This document shows, in pieces, positions 1-64,000 of a stretch of 64,000 nt of DNA. The stretch spans positions 124,001-188,000 of the forward strand of contig JAWWNJ010000208.1 in NCBI GenBank assembly GCA_037176885.1. Direction: 5' to 3'. The notes beneath the pieces are model-generated. The model ran no database searches. It was not told the DNA's origin and saw only the letters and a list, made by a program, of their open reading frames with translations. Every line of letters starts with the position of its first letter. Positions within the stretch are counted from its first letter, which is position 1. Both the position numbers and the translations under genes were made by a program. The stretch comes from Favolaschia claudopus (lineage: Eukaryota; Basidiomycota; Agaricomycetes; Agaricales; Mycenaceae).

Positions 1-579
1 ATCATCACTGTCACCCCAAGTAGGCAAAGGCGGAGGTGTTTTACCTTCAATGAGGAATGTATCATTTGCCTGAGAGCGGAGTCTGTGCAGGATGCGAAGA
101 AAGAGCCGATAATCTCGTTTCTTGACTCGATAAGCAGTCTCTGTAGTTGAAAGTTCAACTCTCTCAACCTCCATAAGCAGGATGTCGAGTTTTGCAAGCG
201 CATCCGGGAAGACCCTTTCAAACAACTTTCGCGAGGCCTTGGTAGCAGACAAGAGATAATCTTTGTCGGTACCAGAAGCGCCCTTTGCAAGTGCTTCATT
301 CCGTCGAGCAAGAATTTGAGCGTTACCTCCAATCTTGGCAAGCGGACGCAAAGTTGGAACCTTGATCACTGTCTCAAGAACTTCAACTTCGGTGTTGATC
401 AAACTATCAGCTACCGGGCCGTCGTAATCGTCAAGCGGACTATCATCGAATGCAGTGAAGGAGTCAAAGTCGGGGGCAGTTTGATCAGCAAAGCGATCAT
501 GTGGAGGAGTAGAAGTGCGAGGGCGATAACTCTGAGCAGCCGAGTCATCATGTTGAGGAGTAGTAGTAGTCGGAGACAT
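1..579 (-). CDS. Partial gag, left-arm copy of Gypsy element
   Basis: Mirror image of 22,362-22,940. The start codon lies at 579-577 and the frame runs out of the window at base 1. It encodes only the N-terminal ~193 residues of Gag, an acidic, Ser/Thr-rich head followed by a helical region. Whether the rest of this second retrotransposon copy exists depends on how far the palindrome extends. Confidence 0.85.
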   Translation of the reverse strand, partial: MSPTTTTPQHDDSAAQSYRPRTSTPPHDRFADQTAPDFDSFTAFDDSPLDDYDGPVADSLINTEVEVLETVIKVPTLRPLAKIGGNAQILARRNEALAKGASGTDKDYLLSATKASRKLFERVFPDALAKLDILLMEVERVELSTTETAYRVKKRDYRLFLRILHRLRSQANDTFLIEGKTPPPLPTWGDSDD

Positions 580-2155
580 GGCTGATAAAGGAAAAGAGTA
601 GACAGGTTAAGTACTCAACTGTTTAAGCAAGGAAGCTCCCTGTGTGTCCACCAGTGTTAGCGAAACCGTTTGCGCGGAGTGCAATGCGGGATATTCTTAG
701 ATAATCACGCGTTTGAGTGTGTCGTTGAATAGAGTAGAGGTATGTTCAATTCCTATATAAAACAACAAGAGCAGATGCCAGTCTACCTTAAGCAACCGAA
801 CTACGAGAGTGAATCTTCGTAGGACGTGAGCACGGGAAACGTCTCCGTATTCTTAAGATTGCTGTACTCACCAATAAGTAAGCCGCAGCGTTACTTGCAA
901 GGAGAGCCGTTGATAAGCTGAGATATGCTTCTAATCGATCTGGAATCACACGAAGTGGTGAGATGATGAGAGTAGTGAATTAAGAGGTAAAAGATACAAA
1001 CGCGCGGTACATACGAGATTTATGGGGAAGCTTGCTTCCCCATTCATCGGTATAGGGCTCCAGAATGCAGATGCTTACAAATGTCCGTCCGGATGCTTTG
1101 TAAGCACTGTCCCGGAGTCCTGAGTCCGTGGCCTCGGACTTCGGGAACGGCCGTCACTGTCATTGTCATGTGACTTCGGACTGCGCGCCGAATGAACTTT
1201 TCTGAGTGTTCAACTTTGGTTCAACTCAGATTCAATTGGCTCACTTGAACCTCATGTGCTGTGAATAAGCATACTCGTCATCACAGAAAGTAACCGGAAA
1301 TTGTGCTATTTTGACGCGGTCACGTGTTTTTCTCACGGAACTTGTATCCTATATTGTAGTTTGGTATGTTCCATTTACCCCGTATGAGTTTGAAGAAGAT
1401 TGCCGTTGTATACGTTGACCAGGAGTCTGCACAAATTCGAGAGTGCCTCGGTTTGCAATAGTTTGACTGTGAATAATGCAGAGAATATAACCAAATCCCT
1501 GTTTGAGACGCATGTAGGGTGATTGTGGTGTGATATGGTAGTTGTTCAGACTTAGGGGTACCCTGAGCAGCCTTTTGTATGACCTTCAACCTGCAATATC
1601 GGCAAGAAAAGGTGCATGCAAAGATCTTAGCCAGAATTGTTGAAATTGTGGTTTTGCCAGTGGTTTGAATGAAACTGTTGGAAGGTACACGAATGACGCA
1701 TAATACTAGTTCACCGTCTTATCTTGTAGTTACAGACAGTTTGGAAGCAACTGCCCTTCAAAATATGACTTTCAGCTGTGAAAATGTTGCAGCACGCAAA
1801 TCTGTTTATGTTTGTTGTGTGCCCTCGGACAAAACTTGCCTAGACTTTGCATTTGCACTTATCTTTCCGGTCCAATTCTTGTGCTGTGGAATCATTCCAT
1901 ACATATCTACTACCCAAGAGTATCAAACTCATAACTATGTGCCAAAATCATTGTCCAATGCTGCGCTTTTGTCGAATTGCGCAAAATCACAAGTGTCAAA
2001 GTTATTCTTAGTCTACGAGCTGTATTGAATCTTCCTGGCTGAGATGACCAGTCCATGAGATGTCAGTAGATGCCAAACATTATGTTCATAAAAAATTCAC
2101 CACAAAAAACTACAAATTTGGCCCAAACCGATCAAATTTCCGGTTACTTTCTGTG

Positions 2156-2340
2156 TGTCAGGGGATTCCACAGCTATGACATCTTCTGACTTGGGCAGAA
2201 GTTCTCTGTCTCCAAGACATCATGCTGTGTGCTCACTTATGTCATATCTTACGTCACCTCTTGTATATAAGTAGTTCACTGGGGATCTCTGATCCCCAGG
2301 TTTGTTATCGACTTGGCTCCTGGGCCCTTCTCCCCTTACA
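2156..2340 (+). repeat. 5' LTR of KH element
   Basis: 185-bp terminal repeat with a TATATAA-like box near 2,269 and a GGGGATC/GATCCCC hairpin just downstream. Identical by eye to 3,556-3,740, which points to a very recent insertion. Confidence 0.95.
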
Positions 2341-2445
2341 GCATAACAAACCTTCTATTCGACTCTGGCACTCTCCTAGCCCCAGCCGACCACCCTACTT
2401 CCTACTCTGCCCTCATCCTACCATCGACCTTACACCTCCCTTGCT

Positions 2446-3492
2446 ATGGCAACCCCCGCAGTTCCTCAGGACCTTTATTCCTACTGCACTCTCCTTCGAA
2501 GCGAACTACAGCGCGTCCACGACCGTCTTGATCGTCTTGAGTTTGGGGACACTGCAGCCTCTACTCCCCGAGGGCATGCCTGGCGCTTCTCCTGGGATGG
2601 CGCTCGCTGGGGCTCTGAACCATCAACCCCAGCCCCTACCCCTGCCATCATCGCTGTCGGCCACACCGCCATACCACTCGCCGAAACCCTCCCTACTGCA
2701 CAGGACGCACCGTCCCGCTACTCGTGTACGCTTGTGGTGCCTGACTCGGTCGTCGGGCATATCGTTGGCCGTGGTGGTAAGGGTCTTCATCAGTCGCACG
2801 ACATCTCCGGCGCCCAACTTCGAGCCTATACTGATAAGGCTTCCCCCTTGGAGCGCCGTGTATCTATCCGTGGTACCGACCAGCAAATCGGTGAAGCGCT
2901 AATTGCGCTTGGGAAGCGTTTCATGCGTAAGCGTATCCGCTCTAAGAAGAAAGGTCCGTCACGCCTTTCCGGGGACCCTGCCCCTCCCCCTCCTGGCCCG
3001 GTGCCAGTTTTGCCGAACGCTTCTGGCGAGGGCGCTCGCCCGCTGAAGAAGCGCGCACACCCCGTCCATCCGTCTCAGCCACCGGCTCCGGTTCCACCCC
3101 CTCCAGCGGCCAGTGCTCAGCCGCACCCAGGTGCCGCTACACAGCCAAGGAAGTCTGGGGTGCGATTTGCACCACAGGAGTCTTCCTACCCCGCCTCTAA
3201 CTCCCTACCCCATAACCCTGCCGCCATCTCTATTCCTACGCAGGTAATGGCGTCCCCTATTCCTACTCCCCGCCCCAGCTCTACTCCTTATGCCCCCTCG
3301 GTGGCCATGCCCACTGCCATCCCGTCCCCCTCTCCACGTTCAGTAGCTCCTTCGCCTATGGCCATTGATGCTATTCGACCTGAAAGGGGACGTCAACAAC
3401 AGACGGCACGGCGAGGCGGTGCAGTGTCTGCGTCTGATTCGCGGATTGACTCCCAGGGCAACCTACTCTTCCGTGGCGATCCAGGATTTTGA
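2446..3492 (+). CDS. KH-domain Gag-like protein of LTR element
   Basis: 348-residue ORF filling most of the internal region between the two LTRs. Residues 11-32 look like a short amphipathic helix or coiled coil. Residues ~91-165 form a KH-type RNA-binding domain: hydrophobic strand, then VVGHIVGRGGKG with the GxxG loop at about 108-111, then helix, strand and helix. A basic patch (RKRIRSKKKG) follows. The C-terminal half is very rich in Pro, Ala and Ser and likely disordered. There is no CCHC knuckle. I infer that the KH domain does the RNA packaging normally done by Gag nucleocapsid. The start is the first ATG after the 5' LTR with a long open frame. The domain call is strong; the packaging role is inference. 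Confidence 0.85.
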   Translation: MATPAVPQDLYSYCTLLRSELQRVHDRLDRLEFGDTAASTPRGHAWRFSWDGARWGSEPSTPAPTPAIIAVGHTAIPLAETLPTAQDAPSRYSCTLVVPDSVVGHIVGRGGKGLHQSHDISGAQLRAYTDKASPLERRVSIRGTDQQIGEALIALGKRFMRKRIRSKKKGPSRLSGDPAPPPPGPVPVLPNASGEGARPLKKRAHPVHPSQPPAPVPPPPAASAQPHPGAATQPRKSGVRFAPQESSYPASNSLPHNPAAISIPTQVMASPIPTPRPSSTPYAPSVAMPTAIPSPSPRSVAPSPMAIDAIRPERGRQQQTARRGGAVSASDSRIDSQGNLLFRGDPGF

Positions 3493-3555
3493 AGGATCGT
3501 TCATTCTACGGGGCTCTGGTCTTCGTCGAGGCGACGAATCTTGAAGAGGGGGTGA

Positions 3556-3740
3556 TGTCAGGGGATTCCACAGCTATGACATCTTCTGACTTGGGCAGAA
3601 GTTCTCTGTCTCCAAGACATCATGCTGTGTGCTCACTTATGTCATATCTTACGTCACCTCTTGTATATAAGTAGTTCACTGGGGATCTCTGATCCCCAGG
3701 TTTGTTATCGACTTGGCTCCTGGGCCCTTCTCCCCTTACA
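3556..3740 (+). repeat. 3' LTR of KH element
   Basis: Second 185-bp LTR, preceded by the purine tract at about 3,543-3,555 and followed by the CTGTG duplication. Confidence 0.95.
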
Positions 3741-6700
3741 CTGTGATGACGAGTATATACAGTACCCTACCAACACCTATATACTCAATGGTTGCTTGCT
3801 CATTAAGAAAGAATTCAGTAAACATCAAATTTTGTAAATTACAAGCCTCCTCAAGTTACAAGCACTTTGCCACTAATGCCGGGGCTCAGGGAATGCCTTG
3901 AGCAACTTCAAAAAAAATTACCAGACTTTGTGCTACTACCAGTGTCTTGGATATACTTACTACTACCCAGTGAGTATAGGCTATAGCTGTCAAAATTAAT
4001 GATTCAACAAAAAAGGGCCACTGAGTGTGCAACCAGATTCATGAGGAGCAAAAGGGGTTTGAAGGTGGATATGAGGGCGGTTACTGAGACGGTTCTGAGG
4101 TTCGTCAACTGAATAAGTTGGTTACCCAAATCGGGCGAAAAACTGTTCGAGCCAATAATGTTGCCCGAATTTAGCAAAAATGGGTGAATTGGACGTATTA
4201 GACCAGGATGTTGAATTCCCATTCGCACTGAAGCAAGCTTACCCTCCTATGTGGACCATTGTCCACATACCCAACATGTTAACTACTAGAGTCCTTGTCC
4301 GAGATCTCCGATCGGTTGCGATAATGACTCGTCGTTGAGTCATTGATATTCTAGACAGTTCTGGGGAGTGAGAGAGTCTTCCATCCGAGTGCTGGAGGCT
4401 TGACGAATGATGCAATGCTGTAAAGTAAAAGAACTTTAGAGCATTGACATCATAGGAGGTCGGGTGACCGCTTGTTCGGGATCCTCCGAGATATTGATGA
4501 TTTCCATCACAGCTACTGCCCGCGTGTCTACGCGCTTCCATTGGCCAGAAATCCTCCCTTTGCTCTCTACACTCGCTACACTGTCACATCTACTCGGACG
4601 CGTCGACTCGGCAATTTCTGTAAATACTGTGAATAGTCATACCCATATACATGAAGATGTCTTTGGAAGTGTTTCCGTACCCCAACTTTTGCCCAATCCC
4701 TCACCTGGAGTCAACCAACGGCCGCCACAGGTTGAGGGGCTTATCACCCCACTTTTTGATGAGCAAGGCCGTTTACAATGCCCCTACTGTTTCAAAGTTA
4801 TGGGGGCTGGCTCAACAGAGGCTGCCTTGAGAACTCACGCCTCCAGTACCAAATGCAAATGTGTGTCACTTGAAATTCGAGGCATTAAAAGGATTACTGA
4901 TCATCGTGTTTACAGCTGCACGACTCGCTAATTTGCAGCAACCTGCCGCCAAAACGACATCGGCTAATGTCTCGCCGCTACCTATCCCGTTACCCCCTCA
5001 AGTGCCCCAGCAGACCGCCTGGAATATACCCTGTCCCCGCGTCCTGCTCGGCTGGGATGACCTACCTTTTTGGAAAACATACCCCTTTCATCTGCATGAT
5101 CCCGAGTCGAAAGAGAGACCTGCATATAGCTTTGTATCAATGGTGCCTCCGCAAATTCGTTCTACCCGCTGTCTTGGACCCGTTATCACGGCTCGCGGCT
5201 ACCTTCCGTGCACTCATTGCCGTAGTCTATCTGTCGATGTTGATGTGCTTCTTGACCGCGCGAGACGCAGTTATCAGCATATCAACTCGGAAGATGTTTT
5301 GAACATGGTCCAACTACGAGAGAACTAGCAGCATCGAGGGAGCGAGAGAATAAACTCAAATTGAAGGTGAGACTACTATTTAATGACATTGGTGCGCACT
5401 ATTCATGCTGCGGTAGAATGTTAACATATCCGACGCCTTGGTAATCGCACGGGAACATTTGACAGAATACAAGGACGTAGTTCAATTTGTTGGCCAGAAT
5501 AATGTCCCCGCACTTCAGCGAATATTCTTCAACTTTGTGAAGAGAGGTTGGGGAATCAAGACGCTCCGCGAGAGGCTGAACCTCGCAGTCAACAAGGAAT
5601 ATTGAGCTGCAAACTTCCCCCAACACGAGATTGATCTGCAGATATTGATTTACGAGCTCGGCGGTGCCGGCGCGGTACATGCGCTCAATCATTCGTATTT
5701 TGCCCTTCCCTCCCTTAATACCATTCAACCCTACCGTCGACAAAACAACATTGTTCCTTGTGTCGATGGTGTTCGCATTACCGATGTCTTACAAAATATT
5801 GCGGCCCTCTTCGGACCTTACACGGACAAACCAGGAGCGAAACCGAGTCTTTCCGTTGAGCGGCCAGTTCAACTCCATGGCTATACCCTATCATTCGACG
5901 AGGTTGCGTCTGACCCGCGGCTCGATTATATGGCCGGAACGGATACCATTGGAGGCCTCTGTCTGGAGCACATTGACGCGTTGACAACTGTCAAGGTGGG
6001 AAAAGATATAAGCTCGGTAGAGGCTGCTGCTGCTGCTGTTCGGACAGGGAAAGTACACATCGCCAGTGAAATATCTGTCGGTGCAATATCACGGCTATCA
6101 CAAACAGGTTACGGAGCAAAGCCCGTTTTCATGGCGCCTTCATGCAAGAAGGGTGGATGGCGAGACCTGCTCAAAAACATGGAGATAGTTGTCGAGGCTT
6201 GGCGGCGTTCGGAGCATGGAGAAGCCAAACATGGGCCGCTGCTTTCAGTAGCCTCTGACGGTGCTGCAGGGCGTCGAGCCGCCATGTTTATGATGACTAT
6301 GCACAGCGAGATTAGCCCCGGAAACCCTCTGTATGAATCTGTTCGCAATCTTCCGGGGTTAAATCTCCGTGTCGGGAAAAATAATCTCACTGGTGATGTC
6401 GACTGGAAGTACGAAGACAAGAGTGAGTGTTAATTCAATATGTTTCTAGCAACAGCTAGACTTACAATATCTTCTAGGACTGTGCACTTGCTTTTGCTCG
6501 CCGCAGGGTATTGTCGTGAAAAATATTTGTGTTAACCGGGATTTATTGCTGTCGTGGTTGGAACGGTTACCTGATCATGACTGGTCTGAAATGACTCTCC
6601 ATTCCCTCCTGGACCCATCCGACGCACAGGATGTCCCGCGGGCAATGAAGCTCCTTCTGTGTATTGTCGAAGTTGCAAAGCTCGACTCGGAAGAGTTTGA

Positions 6701-7534
6701 TCCCAGCGAGATGGCAGAATTCGAGGCAATCTGCTTGCTCGGAGAGCTCTTGGATGCCTGGCTCCAGCCATTCATAAATGTTCAGCTCTCTCTTTCCGAA
6801 CAAATTGAATCACTCATAAAATTCTCGCACCTTCTCTGTGCACTCTATCTCCAAAACGGCACTTCCTTTTTACCCAACCAGCTTTACGGCGACCTTCAGA
6901 TAACCATAAAGAACGCAATTCTCATGGTACCCAAAACACGGCTCATTAATGGAGAGCTCAAAGTATTTCTGCGCCTTCTCGGAGATGATGTGCTGGAGAG
7001 TCTCTTCGGCCGTTCTCGGATGATATGCGGACACTCTCCAAATTTCAGCGTTGCCGAGTTACAACATCGCTTCAACTCAGCAATGAACCTGGATCGGATT
7101 TACGAAAGGTACCCCGAGTTGGAGCGTAAACCTCGGTGACTCGCAATGTTTCGGATGCGGCATGTAGATCATCTTTGACCGGCACATTTCCAAGCCGAGC
7201 TGAGGGCCAAAAGTTGCGATCTCGAAGCCTGCTGGAGTGCAGCCGTGCCGATGGCAGAATCTATTGTGCAAAAATTTGGAGTCAAGATGTCGGTTCCCTT
7301 TTCTCAGCTGTTCAAACGTAAAGCCACCGACCTAATGCGTCCATTTGGCGGCAAATATCCTGCCATCTCGGCTGAGGTGGACCGGTTGATGGCAAATCTC
7401 TGCTCCCACCAAGACCCCGAGATAGATGAGTCCACCACTACGGGAGAACAGCTGACAATCGACTTCGAAGCCATGATTGCGAGCGAGCTTGCTCAGCTCG
7501 CGGCCGAATCCGAGGCTGGCCCTCATTCTGTATT

Positions 7535-7934
7535 AACCTGTTTGCGCAAAAGCCATACGAGCCACCAGATGGCTTTGGGCGTGTGCGCAGCATATGGCTC
7601 CTAATTCTTAGACGTTTAAGCATCATACCTATATTGTATGCAACATATCCGCACAGTGTGTAGTAGCTGTCATGGGCTTCCCCAAATCACCAGAATCCAC
7701 GGTTAAGTTATGGCATCAACAACAGTTTCTCTGCTTGAGTGGTCTCTCCCTCACTGTCTGGGTATTGCCCGTCATGAAGGTCCGCAGTTCATCACCGGGC
7801 TTTATCTAGATAAGCACAGATGGTTTTGATGTAGTTGTGAACAGAATGCCCAAGATCAGCAGCCATTGGAGCCATCGGCTGCGCACACGCCAAAAGCCAC
7901 CAGATGGCTCGTATGGCTTTTGCACAACCTCTCT
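7535..7934. mobile_element. 400-bp MITE, ATT target duplication (left arm)
   Basis: Inserted in the transposase-like pseudogene, with ATT at 7,532-7,534 and 7,935-7,937. Imperfect TIRs carry GCAAAAGCCATACGAGCC and a long AGCC-rich inverted stretch. The right end is CTCT. Ignoring the insert and one ATT restores the host frame (…PHSV then FTQINA…). Copy in the other arm: 16,597-16,996. Confidence 0.85.
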
Positions 7935-8869
7935 ATTCACCCAAATCAATGCTGACGGTCATCTGTGTCACAAGAAGGCGGTTATGCGAACACTGTTTGA
8001 TATGACCCATGATACGCACACCAGTCACGATCGTCTTCAACGCGTTCGAGGCTTTACTACCGGCGGAAAATCCTACCTGCGAGAAGACACTGTTTACGGC
8101 GAGAAAACATCTCCGGCTACCCACTTCCAGCTCGGCAACCTTTTTGCAACTTTAATTTGCCACAACGGAACCCACCTTGGACTTGCTATCGCTAAATGCA
8201 CTGTGATCAAGCGCGGTCCATTAGGATCTAAATCACCAGCCATTCCGAGGGCTGAATTGGATCTACCGTCATCCCCATACACAATTGCGGGCCAAATTTA
8301 CGATTTAATCCCAATTCCTTCAACGGCAGGACCTTTGAAATGGGCTTGGAATGGGAAGTTAGTTTCGCTTTCCTTGTTGAAGAAGAGAAAAGCGAATGGA
8401 TCTGGGAAGGAGGAGATCTAGGATGTGATGGAAAAACTGCCAATTTCATAGGATTGCCTTTTATTACAGCATCTTTTGCCATATTGAGCCCCAATAGCAC
8501 GCGTAACAAATGCAAAGGTCAGCTTCAAGCCATCAGAGAGTTAGAGCACAAAAAACTCCGGCACTCGACGGTGCCCGCACGGAACAGAGACTGCCGAAGG
8601 CCAAAACAACCTCATGCCGAGGAGTTAGGGCAAGCGAGCGCGCCCTAACTCCGGAAATCAACAGTGTAATACCGCCCCGACAGGTTAGGATTAGGGTGAA
8701 AGACATAGTGATCCGCGCGAACAAGTAATGCCGCAGTGCCGAGCCTGGCTGCACAGTTCAATTTCCCACTGATCAATGTACAGTGTAGTAGGGTTCCTTG
8801 GATAGGGAGGGTTCCTTGATTATTTTTGTTTTCTGGCTATCCACAACAGCTTGTAATTTACTTGGTATT

Positions 8870-9066
8870 AGAGACTTTGCGGTAGCCACCGGTGGCTATT
8901 GGTAGCTCCTCATGTGCAATAGTTTTTTGAGCCTCCGGCTCAAGGTAGCCACCACTGCATCCTGTCAATAGGACGTACAAATGGTGGCTAATCTACCCAG
9001 AGGCTGTCGTCTGGTCCCGAGAAAAATCAGCCACCAATAGCCACCAGTGGCTACCGCAAAGCCTCT
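8870..9066. mobile_element. 197-bp MITE, left arm only
   Basis: Termini AGAGACTTTGCGGTAGCC / GGCTACCGCAAAGCCTCT give TIRs of more than 30 bp, flanked by ATT (8,867-8,869 and 9,067-9,069). The right arm has the empty site with a single ATT, so the insertion boundaries are exact. Confidence 0.93.
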
Positions 9067-9790
9067 ATTCTAAATCAGTCAATCCTATACGAAATTTGCA
9101 GTTTTCTCATCAAATCCTACGAACTTGGCACGCTGCTCTCAATCCTACTATCATACGAACTTGGTATATACTCATTGTTTGCCGATGGCGATCTCCATGA
9201 CAAGTTCCCCACCTTTACGGGCATCTCCGAAGGTAGTTTCCCGTATAGTGTTCCGCCCTCCGCAGGTGAGCTGATAAATTCTGAATGGATTATCCTTTTT
9301 ACACCTATATAGCATGCAGAAGCATTCATCGAGCAGTCAAATCTCACTCGTCATACCTGCCGCGTGTGTCAACAGCCGGTCAAGGGTACAGATCGTCAGA
9401 TCCACGTCGGACGCCATATCTTGAAGGCCATTTGCGGGGTTCCGGACACTTCTGTTAAGTTTCCAGTAAGTTTTTGCTTCGCATTCTTTGCTACAAATTG
9501 AAGGTAAACTCTTTTCCAGGTTTCAAATGCATATCCCTGTGGTATGTGTGGGGGGCCTACCAACAATGGGGCTTGTAAGGTAGAGATCAAGAGCGGAAAG
9601 GCGCTTTCGACGTGCCCCTCAGCCTATTCCTTCATGGTCGTGCCCGCCTCGAAATTTCACAAAGGGCGGCCATGCACAAATGTGCCCGTTGTTTGCGCCC
9701 TAAATTGCGGTGAGACCCATTGAAAATACAACTTCAAAAAGCACCTGGAGGAGCGCCATCCTTCTTGGGAACAGATTGCTTCACCCGCCT

Positions 9791-10966
9791 CACTGTGAGA
9801 AGTATTCGTCATGAAATTCAAGATCATCGTCTTGAAATTCAAGATTCCTGATGTTTCGTTAGAATACACGTCATGAATTTCAAGACTGGTTTCATGATGC
9901 TCCAAAACTTCTAAAAGTTACAAGGTGTGATACCGCACTCATATTCAACTGCGGGACCACATTACAGGATAATGCATATAATTCTCTTTCAAAAAGTGAC
10001 ATAAAAATCTTGAACCTGCATTCACGACGAAACATCACGAATTTCGGCCTCTAAAAACCAGCAAATTTTTGTTCAAGTTCTGCGGCCGAGCTGCCGAGTC
10101 AATGACGTCACTTACAGCATTGCTCCACATCCGCAGCACACATATGCTGCGGCCGCTCACGACGCCTCTTGCCTCCCCCCACCATGACCTCCCTCCAAGT
10201 CACCATCGTAGAGCGCCGCCGCCGCCGTCACTCTCGCCAACACACTCTGCTGTAACGGACCACGCCTCCTTCCCTACGTCACCGCCCTCTAGGATCAATC
10301 CACACCGCCGTAACCGAGCTAGATCTCTATGCAGTGCGCAAGACTCTCAAAGGATTAAGGGGTGGCGAAGGATGAGCCGGGATGAAGTGGTTGGGCAGGG
10401 TATTATTGTGAGTGATACTACGAGAGTGCATTGCAGCTCATTAATGCGCTCTTTCCCTGTCGTGGTAATTTAGCTCTTTGATGACGACAGAGCATTCAGT
10501 GATCTGTCTAACCCGGTGAGTTGCTTCCCTTCTCTACCTCTTTTTTATTCTCCATAGTGTGTTTCCGAGCCACGCAAGCTGATCAAGTACGGCTGATCAC
10601 GACGGTGGCGAGATTTTGAAGGTCAGAGTATCATTATACTAGTAGTACTGCAACTGTATTGTCCAGTACTTGCAATATATCCTGTTTTATACCTCTTCCA
10701 TGGAGTTTGATAAGGAGTAAGGCGTCGGGATAGCTGGCTAGCTTGGTGGTACTTCCGGACGAATCATCGCGAAGATCATGACAAAATGTCATGAAAAAAC
10801 GTTAGGAACGGGCCCACAGTCGTTAGGAATTTCAGGACCCCGGATCATAACGTTTCGTCATGAAATCCGACAAAAGATCATGAAATTCAACACAAATGAC
10901 GACGAAATACCTAACACAAGGTCCTGAACAACATCATGAATTTCAAAACCTTCCCTCTGCACAGTG
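9791..10966. mobile_element. Non-autonomous CACTA-type element (left arm)
   Basis: Ends CACTGTG...CACAGTG with a 3-bp duplication CCT (9,788-9,790 and 10,967-10,969). The subterminal regions are filled with variants of TCATGAAATTCATGATG on both strands, as expected of CACTA/EnSpm subterminal repeats. It interrupts the C-terminal exon of the pseudogene, and removing the element plus one CCT restores the frame (…SPA then FLALLEIS…). No transposase gene was seen. The interior (10,090-10,270) is related to 43,340-43,640. Confidence 0.8.
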
Positions 10967-11776
10967 CCTTCTTAGCTCTCCTTGAAATTTCTCATGCCGA
11001 GCAGACTGCACTTGACATACCTGTCGCCAAGTACCTCGAGTTGCTTCCGCGGCCTGCGGTTCTGATTCCTTTAACACCAACACGCAACATTGTGGGTCGA
11101 AAGCGCCCGGCTTCGTGTACGCCTCGAAGCCGTTTGGCTAAAGAAAACGCAGCTACAACCCCAACTCGACGCGCATCCAAAGCTCCGAAGGTTGATTCTT
11201 AGGGTTTCCGTGACATTTCTCTAACATTCTCCCAATAATGTTTGTATTTAGGCAATGTACATCTACTTACTACCCTATGTCTGCCATTATAATTACAAGG
11301 ATGCGAGCCATACGACGTCGACGCGTACGACTGCCATATCCAGAAAAGGGAATTGCGTAACCTGTCCATCACTCCATCAACAGGCCACGCGAGATCATTC
11401 GTATGCCCGATCCCCCGATCTGGCACCTCTTGCGTACGGTACCTCGGACTCCTCGGCCGGTACAGTGCCGGACTCGACAATGATGATTGCCGAAGAACAC
11501 AAATTTTTGACATAAATCTGACCTCAGAATCAGACTCAGCACCCTCAAAAAACGTCCAAAAACCCACCTCCGAAGTTTTTCCCACGACATTTTAGCTGCG
11601 GCCAAATGTTTGAGCCAAAAAATCAAATTTGTGTGTACCCATTTCATTTTTTTTCCCTTTATGAGGTAATTCCAGCCGTTCTTCATTAGAGCTTATTTGC
11701 AACCGGTGAAAAATAGGAATTACCCTACCTAGATGTCAGTCAATCTCACTTGTGGAGCGGAAATTTGTGCCAGTAC

Positions 11777-12346
11777 TAGTCTGAAATTGTTGGCGGGGTT
11801 CGACCCGGACCTCGGTTTTGTCACGGCTGTAACATCATGTGCATTTCCCCACGCCCCAATGGGGCATGACACGTATGCGCGTCGGTGCTGTGGTACGCAG
11901 CGACGACCCACTGTGAAGGCTTCGCAAGCCTAGAGAAGTATTGAAAGACTGCCCAGCCCATAGATAGACATAATTCAGTGCTATTTTACGCTTTAGGACC
12001 ATAATCATCAAGCAATATTGTGTTCATGGAATAAGTATAGTATCTTCGGCATACGTACTGGTTACGACCCCGCCCAAGGTCCCAGATGCTTCACAATGGT
12101 AAATATCAGCCCCGGCAAGTGTAAATAAGGGGTTTCAAGCCCACCATACAGCCAACAAGCTGCATATTGGGCTCAAGTTGGACCGCCAAGTTTTCCGAAC
12201 GACGTGTCATTTCCTTATCCGACCGTGTGAACTGGCACGTGTGTCACAGAATCCGAGGTCTTGGATGACAGGCGCCATCAAGTTCAGACTCTATAATAGA
12301 TTCATCGACTATCATAAATCTTGTAGAGTCTGACTTGGTGAGACTA
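11777..12346 (+). mobile_element. Mutator-like MITE, copy 1
   Basis: 570 bp, ends TAGTCTGAAATTG...GGTGAGACTA. Closely similar to the complete copy at 56,216-56,787, which has a perfect 9-bp duplication. Here the flanks TGCCAGTAC and CTCTAGTAC resemble a mutated 9-bp duplication. The target is the MITE whose intact form is at 62,792-62,956. Confidence 0.8.
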
Positions 12347-12384
12347 CTCTAGTACGCGCCTCTCACTTTTCACAATTCTCGCTT
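12347..12384. other. 38-bp asymmetric spacer at palindrome centre
   Basis: This is the only non-palindromic sequence between the arms. Most of it matches the interior of the short MITE at 62,792-62,956 (around 62,877-62,909), so it is a remnant of that MITE family. The inverted arm begins exactly at the terminus (TAGTCT...) of a Mutator-like element copy. Confidence 0.9.
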
Positions 12385-12954
12385 TAGTCTCACCAAGTCA
12401 GACTCTACAAGATTTATGATAGTCGATGAATCTATTATAGAGTCTGAACTTGATGGCGCCTGTCATCCAAGACCTCGGATTCTGTGACACACGTGCCAGT
12501 TCACACGGTCGGATAAGGAAATGACACGTCGTTCGGAAAACTTGGCGGTCCAACTTGAGCCCAATATGCAGCTTGTTGGCTGTATGGTGGGCTTGAAACC
12601 CCTTATTTACACTTGCCGGGGCTGATATTTACCATTGTGAAGCATCTGGGACCTTGGGCGGGGTCGTAACCAGTACGTATGCCGAAGATACTATACTTAT
12701 TCCATGAACACAATATTGCTTGATGATTATGGTCCTAAAGCGTAAAATAGCACTGAATTATGTCTATCTATGGGCTGGGCAGTCTTTCAATACTTCTCTA
12801 GGCTTGCGAAGCCTTCACAGTGGGTCGTCGCTGCGTACCACAGCACCGACGCGCATACGTGTCATGCCCCATTGGGGCGTGGGGAAATGCACATGATGTT
12901 ACAGCCGTGACAAAACCGAGGTCCGGGTCGAACCCCGCCAACAATTTCAGACTA
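12385..12954 (-). mobile_element. Mutator-like MITE, copy 2, inverted
   Basis: Exact inverse of copy 1, separated from it by 38 bp. The palindrome starts precisely at the facing termini of these two copies, so an inverted pair of this repeat is the likely seed of the rearrangement. Confidence 0.8.
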
Positions 12955-13764
12955 GTACTGGCACAAATTTCCGCTCCACAAGTGAGATTGACTGACATCT
13001 AGGTAGGGTAATTCCTATTTTTCACCGGTTGCAAATAAGCTCTAATGAAGAACGGCTGGAATTACCTCATAAAGGGAAAAAAAATGAAATGGGTACACAC
13101 AAATTTGATTTTTTGGCTCAAACATTTGGCCGCAGCTAAAATGTCGTGGGAAAAACTTCGGAGGTGGGTTTTTGGACGTTTTTTGAGGGTGCTGAGTCTG
13201 ATTCTGAGGTCAGATTTATGTCAAAAATTTGTGTTCTTCGGCAATCATCATTGTCGAGTCCGGCACTGTACCGGCCGAGGAGTCCGAGGTACCGTACGCA
13301 AGAGGTGCCAGATCGGGGGATCGGGCATACGAATGATCTCGCGTGGCCTGTTGATGGAGTGATGGACAGGTTACGCAATTCCCTTTTCTGGATATGGCAG
13401 TCGTACGCGTCGACGTCGTATGGCTCGCATCCTTGTAATTATAATGGCAGACATAGGGTAGTAAGTAGATGTACATTGCCTAAATACAAACATTATTGGG
13501 AGAATGTTAGAGAAATGTCACGGAAACCCTAAGAATCAACCTTCGGAGCTTTGGATGCGCGTCGAGTTGGGGTTGTAGCTGCGTTTTCTTTAGCCAAACG
13601 GCTTCGAGGCGTACACGAAGCCGGGCGCTTTCGACCCACAATGTTGCGTGTTGGTGTTAAAGGAATCAGAACCGCAGGCCGCGGAAGCAACTCGAGGTAC
13701 TTGGCGACAGGTATGTCAAGTGCAGTCTGCTCGGCATGAGAAATTTCAAGGAGAGCTAAGAAGG

Positions 13765-14940
13765 CACTGTGCAGAGGGAAGGTTTTGAAATTCATGATGT
13801 TGTTCAGGACCTTGTGTTAGGTATTTCGTCGTCATTTGTGTTGAATTTCATGATCTTTTGTCGGATTTCATGACGAAACGTTATGATCCGGGGTCCTGAA
13901 ATTCCTAACGACTGTGGGCCCGTTCCTAACGTTTTTTCATGACATTTTGTCATGATCTTCGCGATGATTCGTCCGGAAGTACCACCAAGCTAGCCAGCTA
14001 TCCCGACGCCTTACTCCTTATCAAACTCCATGGAAGAGGTATAAAACAGGATATATTGCAAGTACTGGACAATACAGTTGCAGTACTACTAGTATAATGA
14101 TACTCTGACCTTCAAAATCTCGCCACCGTCGTGATCAGCCGTACTTGATCAGCTTGCGTGGCTCGGAAACACACTATGGAGAATAAAAAAGAGGTAGAGA
14201 AGGGAAGCAACTCACCGGGTTAGACAGATCACTGAATGCTCTGTCGTCATCAAAGAGCTAAATTACCACGACAGGGAAAGAGCGCATTAATGAGCTGCAA
14301 TGCACTCTCGTAGTATCACTCACAATAATACCCTGCCCAACCACTTCATCCCGGCTCATCCTTCGCCACCCCTTAATCCTTTGAGAGTCTTGCGCACTGC
14401 ATAGAGATCTAGCTCGGTTACGGCGGTGTGGATTGATCCTAGAGGGCGGTGACGTAGGGAAGGAGGCGTGGTCCGTTACAGCAGAGTGTGTTGGCGAGAG
14501 TGACGGCGGCGGCGGCGCTCTACGATGGTGACTTGGAGGGAGGTCATGGTGGGGGGAGGCAAGAGGCGTCGTGAGCGGCCGCAGCATATGTGTGCTGCGG
14601 ATGTGGAGCAATGCTGTAAGTGACGTCATTGACTCGGCAGCTCGGCCGCAGAACTTGAACAAAAATTTGCTGGTTTTTAGAGGCCGAAATTCGTGATGTT
14701 TCGTCGTGAATGCAGGTTCAAGATTTTTATGTCACTTTTTGAAAGAGAATTATATGCATTATCCTGTAATGTGGTCCCGCAGTTGAATATGAGTGCGGTA
14801 TCACACCTTGTAACTTTTAGAAGTTTTGGAGCATCATGAAACCAGTCTTGAAATTCATGACGTGTATTCTAACGAAACATCAGGAATCTTGAATTTCAAG
14901 ACGATGATCTTGAATTTCATGACGAATACTTCTCACAGTG
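13765..14940. mobile_element. Non-autonomous CACTA-type element (right arm)
   Basis: Mirror of 9,791-10,966, with the same CACTGTG ends and the same 3-bp duplication. Confidence 0.8.
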
Positions 14941-16596
14941 AGGCGGGTGAAGCAATCTGTTCCCAAGAAGGATGGCGCTCCTCCAGGTGCTTTTTGAAGT
15001 TGTATTTTCAATGGGTCTCACCGCAATTTAGGGCGCAAACAACGGGCACATTTGTGCATGGCCGCCCTTTGTGAAATTTCGAGGCGGGCACGACCATGAA
15101 GGAATAGGCTGAGGGGCACGTCGAAAGCGCCTTTCCGCTCTTGATCTCTACCTTACAAGCCCCATTGTTGGTAGGCCCCCCACACATACCACAGGGATAT
15201 GCATTTGAAACCTGGAAAAGAGTTTACCTTCAATTTGTAGCAAAGAATGCGAAGCAAAAACTTACTGGAAACTTAACAGAAGTGTCCGGAACCCCGCAAA
15301 TGGCCTTCAAGATATGGCGTCCGACGTGGATCTGACGATCTGTACCCTTGACCGGCTGTTGACACACGCGGCAGGTATGACGAGTGAGATTTGACTGCTC
15401 GATGAATGCTTCTGCATGCTATATAGGTGTAAAAAGGATAATCCATTCAGAATTTATCAGCTCACCTGCGGAGGGCGGAACACTATACGGGAAACTACCT
15501 TCGGAGATGCCCGTAAAGGTGGGGAACTTGTCATGGAGATCGCCATCGGCAAACAATGAGTATATACCAAGTTCGTATGATAGTAGGATTGAGAGCAGCG
15601 TGCCAAGTTCGTAGGATTTGATGAGAAAACTGCAAATTTCGTATAGGATTGACTGATTTAGAATACCAAGTAAATTACAAGCTGTTGTGGATAGCCAGAA
15701 AACAAAAATAATCAAGGAACCCTCCCTATCCAAGGAACCCTACTACACTGTACATTGATCAGTGGGAAATTGAACTGTGCAGCCAGGCTCGGCACTGCGG
15801 CATTACTTGTTCGCGCGGATCACTATGTCTTTCACCCTAATCCTAACCTGTCGGGGCGGTATTACACTGTTGATTTCCGGAGTTAGGGCGCGCTCGCTTG
15901 CCCTAACTCCTCGGCATGAGGTTGTTTTGGCCTTCGGCAGTCTCTGTTCCGTGCGGGCACCGTCGAGTGCCGGAGTTTTTTGTGCTCTAACTCTCTGATG
16001 GCTTGAAGCTGACCTTTGCATTTGTTACGCGTGCTATTGGGGCTCAATATGGCAAAAGATGCTGTAATAAAAGGCAATCCTATGAAATTGGCAGTTTTTC
16101 CATCACATCCTAGATCTCCTCCTTCCCAGATCCATTCGCTTTTCTCTTCTTCAACAAGGAAAGCGAAACTAACTTCCCATTCCAAGCCCATTTCAAAGGT
16201 CCTGCCGTTGAAGGAATTGGGATTAAATCGTAAATTTGGCCCGCAATTGTGTATGGGGATGACGGTAGATCCAATTCAGCCCTCGGAATGGCTGGTGATT
16301 TAGATCCTAATGGACCGCGCTTGATCACAGTGCATTTAGCGATAGCAAGTCCAAGGTGGGTTCCGTTGTGGCAAATTAAAGTTGCAAAAAGGTTGCCGAG
16401 CTGGAAGTGGGTAGCCGGAGATGTTTTCTCGCCGTAAACAGTGTCTTCTCGCAGGTAGGATTTTCCGCCGGTAGTAAAGCCTCGAACGCGTTGAAGACGA
16501 TCGTGACTGGTGTGCGTATCATGGGTCATATCAAACAGTGTTCGCATAACCGCCTTCTTGTGACACAGATGACCGTCAGCATTGATTTGGGTGAAT

Positions 16597-16996
16597 AGAG
16601 AGGTTGCGCAAAAGCCATACGAGCCATCTGGTGGCTTTTGGCGTGTGCGCAGCCGATGGCTCCAATGGCTGCTGATCTTGGGCATTCTGTTCACAACTAC
16701 ATCAAAACCATCTGTGCTTATCTAGATAAAGCCCGGTGATGAACTGCGGACCTTCATGACGGGCAATACCCAGACAGTGAGGGAGAGACCACTCAAGCAG
16801 AGAAACTGTTGTTGATGCCATAACTTAACCGTGGATTCTGGTGATTTGGGGAAGCCCATGACAGCTACTACACACTGTGCGGATATGTTGCATACAATAT
16901 AGGTATGATGCTTAAACGTCTAAGAATTAGGAGCCATATGCTGCGCACACGCCCAAAGCCATCTGGTGGCTCGTATGGCTTTTGCGCAAACAGGTT
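16597..16996. mobile_element. 400-bp MITE, ATT/AAT duplication (right arm)
   Basis: Mirror of 7,535-7,934. It retains GCG at a site where the left arm has GCA (7,924), a CpG-to-CpA change. Confidence 0.85.
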
Positions 16997-19900
16997 AATA
17001 CAGAATGAGGGCCAGCCTCGGATTCGGCCGCGAGCTGAGCAAGCTCGCTCGCAATCATGGCTTCGAAGTCGATTGTCAGCTGTTCTCCCGTAGTGGTGGA
17101 CTCATCTATCTCGGGGTCTTGGTGGGAGCAGAGATTTGCCATCAACCGGTCCACCTCAGCCGAGATGGCAGGATATTTGCCGCCAAATGGACGCATTAGG
17201 TCGGTGGCTTTACGTTTGAACAGCTGAGAAAAGGGAACCGACATCTTGACTCCAAATTTTTGCACAATAGATTCTGCCATCGGCACGGCTGCACTCCAGC
17301 AGGCTTCGAGATCGCAACTTTTGGCCCTCAGCTCGGCTTGGAAATGTGCCGGTCAAAGATGATCTACATGCCGCATCCGAAACATTGCGAGTCACCGAGG
17401 TTTACGCTCCAACTCGGGGTACCTTTCGTAAATCCGATCCAGGTTCATTGCTGAGTTGAAGCGATGTTGTAACTCGGCAACGCTGGAATTTGGAGAGTGT
17501 CCGCATATCATCCGAGAACGGCCGAAGAGACTCTCCAGCACATCATCTCCGAGAAGGCGCAGAAATACTTTGAGCTCTCCATTAATGAGCCGTGTTTTGG
17601 GTACCATGAGAATTGCGTTCTTTATGGTTATCTGAAGGTCGCCGTAAAGCTGGTTGGGTAAAAAGGAAGTGCCGTTTTGGAGATAGAGTGCACAGAGAAG
17701 GTGCGAGAATTTTATGAGTGATTCAATTTGTTCGGAAAGAGAGAGCTGAACATTTATGAATGGCTGGAGCCAGGCATCCAAGAGCTCTCCGAGCAAGCAG
17801 ATTGCCTCGAATTCTGCCATCTCGCTGGGATCAAACTCTTCCGAGTCGAGCTTTGCAACTTCGACAATACACAGAAGGAGCTTCATTGCCCGCGGGACAT
17901 CCTGTGCGTCGGATGGGTCCAGGAGGGAATGGAGAGTCATTTCAGACCAGTCATGATCAGGTAACCGTTCCAACCACGACAGCAATAAATCCCGGTTAAC
18001 ACAAATATTTTTCACGACAATACCCTGCGGCGAGCAAAAGCAAGTGCACAGTCCTAGAAGATATTGTAAGTCTAGCTGTTGCTAGAAACATATTGAATTA
18101 ACACTCACTCTTGTCTTCGTACTTCCAGTCGACATCACCAGTGAGATTATTTTTCCCGACACGGAGATTTAACCCCGGAAGATTGCGAACAGATTCATAC
18201 AGAGGGTTTCCGGGGCTAATCTCGCTGTGCATAGTCATCATAAACATGGCGGCTCGACGCCCTGCAGCACCGTCAGAGGCTACTGAAAGCAGCGGCCCAT
18301 GTTTGGCTTCTCCATGCTCCGAACGCCGCCAAGCCTCGACAACTATCTCCATGTTTTTGAGCAGGTCTCGCCATCCACCCTTCTTGCATGAAGGCGCCAT
18401 GAAAACGGGCTTTGCTCCGTAACCTGTTTGTGATAGCCGTGATATTGCACCGACAGATATTTCACTGGCGATGTGTACTTTCCCTGTCCGAACAGCAGCA
18501 GCAGCAGCCTCTACCGAGCTTATATCTTTTCCCACCTTGACAGTTGTCAACGCGTCAATGTGCTCCAGACAGAGGCCTCCAATGGTATCCGTTCCGGCCA
18601 TATAATCGAGCCGCGGGTCAGACGCAACCTCGTCGAATGATAGGGTATAGCCATGGAGTTGAACTGGCCGCTCAACGGAAAGACTCGGTTTCGCTCCTGG
18701 TTTGTCCGTGTAAGGTCCGAAGAGGGCCGCAATATTTTGTAAGACATCGGTAATGCGAACACCATCGACACAAGGAACAATGTTGTTTTGTCGACGGTAG
18801 GGTTGAATGGTATTAAGGGAGGGAAGGGCAAAATACGAATGATTGAGCGCATGTACCGCGCCGGCACCGCCGAGCTCGTAAATCAATATCTGCAGATCAA
18901 TCTCGTGTTGGGGGAAGTTTGCAGCTCAATATTCCTTGTTGACTGCGAGGTTCAGCCTCTCGCGGAGCGTCTTGATTCCCCAACCTCTCTTCACAAAGTT
19001 GAAGAATATTCGCTGAAGTGCGGGGACATTATTCTGGCCAACAAATTGAACTACGTCCTTGTATTCTGTCAAATGTTCCCGTGCGATTACCAAGGCGTCG
19101 GATATGTTAACATTCTACCGCAGCATGAATAGTGCGCACCAATGTCATTAAATAGTAGTCTCACCTTCAATTTGAGTTTATTCTCTCGCTCCCTCGATGC
19201 TGCTAGTTCTCTCGTAGTTGGACCATGTTCAAAACATCTTCCGAGTTGATATGCTGATAACTGCGTCTCGCGCGGTCAAGAAGCACATCAACATCGACAG
19301 ATAGACTACGGCAATGAGTGCACGGAAGGTAGCCGCGAGCCGTGATAACGGGTCCAAGACAGCGGGTAGAACGAATTTGCGGAGGCACCATTGATACAAA
19401 GCTATATGCAGGTCTCTCTTTCGACTCGGGATCATGCAGATGAAAGGGGTATGTTTTCCAAAAAGGTAGGTCATCCCAGCCGAGCAGGACGCGGGGACAG
19501 GGTATATTCCAGGCGGTCTGCTGGGGCACTTGAGGGGGTAACGGGATAGGTAGCGGCGAGACATTAGCCGATGTCGTTTTGGCGGCAGGTTGCTGCAAAT
19601 TAGCGAGTCGTGCAGCTGTAAACACGATGATCAGTAATCCTTTTAATGCCTCGAATTTCAAGTGACACACATTTGCATTTGGTACTGGAGGCGTGAGTTC
19701 TCAAGGCAGCCTCTGTTGAGCCAGCCCCCATAACTTTGAAACAGTAGGGGCATTGTAAACGGCCTTGCTCATCAAAAAGTGGGGTGATAAGCCCCTCAAC
19801 CTGTGGCGGCCGTTGGTTGACTCCAGGTGAGGGATTGGGCAAAAGTTGGGGTACGGAAACACTTCCAAAGACATCTTCATGTATATGGGTATGACTATTC

Positions 19901-20283
19901 ACAGTATTTACAGAAATTGCCGAGTCGACGCGTCCGAGTAGATGTGACAGTGTAGCGAGTGTAGAGAGCAAAGGGAGGATTTCTGGCCAATGGAAGCGCG
20001 TAGACACGCGGGCAGTAGCTGTGATGGAAATCATCAATATCTCGGAGGATCCCGAACAAGCGGTCACCCGACCTCCTATGATGTCAATGCTCTAAAGTTC
20101 TTTTACTTTACAGCATTGCATCATTCGTCAAGCCTCCAGCACTCGGATGGAAGACTCTCTCACTCCCCAGAACTGTCTAGAATATCAATGACTCAACGAC
20201 GAGTCATTATCGCAACCGATCGGAGATCTCGGACAAGGACTCTAGTAGTTAACATGTTGGGTATGTGGACAATGGTCCACATA

Positions 20284-21916
20284 GGAGGGTAAGCTTGCTT
20301 CAGTGCGAATGGGAATTCAACATCCTGGTCTAATACGTCCAATTCACCCATTTTTGCTAAATTCGGGCAACATTATTGGCTCGAACAGTTTTTCGCCCGA
20401 TTTGGGTAACCAACTTATTCAGTTGACGAACCTCAGAACCGTCTCAGTAACCGCCCTCATATCCACCTTCAAACCCCTTTTGCTCCTCATGAATCTGGTT
20501 GCACACTCAGTGGCCCTTTTTTGTTGAATCATTAATTTTGACAGCTATAGCCTATACTCACTGGGTAGTAGTAAGTATATCCAAGACACTGGTAGTAGCA
20601 CAAAGTCTGGTAATTTTTTTTGAAGTTGCTCAAGGCATTCCCTGAGCCCCGGCATTAGTGGCAAAGTGCTTGTAACTTGAGGAGGCTTGTAATTTACAAA
20701 ATTTGATGTTTACTGAATTCTTTCTTAATGAGCAAGCAACCATTGAGTATATAGGTGTTGGTAGGGTACTGTATATACTCGTCATCACAGAAAGTAACCG
20801 GAAATTTGATCGGTTTGGGCCAAATTTGTAGTTTTTTGTGGTGAATTTTTTATGAACATAATGTTTGGCATCTACTGACATCTCATGGACTGGTCATCTC
20901 AGCCAGGAAGATTCAATACAGCTCGTAGACTAAGAATAACTTTGACACTTGTGATTTTGCGCAATTCGACAAAAGCGCAGCATTGGACAATGATTTTGGC
21001 ACATAGTTATGAGTTTGATACTCTTGGGTAGTAGATATGTATGGAATGATTCCACAGCACAAGAATTGGACCGGAAAGATAAGTGCAAATGCAAAGTCTA
21101 GGCAAGTTTTGTCCGAGGGCACACAACAAACATAAACAGATTTGCGTGCTGCAACATTTTCACAGCTGAAAGTCATATTTTGAAGGGCAGTTGCTTCCAA
21201 ACTGTCTGTAACTACAAGATAAGACGGTGAACTAGTATTATGCGTCATTCGTGTACCTTCCAACAGTTTCATTCAAACCACTGGCAAAACCACAATTTCA
21301 ACAATTCTGGCTAAGATCTTTGCATGCACCTTTTCTTGCCAATATTGCAGGTTGAAGGTCATACAAAAGGCTGCTCAGGGTACCCCTAAGTCTGAACAAC
21401 TACCATATCACACCACAATCACCCTACATGCGTCTCAAACAGGGATTTGGTTATATTCTCTGCATTATTCACAGTCAAACTATTGCAAACCGAGGCACTC
21501 TCGAATTTGTGCAGACTCCTGGTCAACGTATACAACGGCAATCTTCTTCAAACTCATACGGGGTAAATGGAACATACCAAACTACAATATAGGATACAAG
21601 TTCCGTGAGAAAAACACGTGACCGCGTCAAAATAGCACAATTTCCGGTTACTTTCTGTGATGACGAGTATGCTTATTCACAGCACATGAGGTTCAAGTGA
21701 GCCAATTGAATCTGAGTTGAACCAAAGTTGAACACTCAGAAAAGTTCATTCGGCGCGCAGTCCGAAGTCACATGACAATGACAGTGACGGCCGTTCCCGA
21801 AGTCCGAGGCCACGGACTCAGGACTCCGGGACAGTGCTTACAAAGCATCCGGACGGACATTTGTAAGCATCTGCATTCTGGAGCCCTATACCGATGAATG
21901 GGGAAGCAAGCTTCCC
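20284..21916. mobile_element. 1.6-kb element nested in 5' LTR
   Basis: Absent from the 3' LTR. The possible duplication CATA is at 20,280-20,283 and 21,917-21,920, and the inverted ends share AAGCTTGCTTC. It contains its own nested MITE. No coding domain was recognised and the superfamily is unknown. Confidence 0.55.
20778..21667. mobile_element. 890-bp mariner-type MITE
   Basis: 30-bp TIRs beginning CTCGTCATCACAGAAAG, flanked by TA (20,776-20,777 and 21,668-21,669). No transposase. Confidence 0.8.
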
Positions 21917-22286
21917 CATAAATCTCGTATGTACCGCGCGTTTGTATCTTTTACCTCTTAATTCACTACTCTCATCATCTCACCACTTCGTGTGATTCCA
22001 GATCGATTAGAAGCATATCTCAGCTTATCAACGGCTCTCCTTGCAAGTAACGCTGCGGCTTACTTATTGGTGAGTACAGCAATCTTAAGAATACGGAGAC
22101 GTTTCCCGTGCTCACGTCCTACGAAGATTCACTCTCGTAGTTCGGTTGCTTAAGGTAGACTGGCATCTGCTCTTGTTGTTTTATATAGGAATTGAACATA
22201 CCTCTACTCTATTCAACGACACACTCAAACGCGTGATTATCTAAGAATATCCCGCATTGCACTCCGCGCAAACGGTTTCGCTAACA

Positions 22287-22303
22287 CTGGTGGACACACA
22301 GGG
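22287..22303 (+). promoter_or_regulatory. Putative primer-binding site of Gypsy element
   Basis: One base after the LTR end comes TGGTGGACACACAGG. TGG complements the universal CCA tail of tRNAs. Which tRNA it matches was not determined. Confidence 0.5.
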
Positions 22304-22361
22304 AGCTTCCTTGCTTAAACAGTTGAGTACTTAACCTGTCTACTCTTTTCCTTTATCAGCC

Positions 22362-25300
22362 ATGTCTCCGACTACTACTACTCCTCAACATGATGACTCG
22401 GCTGCTCAGAGTTATCGCCCTCGCACTTCTACTCCTCCACATGATCGCTTTGCTGATCAAACTGCCCCCGACTTTGACTCCTTCACTGCATTCGATGATA
22501 GTCCGCTTGACGATTACGACGGCCCGGTAGCTGATAGTTTGATCAACACCGAAGTTGAAGTTCTTGAGACAGTGATCAAGGTTCCAACTTTGCGTCCGCT
22601 TGCCAAGATTGGAGGTAACGCTCAAATTCTTGCTCGACGGAATGAAGCACTTGCAAAGGGCGCTTCTGGTACCGACAAAGATTATCTCTTGTCTGCTACC
22701 AAGGCCTCGCGAAAGTTGTTTGAAAGGGTCTTCCCGGATGCGCTTGCAAAACTCGACATCCTGCTTATGGAGGTTGAGAGAGTTGAACTTTCAACTACAG
22801 AGACTGCTTATCGAGTCAAGAAACGAGATTATCGGCTCTTTCTTCGCATCCTGCACAGACTCCGCTCTCAGGCAAATGATACATTCCTCATTGAAGGTAA
22901 AACACCTCCGCCTTTGCCTACTTGGGGTGACAGTGATGATATTGAAAGTGTTTACAAAAAGAATGACTTCGAAATTCTTGGAGTTTGCTTTCGCGTTGAG
23001 GTTGAAAATTACCTGTCACTTCTCAATAGGTACTATGATTTCCAGAGCCAACGTCCGAAGGAACGACATACTGATCTGGACGATGAGGCTGATGAGTTCA
23101 TGAGAGCGAGAACGCACAGTATGGATCCACCTGAGGATTCACGCTTTGAATATCCAGAGTACCGTGATATTTCAAAGGCCAGTCAATCAACTGTCTATCC
23201 GCTCCACAATGCTTCAAGCATCCGTTTTGGTTCAAACGCGCCAAACAATGGCTTACCTCGTAATAATCAGCGACTCGGTGAGGTATTGAATCCGATTGGT
23301 TCGATTTACCAACCACAGAGAGATCGTAGACCACGAGAAGCTCCGAACTGGCCAGACCAAAGACAGGAGCGTGAGCAGATGAGAAGATCCACTCCTCAAG
23401 GACAAAATAGGGAGCGGGACTTACCACCTCATTTTCCGCAAGGGAATAGTGGCGGTCGGAATTCTCGACCTCAGTCTCCTCCCAAGCGTAGTGGCGCTCC
23501 TCCTAATGGTGATCCCGGAGACGACGACGATGATAGCGACGATGAACGAGGATACCCACGTAATCGTCGCTCAGTACCGTTCCGTGGACCAATCAATCGA
23601 GGAGTACCTGCAGTTAGAAGAACACCACCTGGCATTTCTGAGGCTACAAGTGAGGCGCGTTTCGATTTGAAACTCAAATATGATACAGTACCTAAGTGGG
23701 ACGGCAACGTTGACACCATTATCCGGTGGTTTTTGAAGATCAACGACCTTGCGAGAGAATCCGAGACGATCTATCAGCAACTGGGACGTGTAGTCCCTAA
23801 GCGGCTGGAAGGCGGGGCGGAATCCTGGTATTGGTCATTGCCGGCAAAGTACCGTTCAGAAATTGAGAAAAATTGGGACACCTTGCGTAGCGCATTCGCG
23901 ACCTACTACCTGAATCGTAAATGGTTAGATGGGCAGCGCGGACGAGCGAATAGGGCAACCTATAGGGACGCTGGCCATACGCGCGAGACCCCGAGTGAAT
24001 ACTTCATTCGCAAGACCGAGCTCCTTAATAATGTTTACACTATGGATGATTCAGAGATCATTTTAGAGGTTATGGATGGCGCACCGTCAACATGGAATAC
24101 CATCTTAACCACTCAAATGTATCGCGATCTGGTTGAATTCCAGGCTGCAATCCGCTACAATGAGGATGCTTTAATGAAGCTCGACCGCCAGGAGAAGGAA
24201 TATCCGTACCGAGACCGTGAACGGAATCGGGACTTCCAGAGGGATCGCCCTCGTAATGCACATGTTAACCAAGTAGGGTGGTCAGCAAATTTGGGACCAC
24301 CAAAATTTCCTAAGGATGATCGCAATGTCTCGAAGAGAGCTACACCTGAATCAAAAGGGGCGAGACCTTGTCGGCATTGCGGAAGTGGGAAACACTGGGA
24401 TAACGAATGCAAACATTCCTTCCGAGGTAATAAAGCGGCACGTACCAACCTAGCCACTTCAACTAGCGAGGATCTTGAAGCTCAAAGCGACTATGATGAG
24501 CTGTATTATGGACTGGACAGTGAATCAGATAGTGAGGACGTACAGAAGCAGGATTTTGAGTTGCCCTCCAGGAGTGCTGAATCCGAAGAGATTGATTCAG
24601 GCCTGGGGGGGAAAACCGCGTCAAATGATGCTGTAAGGAACTCGGAAGAAACGGCTCTGGCTACTCACCCTGATTCCAATTCTTCGGATTCTGGCTCAGT
24701 TCAACAGCAGTCAACTTCTTGTTCGTCATTTCAGGCGAAACATGCGCTGAATAGACGAACTCGTCGTCGATTAGCTCGAGATATCAAGGCAGTTAATTAC
24801 CGAGTCATTCACTCACCAAGTGGCAAGTCCGAAAAATCGATTGTTGAACTTCGGAAGTACATGGCACGACCTCCAGGAAGTTCATTTCTTGGGGCCTTAC
24901 CGACCGAAGCAACGGCTACTGTTGGTGGTTTGAATATTGATCCTGTCAAAGTTATCATTGATTCGGGTTCGGACATTACTCTGATTTCACAAAAGGCTCT
25001 TGACGCACTCACCTATCCTCCGAAGGTTAAGGCAGGTCATCCAATCAACTTGATCCAGGTAACCGGTAAATCCTCGTTATCCGGATATGTTATTCTTGAC
25101 TTGTACTTCCAGACAGACGAAGGTCCAGTAAAGGTGAATGTTGAGGCTTATGTTGTGAAAGGAATGACAACCCCTTTCATTTTGGGTAATGATTTCACGG
25201 ATCAATATTCGATTTCGATAATTCGAGAAGACGGTGACACGTACCTTCGCTTCGGAGACTCGGGACGACAGCTTAGAGTTGAAACTTCAATTTCGAGTCC

Positions 25301-26183
25301 AATTGTTGATGATGAGGGTCATGCTTTCAAAGTCAAAGTTCGGACTGGAATTGACCAACACGGCATAAAAGCGAAAGTCCATCGTCGAAATCAGAAATTG
25401 AAGCGAAGAGCGCGAGCCAGACAGTCTAAATCTGAAGTCTGGGCAGCAGAACGAATCATCTTACCTCCGGAAACCAGTGTCGCAGTTGCTGTAGAGGCAT
25501 ATTTCCCGCGAGGACAAGATACAGTCTTTGTAGAGCGCCAAGTCGAAGCTCACGGAAATGCCGATGAAATATCAGGCTCTCCAGACTCGCTGATTTCCCG
25601 AGACAACCCGAAACTTCATGTCGCCAATTTCTCGAGCAAACCAGTCGTAATTTCGAAGGGAGAGGTACTTGGTTATTCCAGGAACCCCAGGAAATGGCTG
25701 GACAAGATGAGCAAATATTCCAAAGAGCAACAAGTCCAAATTAATGCTCATGCTTCATTTGTGAAGAATTTGGTGGCACAGAAGCTAGCGACGGATGAAA
25801 AGCAAGCAAGTAGTCGAAGAACAGCAGCAGCTGATGACGGCATTGACAACCGGGATAAATCAATCCGAGACCCGGAATCATTTGCTTCCGTTGATCGGGG
25901 ATCACAAACTCCGCTGTCAAGCAATAACCACCATCTTCCTGTCATCCCTCACACATTTCCGTACCTCGTGAGGCTCTTGACCCCGAATGTCCCTTTTGTC
26001 GACCCGGTAAGCACTCCAAACCAAGCAACACCGACTCTCGGAGTGCAAGATCTGTCACCAACATCTCCTCAAAGGCTCATCGCAACGCATCCGAGCCCGA
26101 CGATCCATTGGCTGAAGAACCTCTTGAAGGTGGGCCGAAAACGGCTCATTAACCGTGCCTGTGGTTGGCTATGTCTCGGCTAG
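22362..26183 (+). CDS. gag: Gag-protease polyprotein, Ty3/Gypsy
   Basis: The first ATG after the LTR opens a 1,273-codon frame. The N-terminal third is acidic and then helical, followed by a Pro/Arg-rich linker and a capsid-like region (~residues 440-620). A CCHC zinc knuckle (CRHCGSGKHWDNECKH) lies at about 670-685. An aspartic protease has IIDSGSD at about 865-871 and a flap-like continuation to ~950. From 25,928 a second frame (-1) is open and shows more natural sequence (CPFC, then …EEPLEGGPKTA) up to 26,142. The last ~75 residues of the gag frame are therefore probably read only if no -1 frameshift occurs, or reflect a decay indel. The product would assemble the virus-like particle and cleave the polyprotein. 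Confidence 0.9.
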   Translation: MSPTTTTPQHDDSAAQSYRPRTSTPPHDRFADQTAPDFDSFTAFDDSPLDDYDGPVADSLINTEVEVLETVIKVPTLRPLAKIGGNAQILARRNEALAKGASGTDKDYLLSATKASRKLFERVFPDALAKLDILLMEVERVELSTTETAYRVKKRDYRLFLRILHRLRSQANDTFLIEGKTPPPLPTWGDSDDIESVYKKNDFEILGVCFRVEVENYLSLLNRYYDFQSQRPKERHTDLDDEADEFMRARTHSMDPPEDSRFEYPEYRDISKASQSTVYPLHNASSIRFGSNAPNNGLPRNNQRLGEVLNPIGSIYQPQRDRRPREAPNWPDQRQEREQMRRSTPQGQNRERDLPPHFPQGNSGGRNSRPQSPPKRSGAPPNGDPGDDDDDSDDERGYPRNRRSVPFRGPINRGVPAVRRTPPGISEATSEARFDLKLKYDTVPKWDGNVDTIIRWFLKINDLARESETIYQQLGRVVPKRLEGGAESWYWSLPAKYRSEIEKNWDTLRSAFATYYLNRKWLDGQRGRANRATYRDAGHTRETPSEYFIRKTELLNNVYTMDDSEIILEVMDGAPSTWNTILTTQMYRDLVEFQAAIRYNEDALMKLDRQEKEYPYRDRERNRDFQRDRPRNAHVNQVGWSANLGPPKFPKDDRNVSKRATPESKGARPCRHCGSGKHWDNECKHSFRGNKAARTNLATSTSEDLEAQSDYDELYYGLDSESDSEDVQKQDFELPSRSAESEEIDSGLGGKTASNDAVRNSEETALATHPDSNSSDSGSVQQQSTSCSSFQAKHALNRRTRRRLARDIKAVNYRVIHSPSGKSEKSIVELRKYMARPPGSSFLGALPTEATATVGGLNIDPVKVIIDSGSDITLISQKALDALTYPPKVKAGHPINLIQVTGKSSLSGYVILDLYFQTDEGPVKVNVEAYVVKGMTTPFILGNDFTDQYSISIIREDGDTYLRFGDSGRQLRVETSISSPIVDDEGHAFKVKVRTGIDQHGIKAKVHRRNQKLKRRARARQSKSEVWAAERIILPPETSVAVAVEAYFPRGQDTVFVERQVEAHGNADEISGSPDSLISRDNPKLHVANFSSKPVVISKGEVLGYSRNPRKWLDKMSKYSKEQQVQINAHASFVKNLVAQKLATDEKQASSRRTAAADDGIDNRDKSIRDPESFASVDRGSQTPLSSNNHHLPVIPHTFPYLVRLLTPNVPFVDPVSTPNQATPTLGVQDLSPTSPQRLIATHPSPTIHWLKNLLKVGRKRLINRACGWLCLG

Positions 26184-27241
26184 ACATAGCCAAATGATCC
26201 TAGGTGATCCTGATGTTTCCGGCTGATCCCTCCTGTCAAACTCGGCATTTACCGCGCAACCCAACCGTTTTAGGTCGTTTCCTTGGAACGTCGTAGCTTC
26301 TGTCGTGCGCTTCAATTAAAGATCCAAGAGATCCTGCCACTATAGTCAATACATACCCGTACTAAATTGCGAGGAAATATCGACACAAAAAGAGATGTTT
26401 AAGTTCGAAGTTGAAAAGTTAAACCTAACTCCGAGCCTCCAACTTGAAGATTGCATGTCAATTGAATGCACTGCACGATTGACTGCAAACCGTTTTGATC
26501 TCAAAAATTATTTGAATGGAATCAAATACTCACATTGAATATCTCTGCCTTGTTTGTCAAGTAGTGAAATCAAGTTGGTGCACCTAAAATTGAAGAATCT
26601 GCAACTGTTGCAAGTAATCAGTTGAATTGCCGTGATTTCCAACTCAAGTTGACCGGATACTAGTGAAATAAGAACATTTTAAATGGTCGCCCGCGCATTT
26701 TTGAATAGATAGATGTCGGGACGCAAATTTTAGGCATTGAATTGGCCGCGCAGCGCCGAAAAAATCAGTATATCAAGGAGCAGCATTCGGATTGGATATC
26801 ACAGGAATGCCACAGTTCTCTTTCTTGTAAGAGCTGGGAAGAGGACCGAGGAAAGACTCTGAGTTGGTCCGAAACGGCTGAGAAAAGGTCAGAGCCACAT
26901 ATTAAGCGCTCGTTTAGCGCCCAAGGCCGAGGCGCCGTGTTACGGAAGATTACGAATCTTGAATTCCATTGGCTGTGTCCTATGTCGTTTTGGGACGCAA
27001 ACCCGAATAGACATAGTCTTGAATTCCCTGATGTTTACTCGATATGGCAAAAGAATCAAGATGAAATCAAGACACCGAATTGTAGATTGTGCTCGCTGCA
27101 GCAAAGTTGAAGCTCTGAGATTTGAGGACATCCATGCAGAGGTATCTAATAATCTCTCCTCTTTCTCCCTCTTTTTTTCTCTTTTTCTGCAACTTGAAAA
27201 CTTGATTAATTCTCCGTAACCACAGACATAGTACATAAGCC
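26143..27241. mobile_element. 1.1-kb TIR element splitting gag from pol
   Basis: Flanked by a perfect 8-bp duplication CCGAAAAC (26,135-26,142 and 27,242-27,249). Imperfect ~24-bp TIRs run from GGCTCATTAACC to a shared CTGTGGTT block. Removing it with one duplication joins the open pol frame (…GGPKTA then EAPEP…). An 8-bp duplication fits hAT, P or related superfamilies. The ORF at 26,742-27,110 has no recognisable domain. Not previously suspected from protein annotation, because it only appears as a spacer between two ORFs. Confidence 0.8.
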
Positions 27242-27249
27242 CCGAAAAC

Positions 27250-30200
27250 TGCTGAGGCCCCAGAACCTTCAATTCCAAAATCTCAACTACTTGAAGCCGT
27301 AGACATCCCCTCAGATATCAGCCTCGAACAGCGGAAAATCATCGAAGATGTTCTTCTTCGCAATGAAACGGCTTTCGGTTTGGATGGTAGGCTCGGAAAC
27401 TACGAAGTTCAAGTGGAGATACCCATGAAGCCAGACTGGGAACCGGTCTCGCTTCCTCCTTTCCCCGTCTCACCGGCTAATCGTGAAGTTATTGACAAAC
27501 AGATGGATTCATGGATCCAACTTGGCGTCATTGAACCTTCAAGAAGCCCGTGGGCCGCACCTGTTTTCATCGTCTATCGAAATGGTAAGCCGCGAATGGT
27601 CATTGATCTACGGAAGCTCAACGAGATGGTTGTAGCCGATGAATTTCCCTTACCTCGTCAAGACGATATTCTCCAAGCTCTTTCCGGCTCGCAGTGGCTA
27701 AGTACATTAGACGCTCTTGCCGGCTTCACCCAACTCACTATGTCACCATCCTCAGCGGAAAAACTCGCATTTCGTACCCATCGCGGTCTCTGGCAATTTC
27801 GTCGAATGCCGTTTGGCTACCGAAATGGTCCGAGTGTGTTTCAACGAGTCATGCAGAATGTATTAGCGCCATTCCTCTGGATTTTCGCGTTAGTATATAT
27901 TGATGATATCGTTGTCTTCTCACTAACGTTTGAAGAGCATGTTCAACACCTCGACCAAGTATTTTCCGCCATCGCTAGCGCCAACCTGACGCTTTCACCA
28001 GGCAAGTGTCACTTAGCCTATCAATCTCTACTTCTTCTTGGTCAGAAGGTCTCGCGTTTAGGACTTTCCACTCACAAGGAGAAGGTAGATGCTATCCTAC
28101 AGCTCGATGAACCTTCAAATGTTCACGAACTCCAACAATTCCTCGGAATGATGGTATATTTCTCCTCCTATATTCCATTTTACGCTTGGATTGCGCGTCC
28201 ATTCTTTCGACTCCTGCAGAAAGGTGTCAAATGGGAGTGGACGAGTTTAGAATCTGAAGCATTTGACTTGTGCAAACAAGTCTTAACCAACTCTCCAGTC
28301 CGAGGCTACGCTATGCGCGGTAAACCCTATCGCGTGTATTCTGACGCTTGTGACTTTGGACTTGCAGCCATTCTCCAACAAGTTCAACCAATAAGCATCC
28401 GAGATCTACGCGGTACCCGCATATACGACCGCCTCGAACGTGCTTTCAAAAATGGTGAGTCTGTACCTGTTCTTGTGACCGCGGTGAAGGGCATTGATGA
28501 TATTCCTACGCCTGGACCTTGGGCCGAGAACTTCGAGGACACCACCGTTCACATCGAGCGAGTAATTTGCTATTGGTCTCGGGTTCTCAAATCAGCCGAA
28601 CGCAATTACTCACCGACCGAACGCGAGGCTCTGGCCCTAAAGGAAGGTTTGATTAAATTTCAACCGTTTCTGGAAGGTGAGAGTGTCGCTGCTATCACAG
28701 ATCACGCCGCTCTGACTTGGAGCCGAACATTTCAAAATGTGAATCGCAGATTGCTTACATGGGGAACCGTGTTTTCCGCGTATCCGGATTTGAAAATTGT
28801 ACATCGTGCGGGTCGGGTCCACTCTAACGTGGACCCTATCTCCCGGCTTCGACGCCGCGTCCCTATCCACGACAGCCCGGCTACCGATAATATTCCTTTT
28901 GTTGAACTGGGCAGCGACGACCCTCTGAAAAACATGTACGATGAGTTGGGCCCCCTATTCGAAGAAAAACTTCTCACTGTCGCCACAAGATTTGCCCGGA
29001 CTCTCGAAGATCATCCCGAAAAGGATGTGCTTCACCATGATATCATCGCTCTCGGTTCCGACGACTTGCTCCATTCACCCTATTCCACCTCGCGCTCTTA
29101 TTCTGTCTTGGTCGGCATCTCCGAAGATGAAATTCGGTCTTGGGCTTCTGCGTATCAAGAAGACCCTCATTTCTCCAAAGTTCTGAAGGGATGGAAGGGG
29201 GAGAACAATTGGTCCAACCCTCTTTATCCACAATATCACTACAGCGATAACGGACTGATCTATTTCGAAGATTGGCAGGGAAATAACCGCCTGTGCGTCC
29301 CAGAAAAATTCAGAGTCCAAGTAATGGCGGAAACTCATAACACTCTCACAGAAGCGGCTCACGCGGGCTATCACCGAACATATAATCGTTTAGCTTCCAC
29401 TTACTACTGGCCTCGTATGTCACGCCAATTAAAGCATTATACATCCACTTGTGACATCTGCCAGAAAACTAAACCCCGCCGCCACGCGCCTACTGGACTT
29501 CTCCAACCAATTCCTATACCAACGCAGCCATTCGAAGTAGTGTCCATGGACTTCATTCCAGAACTGCCGAATTCATCCGGATATTCAAATATCCTTGTCA
29601 TCATTGATAAGCTCACCAGATACACCCTCTTCATCCCATGCCTGACCGAGATTTCCGAAGTCGAAGCAGCACAGCTATTTTTCAAACACGTTATCTCACA
29701 CTTCGGAATTCCAAAACAAGTTATCACGGATCGCGACACGCGGTGGCGCAACGATTTCTGGGGGGAAATATGCCGTCTGATGGGTATGCAGCGCGCTTTA
29801 ACTACTGCGTATCATCCACAAGCTGACGGTCAGACTGAAAACATTAACCAGACCCTAGAAATAGCACTGCGTGCATATATCGGACCCTCAAGAGACGACT
29901 GGAGCAACTTCCTAGACGGATTCGCGCTGGCTTATAACTCAACTCCACACACAAGCACAGGTTTCTCCCCGGCATATCTCCTGCGAGGTTATCATCCAAT
30001 CACAGGAACGAATATAATCTCGACTTCAACCTCGATAGATCGACCGTCCGAAGCCGAGAATTCGGGGGGGAATACCACTCCACAAAGTGTGCCTGTGATC
30101 AATGAAAAAGCCCAGAATATGATCGAAGAATTCGAAGCAAATCGCAGCCGCGCGAAGGAAGCCTTGTTACTTTCTCAGGTTTTTCAAAAGCGCGCTTACA

Positions 30201-30742
30201 ACAACGGACGGCTTCTTACCGAGTACGAGGAAGGTGATTTTGTTGTACTAAATCCCCATTCGCTTCATCTCTTGCGCGATGAGAAAGGTCGTGGCAAGAA
30301 ACTGCTAATGAAGTACGACGGACCTTTCGAGATCATTCGCAAACTCAGCCCCGTCACTTACCAGCTCCGCCTACCGGTTTCCTATGGTATCCACCCAATT
30401 TTGAATATCGCTCATTTGGAAACTTACCAGAAGTCTCCTCCGGAGTATGGTGATCGACCTTCGAAATCTTTGAACCGAGACGACTTCGATGCTAAGCCCG
30501 AAGTGGATGTTGATTTTATACTCGCGGAACGGTTTAGGAAAGTGCGTGGCCGGAGAATCCAGCAATTTAAGGTACGGTGGAAAGGTTTTGGACCTGAAGA
30601 TGACGAATGGCTTACCAAAAAGGGTTTGCGCAACGCACCAAAGGTTTTAGAGGAGTGGTTCAACGCCAAAAAGGTCAATGTTCATCAGCAAATTCGTCGA
30701 GCGCCAACTAATTCAACCGAACGAGAAATTGGAACCAAATAA
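27250..30742 (+). CDS. pol: Pol polyprotein: RT, RNase H, integrase, chromodomain
   Basis: The frame is open from the TSD; the TTG at 27,380 is not a true start. Counted from 27,380, RT spans ~40-215 with VIEPSRSPWAAPV, the FxLP turn and the YIDD active site at 173-176. RNase H begins at ~316 (YSDACDFG) and runs to ~490. The integrase has an HHCC finger at ~660-695 and a core with D at ~724 (MDFIPE), D at ~783 (TDRD) and E at ~819 (GQTEN). A GPF-like region follows, then a chromodomain at ~1,040-1,095 (VDFIL...KVRWKGF...EW), expected to steer integration to modified chromatin. All catalytic motifs looked for are present. Expression as Gag-Pol would need a -1 shift and is blocked by the 1.1-kb insertion. 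Confidence 0.93.
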
Positions 30743-30893
30743 ATAACCCTGAGTACTATTTAAACACGCTACATTGTCTCACTCAACCAGTACTCGCCCA
30801 CCGTTCGTTTTTCCCTGTTCTGTAGATCAGAACACACTCGCTCACATCTCTCGAACAATCCTTCCTTCTCATTGCCTTATCATCCTGCTCATC

Positions 30894-32212
30894 ATGGGTC
30901 AAACTCGCGCCGTTCTCGTCAACCCCACCAGCGTTGTTCTGGAGGAACAATTCCTTCGCGATCATCACGCTTGGAACTTCGCCAATCCTCGACCTTCTAT
31001 TGTTCAATACCCTGCTTCGACGGCTGCAACCGCATGCTCTGAGCCTTCTTCCCCCACCAATCAAGTATCGGATGATGGCTTCCCTTCTCCGGTACTGGTC
31101 GCGCCACCACCTTCGCCGGATCCCAAGTATATCGGGACTCGCTCATCGCAGGATTTTGATGGAGCCCTCGTCCGCACCTTTGACCCGGCCAATCCTACGT
31201 TGGCTTTGGACTCCGTCGCTGGTGCGCATTATATTTATTTGCTACTGCTTTTTCTTGACTCGTCTACCAAGGGGATCCGCTTCTTCGTACCTTACTCCAC
31301 ATGAAGCTGGGCCCGGCCCTTCACCAGCTCTCGCCCTCCGCTGAACATGTCGTTCCCATTCTTCGGGACGGAGAGCGCTCGTTCATTATCCATCCGACTA
31401 TCACCCAGCAATTCCGCAAGGGTTTCGAGACGATTGCCGGTGCCATTCTGTGCGCAGGCAATCATCAAGAATATATTGTGGGAATGCCGGTACGACCTTC
31501 GCACTTTGATTTATGATGCTACTCATACGCCTGAACCAGCTACCTATGGGAATCCCTAGCGATGCCCTCATCGAAGCCGACGCCGCGGCGCGAGCTCCCG
31601 GAATCTGTATGTTCGTTCACCACATCGGATCCGTCACTTTCGAAAATCGCTACTTCAACACTGTCGAATCGGCCGTCGATGCGCTCAGTTACATGGAGAA
31701 GATTCGGTGCCATGGAGTTCACTGGATTGCCAACATGATTCGCCGCTCCGCTGAGAGCGGATATTTCTCATCGTGGGGTTTTGGTCCACTCATCGGGATG
31801 GGCGTGCCGGAATGGAACCATCGCATCATGCGCTACTTTTCTTATGGCGGTTACTCGGAGTTAGCAGTCTATATGCGCAACCATGTCGAGCAGAGTCGCA
31901 TTGACTTCGGTGCGATTGATTCTCTCTCTGTCACGCCTCACCGAGGACTTACCGTGTTTCCCTAGAGTGTGCGCGTCTCGTTTCTCCCAAAGCCAGGCAG
32001 CTGCTCTACGCTGATCTTCCAACTGATTGGCCTGGTCACTCTATCTGCCTCGTCACTGCTTGGCCGTTGCCGGACGACCAAGGCTTGCCCGCGTTCGGCT
32101 TAGTGAAAGCGGCGTTCATGGACGATGGTATTGAAGACGTTGACATGATGATGGCAGAGTTGGAGTTGAATGCTCGGGAGGATGAGATGGAGGTTGATCC
32201 CGCGGTGATCTA
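30894..32212 (+). CDS. Third ORF between pol and 3' LTR, apparently spliced
   Basis: Starts MGQTRAVLVNP. Two GT-AG introns of 50 bp (31,222-31,271 and 31,490-31,539) join exons 30,894-31,221, 31,272-31,489 and 31,540 onward in frame. Without splicing each frame stops soon after the donor. A shift near 31,960 moves the frame once more to a stop at 32,212 (…EVDPAVI), so this copy is probably damaged. The product is about 400 residues: a Pro/Ser-rich N-terminus, then a globular-looking region with many aromatics, and an acidic C-terminus. No membrane anchor or signal peptide, so it does not look like an envelope protein. I do not recognise the family. Confidence 0.55.
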
Positions 32213-32292
32213 AAAAATTGTAGTCGCTATTGCCTACCTGCCATGCATTGTACACGTTCTTTACTTACTCAATCACTTGATCCGAGTACATG

Positions 32293-32308
32293 TAGGCTGG
32301 GGGGGCTT
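32293..32308 (+). promoter_or_regulatory. Polypurine tract of Gypsy element
   Basis: AGGCTGGGGGGGCTT directly precedes TGTGATGG of the 3' LTR. It would prime plus-strand synthesis. Confidence 0.6.
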
Positions 32309-33350
32309 TGTGATGGAAATCATCAATATCTCGGAGGATCCCGAACAAGCGGTCACCCGACCTCCTATGATGTCAATGCTCTAAAGTTCTTTTACTTTAC
32401 AGCATTGCATCATTCGTCAAGCCTCCAGCACTCGGAGAACTGTCTAGAATATCAATGACTCAACGACGAGTCATTATCGCAACCGATCGGAGATCTCGGA
32501 CAAGGACTCTATGGTGCGCTCGGCCTAAACACCACCAAATAGGTCCCATCATTGATGGGATCATTGATGTCTCAAATCGACCGAAGGAAAAAATTTAAAT
32601 TCAAAATGTATTTTTTGCTGCACAATTGGGGCCAGGCAGAGTTAAAACATAACAGGAAACCTCAATTGGTGTAGCAGCGAGGTCTCAGAGGTCTCTGAGA
32701 GCATATAAAATGAGGGAGTAGATCAGCGGTGACCTGAATTAGGCATGTTCCGTAAGCTCACATGACTGATTGATTGATTGCATCACTGATGTCTCAAATC
32801 GGGCCCGCGGAGAAAGTATTTATTGTGAGTTTTGAGCGGATGAAGAATCCCTCTTGAGGGATTGTACTACTATCTAATCGGAGTGTTTTGGCCAGAGGAT
32901 CAGTCGTGGGAAGGTTTTGATCAGGTGGAATAAATTTCGTTCTTGTTTGGTGGTGTTTAGGCCGAGCGCACCATAGTAGTTATAAATCTCGTATGTACCG
33001 CGCGTTTGTATCTTTTACCTCTTAATTCACTACTCTCATCATCTCACCACTTCGTGTGATTCCAGATCGATTAGAAGCATATCTCAGCTTATCAACGGCT
33101 CTCCTTGCAAGTAACGCTGCGGCTTACTTATTGGTGAGTACAGCAATCTTAAGAATACGGAGACGTTTCCCGTGCTCACGTCCTACGAAGATTCACTCTC
33201 GTAGTTCGGTTGCTTAAGGTAGACTGGCATCTGCTCTTGTTGTTTTATATAGGAATTGAACATACCTCTACTCTATTCAACGACACACTCAAACGCGTGA
33301 TTATCTAAGAATATCCCGCATTGCACTCCGCGCAAACGGTTTCGCTAACA
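32309..33350 (+). repeat. 3' LTR of Gypsy element, with nested MITE
   Basis: Same termini as the 5' LTR. A 463-bp MITE (32,512-32,974) interrupts it; without it the LTR is about 577 bp, roughly 53 bp shorter than the 5' copy because of two small deletions. The distal 375 bp match 21,918-22,286. Confidence 0.92.
32512..32974. mobile_element. 463-bp TA-target MITE, copy 1
   Basis: TIRs TGGTGCGCTCGGCCTAAAC...CACCACCAAA of ~28 bp, TA on both sides (32,510-32,511 and 32,975-32,976). The 5' LTR shows the empty site (CTCTAGTAGTT). Same family as 47,589-48,050. Confidence 0.9.
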
Positions 33351-33355
33351 GTAGC

Positions 33356-33853
33356 CGGGGAAGGCTACTCCCCGCTAGAGAACAACAGAAAACGCGACTT
33401 GGACGCGACTGGACGCGATGTCGTCGAGAGTGGCGAAAGGACGCGTGTGCCGTAATGTTTATTGATATTTGTGGTGGGTGGTCGCCTTACGTGTGATCAT
33501 CAGTGTGGGTCCCCTGGAGGGTCTTAAAATTTTTCTCATGTCTAGTACTCAAAAGCTTCCTGGAGCTCCCAAACTGTTGGATACTGATATCAGACCCATC
33601 TGCAGGTGGTATTTTGACGCAAGGGACCTCCAAACTGCCAAAGCGACGATAAACTTCCGGATTTGGGTAGGTTTCGCACGTTACATCACTTCGTGACTTG
33701 GTGTCACAAAACTCTGGATATTGCTTATCTTCAGTGGTTCGTCCTTTTGAAGGCCAAGTCCTCAAAAACAAGACTATATAGCCAATAGAGACACTCACCA
33801 CAATCAAAATATAGCAGCAGTGGTGTTGATAGTGAGCTAAACACTGGAAGTTG
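33356..33853. other. No gene recognised; displaced upstream flank of pseudogene
   Basis: By the TSD, this sequence was contiguous with 20,014 before the Gypsy insertion and so should be the 5' flank of the minus-strand pseudogene. It begins with a short GC-rich inverted motif (AGCCGGGGAAGGCT) and a few GGACGCGA repeats. The overlapping minus-strand ORF at 33,487-34,005 has no known motif and crosses a TIR boundary, so it is not called. Confidence 0.5.
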
Positions 33854-33855
33854 TA

Positions 33856-34687
33856 CAGTGCCGGACACGCAAAGTCGACAACTTTGATCTTCCATTTATG
33901 GAAGGTGTGACACATGCCCAGGCGGTTAGTTTTCTGTGTAAACATGTTGTTACAGACCCGAACAACGGTGTTGCACGAGCCGATTTCCCCAAAACTCAAA
34001 ATCAAACAAAATTGACCCCAAAATTTTGGCCGAACACCGCGTTAATTGAGCTGGTTCTGTCCCTGATAACATCAAAGCAATTTCACGAGCCGTTTTGGCA
34101 CAAATTCCTTGGGAAACATCGCCGTATTTGGACAACTTACATCATGTTGATCAATTCTATCACTGTCAAAGCTTGCCGACCACCATGCCGTGCCGCTGCC
34201 GTGGGTTGGTGCTGAAAATTTGCACGGATTACCGCCCAGATTGTAGTTCAGGCCGTCGCCCTTCCACTTACACCTGCCAAGGATCAGTAATTTTGCGCTC
34301 GGAGCTCAAAAAGGGGTGCTCAATTCTTAGCTCGTCAGCTCGTCTCGTCCAGAAATTATTTAATTTCCTGATGAGTTGATGAGACGATGGTATCACTCCG
34401 CGTGTCGCTCCACTCCGCGTCATATTTTGATCAATCCATCACCGAATTAATTATTTTGTGGACGAGACGAGCTGACGAGCTAAGAATTGAGCACCCCTAA
34501 AGGGGTACACACAGTTTCGATTTTTGACCTCAAAAATTTGGCCACAGCCAAAATGTCGTGGGAAAAACTTCGGAGGTGGTTTTTTGAGCTTTTCAGGGGT
34601 CGGCGAATCCGAATCTGAAGTCAGATTTATCCCCAAAATTCCCGTTCGCCGGCAATCAACATTGTCGACTTTGCGTGTCCGGCACTG
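33856..34687. mobile_element. Mariner-type non-autonomous element
   Basis: TIRs start CAGTGCCGGACACGC and extend ~26 bp; TA on both sides (33,854-33,855 and 34,688-34,689). The right part is related to the palindrome core sequence at 11,463-11,684. A 185-bp hairpin MITE is nested at 34,313-34,497. No transposase. Confidence 0.8.
34313..34497. mobile_element. Hairpin MITE GGGG-(T/C)GCTC, copy 1
   Basis: 185 bp, ends GGGGTGCTCAATTC...GAATTGAGCACCCC; nearly the whole element can fold into one stem. Other copies: 38,442, 49,482, 53,508 and 54,603. Confidence 0.92.
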
Positions 34688-34689
34688 TA

Positions 34690-35071
34690 TGGTGCTTCGA
34701 GGATAGCCAGTCCGGATTGCTTCAGTATAGTTCAGGAGCACCCCATAAAGCACGCTGAGCAACCCTGTGTATAAGGTCAAGTCGAAAATGGTGTATTTGG
34801 GATGTTGCCGCAGACGGCTGTCAGATCGGCAGCGCGGCATCCTGACAATGGTGGGAAAATACTACTATATATAGGAGGGGAGGGGGGGAGGGGGGGTCTG
34901 GCCGAGGCCTTAAAAAATAAGTCGACCCGATATCCGATTTTCGAATCCCGATTCCCCCTTGTACGGCCTTGTGGAGCCTTGAGACATGTTGCAACCGGTT
35001 GGCGGGGTGGATTACAAGCGCTTCAAGTTGTTCAAATCCTTTGTAACTTGCCTAGGTAAGACCTAGCACAA
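34690..35071. other. No gene recognised; contains G-quadruplex-prone tract
   Basis: Low-information spacer. The only notable element is the G-rich run GGAGGGGAGGGGGGGAGG and following Gs at about 34,874-34,896. Confidence 0.6.
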
Positions 35072-35548
35072 TACTGTAAATACTTGTACCGAGGCAACCG
35101 ACCCCGGCACCGTGACACCGTGACCCGCCTTCGGCAACGCAACCAGAGCGGCTGCGAGCGTGACTGGGCAACCGAGAACGTGAAATTTGCTATGATCTAT
35201 GGCAAATTTAGACCTTGAGCCAACTTTGAGCAGCCTGGATGCGACAGAAATAGTCGGAAACGACGTTTCCGAGGATTTTAGCAAAAATGGGGTCAAAATA
35301 GGGCAAAAAAAATGAATATTTTTTGACAGCTATTTTGGAAACGATAGACAGTCTCGATTTTTTAGCTGAGTTCGGGCCGAGAGGTCGTAACTATGTCGTG
35401 CCAAATTTAGAATAACCTTTCCGTCACTGGAGACTTACAGTCATGACGAGCAGGCTGACGATCGTGTGGAGCATATGCTGCGCTATATATCCTCGCTCAA
35501 CGAGTCCAAGGCGCCCAACTATTCTACTTTTCGACCGGTTTTGACACC

Positions 35549-36230
35549 ATGCAAAACACTATTGCACCATATCTTCTTGGCGTCGGCCCTCCCCCCGCTC
35601 TCACTGGACGACAGCTCGCAGTGGCCCAATTACAGGCCTCTCTCGACAATGGCATGTTTGACCACACCCGCGACTACGAGCAGCCTGGGGGCGACGACGA
35701 TGATCCTAGCGATGAAGATCCGTCTTATCATCAATACCAGCTTCCTCCGTTCCCTCCTCACATTGTCGAAGCTCGCCAATCTCAGTTGCCATCCACTACA
35801 GCTCCCAGTCAAACAGCAGGTGTGTTACAGCCATTTGCGCATTCTGCAGGCTACTAATAAACTTCCAGACCGCGGTACCTTCATCACAGTCAAAGTCCCT
35901 ATCTATGGCGAGCCAGGAAACGGAAAGAAGCGCGCCACGGTTACCACAACCCTCGTCCTCCCCTCTGACATTCCTGCCGGCGACTTTCTATCCCGCATCA
36001 CAGCTCAGATGAATGTCGACCCCACATCTGCGACGTTGGGATGGAAAGAGTCTCAGGAGCGTTGCAAGGATCCATATCACCGTCTGTCATCCGAGGACGA
36101 TGTTCGCGACGCCTTCCAGCAGCTTCTCAAGCTCCAGAGGAGCACACGTCGTCAGAAAGAGGTGATAATGGAAGTGGTTAACCTGGTAAGTCATCCGTTA
36201 TCTATGGGTTCAAGCGACAAGGAGAACTAA
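35549..36230 (+). CDS. Cargo ORF inside mariner element, unknown function
   Basis: Exon 35,549-35,819, intron 35,820-35,868 (GTGTGT...CTACTAATAAACTTCCAG, an excellent branch point and acceptor), exon from 35,869. The product is about 210 residues if the frame runs to the stop at 36,230; a GTAAGT at 36,186 may be a further donor with later exons lost. N-terminal half: acidic and Pro/Gln-rich. C-terminal half: a globular domain beginning TVKVPIYGE, with VTTTLVLPSDIPAGDF and YHRLSSEDDV. I recall similar hypothetical proteins in Agaricomycetes but no function. It may be a captured host or transposon gene, possibly truncated at the 3' end. Confidence 0.6.
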
Positions 36231-36382
36231 TTTATTTCACGCTGTGTATGTTATCGCCGCCTCTATAACCTGTAGATACTGTATCTCTACTAGTTTTCTG
36301 TATATTTGTATAGTCGTACTACTTGTTCATATAATTTCTTGCCGTCCTACTCGTGTATTGACACAACTACCGGTACAACAAC

Positions 36383-37546
36383 CTATACAACATCCCTGAA
36401 CCACCCTTCGATGTTCTCTGGGGTCATCGTCTCATGAGCAGCTTCCCACAGAGTTGCGATGGGGTCGCAACCATCACGCCCTTCCATTGAGCTGAGAACA
36501 TCGTCCCGGTTGCGGCGGATCCAATATTTCATGCATGAAAACCCTTCTTCGCATGGATTGAAGTCGGGAGAGTATGGTGACAAATAAATGAGTCGACGCC
36601 CGCTGTAGATCAAATTCAGTTGGTTGGCAATCAAGAGGATATATCCTACGCACCGTCCCTCGACCATCTCACGAATCCCATCAAAATGATGAACACTTGT
36701 GTTGTCCATGACGAGAACAGAGTTGTCCTGTGGAAAGGGATTCATGCGGTCAAGGAGAACATCGAGATAGTTGCGGAACTCTACGGCGGTCCAGGATCGA
36801 GTCAACACATCAAAGTGAAGTATGCCATTGAGGCAAATTGCCGGAAGCACAGAATAACAGCAGGTACGAAGTACTGGCAAGAGCATAAACACATACCGGA
36901 TGCCTCGGACAAAAAAATCATGCCGCCGCGCTCGCATTCCAATAGGGGCCCATGCCATCTGCCGCCGCGTTGTGCGTCGATTGCAAGCTGCTTCGTCTAG
37001 GAAGACCAGTCTTCGAGGTGGGTGTTGTCCAACTTCACATTGGAAACCAAGCCGTTTGTTTTCCTCGGCTTCGACTGCAGTTCGAGATATCTAGGGATAT
37101 ACTCATGTCAGCGGCACGAAACTCCCAGCAATTTTACTTACATGAACCCGAACATAACCCATTCGCAAAAGGGCGTCACGTATGGTGGTTTTGGCGACGT
37201 CGAGTCCCGTGGCTTCGTACAAACATTCCTGTAGCTCGAAAAGATAGATGTCGGGGGTTCTCGCAACAAGACCCTCAAGATACTTCTCAAAGGGTCAAAT
37301 ACGAAGAGTATTGAGAAGATCACAGACCGCGACATCAAAAGATGTGAGAATGCGGGGTCGTCCGAGCTGCAGAGGAATTTGGACGTGGTCCCCAGTGGTC
37401 CGCCACGTTCGGATGATGCGGTAAATGGTTCGCTCGCTGATGTTGGTAGCTGCAGCAATGTCTGGGACAGACATATGGGCCGACATTGTGGTGATGAGCT
37501 GTTTCTGCTCCTTAGGTATGTGGCGGCGGTTTCCTCGTCGTATCAT
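36383..37546 (-). pseudogene. Tc1/mariner transposase, DD34E
   Basis: N-terminal helix-turn-helix (MIRRGNRRHIPKEQKQL...MSVPDIAAATNISERTIYRI) from the ATG at 37,546. After an in-frame TGA near 37,310 the frame continues (PFEKYLEGLVARTPDIYLFE), then an intron at 37,091-37,141. The DDE core has D in LVFLDEAAC, D in VMDNTSVHH and E in PDFNPCEE. A 51-bp intron (36,603-36,653) keeps frame and leaves exactly 34 residues between the second D and the E, the Tc1 signature. A further intron after RGIR seems to have lost its acceptor. The TGA and that defect suggest an inactive copy, though all three catalytic residues remain. Confidence 0.85.
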
Positions 37547-37925
37547 GGTGAGAGTGAGGAGAGTATTGGCGGGCAACGCTCGTCGTCATGATGGAGCTGA
37601 GCTGTAGCTAAAAATAATTATATGACGGGTATGCCGGGAACTGCCGAACTCAGCTCGAAAATCGAGACTGTCTATCGTTTCCAAAATAGCTGGAACCGTC
37701 ACGATTTTTTGCAGGCAACCAAACCGTCCGTGACCGTGACCCGCCGCGGTTTGGGCAACGCAACCAACCCCACCGTGACCGTGACGGTTGCCTCGGTACA
37801 AGTATTTACAGTATGAAGCTCCAAGCATGCTACCAGAAAAAGTCATGGACGGTCGGTTCTTTGACCGATCTCGGCCGTCTTTGCCCCTTTTTGCATGATT
37901 CCAGGTGCTCGGTGTATGGAAACTG

Positions 37926-38426
37926 CACCTGTAACAGATTACTGACCATCACCGAGATCAAAAATAATTGATGTTTGGCCGAAAATGGTTGTAGCTCAAA
38001 ACCTCAATTTTGTAAGTCAACGTTAACGGAACTTTTTTGTTCGAATGATAGTTTAGACTGTCTTGTAGCGCCATCAAAACTGAGTGATTTTACAACTTAA
38101 ATGAAGTCAAACGGTCCAGCCGTTGTTGAGATATCACGCTCTGGAGTTGGCCACTTTTGGCTGTTTTTACCATTTTTGGCTATTTTACGGCAATTTTGGC
38201 AAACTTGCAAGCGCGATATCTCAAGAATGGCTGCACAGTTTTGCTTCATCCAAGTTCTGAATCTCAATAGTTTTAGAGGTACACCCTGGGTGGGAGGTAT
38301 TTCTGTGAAAAAAAAATCTTGCTGAGTTAGAAAAATCAATTTCGGAGTTGTCTGATTGTTTGGCTGTTTTTAGCCAAACATCAATTATATTTGATCTCGG
38401 TCATGGTCAGTAATTTGTTGCAAGTG
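37926..38426. mobile_element. ~500-bp long-TIR element
   Basis: Imperfect TIRs more than 60 bp long, centred on TTACTGACCATCACCGAGATC and ATTGATGTTTGGC at both ends. No clear target duplication and no coding domain. Internally rich in TTTTTGGC repeats. Confidence 0.55.
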
Positions 38427-38441
38427 TAGTCTACACTTGTA

Positions 38442-38626
38442 GGGGTGCTCAATTCTTAGCTCGTCAGCTCGTCTCGTCCACAAAATAATTAATTCGGTGA
38501 TGGATTGATCAAAATATGACGCGGAGTGGAGCGACACGCGGAGTGATACCATCGTCTCATCAACTCATCAGGAAATTAAATAATTTCTGGACGAGACGAG
38601 CTGACGAGCTAAGAATTGAGCACCCC
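38442..38626. mobile_element. Hairpin MITE, copy 2
   Basis: 185 bp, opposite orientation to copy 1; the left flank is TA, the right is mutated to TT. Confidence 0.92.
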
Positions 38627-39016
38627 TTCTCCCCTTCACACCCGACCTGTCATCTGTCCCGATACAGCTGCATAAATCGGCTGCCGAGCCGATGAGTTGC
38701 ACATCCAACATCAGAGTTGCAGTTTACCACTGGCCTACAGAAGGGGGAGCTTGCGCAAATCTGTATCGATATCACAAATGCACATTGGAGTAAAGGAAGT
38801 TGAACAAGAAATTATAAACTACGTTGAAGTAGATTAAGTTTCAGACTAAAGTCCATTCTTTGGCTGTGAACGGTAAATCTTGGGGTAAATGTAAGTTGAG
38901 CTCTCCATGTATCAGTCTCAAGCAGCCGCATTGAATCTGTTACATTAGCTTAGCTTTTTTCAGTCGTCCCCAGTGAAAACTCGTTTGAAACGCAATTTCA
39001 GCCAAAGTATTGAAGC
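38627..39016. other. No gene recognised
   Basis: Contains a short segment (around 38,733-38,760, CCTACAGAAGGGGGAGCTTG) with a diverged match at ~55,350, so part is an old dispersed repeat. Confidence 0.5.
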
Positions 39017-39520
39017 TTGACGCGTGAAATGACCACAAATGAAAGTCCCGATGAAAGCATGTGCGTGTCTGTCAAAACGGTGTTCCCATCACCAACCATC
39101 ACTCGGGATCAAGCGGACTCTCTCTGGATCAATCGGAAATCTCTCGCATCACTCGGACTCACCATCTCCCAGCGTCTGGCTGAGGCATACGCCAAAAACT
39201 CAGCCCCGGCGCGCTCGGACGTTCCCGAATGGGCCCGAGAGTTTGACGATGTTTACAACAAGGAGTCCTTTGACTCGCTGCCTGAACACCGATCCTGGGA
39301 CCATGCCATTGAGCTCGTGCCGAACTCTAAACCCACGAACTGCAAGGTCTACCCAATCTCGCCTCTCGAACAGAAGGAACTTGATGCCTTCATCGAGGAG
39401 GGACTTGGCACTGGCCGGATTCGACCGTCAAAATCACCTATGGTCTCACCCGTCTTCTTCGTCAAGAAGAATGATGGCGGACTTCGGTTTGTACAGGACT
39501 ATCGAGCTCTAAACACCACA
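39017..39520 (+). pseudogene. Ty3/Gypsy pol fragment
   Basis: In-frame coding remnant for the linker and the start of reverse transcriptase: …EFDDVYNKESFDSLPEHRSWDHAIEL, then YPISPLEQKELDAFIEEGL, SPMVSPVFFVKKNDGG and FVQDYRALN. It breaks off before the RT palm motifs. It differs from the intact Gypsy element in this window and belongs to another lineage. Confidence 0.85.
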
Positions 39521-40160
39521 TTACATTATTGTTTGACCAAAAAATATGAACTCAAAAAAACTGTTAGAGGTGGTATAGGATGAATCAAGCACCAATAATC
39601 TATTACAATCCAGCAAAGAGGCACATGCATCATATCCTCCGTTCCCTCTGATATCAAATACAGTCGTAAACTGGGAACAACGTAACGTAGAAGAGCAAAA
39701 CGCATATTCCGTACCCGCGGACATTTTGGCGAGCTGGAATTTGCACTCTCCCGCTATTTTTGAGGTCGCTGAATTCAATGGACCACTTTTTGGAGCCTAA
39801 AAATTACTTCCCTGGGCAGTGGGAGCGCAATTTGTCGAAAATGCCCAATTTTGGAAGAAAGTTTGTGATTTCCCCAACCCTTTGAAGATCTCCATAAAAG
39901 ATTTGGTGTCTAAAAAGTCCCCACAAACCATATTTCCCATTGGCAAAAAGACTGGACCGAATAGCTTCTTTGAAGGGCTAGAACCAGCTGGTTTGTTGCT
40001 GATTTTTGATTTTTTCAGCTGAATTGTGAATTTTGCCTTGCAATATAAACACCACCTGGTGTTTCTGTGCATGCTTGATTTGTGGTATGATACCTCTAGG
40101 GCCTAAATATACATGTGTCGGAAAAACCCTGGGCAGCTTGTGTCAGCTCGTAAGTCAATA
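39521..40160. other. No gene recognised
   Basis: AT-rich transposon debris following the truncated Gypsy fragment. TGTTAGAGGTGG near 39,559 could be an LTR start, but no partner was found. Confidence 0.5.
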
Positions 40161-40425
40161 CTGTAGTATTACGTTCAATTCGTAGGGTCACAGGTCACAA
40201 ACCCGAAATCCTACGAAAATTTTCGTGAGTCACAGCGTCACAAAGGGGTCCTACGAAAGGTTTCCCCCTGTGACACGAGATTTGGTGCGATTTGGGGCCT
40301 AAAAAGGGGGGTAAAAACGAAATTTTTTCGTAAGTCACAGTGTCCCAAGGCCCCCTCACGAAAGGGTAAATTCGTAAGGGGTGTCACACCCAAAACCGCC
40401 TTACGAATTGAACGTAATGCTACAG
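40161..40425. mobile_element. 265-bp TA-target MITE
   Basis: TIRs CTGTAGTATTACGTTCAATT, TA on both sides (40,159-40,160 and 40,426-40,427). The ends are related to those of 46,270-47,185 (CTGTAGTATTTCGATCAATT), suggesting one family. Confidence 0.85.
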
Positions 40426-40427
40426 TA

Positions 40428-43339
40428 TAAGCCGCCATGAGGTCATAATCCATAAGGGGATTATAGCGCATAGGTGTAAACCTCTCAAGCCGCTATAATC
40501 CATGCGGGGGATTATACGGGATTTAGGTGTCTACAAGCCATTACTGTGCATTTCCGCGCATTACCGCACATTTAAGAAACGAAGGGCTCAATTATCATAA
40601 CAAAAACATATATTCATAGGCTACGACAACGGCTAGGTGCTACCCGCCACAGCACGGATCGCCTACGAGGTAACCTCGACTTGGAATCCGATGCCGGAAC
40701 TACCTATGAGCAAACGCTGTGCAAACGTACCACACGAATCATACTCGATGCAACACAGGGCTGGAAAGCGGTCATTAGAACCGGAAGAACAGAGAAGAGA
40801 CTGCTAAACGCACCGATGATACTAAATGGTGACAAGAATTGATTCCAGAGAATTCAGACAATTTCAGACACAACTAAAAGTCGACTGGGGCGACAACTCA
40901 CCGGGGAACCCGCGAACATTTGGCCCTCGTAGTACACCTCAAACTTCGACAGAACCAGCGGGGAAGGACAATTTCGTAGACCGCGCCGACTGTAAGTTAA
41001 CAAGGTAAGGTGAAAGAGACTTTCAAAGAGTTCGAACGACGGAAGACGTGATTCGAAGGCAGACGTGGATCACAGGAGGTGGTAGCACCAAGAGGACGAC
41101 CTGAATACGAGACTTGTGCGGTATAGTTGTGGTGGTGGTTGGGGAGGAAGAGGCGTGGGACGCTTTCCGCAGCACCTCTTGGTATTTGTGAAACAGTGAA
41201 GGCCAGCTGTGAAGGTGCCGTAAGCGATCCCGGCAACGCCGGCAACATAGAGCAATGCTCTATGTTGTCGCGGCCTGCGGGGAAGGATTCTAGCTCTGTT
41301 TGCTGTTGTTGCTCTTCTACGTTATTTGGCCCATTTGGGTGGAGCCAAACTTTGGCCCTTGAACTCACTCAAAACAGACTGCATCGACCCCTAATTTTTG
41401 ACGAATCTGCGGAACGGATGCGGGGCTATTACCCTAGCGCAAAAAACTCAGAGTTTTGGTGCATTTTTCATCGAATAATGCGCGGGAAAGCTAATCGTTG
41501 CGCTTCCCAGTTTACGACTGTACAGCCAAAGCTGATCGTTCCAAATACTCTCTCCGCGCTCTCTGTCCTAAAGTAGGTCAAAAGGTGATGAGAGCGCGAT
41601 GAGCGGCCGTGAACAAGTGAGTCGGAGTCAGCTAGAGTATATTAGAGAGCTAGTCGACGTGGGGAACAAGTGACTAGTACCTAGAGTATATTAGAGACTA
41701 CAAGGACTGTGAGTAGAAAGTAGAAGGTATACGCACGCTAGTCGACGTGGGGAACAAGTGACTAGCGGGCAGCAAAGGTAACGAGCAGTATATAAGGTAG
41801 TGAAGGGGATGGTGATGGCGATGCGACGGTACGGGTGCAAAGGATGATGAAACGACGAAAAGAAATCGGAACGGAGTGGAAGCTCACGGATCAATCCTAC
41901 AACATGTCCCGTGCCTTATAAGAAAGCGGTTCCGTTGGAAGGTGAGGACGATTATCTCGAGCTCTCTGATGTCGCCAGCTGACCGACGCCTACGGCGCGG
42001 GCGAGTCGGGGCAGTGCGAGTACGGCCTGGCCCTAAATTGCCATGGCGTCAGGCAAGCGTCAGGCATTCAGTGCCATTCAGGTTGAGAAACTGTTGGCAG
42101 CGGATCATTTAGACGAAGATAACCTGATGATGGCGAGCTCCAGGGTAGGATTCGGAGACGACAATGGCGAGAACGCGTTACTTGTCCACCCCAAAAAAAA
42201 TTCATTTGTTTGTTCCTAAGGCCTTAATTAGGCCTTAATATGATATTAAGCCCTTAGCCGCTGAGGTTGCCCTTAATAAGGCCTAAAGAAGGAACACTGG
42301 AACTTGATCCAGCCCAACCGTTTGAACCGTTTACAAACTGTTTCCAAACTGTTTCCGACTTCGAGCAAATTAAATGGAAACGAAAACGTGTCGGAAAAAT
42401 CCCAGATTGCTTATAGCGGTCTGTAAGTAGTTTGAAGCCGTTCGAAGGCCCCAAGCCTCGGGGTCTCTTATAATGTACAGTTAAAACCTCATGATGGTCT
42501 CTAAGACACCCGGGTGACCTGTAAGCCACTCTAATCCATTACGCGATTAGAGCCTTCCAGCACCTTGGAAGCCGCTAGGATCCACTGGCTTGCACAATAG
42601 GTATCCAGTAGTTATCATTTATGACAGTACTACATCACACATGAAGAGGGATGAACCCACTTTTGTTTCAATTCTAAATAGTGGTACAGTATAACTACCT
42701 GCGCTGCTTCCCGCGACGCACGGACGAGCGCGGCGGGGGCGAAGCACAACGAGATGAACACCGAGCATGCGGCGAGTGATCTCGAGAAAATCCGGATTGA
42801 AACAGCCCCGCCTGAGACCACTTGAGATGACTGGGCTTGCGGCGGTTGACGCTGGCAAAAGTAGAGATGAGGAGGGCGAAAGCGAAGGCGGAAACAGATA
42901 AACATACCGGCGCATCGTCGTTGTCGTGTGATCCACGCTAAGGGATTAGTCTGAACATTCGATGGCCTGCACGACGTGTGGATCAAAAATGTGAACAGAA
43001 TATGACAAGTCGACAGCTGACCTAAAGGGTAGCATTGCACGATTTATGAATGTATGGAGGTGCAGAGGGGGATTCTGGGGGAGTTGCGTTGGGGTAATGA
43101 CGGCGGATTCGGGGCAGTCAGACGTCGACTGCAGCTTGACTGCAACGCGGCGGCCAAGCCTAGTGAGGAAGGCATTAGGGACAGGGTGAAAAGCTCTATG
43201 ATCGACGCTGGGCTAGTCCCTGAATCCTCTGGCGCTCGTCGGAAGGGAATCCCGCAGAATCGCGATGCTGGGATGAAGCAAGAGCAGGATCTGTCTAAAA
43301 CACGCACAAACAGATGACTAAGCTACTGCTCGATGCCCG
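40428..43339. other. No gene recognised; repeats only
   Basis: Several short ORFs on both strands show no domain or consistent coding character. A 29-bp direct repeat (GCTAGTCGACGTGGGG...) occurs at 41,649-41,677 and 41,737-41,765, period 88 bp, next to two copies of CTAGAGTATATTAGAGA. GTGTCGGAAAAAT near 42,390 recurs inverted near 43,893, possibly old element ends. Confidence 0.5.
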
Positions 43340-43640
43340 AAACCGCCCGAATCCACTACCGCAACGCACCTTTCGTCGCTAACTTTGCCATACGGACTCG
43401 AGTTGCTGACGTCGTGTGCACGGCCGGCAGCGGCAGCAGCGGCGCCGGGCGGGTACGAGATGCATGCGGGTCGTTGAGCGGTGAGGGGGAGGTACTGACG
43501 GCGACGATGTCGAGGCGTGGTGGTGGTGGGAGGAGACAAGAGAGACGAGCAGCGTTCGCAGCATATGTGTGCTGCGGTGGAGCGCTGACGTCATTACTCG
43601 GCATCTCGGCATTTGGACTTCAAACGTTTTTGCGGTTTTC
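43340..43640 (-). repeat. Dispersed repeat related to CACTA interior
   Basis: Read on the minus strand, it shares CGCAGCACACATATGCTGCG, the adjacent TGACGTCA and a run of CCTCCC-rich sequence with 10,090-10,270 (and the mirror at 14,460-14,640). The short ORFs here come from this repeat. Confidence 0.6.
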
Positions 43641-43903
43641 TGTGCGGCCAATTTTCATGAATTTACACGGGGGCGAGCGTCTACCGATGTTTTCCCATTT
43701 TTTTATTAACTTGTTTAGATGGCCTGACACCTCCAATCTCCTTAAGACACTGCTTGGCTTATAAGGTCTTCGAGCTAGCTTAGGGTGGTTAATAAGCCAC
43801 ACTGCCAGCGGTTCTAAGCCATCCTAAGGTTCTCGAAGGTCCTAATTGGTTAGAAGCCGTTCGAAGCAATCCGGCATTTTTCCGACACGGATATTACCGT
43901 TTA

Positions 43904-44587
43904 CAGTGGTGGCAAATAGAAATTGCCGTGGCTTTTTGGTAAAAATCTTGCTGTATGCTTCACCGAATGACCTCAAATAAGATGTAAAGATGGGTATGTG
44001 ATACTTCTGTACCTCCTAGAACACTCAGCAATATATCATGCACTGAGAATGCATCAATAATGGATGGTTCCCGATTTTTGCCATATCCGGAAAAACACAA
44101 TGTACCCTCAGCAAAAAGGTGTCATAATAGGATAAAAGTACTTGAAAAACAATGCTGGTTCTCACTTTGATTGACTGGAATTGACCCTCATTTGAGCTCA
44201 CAACGGCCGCGCGAAGTTGGTCATTTTAGCTATTTTCTCTGCATTTTCAGCTATTTTGTGTGAAAATAGCCAACTCTGAGCGGCTGTTGTGAGCTCAAAT
44301 GAGGGTCAATTCCATTCAACCAAAGTAGAAACTAGGACTGTTTTTCAAGTACTTTCATCCTATTATGACACTTTTTTGCTGAGGATACATTGAGTCTTTC
44401 CAGATATGGCGATAATCAGAAACTGTCCTGTTATTGATGCATTGTCAGGGCATAATATATAGCTGAGTGTTCTAAGCAGTACAGAGGTATCATATATTTA
44501 TCTCTACATCTTATTTCAGGTCATTCCGTGAAGTATACAGCAAGATTTTGGCCAAGAAGCCACGGCAATTTCTATTTGCCACCACTG
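43904..44587. mobile_element. 684-bp foldback element
   Basis: Begins CAGTGGTGGCAAATAG and ends with its complement, TA on both sides (43,902-43,903 and 44,588-44,589). Almost the full length is two ~330-bp imperfect inverted arms. No coding potential. Confidence 0.88.
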
Positions 44588-44589
44588 TA

Positions 44590-45052
44590 CATACAAACGG
44601 AAATGGTTGGAGCCTTACCGAGGAGTGGAAGGGTGAGGTAATGGTTTGATGAGGGACTTAGGCAAATTTTCGAAAGAGCCAGCCGAAACACGGGAGAGTC
44701 TGCAGAGGCCAGAGCAGGATGTCGGGGAAACGTTTGAGGATGTTCCTAAAACATTTTGTGAATGTTGATGGGATGTTGGCCACCGCACATCAAAGGGACA
44801 TCGCCGAGGCGAGCTTCTCGGAGCGCCGGGCTCAGATGTCCAGTCCACATCATCTCAGTGTACGTCCAAGACTTTATATACGTTTGAACGACTATCTTCG
44901 AAAAAGTTTATGAAGTCTTGTTTACGAGACTAATTGAACACTACTGTAAGTACTTACGTTTATTGATTTGTCACGAAGTGTGGTCCGCTATCATACAAGT
45001 GAATTACATTGCTTCAGTAGCGAAGCGCAAACTGAATTGCTGTGCACTTGCT
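44590..45052. other. No gene recognised; 3' flank of bZIP gene
   Basis: Short ORFs only. The stretch next to 45,053 would hold the 3' UTR of the minus-strand bZIP gene. Confidence 0.5.
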
Positions 45053-45676
45053 TCATCCGTTACTTGCTGCGTTGACTAATTGACTGAGGACACTCAACCC
45101 AGCCGAGATGCTAGCATTCTCTTGCGCAAGCTGGAGGCAGTCATGGAGATAAGCGGCCACTCGCTGCAAGCGTTCCACCTCAGCCGTGAGTGTGGCCAAT
45201 TCAGCCTTTCTGTTGTCTCGTGATCTCTGAGCGTTCAGCCGGTTGCGCTCGCGGACTAGGGGATCGACTGTGCGTCTAGGTTTGTCGGCAACGTTCGTGC
45301 TCGTGCCATTATCCAGGGCCTGGGTAGCGTGATATGCGCGCGGTGCATGCACGCCTGCTGCTGCTAAATCAGCTACCTCGCTGTCCCGTAATCCCTCGAC
45401 TTCACTGAGTCCGGCTTTTGCAGAGGAATGGGTAGAGGTGCCTTCATCCGGGTCCCAGAGGGGATCATGGCTACTACTTGAAGTCGCTGTGGAACTCTGC
45501 CGGTCGTCACGAACCACCAGACGGATCTTTGTGGGGCGAGGATTCTGGGACCGCACAGAAGCCGGAATTCGCTCTTGTGGTGGGCGAGGGGGTAAGAGGC
45601 GAAGTTTTCGCGACGGTATCGGAGTGAGATTGAGAGGCTTTTGAGAACCTGTTGACCGGCGACGTAGCGAACGCAT
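45053..45676 (-). CDS. bZIP transcription factor
   Basis: 207 residues from the ATG at 45,676. N-terminal half: basic/Pro-rich and Ser/Thr-rich, likely disordered. Residues ~138-165 form a bZIP basic region: PLVRERNRLNAQRSRDNRKA, with the N-x7-R spacing that contacts DNA. A heptad-like leucine stretch follows (L-x-x-L...VERLQ...YLHDCLQLAQ). Expected to act in the nucleus as a dimer. The basic region sits close to the C-terminus, so the protein is short for the family. No intron needed. The upstream Epl1-like ORF is on the same strand ~120 bp away, so a fused transcript is possible. Which bZIP subfamily is unclear. Confidence 0.75.
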   Translation of the reverse strand: MRSLRRRSTGSQKPLNLTPIPSRKLRLLPPRPPQERIPASVRSQNPRPTKIRLVVRDDRQSSTATSSSSHDPLWDPDEGTSTHSSAKAGLSEVEGLRDSEVADLAAAGVHAPRAYHATQALDNGTSTNVADKPRRTVDPLVRERNRLNAQRSRDNRKAELATLTAEVERLQRVAAYLHDCLQLAQENASISAGLSVLSQLVNAASNG

Positions 45677-45795
45677 GGCTCTGGCAGTCGGATGGGAACG
45701 CGGGCGAAAACATTGATAAGCGTCCTCTGAGAAACTCTTTTCATGGTACTGCAGCCACCGAAATCAAGTTCAACCCGGTATGCAGAGGCTGATAT

Positions 45796-46242
45796 TCATA
45801 CATTGTGAGATGGTCTGAGTTTGCTATTGTCCAAAAGGGTTCGTCGGTGTCTCCAATGGGGATAGACCTGTTGCGCAATGTAGACCAGGGAATGTGGCGG
45901 TGGCACCCAGGACGGCACCATGCCCGACGCAAAGCAGGTGGCTGCTAGTTTCGAAGAGAACAAGATCATGTATGAAGCCCAATCCCGTGGTTCCTGTCGA
46001 GCAGCAATAAGGATACTTCGACCGCAGACCTCAGCTGGTATCACCTGGAGACCTGTGAGCTGCTCGAAGATACCCATCACCAACTCCATGTCGTCTTCAG
46101 ATATGGTCTTGCCGTTTGCCACTTGATTATTGCTCTGTAGCCAGTCCGCATCAGTTTCATCGAGCAAGTATCCGTCCCCGCTTAAAACGTTGCCAAAGTC
46201 GAGTTCCTTCTCCGTGTTGATGTAGACTTCAGAGTCTCGCCA
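45796..46242 (-). pseudogene. Enhancer-of-polycomb (Epl1)-like fragment, 3' exon
   Basis: On the minus strand the exon opens after a CCACTGCAG acceptor: WRDSEVYINTEKEL, then GYLLDETDADWLQSNNQ, ISEDDMELVMGIFEQLTG, and at the end VYPHWRHRR. The order D/E-x-D-x-x-WL, ISEDDxELVM, VYxHWxxRR is that of the EPL1 domain of the NuA4/piccolo acetyltransferase subunit. The characteristic region after HWxxRR is missing and the frame ends at 45,796. Probably a truncated or chimeric gene; the exon at 47,316-47,540 may belong to it. Confidence 0.55.
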
Positions 46243-46269
46243 CTGCAGTGGAGGGTATAGTTGAGTATA

Positions 46270-47185
46270 CTGTAGTATTTCGATCAATTCGCCCGGCCTG
46301 TGACCTGTGACACACCGGAACGAAATTTGACATTCGTCAATGGACCAAAAGCACCGTGACACACAGAAATATTCGTCAATTGCCTTGAGAACCGACCACT
46401 TTCCTCCACCCTTTGAGAAGATTATTGGGAGCGAAAAGAGGGCAGAAATTGACGATTTTCTGCTAATTATTCATTTTAGTAGCATTGCCGTCAAAAGCGC
46501 CTGATGGCTGGCCTCGGTTGGCTTGATTTGGTATGAAAAGCCGTCATTTTCCGTGGTTCCGTGTCAACGGCGATCAGGTGAAAGAATCGGCCGCAAATTG
46601 CGCGCGGTTGAGCGCGCAGGAAGAAAAATACGCTTTTTTCGAAGGCCACATTTTCTTGTGGGACAAGCTTTAGTTCCCTGCCTCCGGCACGGCCGACTCG
46701 CCGCCCGGCCTGTGACCTGTGACACACCGGAACGAAATTTGACATTCGTCAATGGACCAAAAGCACCGTGACACACAGAAATATTCGTCAATTGCCTTGA
46801 GAACCGACCACTTTCCTCCACCCTTTGAGAAGATTATTGGGAGCGAAAAGAGGGCAGAAATTGACGATTTTCTGCTAATTATTCATTTTAGTAGCATTGC
46901 CGTCAAAAGCGCCTGATGGCTGGCCTCGGTTGGCTTGATTTGGTATGAAAAGCCGTCATTTTCCGTGGTTCCGTGTCAACGGCGATCAGGTGAAAGAATC
47001 GGCCGCAAATTGCGCGCGGTTGAGCGCGCAGGAAGAAAAATACGCTTTTTTCGCCATTTTTCCGGGATTTTGCGACTTTTTTGTCACATTCGTCAATCGG
47101 CGCGGTGACCTGTGACATGCACGAAAAATTTCGTCAATTCAGGTCCCTGTGACGCGTGACAGGCGAATTGATCGAAATAGTACAG
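46270..47185. mobile_element. 916-bp mariner-type MITE within putative Epl1-like intron
   Basis: TIRs CTGTAGTATTTCGATCAATT, continuing CGCC, TA on both sides (46,268-46,269 and 47,186-47,187). Contains a ~350-bp tandem duplication (46,291-46,641 and 46,703-47,053, offset 412 bp) separated by a 61-bp segment related to 48,080-48,120. The ORFs inside are repeat sequence. Confidence 0.85.
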
Positions 47186-47315
47186 TAGTGTTCATCAGAG
47201 AGCTGCAGCGTGCCCGGCGTGGGGATGAGACTTCCCGCGACCTTTAAAGCGGATTGTAGATGATGCTCCTGCCGCTAATTTAGTAGCAGCACAAACTTGA
47301 GGCCAAAAGCCAGAC

Positions 47316-47540
47316 CTGAACGTCGTCGATGTCCACGTATCCTATGTCGCCAGCCGAGATTTTGGGTGCATCGTCATCCCAAGCGATGTCCAACGTGTCT
47401 TCTCTCCTAACGCTGAGCCTCTGTTTTTTAGAGATTTTGAGCTTTCTGCGACGACTGTTGTCGGGAGCAGTATGATGAGCGATAGGGATCGAAGAGCAGC
47501 AGGTGGGACTGGGGAGGTAAACGCAATCTAAAAGGCGCAT
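47316..47540 (-). CDS. Possible 5' exon of Epl1-like gene
   Basis: Minus-strand coding stretch with RRRKLKISKKQRLSVRRED and GDIGYVDIDDVQ, reminiscent of the N-terminal basic block and the D-x-x-DVQ motif of Epl1 proteins. It ends at a possible donor at 47,315 (GTCTGG, weak), and the phase matches the exon at 46,242. If correct, the mariner MITE lies in the intron. About 80 residues usually found between these parts are missing, so this is tentative. Confidence 0.35.
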
Positions 47541-47588
47541 TTTCCAATCAGTGCCAGCACGTGACCAATACGTGTCTGGTTCCCACTA

Positions 47589-48050
47589 TGGTGCGCGTCG
47601 CTTAAACACCACCAAACAAGAACGAAATTTATAGCACCTGATCAGAAGCTTCCCACGACTGATCCTCTGGCCAAAACACTTCGATTAGGTAGTAGAGTAA
47701 ACCCCCTAGAGGGATATTCCATCCGCCCAAAACTCACAATAAATATTTTTTTCTTGAGGCGGATTTGAGACATCAGTGATGCAATCAATCAGTCAGTCAC
47801 GTGTACTTACGGAACACTCCCTATTTAGGTCATGTCAAGCAAGAACAATATTTTTGAATGTCCTTCTAGTAGCCTATAGTGTGTCTGCTACATACTTGAA
47901 GGCTGAAAAAGCTTGACAAAGGGGCCCTGACCTCCACCCAACGCTGAAAGACAATATATATTCTGAAAAAAATTCTCTCCGGCGATTTGAGACATCATTG
48001 ATCGCATCAATGATGGGACCTATTTGGTGGTGTTTAAGCGATGCGCACCA
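47589..48050. mobile_element. 462-bp TA-target MITE, copy 2
   Basis: TIRs TGGTGCGCGTCGCTTAAAC...CACCACCAAA, TA on both sides (47,587-47,588 and 48,051-48,052). Homologous to 32,512-32,974 along its length. Confidence 0.9.
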
Positions 48051-48052
48051 TA

Positions 48053-48499
48053 AAATGACACTAAGTATCTTAGTACGGTATCTAGACAAGCTTTAGCTCC
48101 CTGCCTCCGGCACGGCCGCCTCGCTGCGCTCGCCGACCTCCCTCCGTTCGGTCACACAGCCTGTTGGGCTGGCCGCCCCAAACCCCGCTGCGCTCGCTCC
48201 GCTCGCGACGTCTAGTACGATCTCAACATCTCGACATTGACCCGTGATTTTCTGTCAAAAGTCACGCGACTGATGGCCTGGCCCGTATTACGAGCTTTAG
48301 CTCCCTGCCTTCGGCACGGAGCCGCTCGCGGCGTGCCTACGGCGGTCGCACAGCTCGTCGGGGCTGCCGCCCCAAACCCCGCCAAAACCCCGCAGTGATT
48401 CATGAATTCCTTGCCGGATGGCGTGGGTAAATCCACGTGCTGCGCACGTGGTTTCCTGTCAAAGGCTGTGCCGTGCTCTTTTAAAGTATAGGATAAGTA
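48053..48499. repeat. GC-rich dispersed repeat, tandem-like copies
   Basis: AGCTTTAGCTCCCTGCC(T/C)CGGCACGG... occurs at ~48,089 and ~48,294, each followed after ~85 bp by CCGCCCCAAACCCCGC. A third partial copy lies inside the MITE at ~46,664. No gene. Confidence 0.6.
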
Positions 48500-48679
48500 C
48501 TGTAGCGCTCTGTATGACTGAAACCAATTTTGGACCGTTACAGGCTGAAACGGCTGAAACAGCTTACAAATCACCCTTTTAAGGAAGGTGACTTGCCATA
48601 TATGGGTGATTTGTCGGCAGAAACAGGCCTCCGTTACGCGTTACGTTTCAGTCATACAGAAGGCTACAGAAGGCTACAG
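48500..48679. mobile_element. 180-bp TA-target MITE
   Basis: TIRs CTGTAGCGCTCTGTATGAC and complement, with one end carrying a duplicated AGAAGGCTAC block; TA on both sides. Confidence 0.8.
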
Positions 48680-48681
48680 TA

Positions 48682-49214
48682 AGTATACATAGGAAGGATG
48701 ACCCGTGATTAATGATTTTCTGTCAATCTACTTAGCATCTCAGGATCTCTGTGCTGCTTCAATTTCTCAGTCAAACAATCACCGGTGCTATGTTTACCTC
48801 AATACATCAGGAAAATCTATTTTTGCGCCATAGAGCGTCATAGAGAATGACCTACTTTGAGGTACTTTGAGTCACTCTGATGAGCTATGGCACACTTTGG
48901 TGCACTATGAAGTCGACCCCACCACTATGACTGTCTATGAAGTGCTCTGATGTGCTATATAGTTTAGTGCTACTAAGTCTACTATGCAGATTGAGGTTAA
49001 ATCAAATTGAGGGCAGTTTCAAGCGCGGAGAAAGTCAGAGGCTGAGAGAGCCATCATAGAGAACGCAAGCAGCGGGTTACTTATTGCCGAGAATGCCGGA
49101 CTTGTGAACAGAAACGACAAAGTCCGAATCCTCACGTGTGCGTGGGATTTGGTTCGTTTTGATGTCACGCATAACAGACATCGTACGATGTTTTTTGCTT
49201 CCTGCACCCACCGC
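48682..49214. other. No gene recognised
   Basis: Contains ACCCGTGATT...TTTCTGTCAA near 48,702, a partial repeat of 48,240, and a degenerate run of CTATGA/GTGCTAT motifs at 48,830-48,990. Confidence 0.5.
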
Positions 49215-49216
49215 TA

Positions 49217-50154
49217 CTATAAGTGAACCTGGTGAGCAAAACAGACTAGAAGAGCAAAATGCGCTCGCTTGAGCTCAGTTTTCGTCCGTTTCCTTTCGGA
49301 AGTTGCGCAAATGGAAGCTACAACTCTCAGCTCCACGCCTATGTAAAAAAAATGAGGAAATTCAGGCAAGTATTGGGCGGGATGCAGGCCGGCGCATCAA
49401 ACCCCACTGATGCGCACCAAAACATGCTCTGGATTTAGTTTTGAACCAATAAAATTTAACAAGACATCCCAAAGTGAATTAGGGGCGCTCAATTCTTAGC
49501 TCGTCGGCTCGTCTCGTCCCAGAAATTATTTAATTGCATGATGAGCTGATGAGCTGCTGATCCCACTCCGCATTTCTCTCCACTTCCCATCAAATTTGAT
49601 CCCCTCATCAAAAAATCGACATTTTACGGACGAGACGAGCTGACGAGCTAAGAATTGAGCGCCCCTATTAGCAGCCCTATATCAGTATTTCAGGCTAATT
49701 TTCACGGTCAAATTCGCGTGGAAGAGGTGTACCACGAAAAAATTTGGCTTTTTGTCACAAGAAGTAACGCTTGAGATGGCAGGGATCGGAGTTTGAAAAT
49801 GTCACGATTTTTTTGATGTACACTTTCTGTAGTGGTATCTGCCCGTTTTTCGCTCAGAAAAATTGCTGTGTGCAGTTCAATACACCTACTCAACATGTTT
49901 AGGAACTATCATGAAATTTTATTGGTTCAAAACTAAATCCAGAGCATGTTTTGGTGCGCATCAGTGGGGTTTGATGCGCCGGCCTGCATCCCGCCCAATA
50001 CTTGCCTGAATTTCCTCATTTTTTTTACATAGGCGTGGAGCTGAGAGTTGTAGCTTCCATTTGCGCAACTTCCGAAAGGAAACGGACGAAAACTGAGCTC
50101 AAGCGAGCGCATTTTGCTCTTCTAGTCTGTTTTGCTCACCAGGTTCACTTATAG
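49217..50154. mobile_element. 938-bp foldback element with ~241-bp identical arms
   Basis: Arms 49,217-49,457 and 49,914-50,154 appear identical by eye; TA on both sides (49,215-49,216 and 50,155-50,156). The centre carries hairpin MITE copy 3. No coding domain. Confidence 0.92.
49482..49665. mobile_element. Hairpin MITE, copy 3
   Basis: 184 bp, ends GGGGCGCTC; flanked by TA. Nested in the foldback element, so younger than it. Confidence 0.92.
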
Positions 50155-50156
50155 TA

Positions 50157-50973
50157 TACCCACCGGTGCCTACCAGTTGCCCACCACAGGAGAGTGGCTT
50201 CGTGCACTTCGGTCCATGCCTGTTGTCTACCCTGGGCGCCATTCACGAGTTTCTCGACATCCGAGGCCTTGACTCATACTCCAAAGCTTCAAGCTTCAAA
50301 GCTCATCGAATCACCGTCGTCTGCACCCAACCTCGAGCGATTGTGAGCAGACGGGCCGGCTCCTTCTCTTGACAGCATTTGTTGGTTTCATGGGAGTTCA
50401 TGGGCTACAGGTGCATACCCCCTTAGTAGGGCTCGATTTCGACGCTTGTGCTGGTTAGGAAATGGCCGAGGTTGCGGTTGACAGTTTGGAGGACTCGGAA
50501 CTACATCAAGCAACTTATTCCGACCTCTGTAGGCCCTGAAAATGATCAAAACTTCTGTAATTTTAGGTATGTGCACTCTTTGTTTAATTTCCTTGCCCCC
50601 TGTGATTCCTGGTGGCTTACAAAATCATTCTAGATATATTATATACATGTATCTCAGCTTTACTGCGTGCAATTCAACTGTTGCGGCCTTCAGTGTGCGA
50701 TCACATCAAGGCTTCAAGCGTGTAAACCTAACAAGTATCAACAACATCTCCTAGAATTCATCCTCCTCTGAGCACTAAGCATCTCCCTCAACCCTAAAAC
50801 TCCTAGATTGATGGGAATTTCTTTTTTAGGTAATTGGGGGAGCTTGCTCCCCCTTTATCAGAAACAACAACAACCAGAACCATCACCATCGGTTTTGGCT
50901 GGTCGTCGTTCCGCCTGCGTCGTGCCACGGGCTCTCGATTGCGGCCGATAGATCATAAGCCCAGGACCGTCCA
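50157..50973. other. No gene recognised
   Basis: Short ORFs only. A perfect hairpin GGGGGAGCTTGCTCCCCC lies near 50,835; similar hairpins occur near 21,900 and 55,872. Confidence 0.5.
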
Positions 50974-51006
50974 TTGGCCCGGACGAGGTTTCGGCCCAGC
51001 ACAATG

Positions 51007-51510
51007 CCCCCAGCCCCAAATACGCCCCCCACCCAAGAAAACCCCCGCCGACCGTGGCCCCCGTTTCGTCCCAGACAGCCACGAGCTGACGCGCCTCACT
51101 TCCCCGGCCCACGCTGGAACCCACGCACCGCCAAGTTCCTAGCCATTCGCTCAAAGCAGCCCCCGCTCACATCGCACGCTGCTTGCGCCCGTTACCGCCT
51201 TGGCAGGAAAACAGCGACGAAGCTCCACAAGTTCTTGAGACAACTCGAGCACGCCCGAAAACAGCTTACTGCGCTCCGCCAGTCCATTTCACTCCACACT
51301 CGTACCCTCCTCCTTGCCGACTTCCCTGCGTCCGTCATCCACAATGTCGAGCGCGCATCCAGCCTGTGTCGCACTTTTAGCGCCCCTGCCCCGTCTCATA
51401 GCATCTATGGAGACTATTCCTTCACTTCGACTCGGCTTCATGCTTCCTTGGAGCCCCTGCTACTTCTCTGTAGCCCGCCGTCGACAGCGATGGACTTTTT
51501 CGATGGATGA
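51007..51510 (+). CDS. Hypothetical protein
   Basis: An open frame in a locally GC-rich island. From the ATG at 51,007 it gives about 167 residues (an alternative upstream start at 50,974 adds 11). N-terminal third: very rich in Pro and Arg. Middle: a likely coiled-coil helix (KLHKFLRQLEHARKQLTALRQS). It ends MDFFDG. No known domain. The strongest coding-like ORF for several kilobases, but it could be chance in GC-rich sequence. Confidence 0.35.
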   Translation, partial: PPAPNTPPTQENPRRPWPPFRPRQPRADAPHFPGPRWNPRTAKFLAIRSKQPPLTSHAACARYRLGRKTATKLHKFLRQLEHARKQLTALRQSISLHTRTLLLADFPASVIHNVERASSLCRTFSAPAPSHSIYGDYSFTSTRLHASLEPLLLLCSPPSTAMDFFDG

Positions 51511-53507
51511 TTATGTCATTGGGTCACGTGGTTATATATAGGTGGCTAGGCATTTTATTTCTTTTTGGGTTCGTCGAGGTACACGTACCTAAGTAGCCTG
51601 TCTACGTAGACGAATATCACTCTGTTAAACTGTTACATAAGCCGTCACCAAAAAGCAATAAGCTGTGCTCTGCACTTTTTGATGGTGACCGCCAATCAAT
51701 GCCATTGACGTGCGCATGTCAAAATTAGTGATACGGTGACTTTCCGAGTGATCCAGCGTGATCCATAACACCAGCCGTTGATCCACAGTGATGGTAGCGC
51801 AGTTCTGAGTGATGCAGAACCGTTTTGAGAGATGGCGCACCCAGCCGTTGGACGGCTTGGGTGGACCGCTTCTACGCAAGTGGGAACCTGGCAGCCATTA
51901 CTTACAGTGGCCGCAGAAAACAATGCAACAAGGTGTTTTGAGGCACTGACGGTGTCTTTGGGCTCAAACAAAGTTTAGAGCATGGAACACGGGGGAAATG
52001 AAAAATTTTGGGCCAATGATCCAATTACCATATATGGTAATTGCGCCGGAGTGATTTTTTAAATGTATTTTTTTGCACCACACTTTTCAGCGCTAGATCA
52101 CACTGGAAAATGACCATCATAGGATGAGAGTACTCATAAAAGCGATCTCAGCCATATATTACTTCACCGTGTTTGCTGCAGATTTGGGCTCGTAATAGCC
52201 GCTGCAAGATGGCCAAAATGCCAAATTTATTCAAAAAATGGCCAAAAATGCCATCTTGCGACAGTTATTGTGGGCCCAAAACAGTATCAAACTAGGTCAA
52301 GTAAAATATGACTTGGATAAGTGGTTAGTTGCTGGTTCCAACAAAACACCAACCCCGGGTAGAAGCCCGGAAATATTATGATTTATATAATTAATGTTCA
52401 TGGTCGGGCACAGGACCAAGCGCTTGTGCCCCCACGCGGCAAGCTGAGGCTCAGGCTGCTGAGGATATGGTCCATTACGGTAATATTGTAGGTGGGTCCA
52501 CAAGATACCTACTCCCTTGGGCTTTGCTTGGGGCTTTGCCTGCTGACTTGAATAATTCCTAACCACCCATAAGCGGCCGAACTGGTGGCACACAAGTAAA
52601 ATTGGTTCAAATTTTAATCAAATTCAGATAAGTATATATTACTCTAGGTACCCTCCGGGTAGGGTATTAGGTATGGCGGTCACTTTGCACTTTTAATAAA
52701 ACCAGGGTTCGTTTGAGATTTTGTGTATAAAACAGAGGAAAGTATTTTAGAAATCAATACCTATTAGAATTCCAAGAGTGGTATAAATTTTTGTGAGTCC
52801 GGGGTTTAAAATTTCGAGGGTAAGTTTGGATTTTGGAAGGGTAAGTTTAAATTTTGACAAGCAATCCACTGCGGGGTTTGACAAGCTGCGAGCCGGCCCT
52901 GCCGAAGGCAGGGTACTAAAGCTTGTAAATTTTGAAAGGTAGTGTTTGGAGTTTGAAGGGTAGGGTTTAAAGTTTGAAGGGTGGGGTTTGGAATGTGGAG
53001 GGTGGGGGTATGAAATTGTGGTACTTAGGTTCGACGCAACTTTCGTTAATAGTTCGAAAAAAATCGGCGCGTGGCTGTGCTGATCCGGATGATGCGTAAC
53101 ATGAGCGCGGGAAAATGATCCGTCCCCTGCAAGGCAGGAGGAGGCTCTGTAGGTAAAATCGCAACTGAGGCCGCAGTAGTGGCACCCAAACATCTGAGTA
53201 CATAATACTACCTTTACCAAATTCAACGAGGGTATCGGATGCGTGAAGGGATATGTGAAGGGAGGCTTGTATTTGGGCGCGACGACGATGATCACGCATA
53301 TGTCTGGTATTGTTCTTCATTGTAGCGGTGTGAAGTAAAGCTGACATCGATTTCTTTACAGTTGCGAGCACTACATTCTAGGCAGCATTCAGGATCACTT
53401 TTTTGATATGTCCATCGGGCGTGGAGCGTACAATGTCGAGTACATCGAAGCTGTTATGACTGGCGATATCGAAGAAGCAACATTAATAGAAGAAGAAGCA
53501 CGCAATA
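51511..53507. other. No gene recognised; degenerate minisatellite inside
   Basis: At about 52,795-52,995 a G/T-rich run of ~18-20-bp units (variants of GGGTAAGTTTGGATTTTGG) repeats about nine times. Around 52,195-52,275 two inverted AAGATGGC blocks suggest an old foldback. Minus-strand ORFs across this region follow the repeats. Confidence 0.5.
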
Positions 53508-53691
53508 GGGGCGCTCAATTCTTAGCTCGTCAGCTCGTCTCGTCCGTAAAATATCGATTTCCTGATGAGGGGATCAAAATTTGATGGGAAGTGGAGAGAA
53601 ATGCGGAGTGGATCAGCAGCTCATCAGCTCATCATGCAATTCAATAGTTTCTGGGACGAGACGAGCCGACGAGCTAAGAATTGAGCGCCCC
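53508..53691. mobile_element. Hairpin MITE, copy 4
   Basis: 184 bp, GGGGCGCTC ends, TA on both sides. Confidence 0.92.
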
Positions 53692-53718
53692 TAATGTCCC
53701 CTAGTCGAATGTACAACG

Positions 53719-53958
53719 GTGGCTAATTTTTCCAGCCAGAAAGCTTATTGCCACAAGTGTGGAGGCAAAGGCCACATCGCTCGTGTCTGTCCATCAGAAA
53801 ATGACGATGCAGACCAAGCCAACTTCGCCGTTGACGACTATGATGGGGGACGTGACTTCGTGACAAGCTTTTACGGGCAACTTTGTGACGCTAATAACTT
53901 GCGTGACAGCCACCCAAATTTCTTGATATTGCACAAATCGCTTCCTTTTGAGGAGTAG
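53719..53958 (+). pseudogene. Gag zinc-knuckle fragment
   Basis: 79 codons with a perfect CCHC knuckle (CHKCGGKGHIARVCP) near residue 11, followed by an acidic stretch. Retrotransposon Gag remnant; nothing of the protease or RT follows. Confidence 0.75.
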
Positions 53959-54602
53959 AAGACTTTCTGTGGACCAGATTTCCCCCCAGTTGAGTTTCGT
54001 GATTTTGCCCAAAGATTTGGCCGTCCAAAAGGGGATATTGATCCGAAATCACTCACTCTGGGCTAGATTGATGGCGGATCATTGTCTAATGCCTATAAAA
54101 AAGACCAGCAGTGTATGCCTTTCTGTTTTCCGACTTGCGGGGAATCGAATTTAGGTTGAAAACTTCTCAAAGTTCCACCACACCGGCATTTTAGAGCATT
54201 TTGGCTGCCCAAAAGTCATTCATCGACCGTAAATTTGGCCATTTGCTATCAACTCCAAAATTCAAGAAAACACCCACTCTTGGGTATTCCAAGTCCTTTG
54301 GTCCAACTTTCAGGTCAAAATTCTAAAAATTGCGACGTGACATGACGTCACGTCCCCCACCATATGAAGAATACGACGACAGCCCCTCCGACTTTGCGTT
54401 TTAAACAGCGCACTATATCGCCAATTTACTCGTAATCCGCGGCCGATTAAGTCTTGAGCGCTCGGTTTTTTGCAATTCCTGCTTGCTAGGCCTTAACTTG
54501 GGCACAATTCAACTTGCCTTGGTTCCCCGAGTGCCTCCAAGACGCATGATGCAGTGATCGAATCCATCAAAAAATGATGATCCATTCTCAGAGACTGCAC
54601 TA

Positions 54603-54787
54603 GGGGTGCTCAATTCTTAGCTCGTCAGCTCGTCTCGTCCAGAAATTATTTAATTTCCTGATGAGTTGATGAGACGATGGTATCACTCCGCGTGTCGCTC
54701 CACTCCGCGTCATATTTTGATCAATCCATCACCGAATTAATTATTTTGTGGACGAGACGAGCTGACGAGCTAAGAATTGAGCACCCC
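54603..54787. mobile_element. Hairpin MITE, copy 5
   Basis: 185 bp, near identical to copy 1 in the same orientation; TA on both sides (54,601-54,602 and 54,788-54,789). Confidence 0.92.
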
Positions 54788-54789
54788 TA

Positions 54790-56206
54790 CTGTTCAAAAT
54801 GAGCGATTTCCAATTTGTCGTGATGATTTTTTGATGGTACATCAAATGTGCAGAACCATAGCCGTCACTCTACTGACTGATTCAAAAGTCAATTTGGATT
54901 GATTGATACCGCGGCTACTGAGTTATACGCCCCGAAAGTCGGCCATGTTTGCTTGATTTTGGCCATTTTTGACCATTTTTGGCCAACTTGACGCAGCTCT
55001 AGCTCAACAACGGGCTCACATTTTCTCCCCAAACAACTTTCTAACATCATCTACGGATCAAGGACTTCATCATTATATGCCTGACCGGGCCATCAAAATT
55101 GATCCCGAGCAGTTCAACGGGACAGCTTTCCAGGGCTGTTTTTCTATCGCTTTTCCAGAGGTACCATCAATAATGATGGTAATTCTGATGGGGTCAAACC
55201 ACGTCCCAAAGGATTATACGCTGACTTAGCAACTTGAGTTAAACAAGTTGAGCACTCCGCTGTTCAATGACAGCAAAAACCCCACCGCTCATGACTTAAT
55301 CGGACCACGAGTAATTTAAAATATGATTTGTATGCCGGGGTACCGGCCTACAGGAGGGCGAGCTTGTGCCAATCCGCATCAGTGGCACATTTGAATTTTC
55401 ACGTTTAAAAAACGTAAAAGCCAGCTCGATTAGATTTTCTGAGAAGGTTTAAATCGCCTTCAAAACCTCAGGGGCGGGAATGTCATGAAAGCAAGGCATT
55501 TGCCATTCAGGCGACATCGACAACTTGAACGGAAAGCAAGACCACAGAAGGTGCGGAAATCCGTCATGAGCACTTTTTTAATTGTGCCGAACGGTAGACT
55601 ACTAGAAACTGTTTTTCTCCTTCACAATCTATTGCTTAGTCGTAGCGTTGATAAGATACAACAATGTCTTTTCATGTTCGAATCTGCGTGTTACCTCAAT
55701 GCCGAGCTGTTCCCGAGCCTTCCCAGACTCAACATCAGCTTGAACAGCTCTGCGATCAGGCGGAGCAAGTTGGCAGACAACGGGATCAACGGGACCCGGA
55801 TACTCGTGATGCGATCGGTTATTGATGACAGCTGTCAAGCTCACAGCACAGCTTATTGCTTTTCATTGACGAGGGGGAGCAAGCTCCCCCAATAACTGAA
55901 CTTTTGATGCAACGATTACGGTGGGACGACAGTAGGATGGGAACGGTGTAGGGAACGGATCGGGTCCACACCATCTGCAGCTGCCAGCGCTGGTCAATCA
56001 TGGGCATACAGAATATTGGGAAATCCTCAACCCGTGAATTTCACTGCATATTTTCACCTTGTTTGAACCCAACTTTCGCCACAAAACAGGCAGAAATTCG
56101 GGGAAAAGAAGGGAAATTCACCCACAAAACCCGCGAGCACCGTTCACAAGTTATATGACCCTTTTCACGCATTTTCGCGGTGTTTTTTTTTGGGTGAATT
56201 TCAGGG
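54790..56206. other. No gene recognised
   Basis: Includes a GGGGGAGCAAGCTCCCCC hairpin near 55,872 and a diverged copy of the 38.7-kb repeat near 55,350. Small ORFs (for instance 54,969-55,229 and 55,485-55,895) carry no recognised motif. Confidence 0.5.
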
Positions 56207-56215
56207 GCAGAGAAG

Positions 56216-56787
56216 TAGTCTGAAATTGTTGGCGGGGTTCGACCCGGACCTCGGTTTTGTCACGGCTGTAACATCATGTGCATTTCCCCACGCCCCAATG
56301 GGGCATGACACGTATGCGCGTCGGTGCTGTGGTACGCAGCGACGACCCACTGTGAAGGCTTCGCAAGCCTAGAGAAGTATTGAAAGACTGCCCAGCCCAT
56401 AGATAGACGTAATTCAGTGCTATTTTACGCTTTAGGACCATAATCATCAAGCAATATTGTGTTCATGGAATAAGTACAGTATCTTCGGCATACGTACTGG
56501 TTACGACCCCGCCCAAAGTCCCAGATGCTTCACAGTGGTAAATATTAGCCCCGGCAAGTGTAAATGTGGGGTTCCAAGCCCTTTATGCAGCCAACAAGCT
56601 CCATATTGGGCTCAAGTTGGACCGCCAAGTTTTCCGAACGACGTGTCATTTCCTTATCCGACCGTGTGAACTGGCACGTGTGTCACAGAATCCGAGGTCT
56701 TGGATGACAGGCGCCATCAAGTTCAGACTCTAGAGAATAGATTTATCGACTATCATAAATCTTGTAGAGTCTGACTTGGTGAGACTA
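56216..56787 (+). mobile_element. Mutator-like MITE, complete copy with 9-bp duplication
   Basis: 572 bp, ends TAGTCTGAAATTG...GGTGAGACTA. Perfect 9-bp duplication GCAGAGAAG (56,207-56,215 and 56,788-56,796). Defines the ends of the same repeat at the palindrome centre. TIRs are very short (TAGTCT). Confidence 0.9.
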
Positions 56788-56912
56788 GCAGAGAAGTGAA
56801 TTTCACCCAAAATGCGAGCTGGCCTAGACCGACAGTCTCTCAATAGCTCGTATTATAGTGGGCTATGTGATGGATATCACGTAATCTTCTCATAATCTAG
56901 AAGTACTGTAAC

Positions 56913-56971
56913 GGGTCATTAGTGTAATGGTAACACGCCGGAAATGCTGAGTTCAAATCCAGCCTGATCCA
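56913..56971 (+). ncRNA. tRNA-like sequence lacking an anticodon arm
   Basis: An acceptor-like stem (GGGTCAT with CTGATCC, six pairs), a D-arm with A-box TAGTGTAATGG, and a T-arm with B-box GTTCAAATCC can be drawn. Only ~10 bases lie between the D and T arms, so the anticodon arm is missing. A second B-box-like GGTTCAACCC and a T-run follow at ~56,984-57,010. Probably a tRNA pseudogene or tRNA-derived SINE head. Confidence 0.4.
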
Positions 56972-58240
56972 AAGGTCTGATGGTTCAACCCTGCCTTTGC
57001 GCACATCTTTTACACCTTGTCCATCTTTATTAAGTAATCACCTGAAAGGTTGCCAGTAATGACCCTCTGTTCATATTAACAACCTGCGTATTTTTTCTCC
57101 GAAAATTGCGTGGAGTGGATTTTTAGGCTGGGGTTTGGCTTGCAGCTCCACCTAGTTTTTATTCTGTGGAGCCCCGTTTATACTACGAAATTTGGTTTTC
57201 GCCCGTGGCTAATACGCTCTAATGTCAAGCAAGTTTTCATGCATCGTCGTCTGAATGTGTGCTATATAAGCTTCCGGGGGACAGAGACCACATACTCAAC
57301 TCTTTGTTAAGCCCCATTTGTCTGCACATTTTAAACAATCCTGCAGTGTGAGTGATGACACAGTATACTCCACAATTTCGTATACGGAGAAAATATATAA
57401 GAATCCAGGTCGGTGGTCAACCTCGCACCAGACTAGCCCTCTGTGTGTCGTGCCTCAAGTACCGGGCCAGCGAGGGGGAGAGGTTGGACCCTTCCCTCGC
57501 TCTGCGAGGAGGGAAGTCTCATTTCTCCCCTCTTACATTCAGGACATCGATGCTAACTTTCTTCTCCCCGTTCTCTCCAAGCTTCTCACCCCTCGCCCTC
57601 CACCACCCGTCCGCCCTAATACCCACCTCCATTTCCCCCTCACCTCCCCCCACTCCTTCCCCATGCCCGTTGTCAAGCTCCGGCCTCAGGTGTGGTACGA
57701 TGAGCTGCGCACCTACCCTGACCGTCTTTTTGCGGACTCTGTTGTAGCCGCTATTAAGTACGGTGTACATTTGGGCGTGGTTAATACACACATTTTGCGC
57801 CCTCCCTCCTTTGTCCCCCCTCCCCTCCCCTCTGCCCTCGAGTTCCCTGAGTCTGTCGACGCTGACATTGACTTGGAAGTCTCCCTGGGTCGTATTGTGG
57901 ACGTCTCTGGTACGCCTGCTGCCTCCTCTGCCTTCCTGGCCCCTCTTGGCTCTGTCCCTAAGAAGTATTCCACCAAGCGTCGTCGCATCCACCACCTCTC
58001 CTACCCGCGGGGGCATTCTGTTAATGATGCCATTCCGCCAGAGTTTGGTGCGCTGGTGTATGAGGCTGTTCTTCAGGCCATTGATCGTATCCGTGCTGCG
58101 GGGCGCGGTGCTTTCCTTTACAAAGCTGACCTTGAGGCTGCTTTTCGTCACATCCCCATCCACCCTGACGACTGGAAGTACATGGGGTTTTCTTGGAACG
58201 GCCGCACCCTCCTTGACATTTTCCTCCCCTTCGGCCTTCG

Positions 58241-58246
58241 TACATA
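58241..58246. other. TACATA: likely Tc1-type excision footprint
   Basis: Removing 4 bases (ACAT) restores the DIRS RT frame (FGLR-T-APRLYNFF). TACATA is TA + CA + TA, the classic footprint left when an element starting with CA excises from a TA site. Several elements here begin with CAGTG. Confidence 0.6.
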
Positions 58247-59010
58247 CTGCTCCTCGCCTCTACAACTTCTTCGCTGAGGCGCACCACTGGATCCTTGCTA
58301 ACAAGCATGCATCCCTCAGGGATCTCCAGCACTACCTCGACGACTGGCTCAACGTCACCTCCCCTTCCTTGGGTCGAGGCTATGCGCTGGCGGCTAGGGA
58401 CGATTTTCGTCGCACAACACGTGCTCTGGGCTTTTCGCTCTCAGAGAAGAAGGAGGGTCCTTGTCACTGCCTTGAGTTCTTGGGTGTGGAGCTGGACACC
58501 CTCTGCATGCAGGCGCGGCTCCCCCAGGATAAGCTCCACCGCCTCCTGGACATGCTTCGTGTGTTCTTGGAACGGGGCTATGCTTCCTACCATGAGCTGG
58601 AGACACTCTGCGGCCACTTTGTGTTCGCCCAGTCTGTGGTACTGGTGGGCCGCTATTTCACTCGTCGTGTTCGCGACTTCATGCGCTCCCTATCCCATCT
58701 CCCCCACACCCTATTTCGTCGCATTCCGTCTGAGGCGCGGAAGGATCTCGCCTGGTGGCTCGAGTTCCTGCCGTCCTTCAACGGTATCTACGAGATTTCC
58801 CCTCCCCCTCCTCAACTCGCTGTGTATACTGACGCTAGCGGGAAGCTCGGACTTGGTGGCTTCTGGTCTGAGGGTGACGTGTTCTTTGCTGAGCGCTGTC
58901 CTAAGCGCAGGATGGCACTTCCCATCCATTGGAGGGAGATGCTGGCTGTGCTGCGTGCAGCTCAGCTTTGGCATGAGCAGTGGCGCGGGTTTGAGGTGGT
59001 ATTCCATATT

Positions 59011-59461
59011 AGAGAGTTTGCGGTGAGCCGCCAGAAGCCACCTGGCGGCTCTAATGGCATGCGGATTGGAGCGGCTATGCTGTCTGGCGGCTCGTTTGGC
59101 GGCTGGTAAGACTGGTTCAAATTTGGTTTTGTGAGTGTATTCTTAGTACTTAGTCATCTACATATTGAACCATACACACACGAAGAAAATTGGATCTGAA
59201 AATCTGACGCTATCGCACATTCGAGCCGAAGACTTCGGTTGACGCTGGAAATTGCTTCAATTCAAAACAATTATGCACGTTTGGACAACGAACTCTCATT
59301 GGCTGAAGGTATAGTCAAGTATGCAAGGTACCCAACCCCAAAATTGTGCTAAGGACCGCGCGCGATGAGCCGCTGAACGAGCCGCCACATGACGTAGCCG
59401 CTCCAATCCGCATGCCGTCGGAGCCACCAGGTGGCTTCTGGCGGCTCACCGCAAACTCTCT
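59011..59461. mobile_element. 451-bp MITE, ATT target duplication
   Basis: TIRs AGAGAGTTTGCGGTGAGCC, continuing GCCAGAAGCCACC; flanked by ATT (59,008-59,010 and 59,462-59,464). Inserted in DIRS RNase H, and removal restores the frame. Confidence 0.93.
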
Positions 59462-60396
59462 ATTGATAACGAAGCTGTTTCTAACTGTCTCAACAGTGGC
59501 TCTATTGACCACCCTCCTACCCGGGCACTCTTCCGCTCATTGGCTTTGTTGGCGGCAGGCGTGGGCTTCACTTTTCGTTCTGTTTGGATTTCTACTGCTG
59601 AGAACGCAATCGCTGATGCTCTTTCTCGTTTTCAGTGGGCAAACCTAGACAGACTGCAGCCTCATTGGGCGCTCCCTCACCGGAGTGGGTCGCGGCCTGC
59701 GCGCATCTCCACCCAACCGTTGCAACCCTCCTCTGGTATGCGCTCAAGCCCAACACCCGAGCCAGCTACGAGAGTGTCCTCTCCATGTACACTGCCCTTG
59801 CCCGCATGCAGGGATTTACCCACCCTGACGGCAGTGACCTCCCAGCCACTGCAGCGGGGGTTCAGCTCTTCATTGCTGAGAAGGCCCCGCTCGTACAGCC
59901 TGGCACTCTTTCCCGGTATGTCTCCAGCCTGCGTACCATTCACATCGAGCATGGTTGGCCCCTTGACGCCATTGACAACCCCATCCTCAAGCGGCTCATT
60001 AGTGCAGCGGAGCGGCGTTATGGGACTGCTCCCCGCCGCCCCCGTCGCCCCATCACCAGGGCCATACTCGCTGACGTCCTTGCCCAACTTCCCGACGACC
60101 ACGATGGTATTGCCTCCGCTTTCACTTTGGCGTGGGCAGCCTTCATGCGTTGTGGGGAGTTCACCGTTGCTGACGGCTCTGCCTTTGACCCCTCGGTTAA
60201 CCTCACCGAGGGCTGTATCTCCCACGTCACTGACTCCTCCCTGCTCTGCACCATTCAGGCAAGCAAAACTGACCCCGGGCGTAGTGGCGCTCAAGTCCTT
60301 TGCTGGGCCCGGTACAGTCACCTGCCCTGTCACCATATTTCATGCTCCCCGACGGCTAGGCCGAGCGGGGTCACTCCCACTTCATCGGTGCCCTAG

Positions 60397-61136
60397 TTGC
60401 CGCCAGGTGTTGATAGCACATCCGAGGCCGAATTTTGCACTCGCGAGTGTGCTACATACCTGGTTCACCTCATGCTTGAATCAGCATATTTATCATCTAC
60501 CTCAATCCACTTGTGCACGCGAAACAGCGTTACGGCGCACTACAAGTCTACAACTATGCATGAGATATGGCGAATCAATGAGGTTGGATTGGGATGGAAG
60601 GCGATATATTGCACCCATCACACACAAGAACGGACGGAATTTTCAGCTTCGAAGTTTGTTCTCCAGCGCGGTGCCGAATTCACCCAATGTCGTACTTGCT
60701 ATGCCCCAAATGCGGAGTCGAAAATTTGTTGCCTGAAATATCGGGTTGAGATGGGTCTCTGGAGCAGCTCGGGAGTATGCTGAATGGTGAAATAGAGGTG
60801 GTTTGATTTCTGCGCTCAGCCGCATGCCATACCGAGAATTTAGAGAACCAGTTTTTATTGCAAAAGAATTCGAGGTATAGAACAATAAAATGAGCAACTG
60901 CTGACTATTCGGTATTGCGTAAGTATCCGGAAATTCGGTAAAAATGGGTGAAAAACAACATTCAACTGGGTTTTCTGTGACCTTCAAGTATGGTATATGA
61001 CCTTCCCAACCTATTTGGACCCCCCTCATCGACTCTGCGGACTCAAGCCGGGTGGTGTGTAGGCTGAATTTCCGAAAAAGGAAAATGCTGTTATTTATCA
61101 CATGTTCAAGTTAGATCTTCATTGGCTTTCCAAAGC
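60397..61136. other. No gene recognised
   Basis: Sequence after the DIRS truncation. ORFs on both strands (60,397-60,783; 60,643-61,101) show no motif. Confidence 0.5.
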
Positions 61137-61375
61137 CTGCACTGTGCCAACCAAGGGTCATGAAATTCATGATGTTTCTCGTCATGACTTTCCTGACGAT
61201 TTGTCCGGAAATTCATGGTGATTTACCGGAAATTCATAACAAAACATCATGACTCGGAGTCGTGTTTTCATGATGATTATGGGGCTGTTCATGATGAATT
61301 TTCATGATGTTTCATTAATAAATTCAGGGCAAAACATGATGAAAAGGAGGCCAAGGCGGGGCAAATAAATTGGGC

Positions 61376-61455
61376 TACCGGCAGCCGGAGTCGAACCCCG
61401 GACCGCCGCACTGCGGTGGCGCAGCGCAACACGGATTATTACTCTTAGACTAATG
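61376..61455 (-). ncRNA. tRNA-like sequence (possible SINE head)
   Basis: Read on the minus strand: A-box-like TAGTCTAAGAG, then a GC-rich hairpin (CCGCAGTGCGG), then a clean T-arm CCGGGGTTCGACTCCGG. No matching acceptor 5' strand, so not a functional tRNA as drawn. Confidence 0.35.
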
Positions 61456-61656
61456 AAGACTTTGAAGGGATTCCAATCCATACATGTCGCTAGTGTATCT
61501 GTTCTCAAGTTCTTGACTGAGCTATTGACTTGTTAACCAACGGATTTCAATAGGCTGTAGTTGACAGACCTCCTAGCACCATGTATTGGTGTAACACTGG
61601 GATGAGCACACTGCACTCATCATCTGGTGGACTTAGCAAAAAAAAAAAATTGAGTA

Positions 61657-61822
61657 CAGTCGAAGCTGTCATAACCCATAGCTCTCGTAACCCATAATCT
61701 GCCTTAACCCATACATTTTTCGAGAATTTTGACTGACTTTTGGCTGGGATAACCCATAAATCTGCCATATGCCATACCTTGTGGACCTAACCGAGGCCTA
61801 TGGGTTATGACAGCTTCGACTG
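61657..61822. mobile_element. 166-bp TA-target MITE
   Basis: TIRs CAGTCGAAGCTGTCATAACC, continuing CATA; TA on both sides (61,655-61,656 and 61,823-61,824). The interior repeats TAACCCATA several times. Confidence 0.9.
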
Positions 61823-62005
61823 TAGTTGTTTCGTGACGAAAATTCATGATGTTTTGTCATGAATCCATATTGTCACAAAAGCAAGTTTCTGAGCACCATG
61901 AAAGCCGTCTTGAAATTCATAACGTCGTTCATGACAAAAGATCATGAAACCTGAATTTCATAACAATCTGCATGAATTTCATGATGAATACTTTGCACAG
62001 TGCTG

Positions 62006-62649
62006 TGGTGGACCGTTTTCTTCTGACTCAGTCTTACAGACAGATGGGTCTCCACAAATACGCTGAGCATTGTGGTCCATTATGAGGCTATAGAGCTTCC
62101 GATGTTGGGTATTCATAAAGGGCCTCTTCCAAAGAGTTTTATTCTGCATTTCCCTGCCCTGAGCCATTGCAGTCGTGGATAAATACGGCCGACTTTCCAT
62201 TTCCGGATACTTTACGCAATACCGAGTATATTCTAAGTTCTTGGATCTCTGTCTGACCCTCGATTACAGTCGACGAATGGATTGGTACACCCACCGCAAT
62301 TCCTGTTCACACTTACCCGGTTACCAGGTTTATTTGGTTGAGGACTATCTCCATACGCCATCGGGAAGCTGAGTGGAATTTACGCATCGGGGTATTAAAG
62401 GATGTCTGGATTTTGCTGTCAACCTCCGCCGTCACTTGTGAGAAATGCCAATTACTTCGCTCTCGCGAAGCTCGTGCTTCTCACCTTCGTGGCGACGGCG
62501 TTTGTGGCGACCCGGGAGAAAAGAGCGGAATGATTGCTCGTTAGACTTTACTCCGAACACCACTGTACATGAAATTCTTCTTGATGTATCCGATGTATCC
62601 GTTCATAGAAAAAAAAAAAAAAAAGTGCTTCCCTGATCCGTTCAATGTG
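62006..62649. other. No gene recognised
   Basis: Short ORFs; a 17-base A run at ~62,610. CAGTCGTGGATAAATACGG at ~62,169 may be one end of another mariner-type element; no partner end was found. Confidence 0.45.
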
Positions 62650-63232
62650 AAGTGAGCTTTTGAAGTACGAAGGGGCAAATCGTTCAGCTATCCACCATCT
62701 CCCCATGGAACAACCAATCTCTCGTATCTTGCGTTTCGATACCAGACTCGTCGACGATCTAGCTGCTCTCAAGAACCCTGAGCTTGCTATTAGAGCTTAT
62801 TTGCAACCGGTGAAAAATAGGAATTACCCTACCTAGATGTCAGTCAATCTCACTTGTGGAGCGGAAATTTGTGCCAGTACGCGCCTCTCACTTTTCACAA
62901 TTCTCGCTTAGCTTTGTACTTGAAAATCTGCTTCTCACCGGTTGCAAATAAGCTCTATTCCGACCAAAATTCAGACGATGGACCTGCTCATCCTGGCTGC
63001 TTGGTCTGTATTATGTATTCCCAACGAATTGCTGTCTTCCTCACTGAAACCTGGCACCTTGGACAAACTCCGCGTAAAAGAGTTCGTTTGCTTTCTAATC
63101 GGCCAGGGCGTTACTATACCTTGCCTCTGTGAAGGACGCCTACCTGATACCACCAAGGGGAATCGGGATAAGTATTTTGGCCGCAACTGTATGATATTTA
63201 GGATATATTTATCGAACAACGGGACAGGTTGA
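62650..63232 (+). pseudogene. Unidentified coding fragment split by a MITE
   Basis: The reading frame …RFDTRLVDDLAALKNPELAI stops at the MITE and resumes after it as PTKIQTMDLLILAAWS, then LRVKEFVCFLIGQG and KGNRDKYFG, when the MITE and one ATT are ignored. Intact coupling across the insertion supports a real former gene. I do not recognise the family. Confidence 0.45.
62792..62956. mobile_element. 165-bp MITE, ATT duplication; intact form of palindrome-core MITE
   Basis: TIRs AGAGCTTATTTGCAACCGG, continuing TGA; ATT at 62,789-62,791 and 62,957-62,959. Provides the empty-site version of the sequence into which the Mutator-like copies inserted at the palindrome centre (GTGCCAGTACGCGCCTC). Confidence 0.93.
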
Positions 63233-63766
63233 AAAAAAGAAGGCTGGTGGAGATTATGACGCAAATGGATGTTTGGCATACCGTTGCTCGAAATCCATCT
63301 GCGTCATACCGGGGTTTCAAACGAGAGCTTTCCCCCCAGCACTTTTTTTCGTGCCCTCGAAGGCCGCGCGTCGCTTACGTCACCTCATGGAAATTGTTCA
63401 CACACATGACAGCTCCGTCGGCGAAGCGCAAACGAACGGATTCGGCAGGAGATTTAGAACCCCAGGTGAGCTCCAAATCCATTTCTCGAGCAGTGGTGCC
63501 TTCCGCGCCACCTGTGGCCTAGTCTCAGCGCCAGCCTGCCACCACATCCCAATTTGGGAACCCTGTCGTGACAGTCTGGGACGTAACGCGTCACTTAGCC
63601 GTACCCATGTACTATGTCCCATCAACGAGTAGCACCGCCCCCATCACTCGTCTTCTCGTAGCTTTCCGCACGTCGTCGCGTCTCTAGAGGGTCTTTCGAG
63701 CTCAGTACACGGAATATAAACTGTCTTTCTTCATATTATCTCGTGAAACTCGACATCTCCGGCCAT
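63233..63766. other. Probable 5' region of the right-edge gene
   Basis: A small ORF from the ATG at 63,406 encodes a basic patch (SAKRKRTDS) and meets a possible donor after LEPQ (63,470) with an acceptor near 63,529; it might be an upstream exon. An AATATAAA box lies at ~63,713, about 55 bp before the ATG at 63,767. Confidence 0.35.
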
Positions 63767-64000
63767 ATGAGCCGCAACTACGCCCTCCGGTGGAAATATG
63801 AGCAACCGGATTCCGAGTTCAGCGATGGCTTCGATGTCGACGACGCCGCAACTACGATTGGAGCACAATCGAGTCCTCGCGAGCCTGATCTCCCTGACCT
63901 CGATCTTCCGGAGGATGTGCCCTTTCTCGAGCTAGGTTCCGACGATCTGCAGGATCAGGACACGGAAGACCATGACTATAAGCCTGGTCCTGCGCGGGCA
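63767..64000 (+). CDS. Partial acidic ORF, runs off right edge
   Basis: 78 codons open from ATG (CCATATG) to the window end: MSRNYALRWKYEQPDSEF, then a strongly acidic stretch (DGFDVDDAA, LPDLDLPEDVPFLELGSDDL, DQDTEDHDY). No known domain in this part. A TATA-like box upstream and steady codon structure favour a real gene start. The acidic N-terminus could be a Gag-like or transposon protein head or a host gene. Confidence 0.5.
   Translation, partial: MSRNYALRWKYEQPDSEFSDGFDVDDAATTIGAQSSPREPDLPDLDLPEDVPFLELGSDDLQDQDTEDHDYKPGPARA

Follow-up and report, generated by a model that had tools for sequence, protein, structure and literature searches.

We identified two palindromes on one contig of Favolaschia claudopus (JAWWNJ010000208.1, here C208) that share the same centre, a close inverted pair of copies of MITE A. 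On balance, and reasoning from the DNA sequence, we lean towards a hairpin-driven fold-back or replication-fork U-turn, followed by breakage and end-joining, as the process that made both of them, which suggests that an ordinary pair of mobile elements can turn the adjoining chromosome into a palindrome. The window referred to below is the whole stretch of 64,000 nucleotides that was analysed (C208 positions 124,001 to 188,000).

Extent of the first palindrome and its break junction

The sequence-only reading described a large, near-perfect palindrome at the beginning of the window, and self-BLAST of the window on the minus strand bears this out: positions 9066-15665 align with themselves, 3741-8869 with 15662-20790, and 1-2155 with 20786-22940, at identities of 99.5-99.96%. 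At the level of sequence, palindrome 1 is confirmed and is larger than first noted, since its arms extend further on the rebuilt contig. The left arm (forward strand) comprises 15,345 bp at C208 121,002-136,346; it begins 3.0 kb upstream of the window and occupies window positions 1-12346. The 38-bp spacer lies exactly where it had been placed (C208 136,347-136,384, window 12347-12384), and the right arm (reverse strand; C208 136,385-149,939, window 12385-25939) mirrors the left arm minus two insertions, which moves the right end of the palindrome from 22,940 to about 25,940. Arms of 13.5 kb with more than 99.9% identity cannot, in our informal judgement, have arisen by chance.

As had been reported, the two arms have in common the transposons, the LTR and a broken gene, represented by its open frames. 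The frames, of a Mycena-type gene, are located at 5645-7139 of the left arm (forward strand) and mirrored at 17392-18886; the proteins indicate that the host is a Mycena-like fungus. The substitutions between the arms amount to five bases, at window positions 7924, 7045 and 1600 and at the adjacent pair -874/-875. In addition, two forward-strand insertions are present only in the left arm, the right arm having an empty site in each case: a 197-bp MITE at 8870-9066, with the target-site duplication ATT, and a short LTR element of 1585 bp with 185-bp LTRs at 2156-3740, with the target-site duplication CTGTG. The arms consist mostly of transposons and the one broken gene. ARAGORN found no tRNA, and Rfam returned one tRNA-like match, at window 56,913-56,971.

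The outer part of the right arm belongs to a Gypsy chromodomain retrotransposon (21918-33350, forward strand) whose LTR pair is identical at 369 of 369 positions and of which just 21918-25939 has a mirror copy in the left arm. The 5’ end of the left-arm copy (window 1-1023, reverse strand, with its LTR at 655-1023) continues to a junction with another locus, X, 3.0 kb outside the window. Of the element, this copy retains just the initial 4.0 kb; a 457-bp tandem repeat of the copy's end follows, and beyond that the sequence is unrelated. The second Gypsy element that had been suggested beyond the left arm is consequently ruled out as a complete copy. No base is shared at the join between X and Gypsy at C208 120,544 (no microhomology), and contig C99 carries the unbroken allele of locus X; the inverted copy is broken off and fused to a locus with which it has no homology. 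This join offers no overlap that could mislead an assembler, so the inner arm of palindrome 1 (arm1) is likely to be present a second time in truncated form.

The inverted MITE pair at the centre

The centre of palindrome 1 is formed by two 570-bp copies of MITE A, placed tail to tail and nested in another MITE (M). The copy with its own flanks is at 11777-12346 on the forward strand, between TGCCAGTAC and CTCTAGTAC, its left side having been changed by the loss of MITE N; the inverted hybrid copy is at 12385-12954 on the reverse strand, between TTCTCGCTT and GTACTGGCA. The spacer at 12347-12384 is composed of CTCT, the final four bases of MITE N, and a piece of MITE M that has the 9-bp duplication TTCTCGCTT at its end. 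Outside the pair, the 92-bp left half of MITE M occurs at 11685-11776 (forward strand) and as a mirror copy at 12955-13046 (reverse strand). Both elements also occur separately on the forward strand of the window: MITE M without A or N at 62789-62959, and a lone 572-bp copy of MITE A at 56216-56787 with the perfect 9-bp duplication GCAGAGAAG. A single strand of the centre is predicted to fold into one stem, at -787 kcal/mol.

MITE A has a short terminus (TAGTCT...AGACTA) and is a candidate MULE-type MITE on account of its 9-bp target-site duplication, which is perfect in the copy at window 56216 and in the left-hand A of palindrome 2 and was also seen by eye on contigs C130 and C65; the copies on C187 and C79 are without the 5’ part. 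It is a dispersed element, as a 301-bp query from the centre gave 558 first-look candidates, 40 of which were scored. Tail-to-tail A ends separated by 20-50 bp, identified by an exact pattern search, occur at 4 places in the 264.6-Mb genome, three of them being these palindrome centres. The fourth is an older truncated pair on C65, with one arm cut to about 90 bp and no mirrored flanks within the 3.3 kb examined. An interpretation of the centre as the ends of a reverse-transcriptase/recombinase-like element (window 57,318-60,736) was dropped, because contigs C59 and C54 show that the 92-bp flank and the spacer are parts of MITEs M and N.

The second palindrome and the shared ancestral locus

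Palindrome 2 extends over C208 ~218,205-300,297 and has the same centre, with its spacer at C208 265,031-265,068; the 1,178-bp centres of the two palindromes match at 99.83%. Its arms present 37 differences in 31.3 kb, counted in eight homologous blocks that sum to 31,302 bases and excluding the non-homologous block at C208 220,871-221,344. The inverted copies that flank the 128.7-kb segment extend for 13.5 kb on one side, where X follows, and on the other for at least 34.6 kb, up to the contig end; no telomere-like repeat was found on C208, and no tandem repeats in its last 2.3 kb. Contig C138 enters palindrome 2 from the opposite side and runs through this centre as well; at both of the two informative SNPs its arm phase agrees with that of C208. 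In the next 2 kb, it has 0 mismatches and 13 gaps with respect to the right arm, versus 2 mismatches and 6 gaps with respect to the left. A small piece of C59, which lies beside the informative SNPs, does not tell the arms apart, as it aligns to either one without mismatches and with the same 16 gaps. The twin palindrome, the MITE-pair centre and the shared ancestral locus were missed by the sequence-only reading, since recognizing them needed the whole contig.

In the unrearranged homolog C72, arm1 directly adjoins the inner arm of palindrome 2 (arm2); in a second one, C59, only MITE M lies between them, and in C54 this position is taken by MITE M carrying MITE N. The adjacency of arm1 and arm2 in C72 and C59 therefore points to one locus, arm1-hairpin-arm2, that gave arm1-hairpin-arm1 and arm2-hairpin-arm2. 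Both reciprocal products are present, each built from one flank, and arm2 persists as palindrome 2 on C208 and in C59 and C138. Comparison of these contigs shows that MITE M, with MITE N inside it, evidently lay between the two arms originally, that A was inserted in M, and that another A, oppositely oriented and at a distance of 38 bp, completed what reads as a 570-38-570 hairpin. This close inverted repeat, derived from two insertions into MITE M, stands at both axes; the left half of MITE M is found on both sides in palindrome 1 and the right half in palindrome 2. Each palindrome has one A with its own flanks and one hybrid A, both hybrids being on the right, and the spacers have opposite orientations. 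One A per palindrome being hybrid, the exchange or template switch must have taken place inside A, between position 302 and the spacer provided that the ancestral copies were different at that position. One genome appears to keep the steps together, namely the empty locus (C72), the first MITE (C59), the second MITE (C54), and both reciprocal palindromes with the end-joined break; if this is true, the order of events is readable from the target-site duplications.

Origin of the two palindromes

According to the fold-back or U-turn explanation, a replication fork or a resected break would have met the hairpin, reversed direction and changed template within A, with each flank being copied into a mirror image of itself. 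The palindrome made of arm1 would then have broken about 13.5 kb out, inside the Gypsy element, and the broken end would have been joined without homology to locus X, with the 457-bp tandem duplication at the join. Slight divergence of the arms and new transposon insertions would have come later, with gene conversion perhaps keeping the arms alike near the centre. Products of this kind arise in yeast systems (PMC10164571, PMC4351560). Besides the features given below that favour an artefact, two observations go against a U-turn: its pair of products is expected on two chromosomes, and both palindromes here are on one contig, so that the model needs a further join; and the pair on C65 lacks mirrored flanks in the 3.3 kb mentioned above, although one of its arms is cut short. 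A 129-kb circle may have been an intermediate. A hairpin-capped linear plasmid or circle as the source of both palindromes was dropped as unneeded, given that X and C221 tie the pieces to ordinary contigs.

The fact that both palindromes bound one segment of C208 also agrees with an inversion, in which arm1-hairpin-arm2 was first duplicated in direct order and recombination between the two hairpins, pairable in either orientation because each is nearly its own mirror image, inverted the intervening 128.7 kb and made both palindromes at once. Flipping this segment on paper restores two direct arm1-hairpin-arm2 copies, and the exchange lies inside A in both palindromes; under this explanation, the segment may still flip. 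However, one clean crossover predicts the same spacer orientation and a palindrome 2 hybrid A on the other side, and the opposite spacers and two right-hand hybrids therefore require one more flip. The direct duplication must also be assumed, and none of the assembly contigs was found to carry arm1-hairpin-arm2; we consider an inversion rather unlikely. The same absence weighs against an assembly artefact, a possibility that the sequence-only reading was right to raise and that we find doubtful. In this case, the real DNA would consist of several haplotypes or copies, nearly identical and all in the order arm1-hairpin-arm2; by crossing between them at the hairpin, which mirrors itself, the assembler would have produced one false palindrome per flank. 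Such crossing would yield exactly this pair of palindromes, and the assembly contains about three copies of single-copy-type genes. Moreover, C59 begins, mirrored, at the exact base where C208 stops (1,300/1,300 identical), the end of C138 (604,001-626,000, 22 kb) is unpolished with scattered 1-bp errors, and the arms, with 5 differences in 13.5 kb and 37 in 31.3 kb, resemble alleles and diverge within the range of near-identical copies in this assembly (0 in ~1.16 kb to 4 in 1.23 kb). Nevertheless, the join between X and Gypsy offers no overlap for misassembly, C138 gives the same arm phase from the other side, and the hairpin, at just 1.2 kb, is short relative to long reads. A missed adapter or single-molecule fold-back would make both arms from a single molecule, with no real differences between them, which is contradicted by the one-arm insertions with duplications and empty sites and by the substitutions. 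Finally, the dispersal of MITE A would allow two unrelated palindromes to share a central repeat by chance, a very improbable coincidence that is refuted for practical purposes by the adjacency of the two arm types in C72 and C59; the split of the MITE M halves between the palindromes, the interlocking duplication sequences and the rarity of tail-to-tail pairs (only four) also oppose it.

If the fold-back or U-turn explanation is true, small MITEs paired by chance are able to remodel entire chromosome segments. If the palindromes are an artefact, they caution that MITE pairs which mirror themselves can give rise to twin false palindromes in multi-haplotype fungal assemblies. A broader idea, which we regard as quite improbable, is that the MITE pair would be a standing chromosome switch: a fork encounter would mirror the flanks or invert the 129-kb segment, the nuclei of this mushroom would not all share one orientation or palindrome state, and non-coding MITEs paired by chance would be a recurrent source of palindromes, inversions and translocations in mushroom genomes rich in transposons.

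To our knowledge, most examples of palindromes that arose at close inverted repeats come from engineered loci in yeast or from junctions associated with disease or amplification, and no fungal or MITE-seeded case was found among titles and abstract openings, mostly from outside subscription journals. Sex-chromosome palindromes have long arms more than 99.9% identical and undergo arm-to-arm gene conversion. Our palindromes resemble them in arm length and identity and in a hint of centre-proximal homogenisation, but they differ in their 38-bp spacer, in arms made mostly of transposons and a broken gene, and in the lack of a sex-chromosome setting; the sex-linked or amplified context mentioned at the outset is not shown.

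The report on RuiuR in fission yeast describes a fork U-turn at the centre of a short interrupted palindrome that generates both reciprocal palindromic chromosomes, at an engineered locus with programmed fork arrest and a 14-bp interruption (PMC4351560). Our case shares with it the close inverted repeat, the short interruption (38 bp here) and the reciprocal palindromes; unlike that locus, it involves natural MITE insertions in a mushroom and has both products on one contig. For inverted Alus in budding yeast, the published account describes fold-back, a dicentric and breakage, with healing by break-induced replication and loss of the distal part (PMC10164571). The inverted duplication beside a repeat, the end of the copy near a repetitive element and the joining to another locus are similar here, whereas our join is without homology and the arm2 side is retained, also as a palindrome. 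In ODIRA, the inverted triplication involves repeats of 2-14 bp (PMC10766183); as in our case, two inverted junctions coincide with interrupted inverted repeats that existed beforehand and are separated by less than 100 bp, but the repeats here are of 570 bp, and no full triplication is seen on the arm1 side, which continues for 13.5 kb and then into X.

Two palindromes on one contig

Self-comparison of the Favolaschia claudopus contig JAWWNJ010000208.1 (C208; 300,344 bases reassembled from pieces, in an assembly of 264.6 Mb and 460 contigs) bears out the large palindrome described in the sequence-only reading, which extends past the window edge and is longer than the window can show. The left arm of this palindrome 1 spans C208 121,002-136,346 and the right arm 136,385-149,939 (window 12,385-25,939), with a 38-bp spacer between 136,346 and 136,385. 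The arms differ at five bases when two left-arm insertions are set aside. One insertion is an LTR element of 1,585 bp (185-bp repeats), flanked by the duplication CTGTG; the other is a MITE of 197 bp, flanked by the duplication ATT. The right arm has the empty site for each. The arms contain a broken gene (window 5,645-6,433) for which 42 protein relatives were found. Mycena accounts for most of those with a species name (best M. alexandri, 76% identity), and the remaining named ones are from Favolaschia (2) and Sphagnurus (1).

The right arm stops within the first ORF of Gypsy, a chromodomain retrotransposon (window 21918..33350, plus strand) whose two ORFs match protease, reverse transcriptase, RNase H, integrase and chromodomain (Pfam, ten window ORFs tried). 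In the left arm, the Gypsy piece stops at C208 121,002 and is followed by a 457-bp tandem repeat of part of itself and, from ~C208 120,544, by unrelated sequence, X. Another contig, C99, is identical to X over 801 bp plus 325 and 86 bp reaching the break (overlapping; ~1.16 kb in total), except for a 187-bp MITE in C208 (duplication ATT); past the break point it differs from C208, and it is an unrearranged allele of X. At the break, C208 reads AACTCTTC/CAGGAAG, C99 AACTCTTC/ATAG and Gypsy GATGA/CAGGAAG, with zero shared bases.

Palindrome 2 has its spacer at C208 265,031-265,068 and arms from ~218,205 to 300,297, its outer end lying 47 to 48 bases short of the contig end. Alignment of its arms gives ten blocks, interrupted at nine places by more than 200 extra bases in one or both arms; eight of the blocks (31.3 kb) contain 37 substitutions, with none in the inner 7.4 kb (P ~4e-5 if uniform) and eight in the inner 16.8 kb (P ~8e-5 if uniform). 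This scarcity near the centre fits gene conversion; uneven mutation or haplotype switching could also produce it. The left arm (C208:221,670-223,254) carries the short LTR element intact, and only a single 185-bp LTR of it is left in the right arm (C208:297,756-297,940), a solo-LTR change in one arm. The two palindromes have their central 1,178 bp in common, at 99.83% identity.

The hairpin centre and the proposed order of events

Each centre consists of two 570-bp copies of an element, A (TAGTCT...AGACTA), tail to tail and 38 bp apart, predicted to form one stem of -787 kcal/mol as single-stranded DNA. A is dispersed in the genome: a single copy lies at window 56,216-56,787 (9-bp duplication GCAGAGAAG), and among three further copies examined the one on C130 is complete (duplication TCTCGTGTG); copies on C187 and C79 are without the 5' part, and on C65 the flank duplication is GCACTGTTA. 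These 9-bp duplications indicate that A is a MITE, presumably Mutator-like. Directly downstream of the single copy there is a tRNA-like Rfam match (window 56913-56971, 32.5 bits), where ARAGORN found no tRNA. An exact-pattern search of the whole genome located tail-to-tail A ends 20-50 bp apart in four places: the two C208 centres, C138 (palindrome 2 again) and C65 (C65:135,030-135,089). The C65 pair has a different spacer, one arm cut to ~90 bp and no mirroring farther out in the 3.3 kb examined; it is an independent, older pair. A has thus twice inserted near another A in opposite orientation (the C65 pair included), perhaps through a target preference.

The inner arms of palindromes 1 and 2 (arm1 and arm2) meet elsewhere at unrearranged loci. 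They are directly adjoining at C72:279,200-281,200; at C59:32,900-34,300 only a MITE of ~171 bp, M, lies between them; and at C54:298,050-298,700 M additionally holds another MITE, N. With 40 of 488 candidates scored, the arm1 inner piece matched fully only twice, both in C208, and closely in part at C59:34,144, C59:407,880, C72:278,587 and C54:298,146; with 40 of 310 scored, the arm2 inner piece was complete twice each on C208 and C138, on C59 and nowhere else.

The A flanks are TGCCAGTAC/A/CTCTAGTAC (left) and TTCTCGCTT/A/GTACTGGCA (right) in palindrome 1, and AAGCGAGAA/A/AAGCGAGAA (left, a perfect duplication) and GTACTAGAG/A/TTCTCGCTT (right) in palindrome 2. In either palindrome, therefore, one A bears its own flanks and the second is a hybrid, its spacer-side flank being that of the other A. 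We found just one reading for this: an exchange inside A in an ancestor of the form arm1-M(left)-A-spacer-A'-M(right)-arm2. For the first A, the two flanks agree at just 6 of 9 bases; our explanation is that N was lost later, its end (CTCT) persisting in the spacer. The sole difference among A copies, at position 302 (G in both palindrome 1 copies, A in both palindrome 2 copies), would place the exchange on its spacer side if the ancestral copies differed there. Most arm1 insertions, Gypsy among them, came before the duplication, because they are common to both arms; the distance from arm1 to the right flank is ~5.0 kb in C59 (twice) and C72 versus 19.6 kb in C208. The segment between the palindromes joins two neighbourhoods, one resembling C59 at 157-158 kb (C208) and one resembling C221 from 168.7 kb.

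Origin of the palindromes

Reciprocal palindromes seeded by a close inverted repeat are the pattern seen here, and both could have arisen by fold-back or a fork U-turn at the hairpin, followed by breakage. We consider this somewhat better than an even bet and prefer it to a model in which a direct duplication was followed by inversion between two hairpins. That model seems unlikely: one 128.7-kb segment is indeed bounded by both palindromes, but a simple inversion predicts equal spacer orientation and the observed spacers are opposite, so that the inversion model requires an extra flip. In fission yeast, U-turns of restarted forks at the centre of a palindrome with a 14-bp interruption give reciprocal acentric and capped chromosomes, as described in PMC4351560. 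Palindrome 1, ending in Gypsy joined to X, resembles the budding-yeast products of fold-back at inverted Alus: PMC10164571 describes these as inverted duplications that have their breakpoints close to repeats, Ty for example, and are joined to other chromosomes. ODIRA likewise has two inverted junctions at inverted repeats, but in the account of PMC10766183 its repeats are 2-14 bp and it yields a full triplication. Palindromes seeded by close inverted repeats are of a kind already known; a limited literature search found no natural example that combines a reciprocal pair of palindromes with homologs in three earlier states and with target-site duplications from which the order can be read.

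We also doubt that near-identical copies were misjoined at the self-mirrored hairpin to give one false palindrome per flank. In favour of a misjoin, the arm divergence falls inside the range seen for apparent alleles (C99, 0 in ~1.16 kb; C59, 4 in 1.23 kb); C59 and C208 both end at one base, C59:1-1300 and the final 1,300 bases of C208 being exact reverse complements; and the C138 end (22 kb examined) has scattered 1-bp errors. Against this stand the X join without homology, the single-arm insertions with duplications, the entry of C138 into palindrome 2 from the opposite side and the lack, among the contigs searched, of a hairpin between arm1 and arm2 (inner-piece searches with both arms and the genome-wide exact A-pair pattern). 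Over 9 kb, the four arms of C208 and C138 show 49 variable columns: 46 are C138 singletons (one an N inserted during analysis), one is a C208 left-arm singleton, and two pair the arms in the same phase in C138 as in C208, with no substitution separating the contigs. Over the 2 kb that follow, comparison of the C138 arm with the C208 right arm gives 0 mismatches and 13 gaps, and comparison with the left arm gives 2 mismatches and 6 gaps. Whatever the status of the centre, a truncated copy of arm1 joined to X probably exists, because a homology-free join gives overlap assembly nothing to work from; a chimeric read is a possible source of that join.

Possible haplotypes and other features

PF00562, a domain of RNA polymerase second subunits, has 23 matches in the assembly, which by score and position form three contig trios (C1/C179/C129, C26/C29/C5 and C61/C2/C413) plus C6; from these trios we infer about three near-identical haplotypes, or strong redundancy. 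Outside the window, C208:1-21,497 and 51,209-71,030 form a direct duplication (period ~50-52 kb, 99.6-99.9% identity) that starts at the contig's first base and is interrupted by insertions. Window 57318-60736 has frames resembling reverse transcriptase and tyrosine recombinase by eye, in an element that we take to be DIRS-like; two ORFs tried there gave no Pfam match at E 0.001. Window 45796-46362 holds an ORF with an Enhancer-of-polycomb-like domain (Pfam), raising the question of whether it is a TE-captured or duplicated gene fragment. The 1.57-kb stretch around this ORF (C208 168,700-170,273) has several near-identical copies, for example on C72, C59 and C204.
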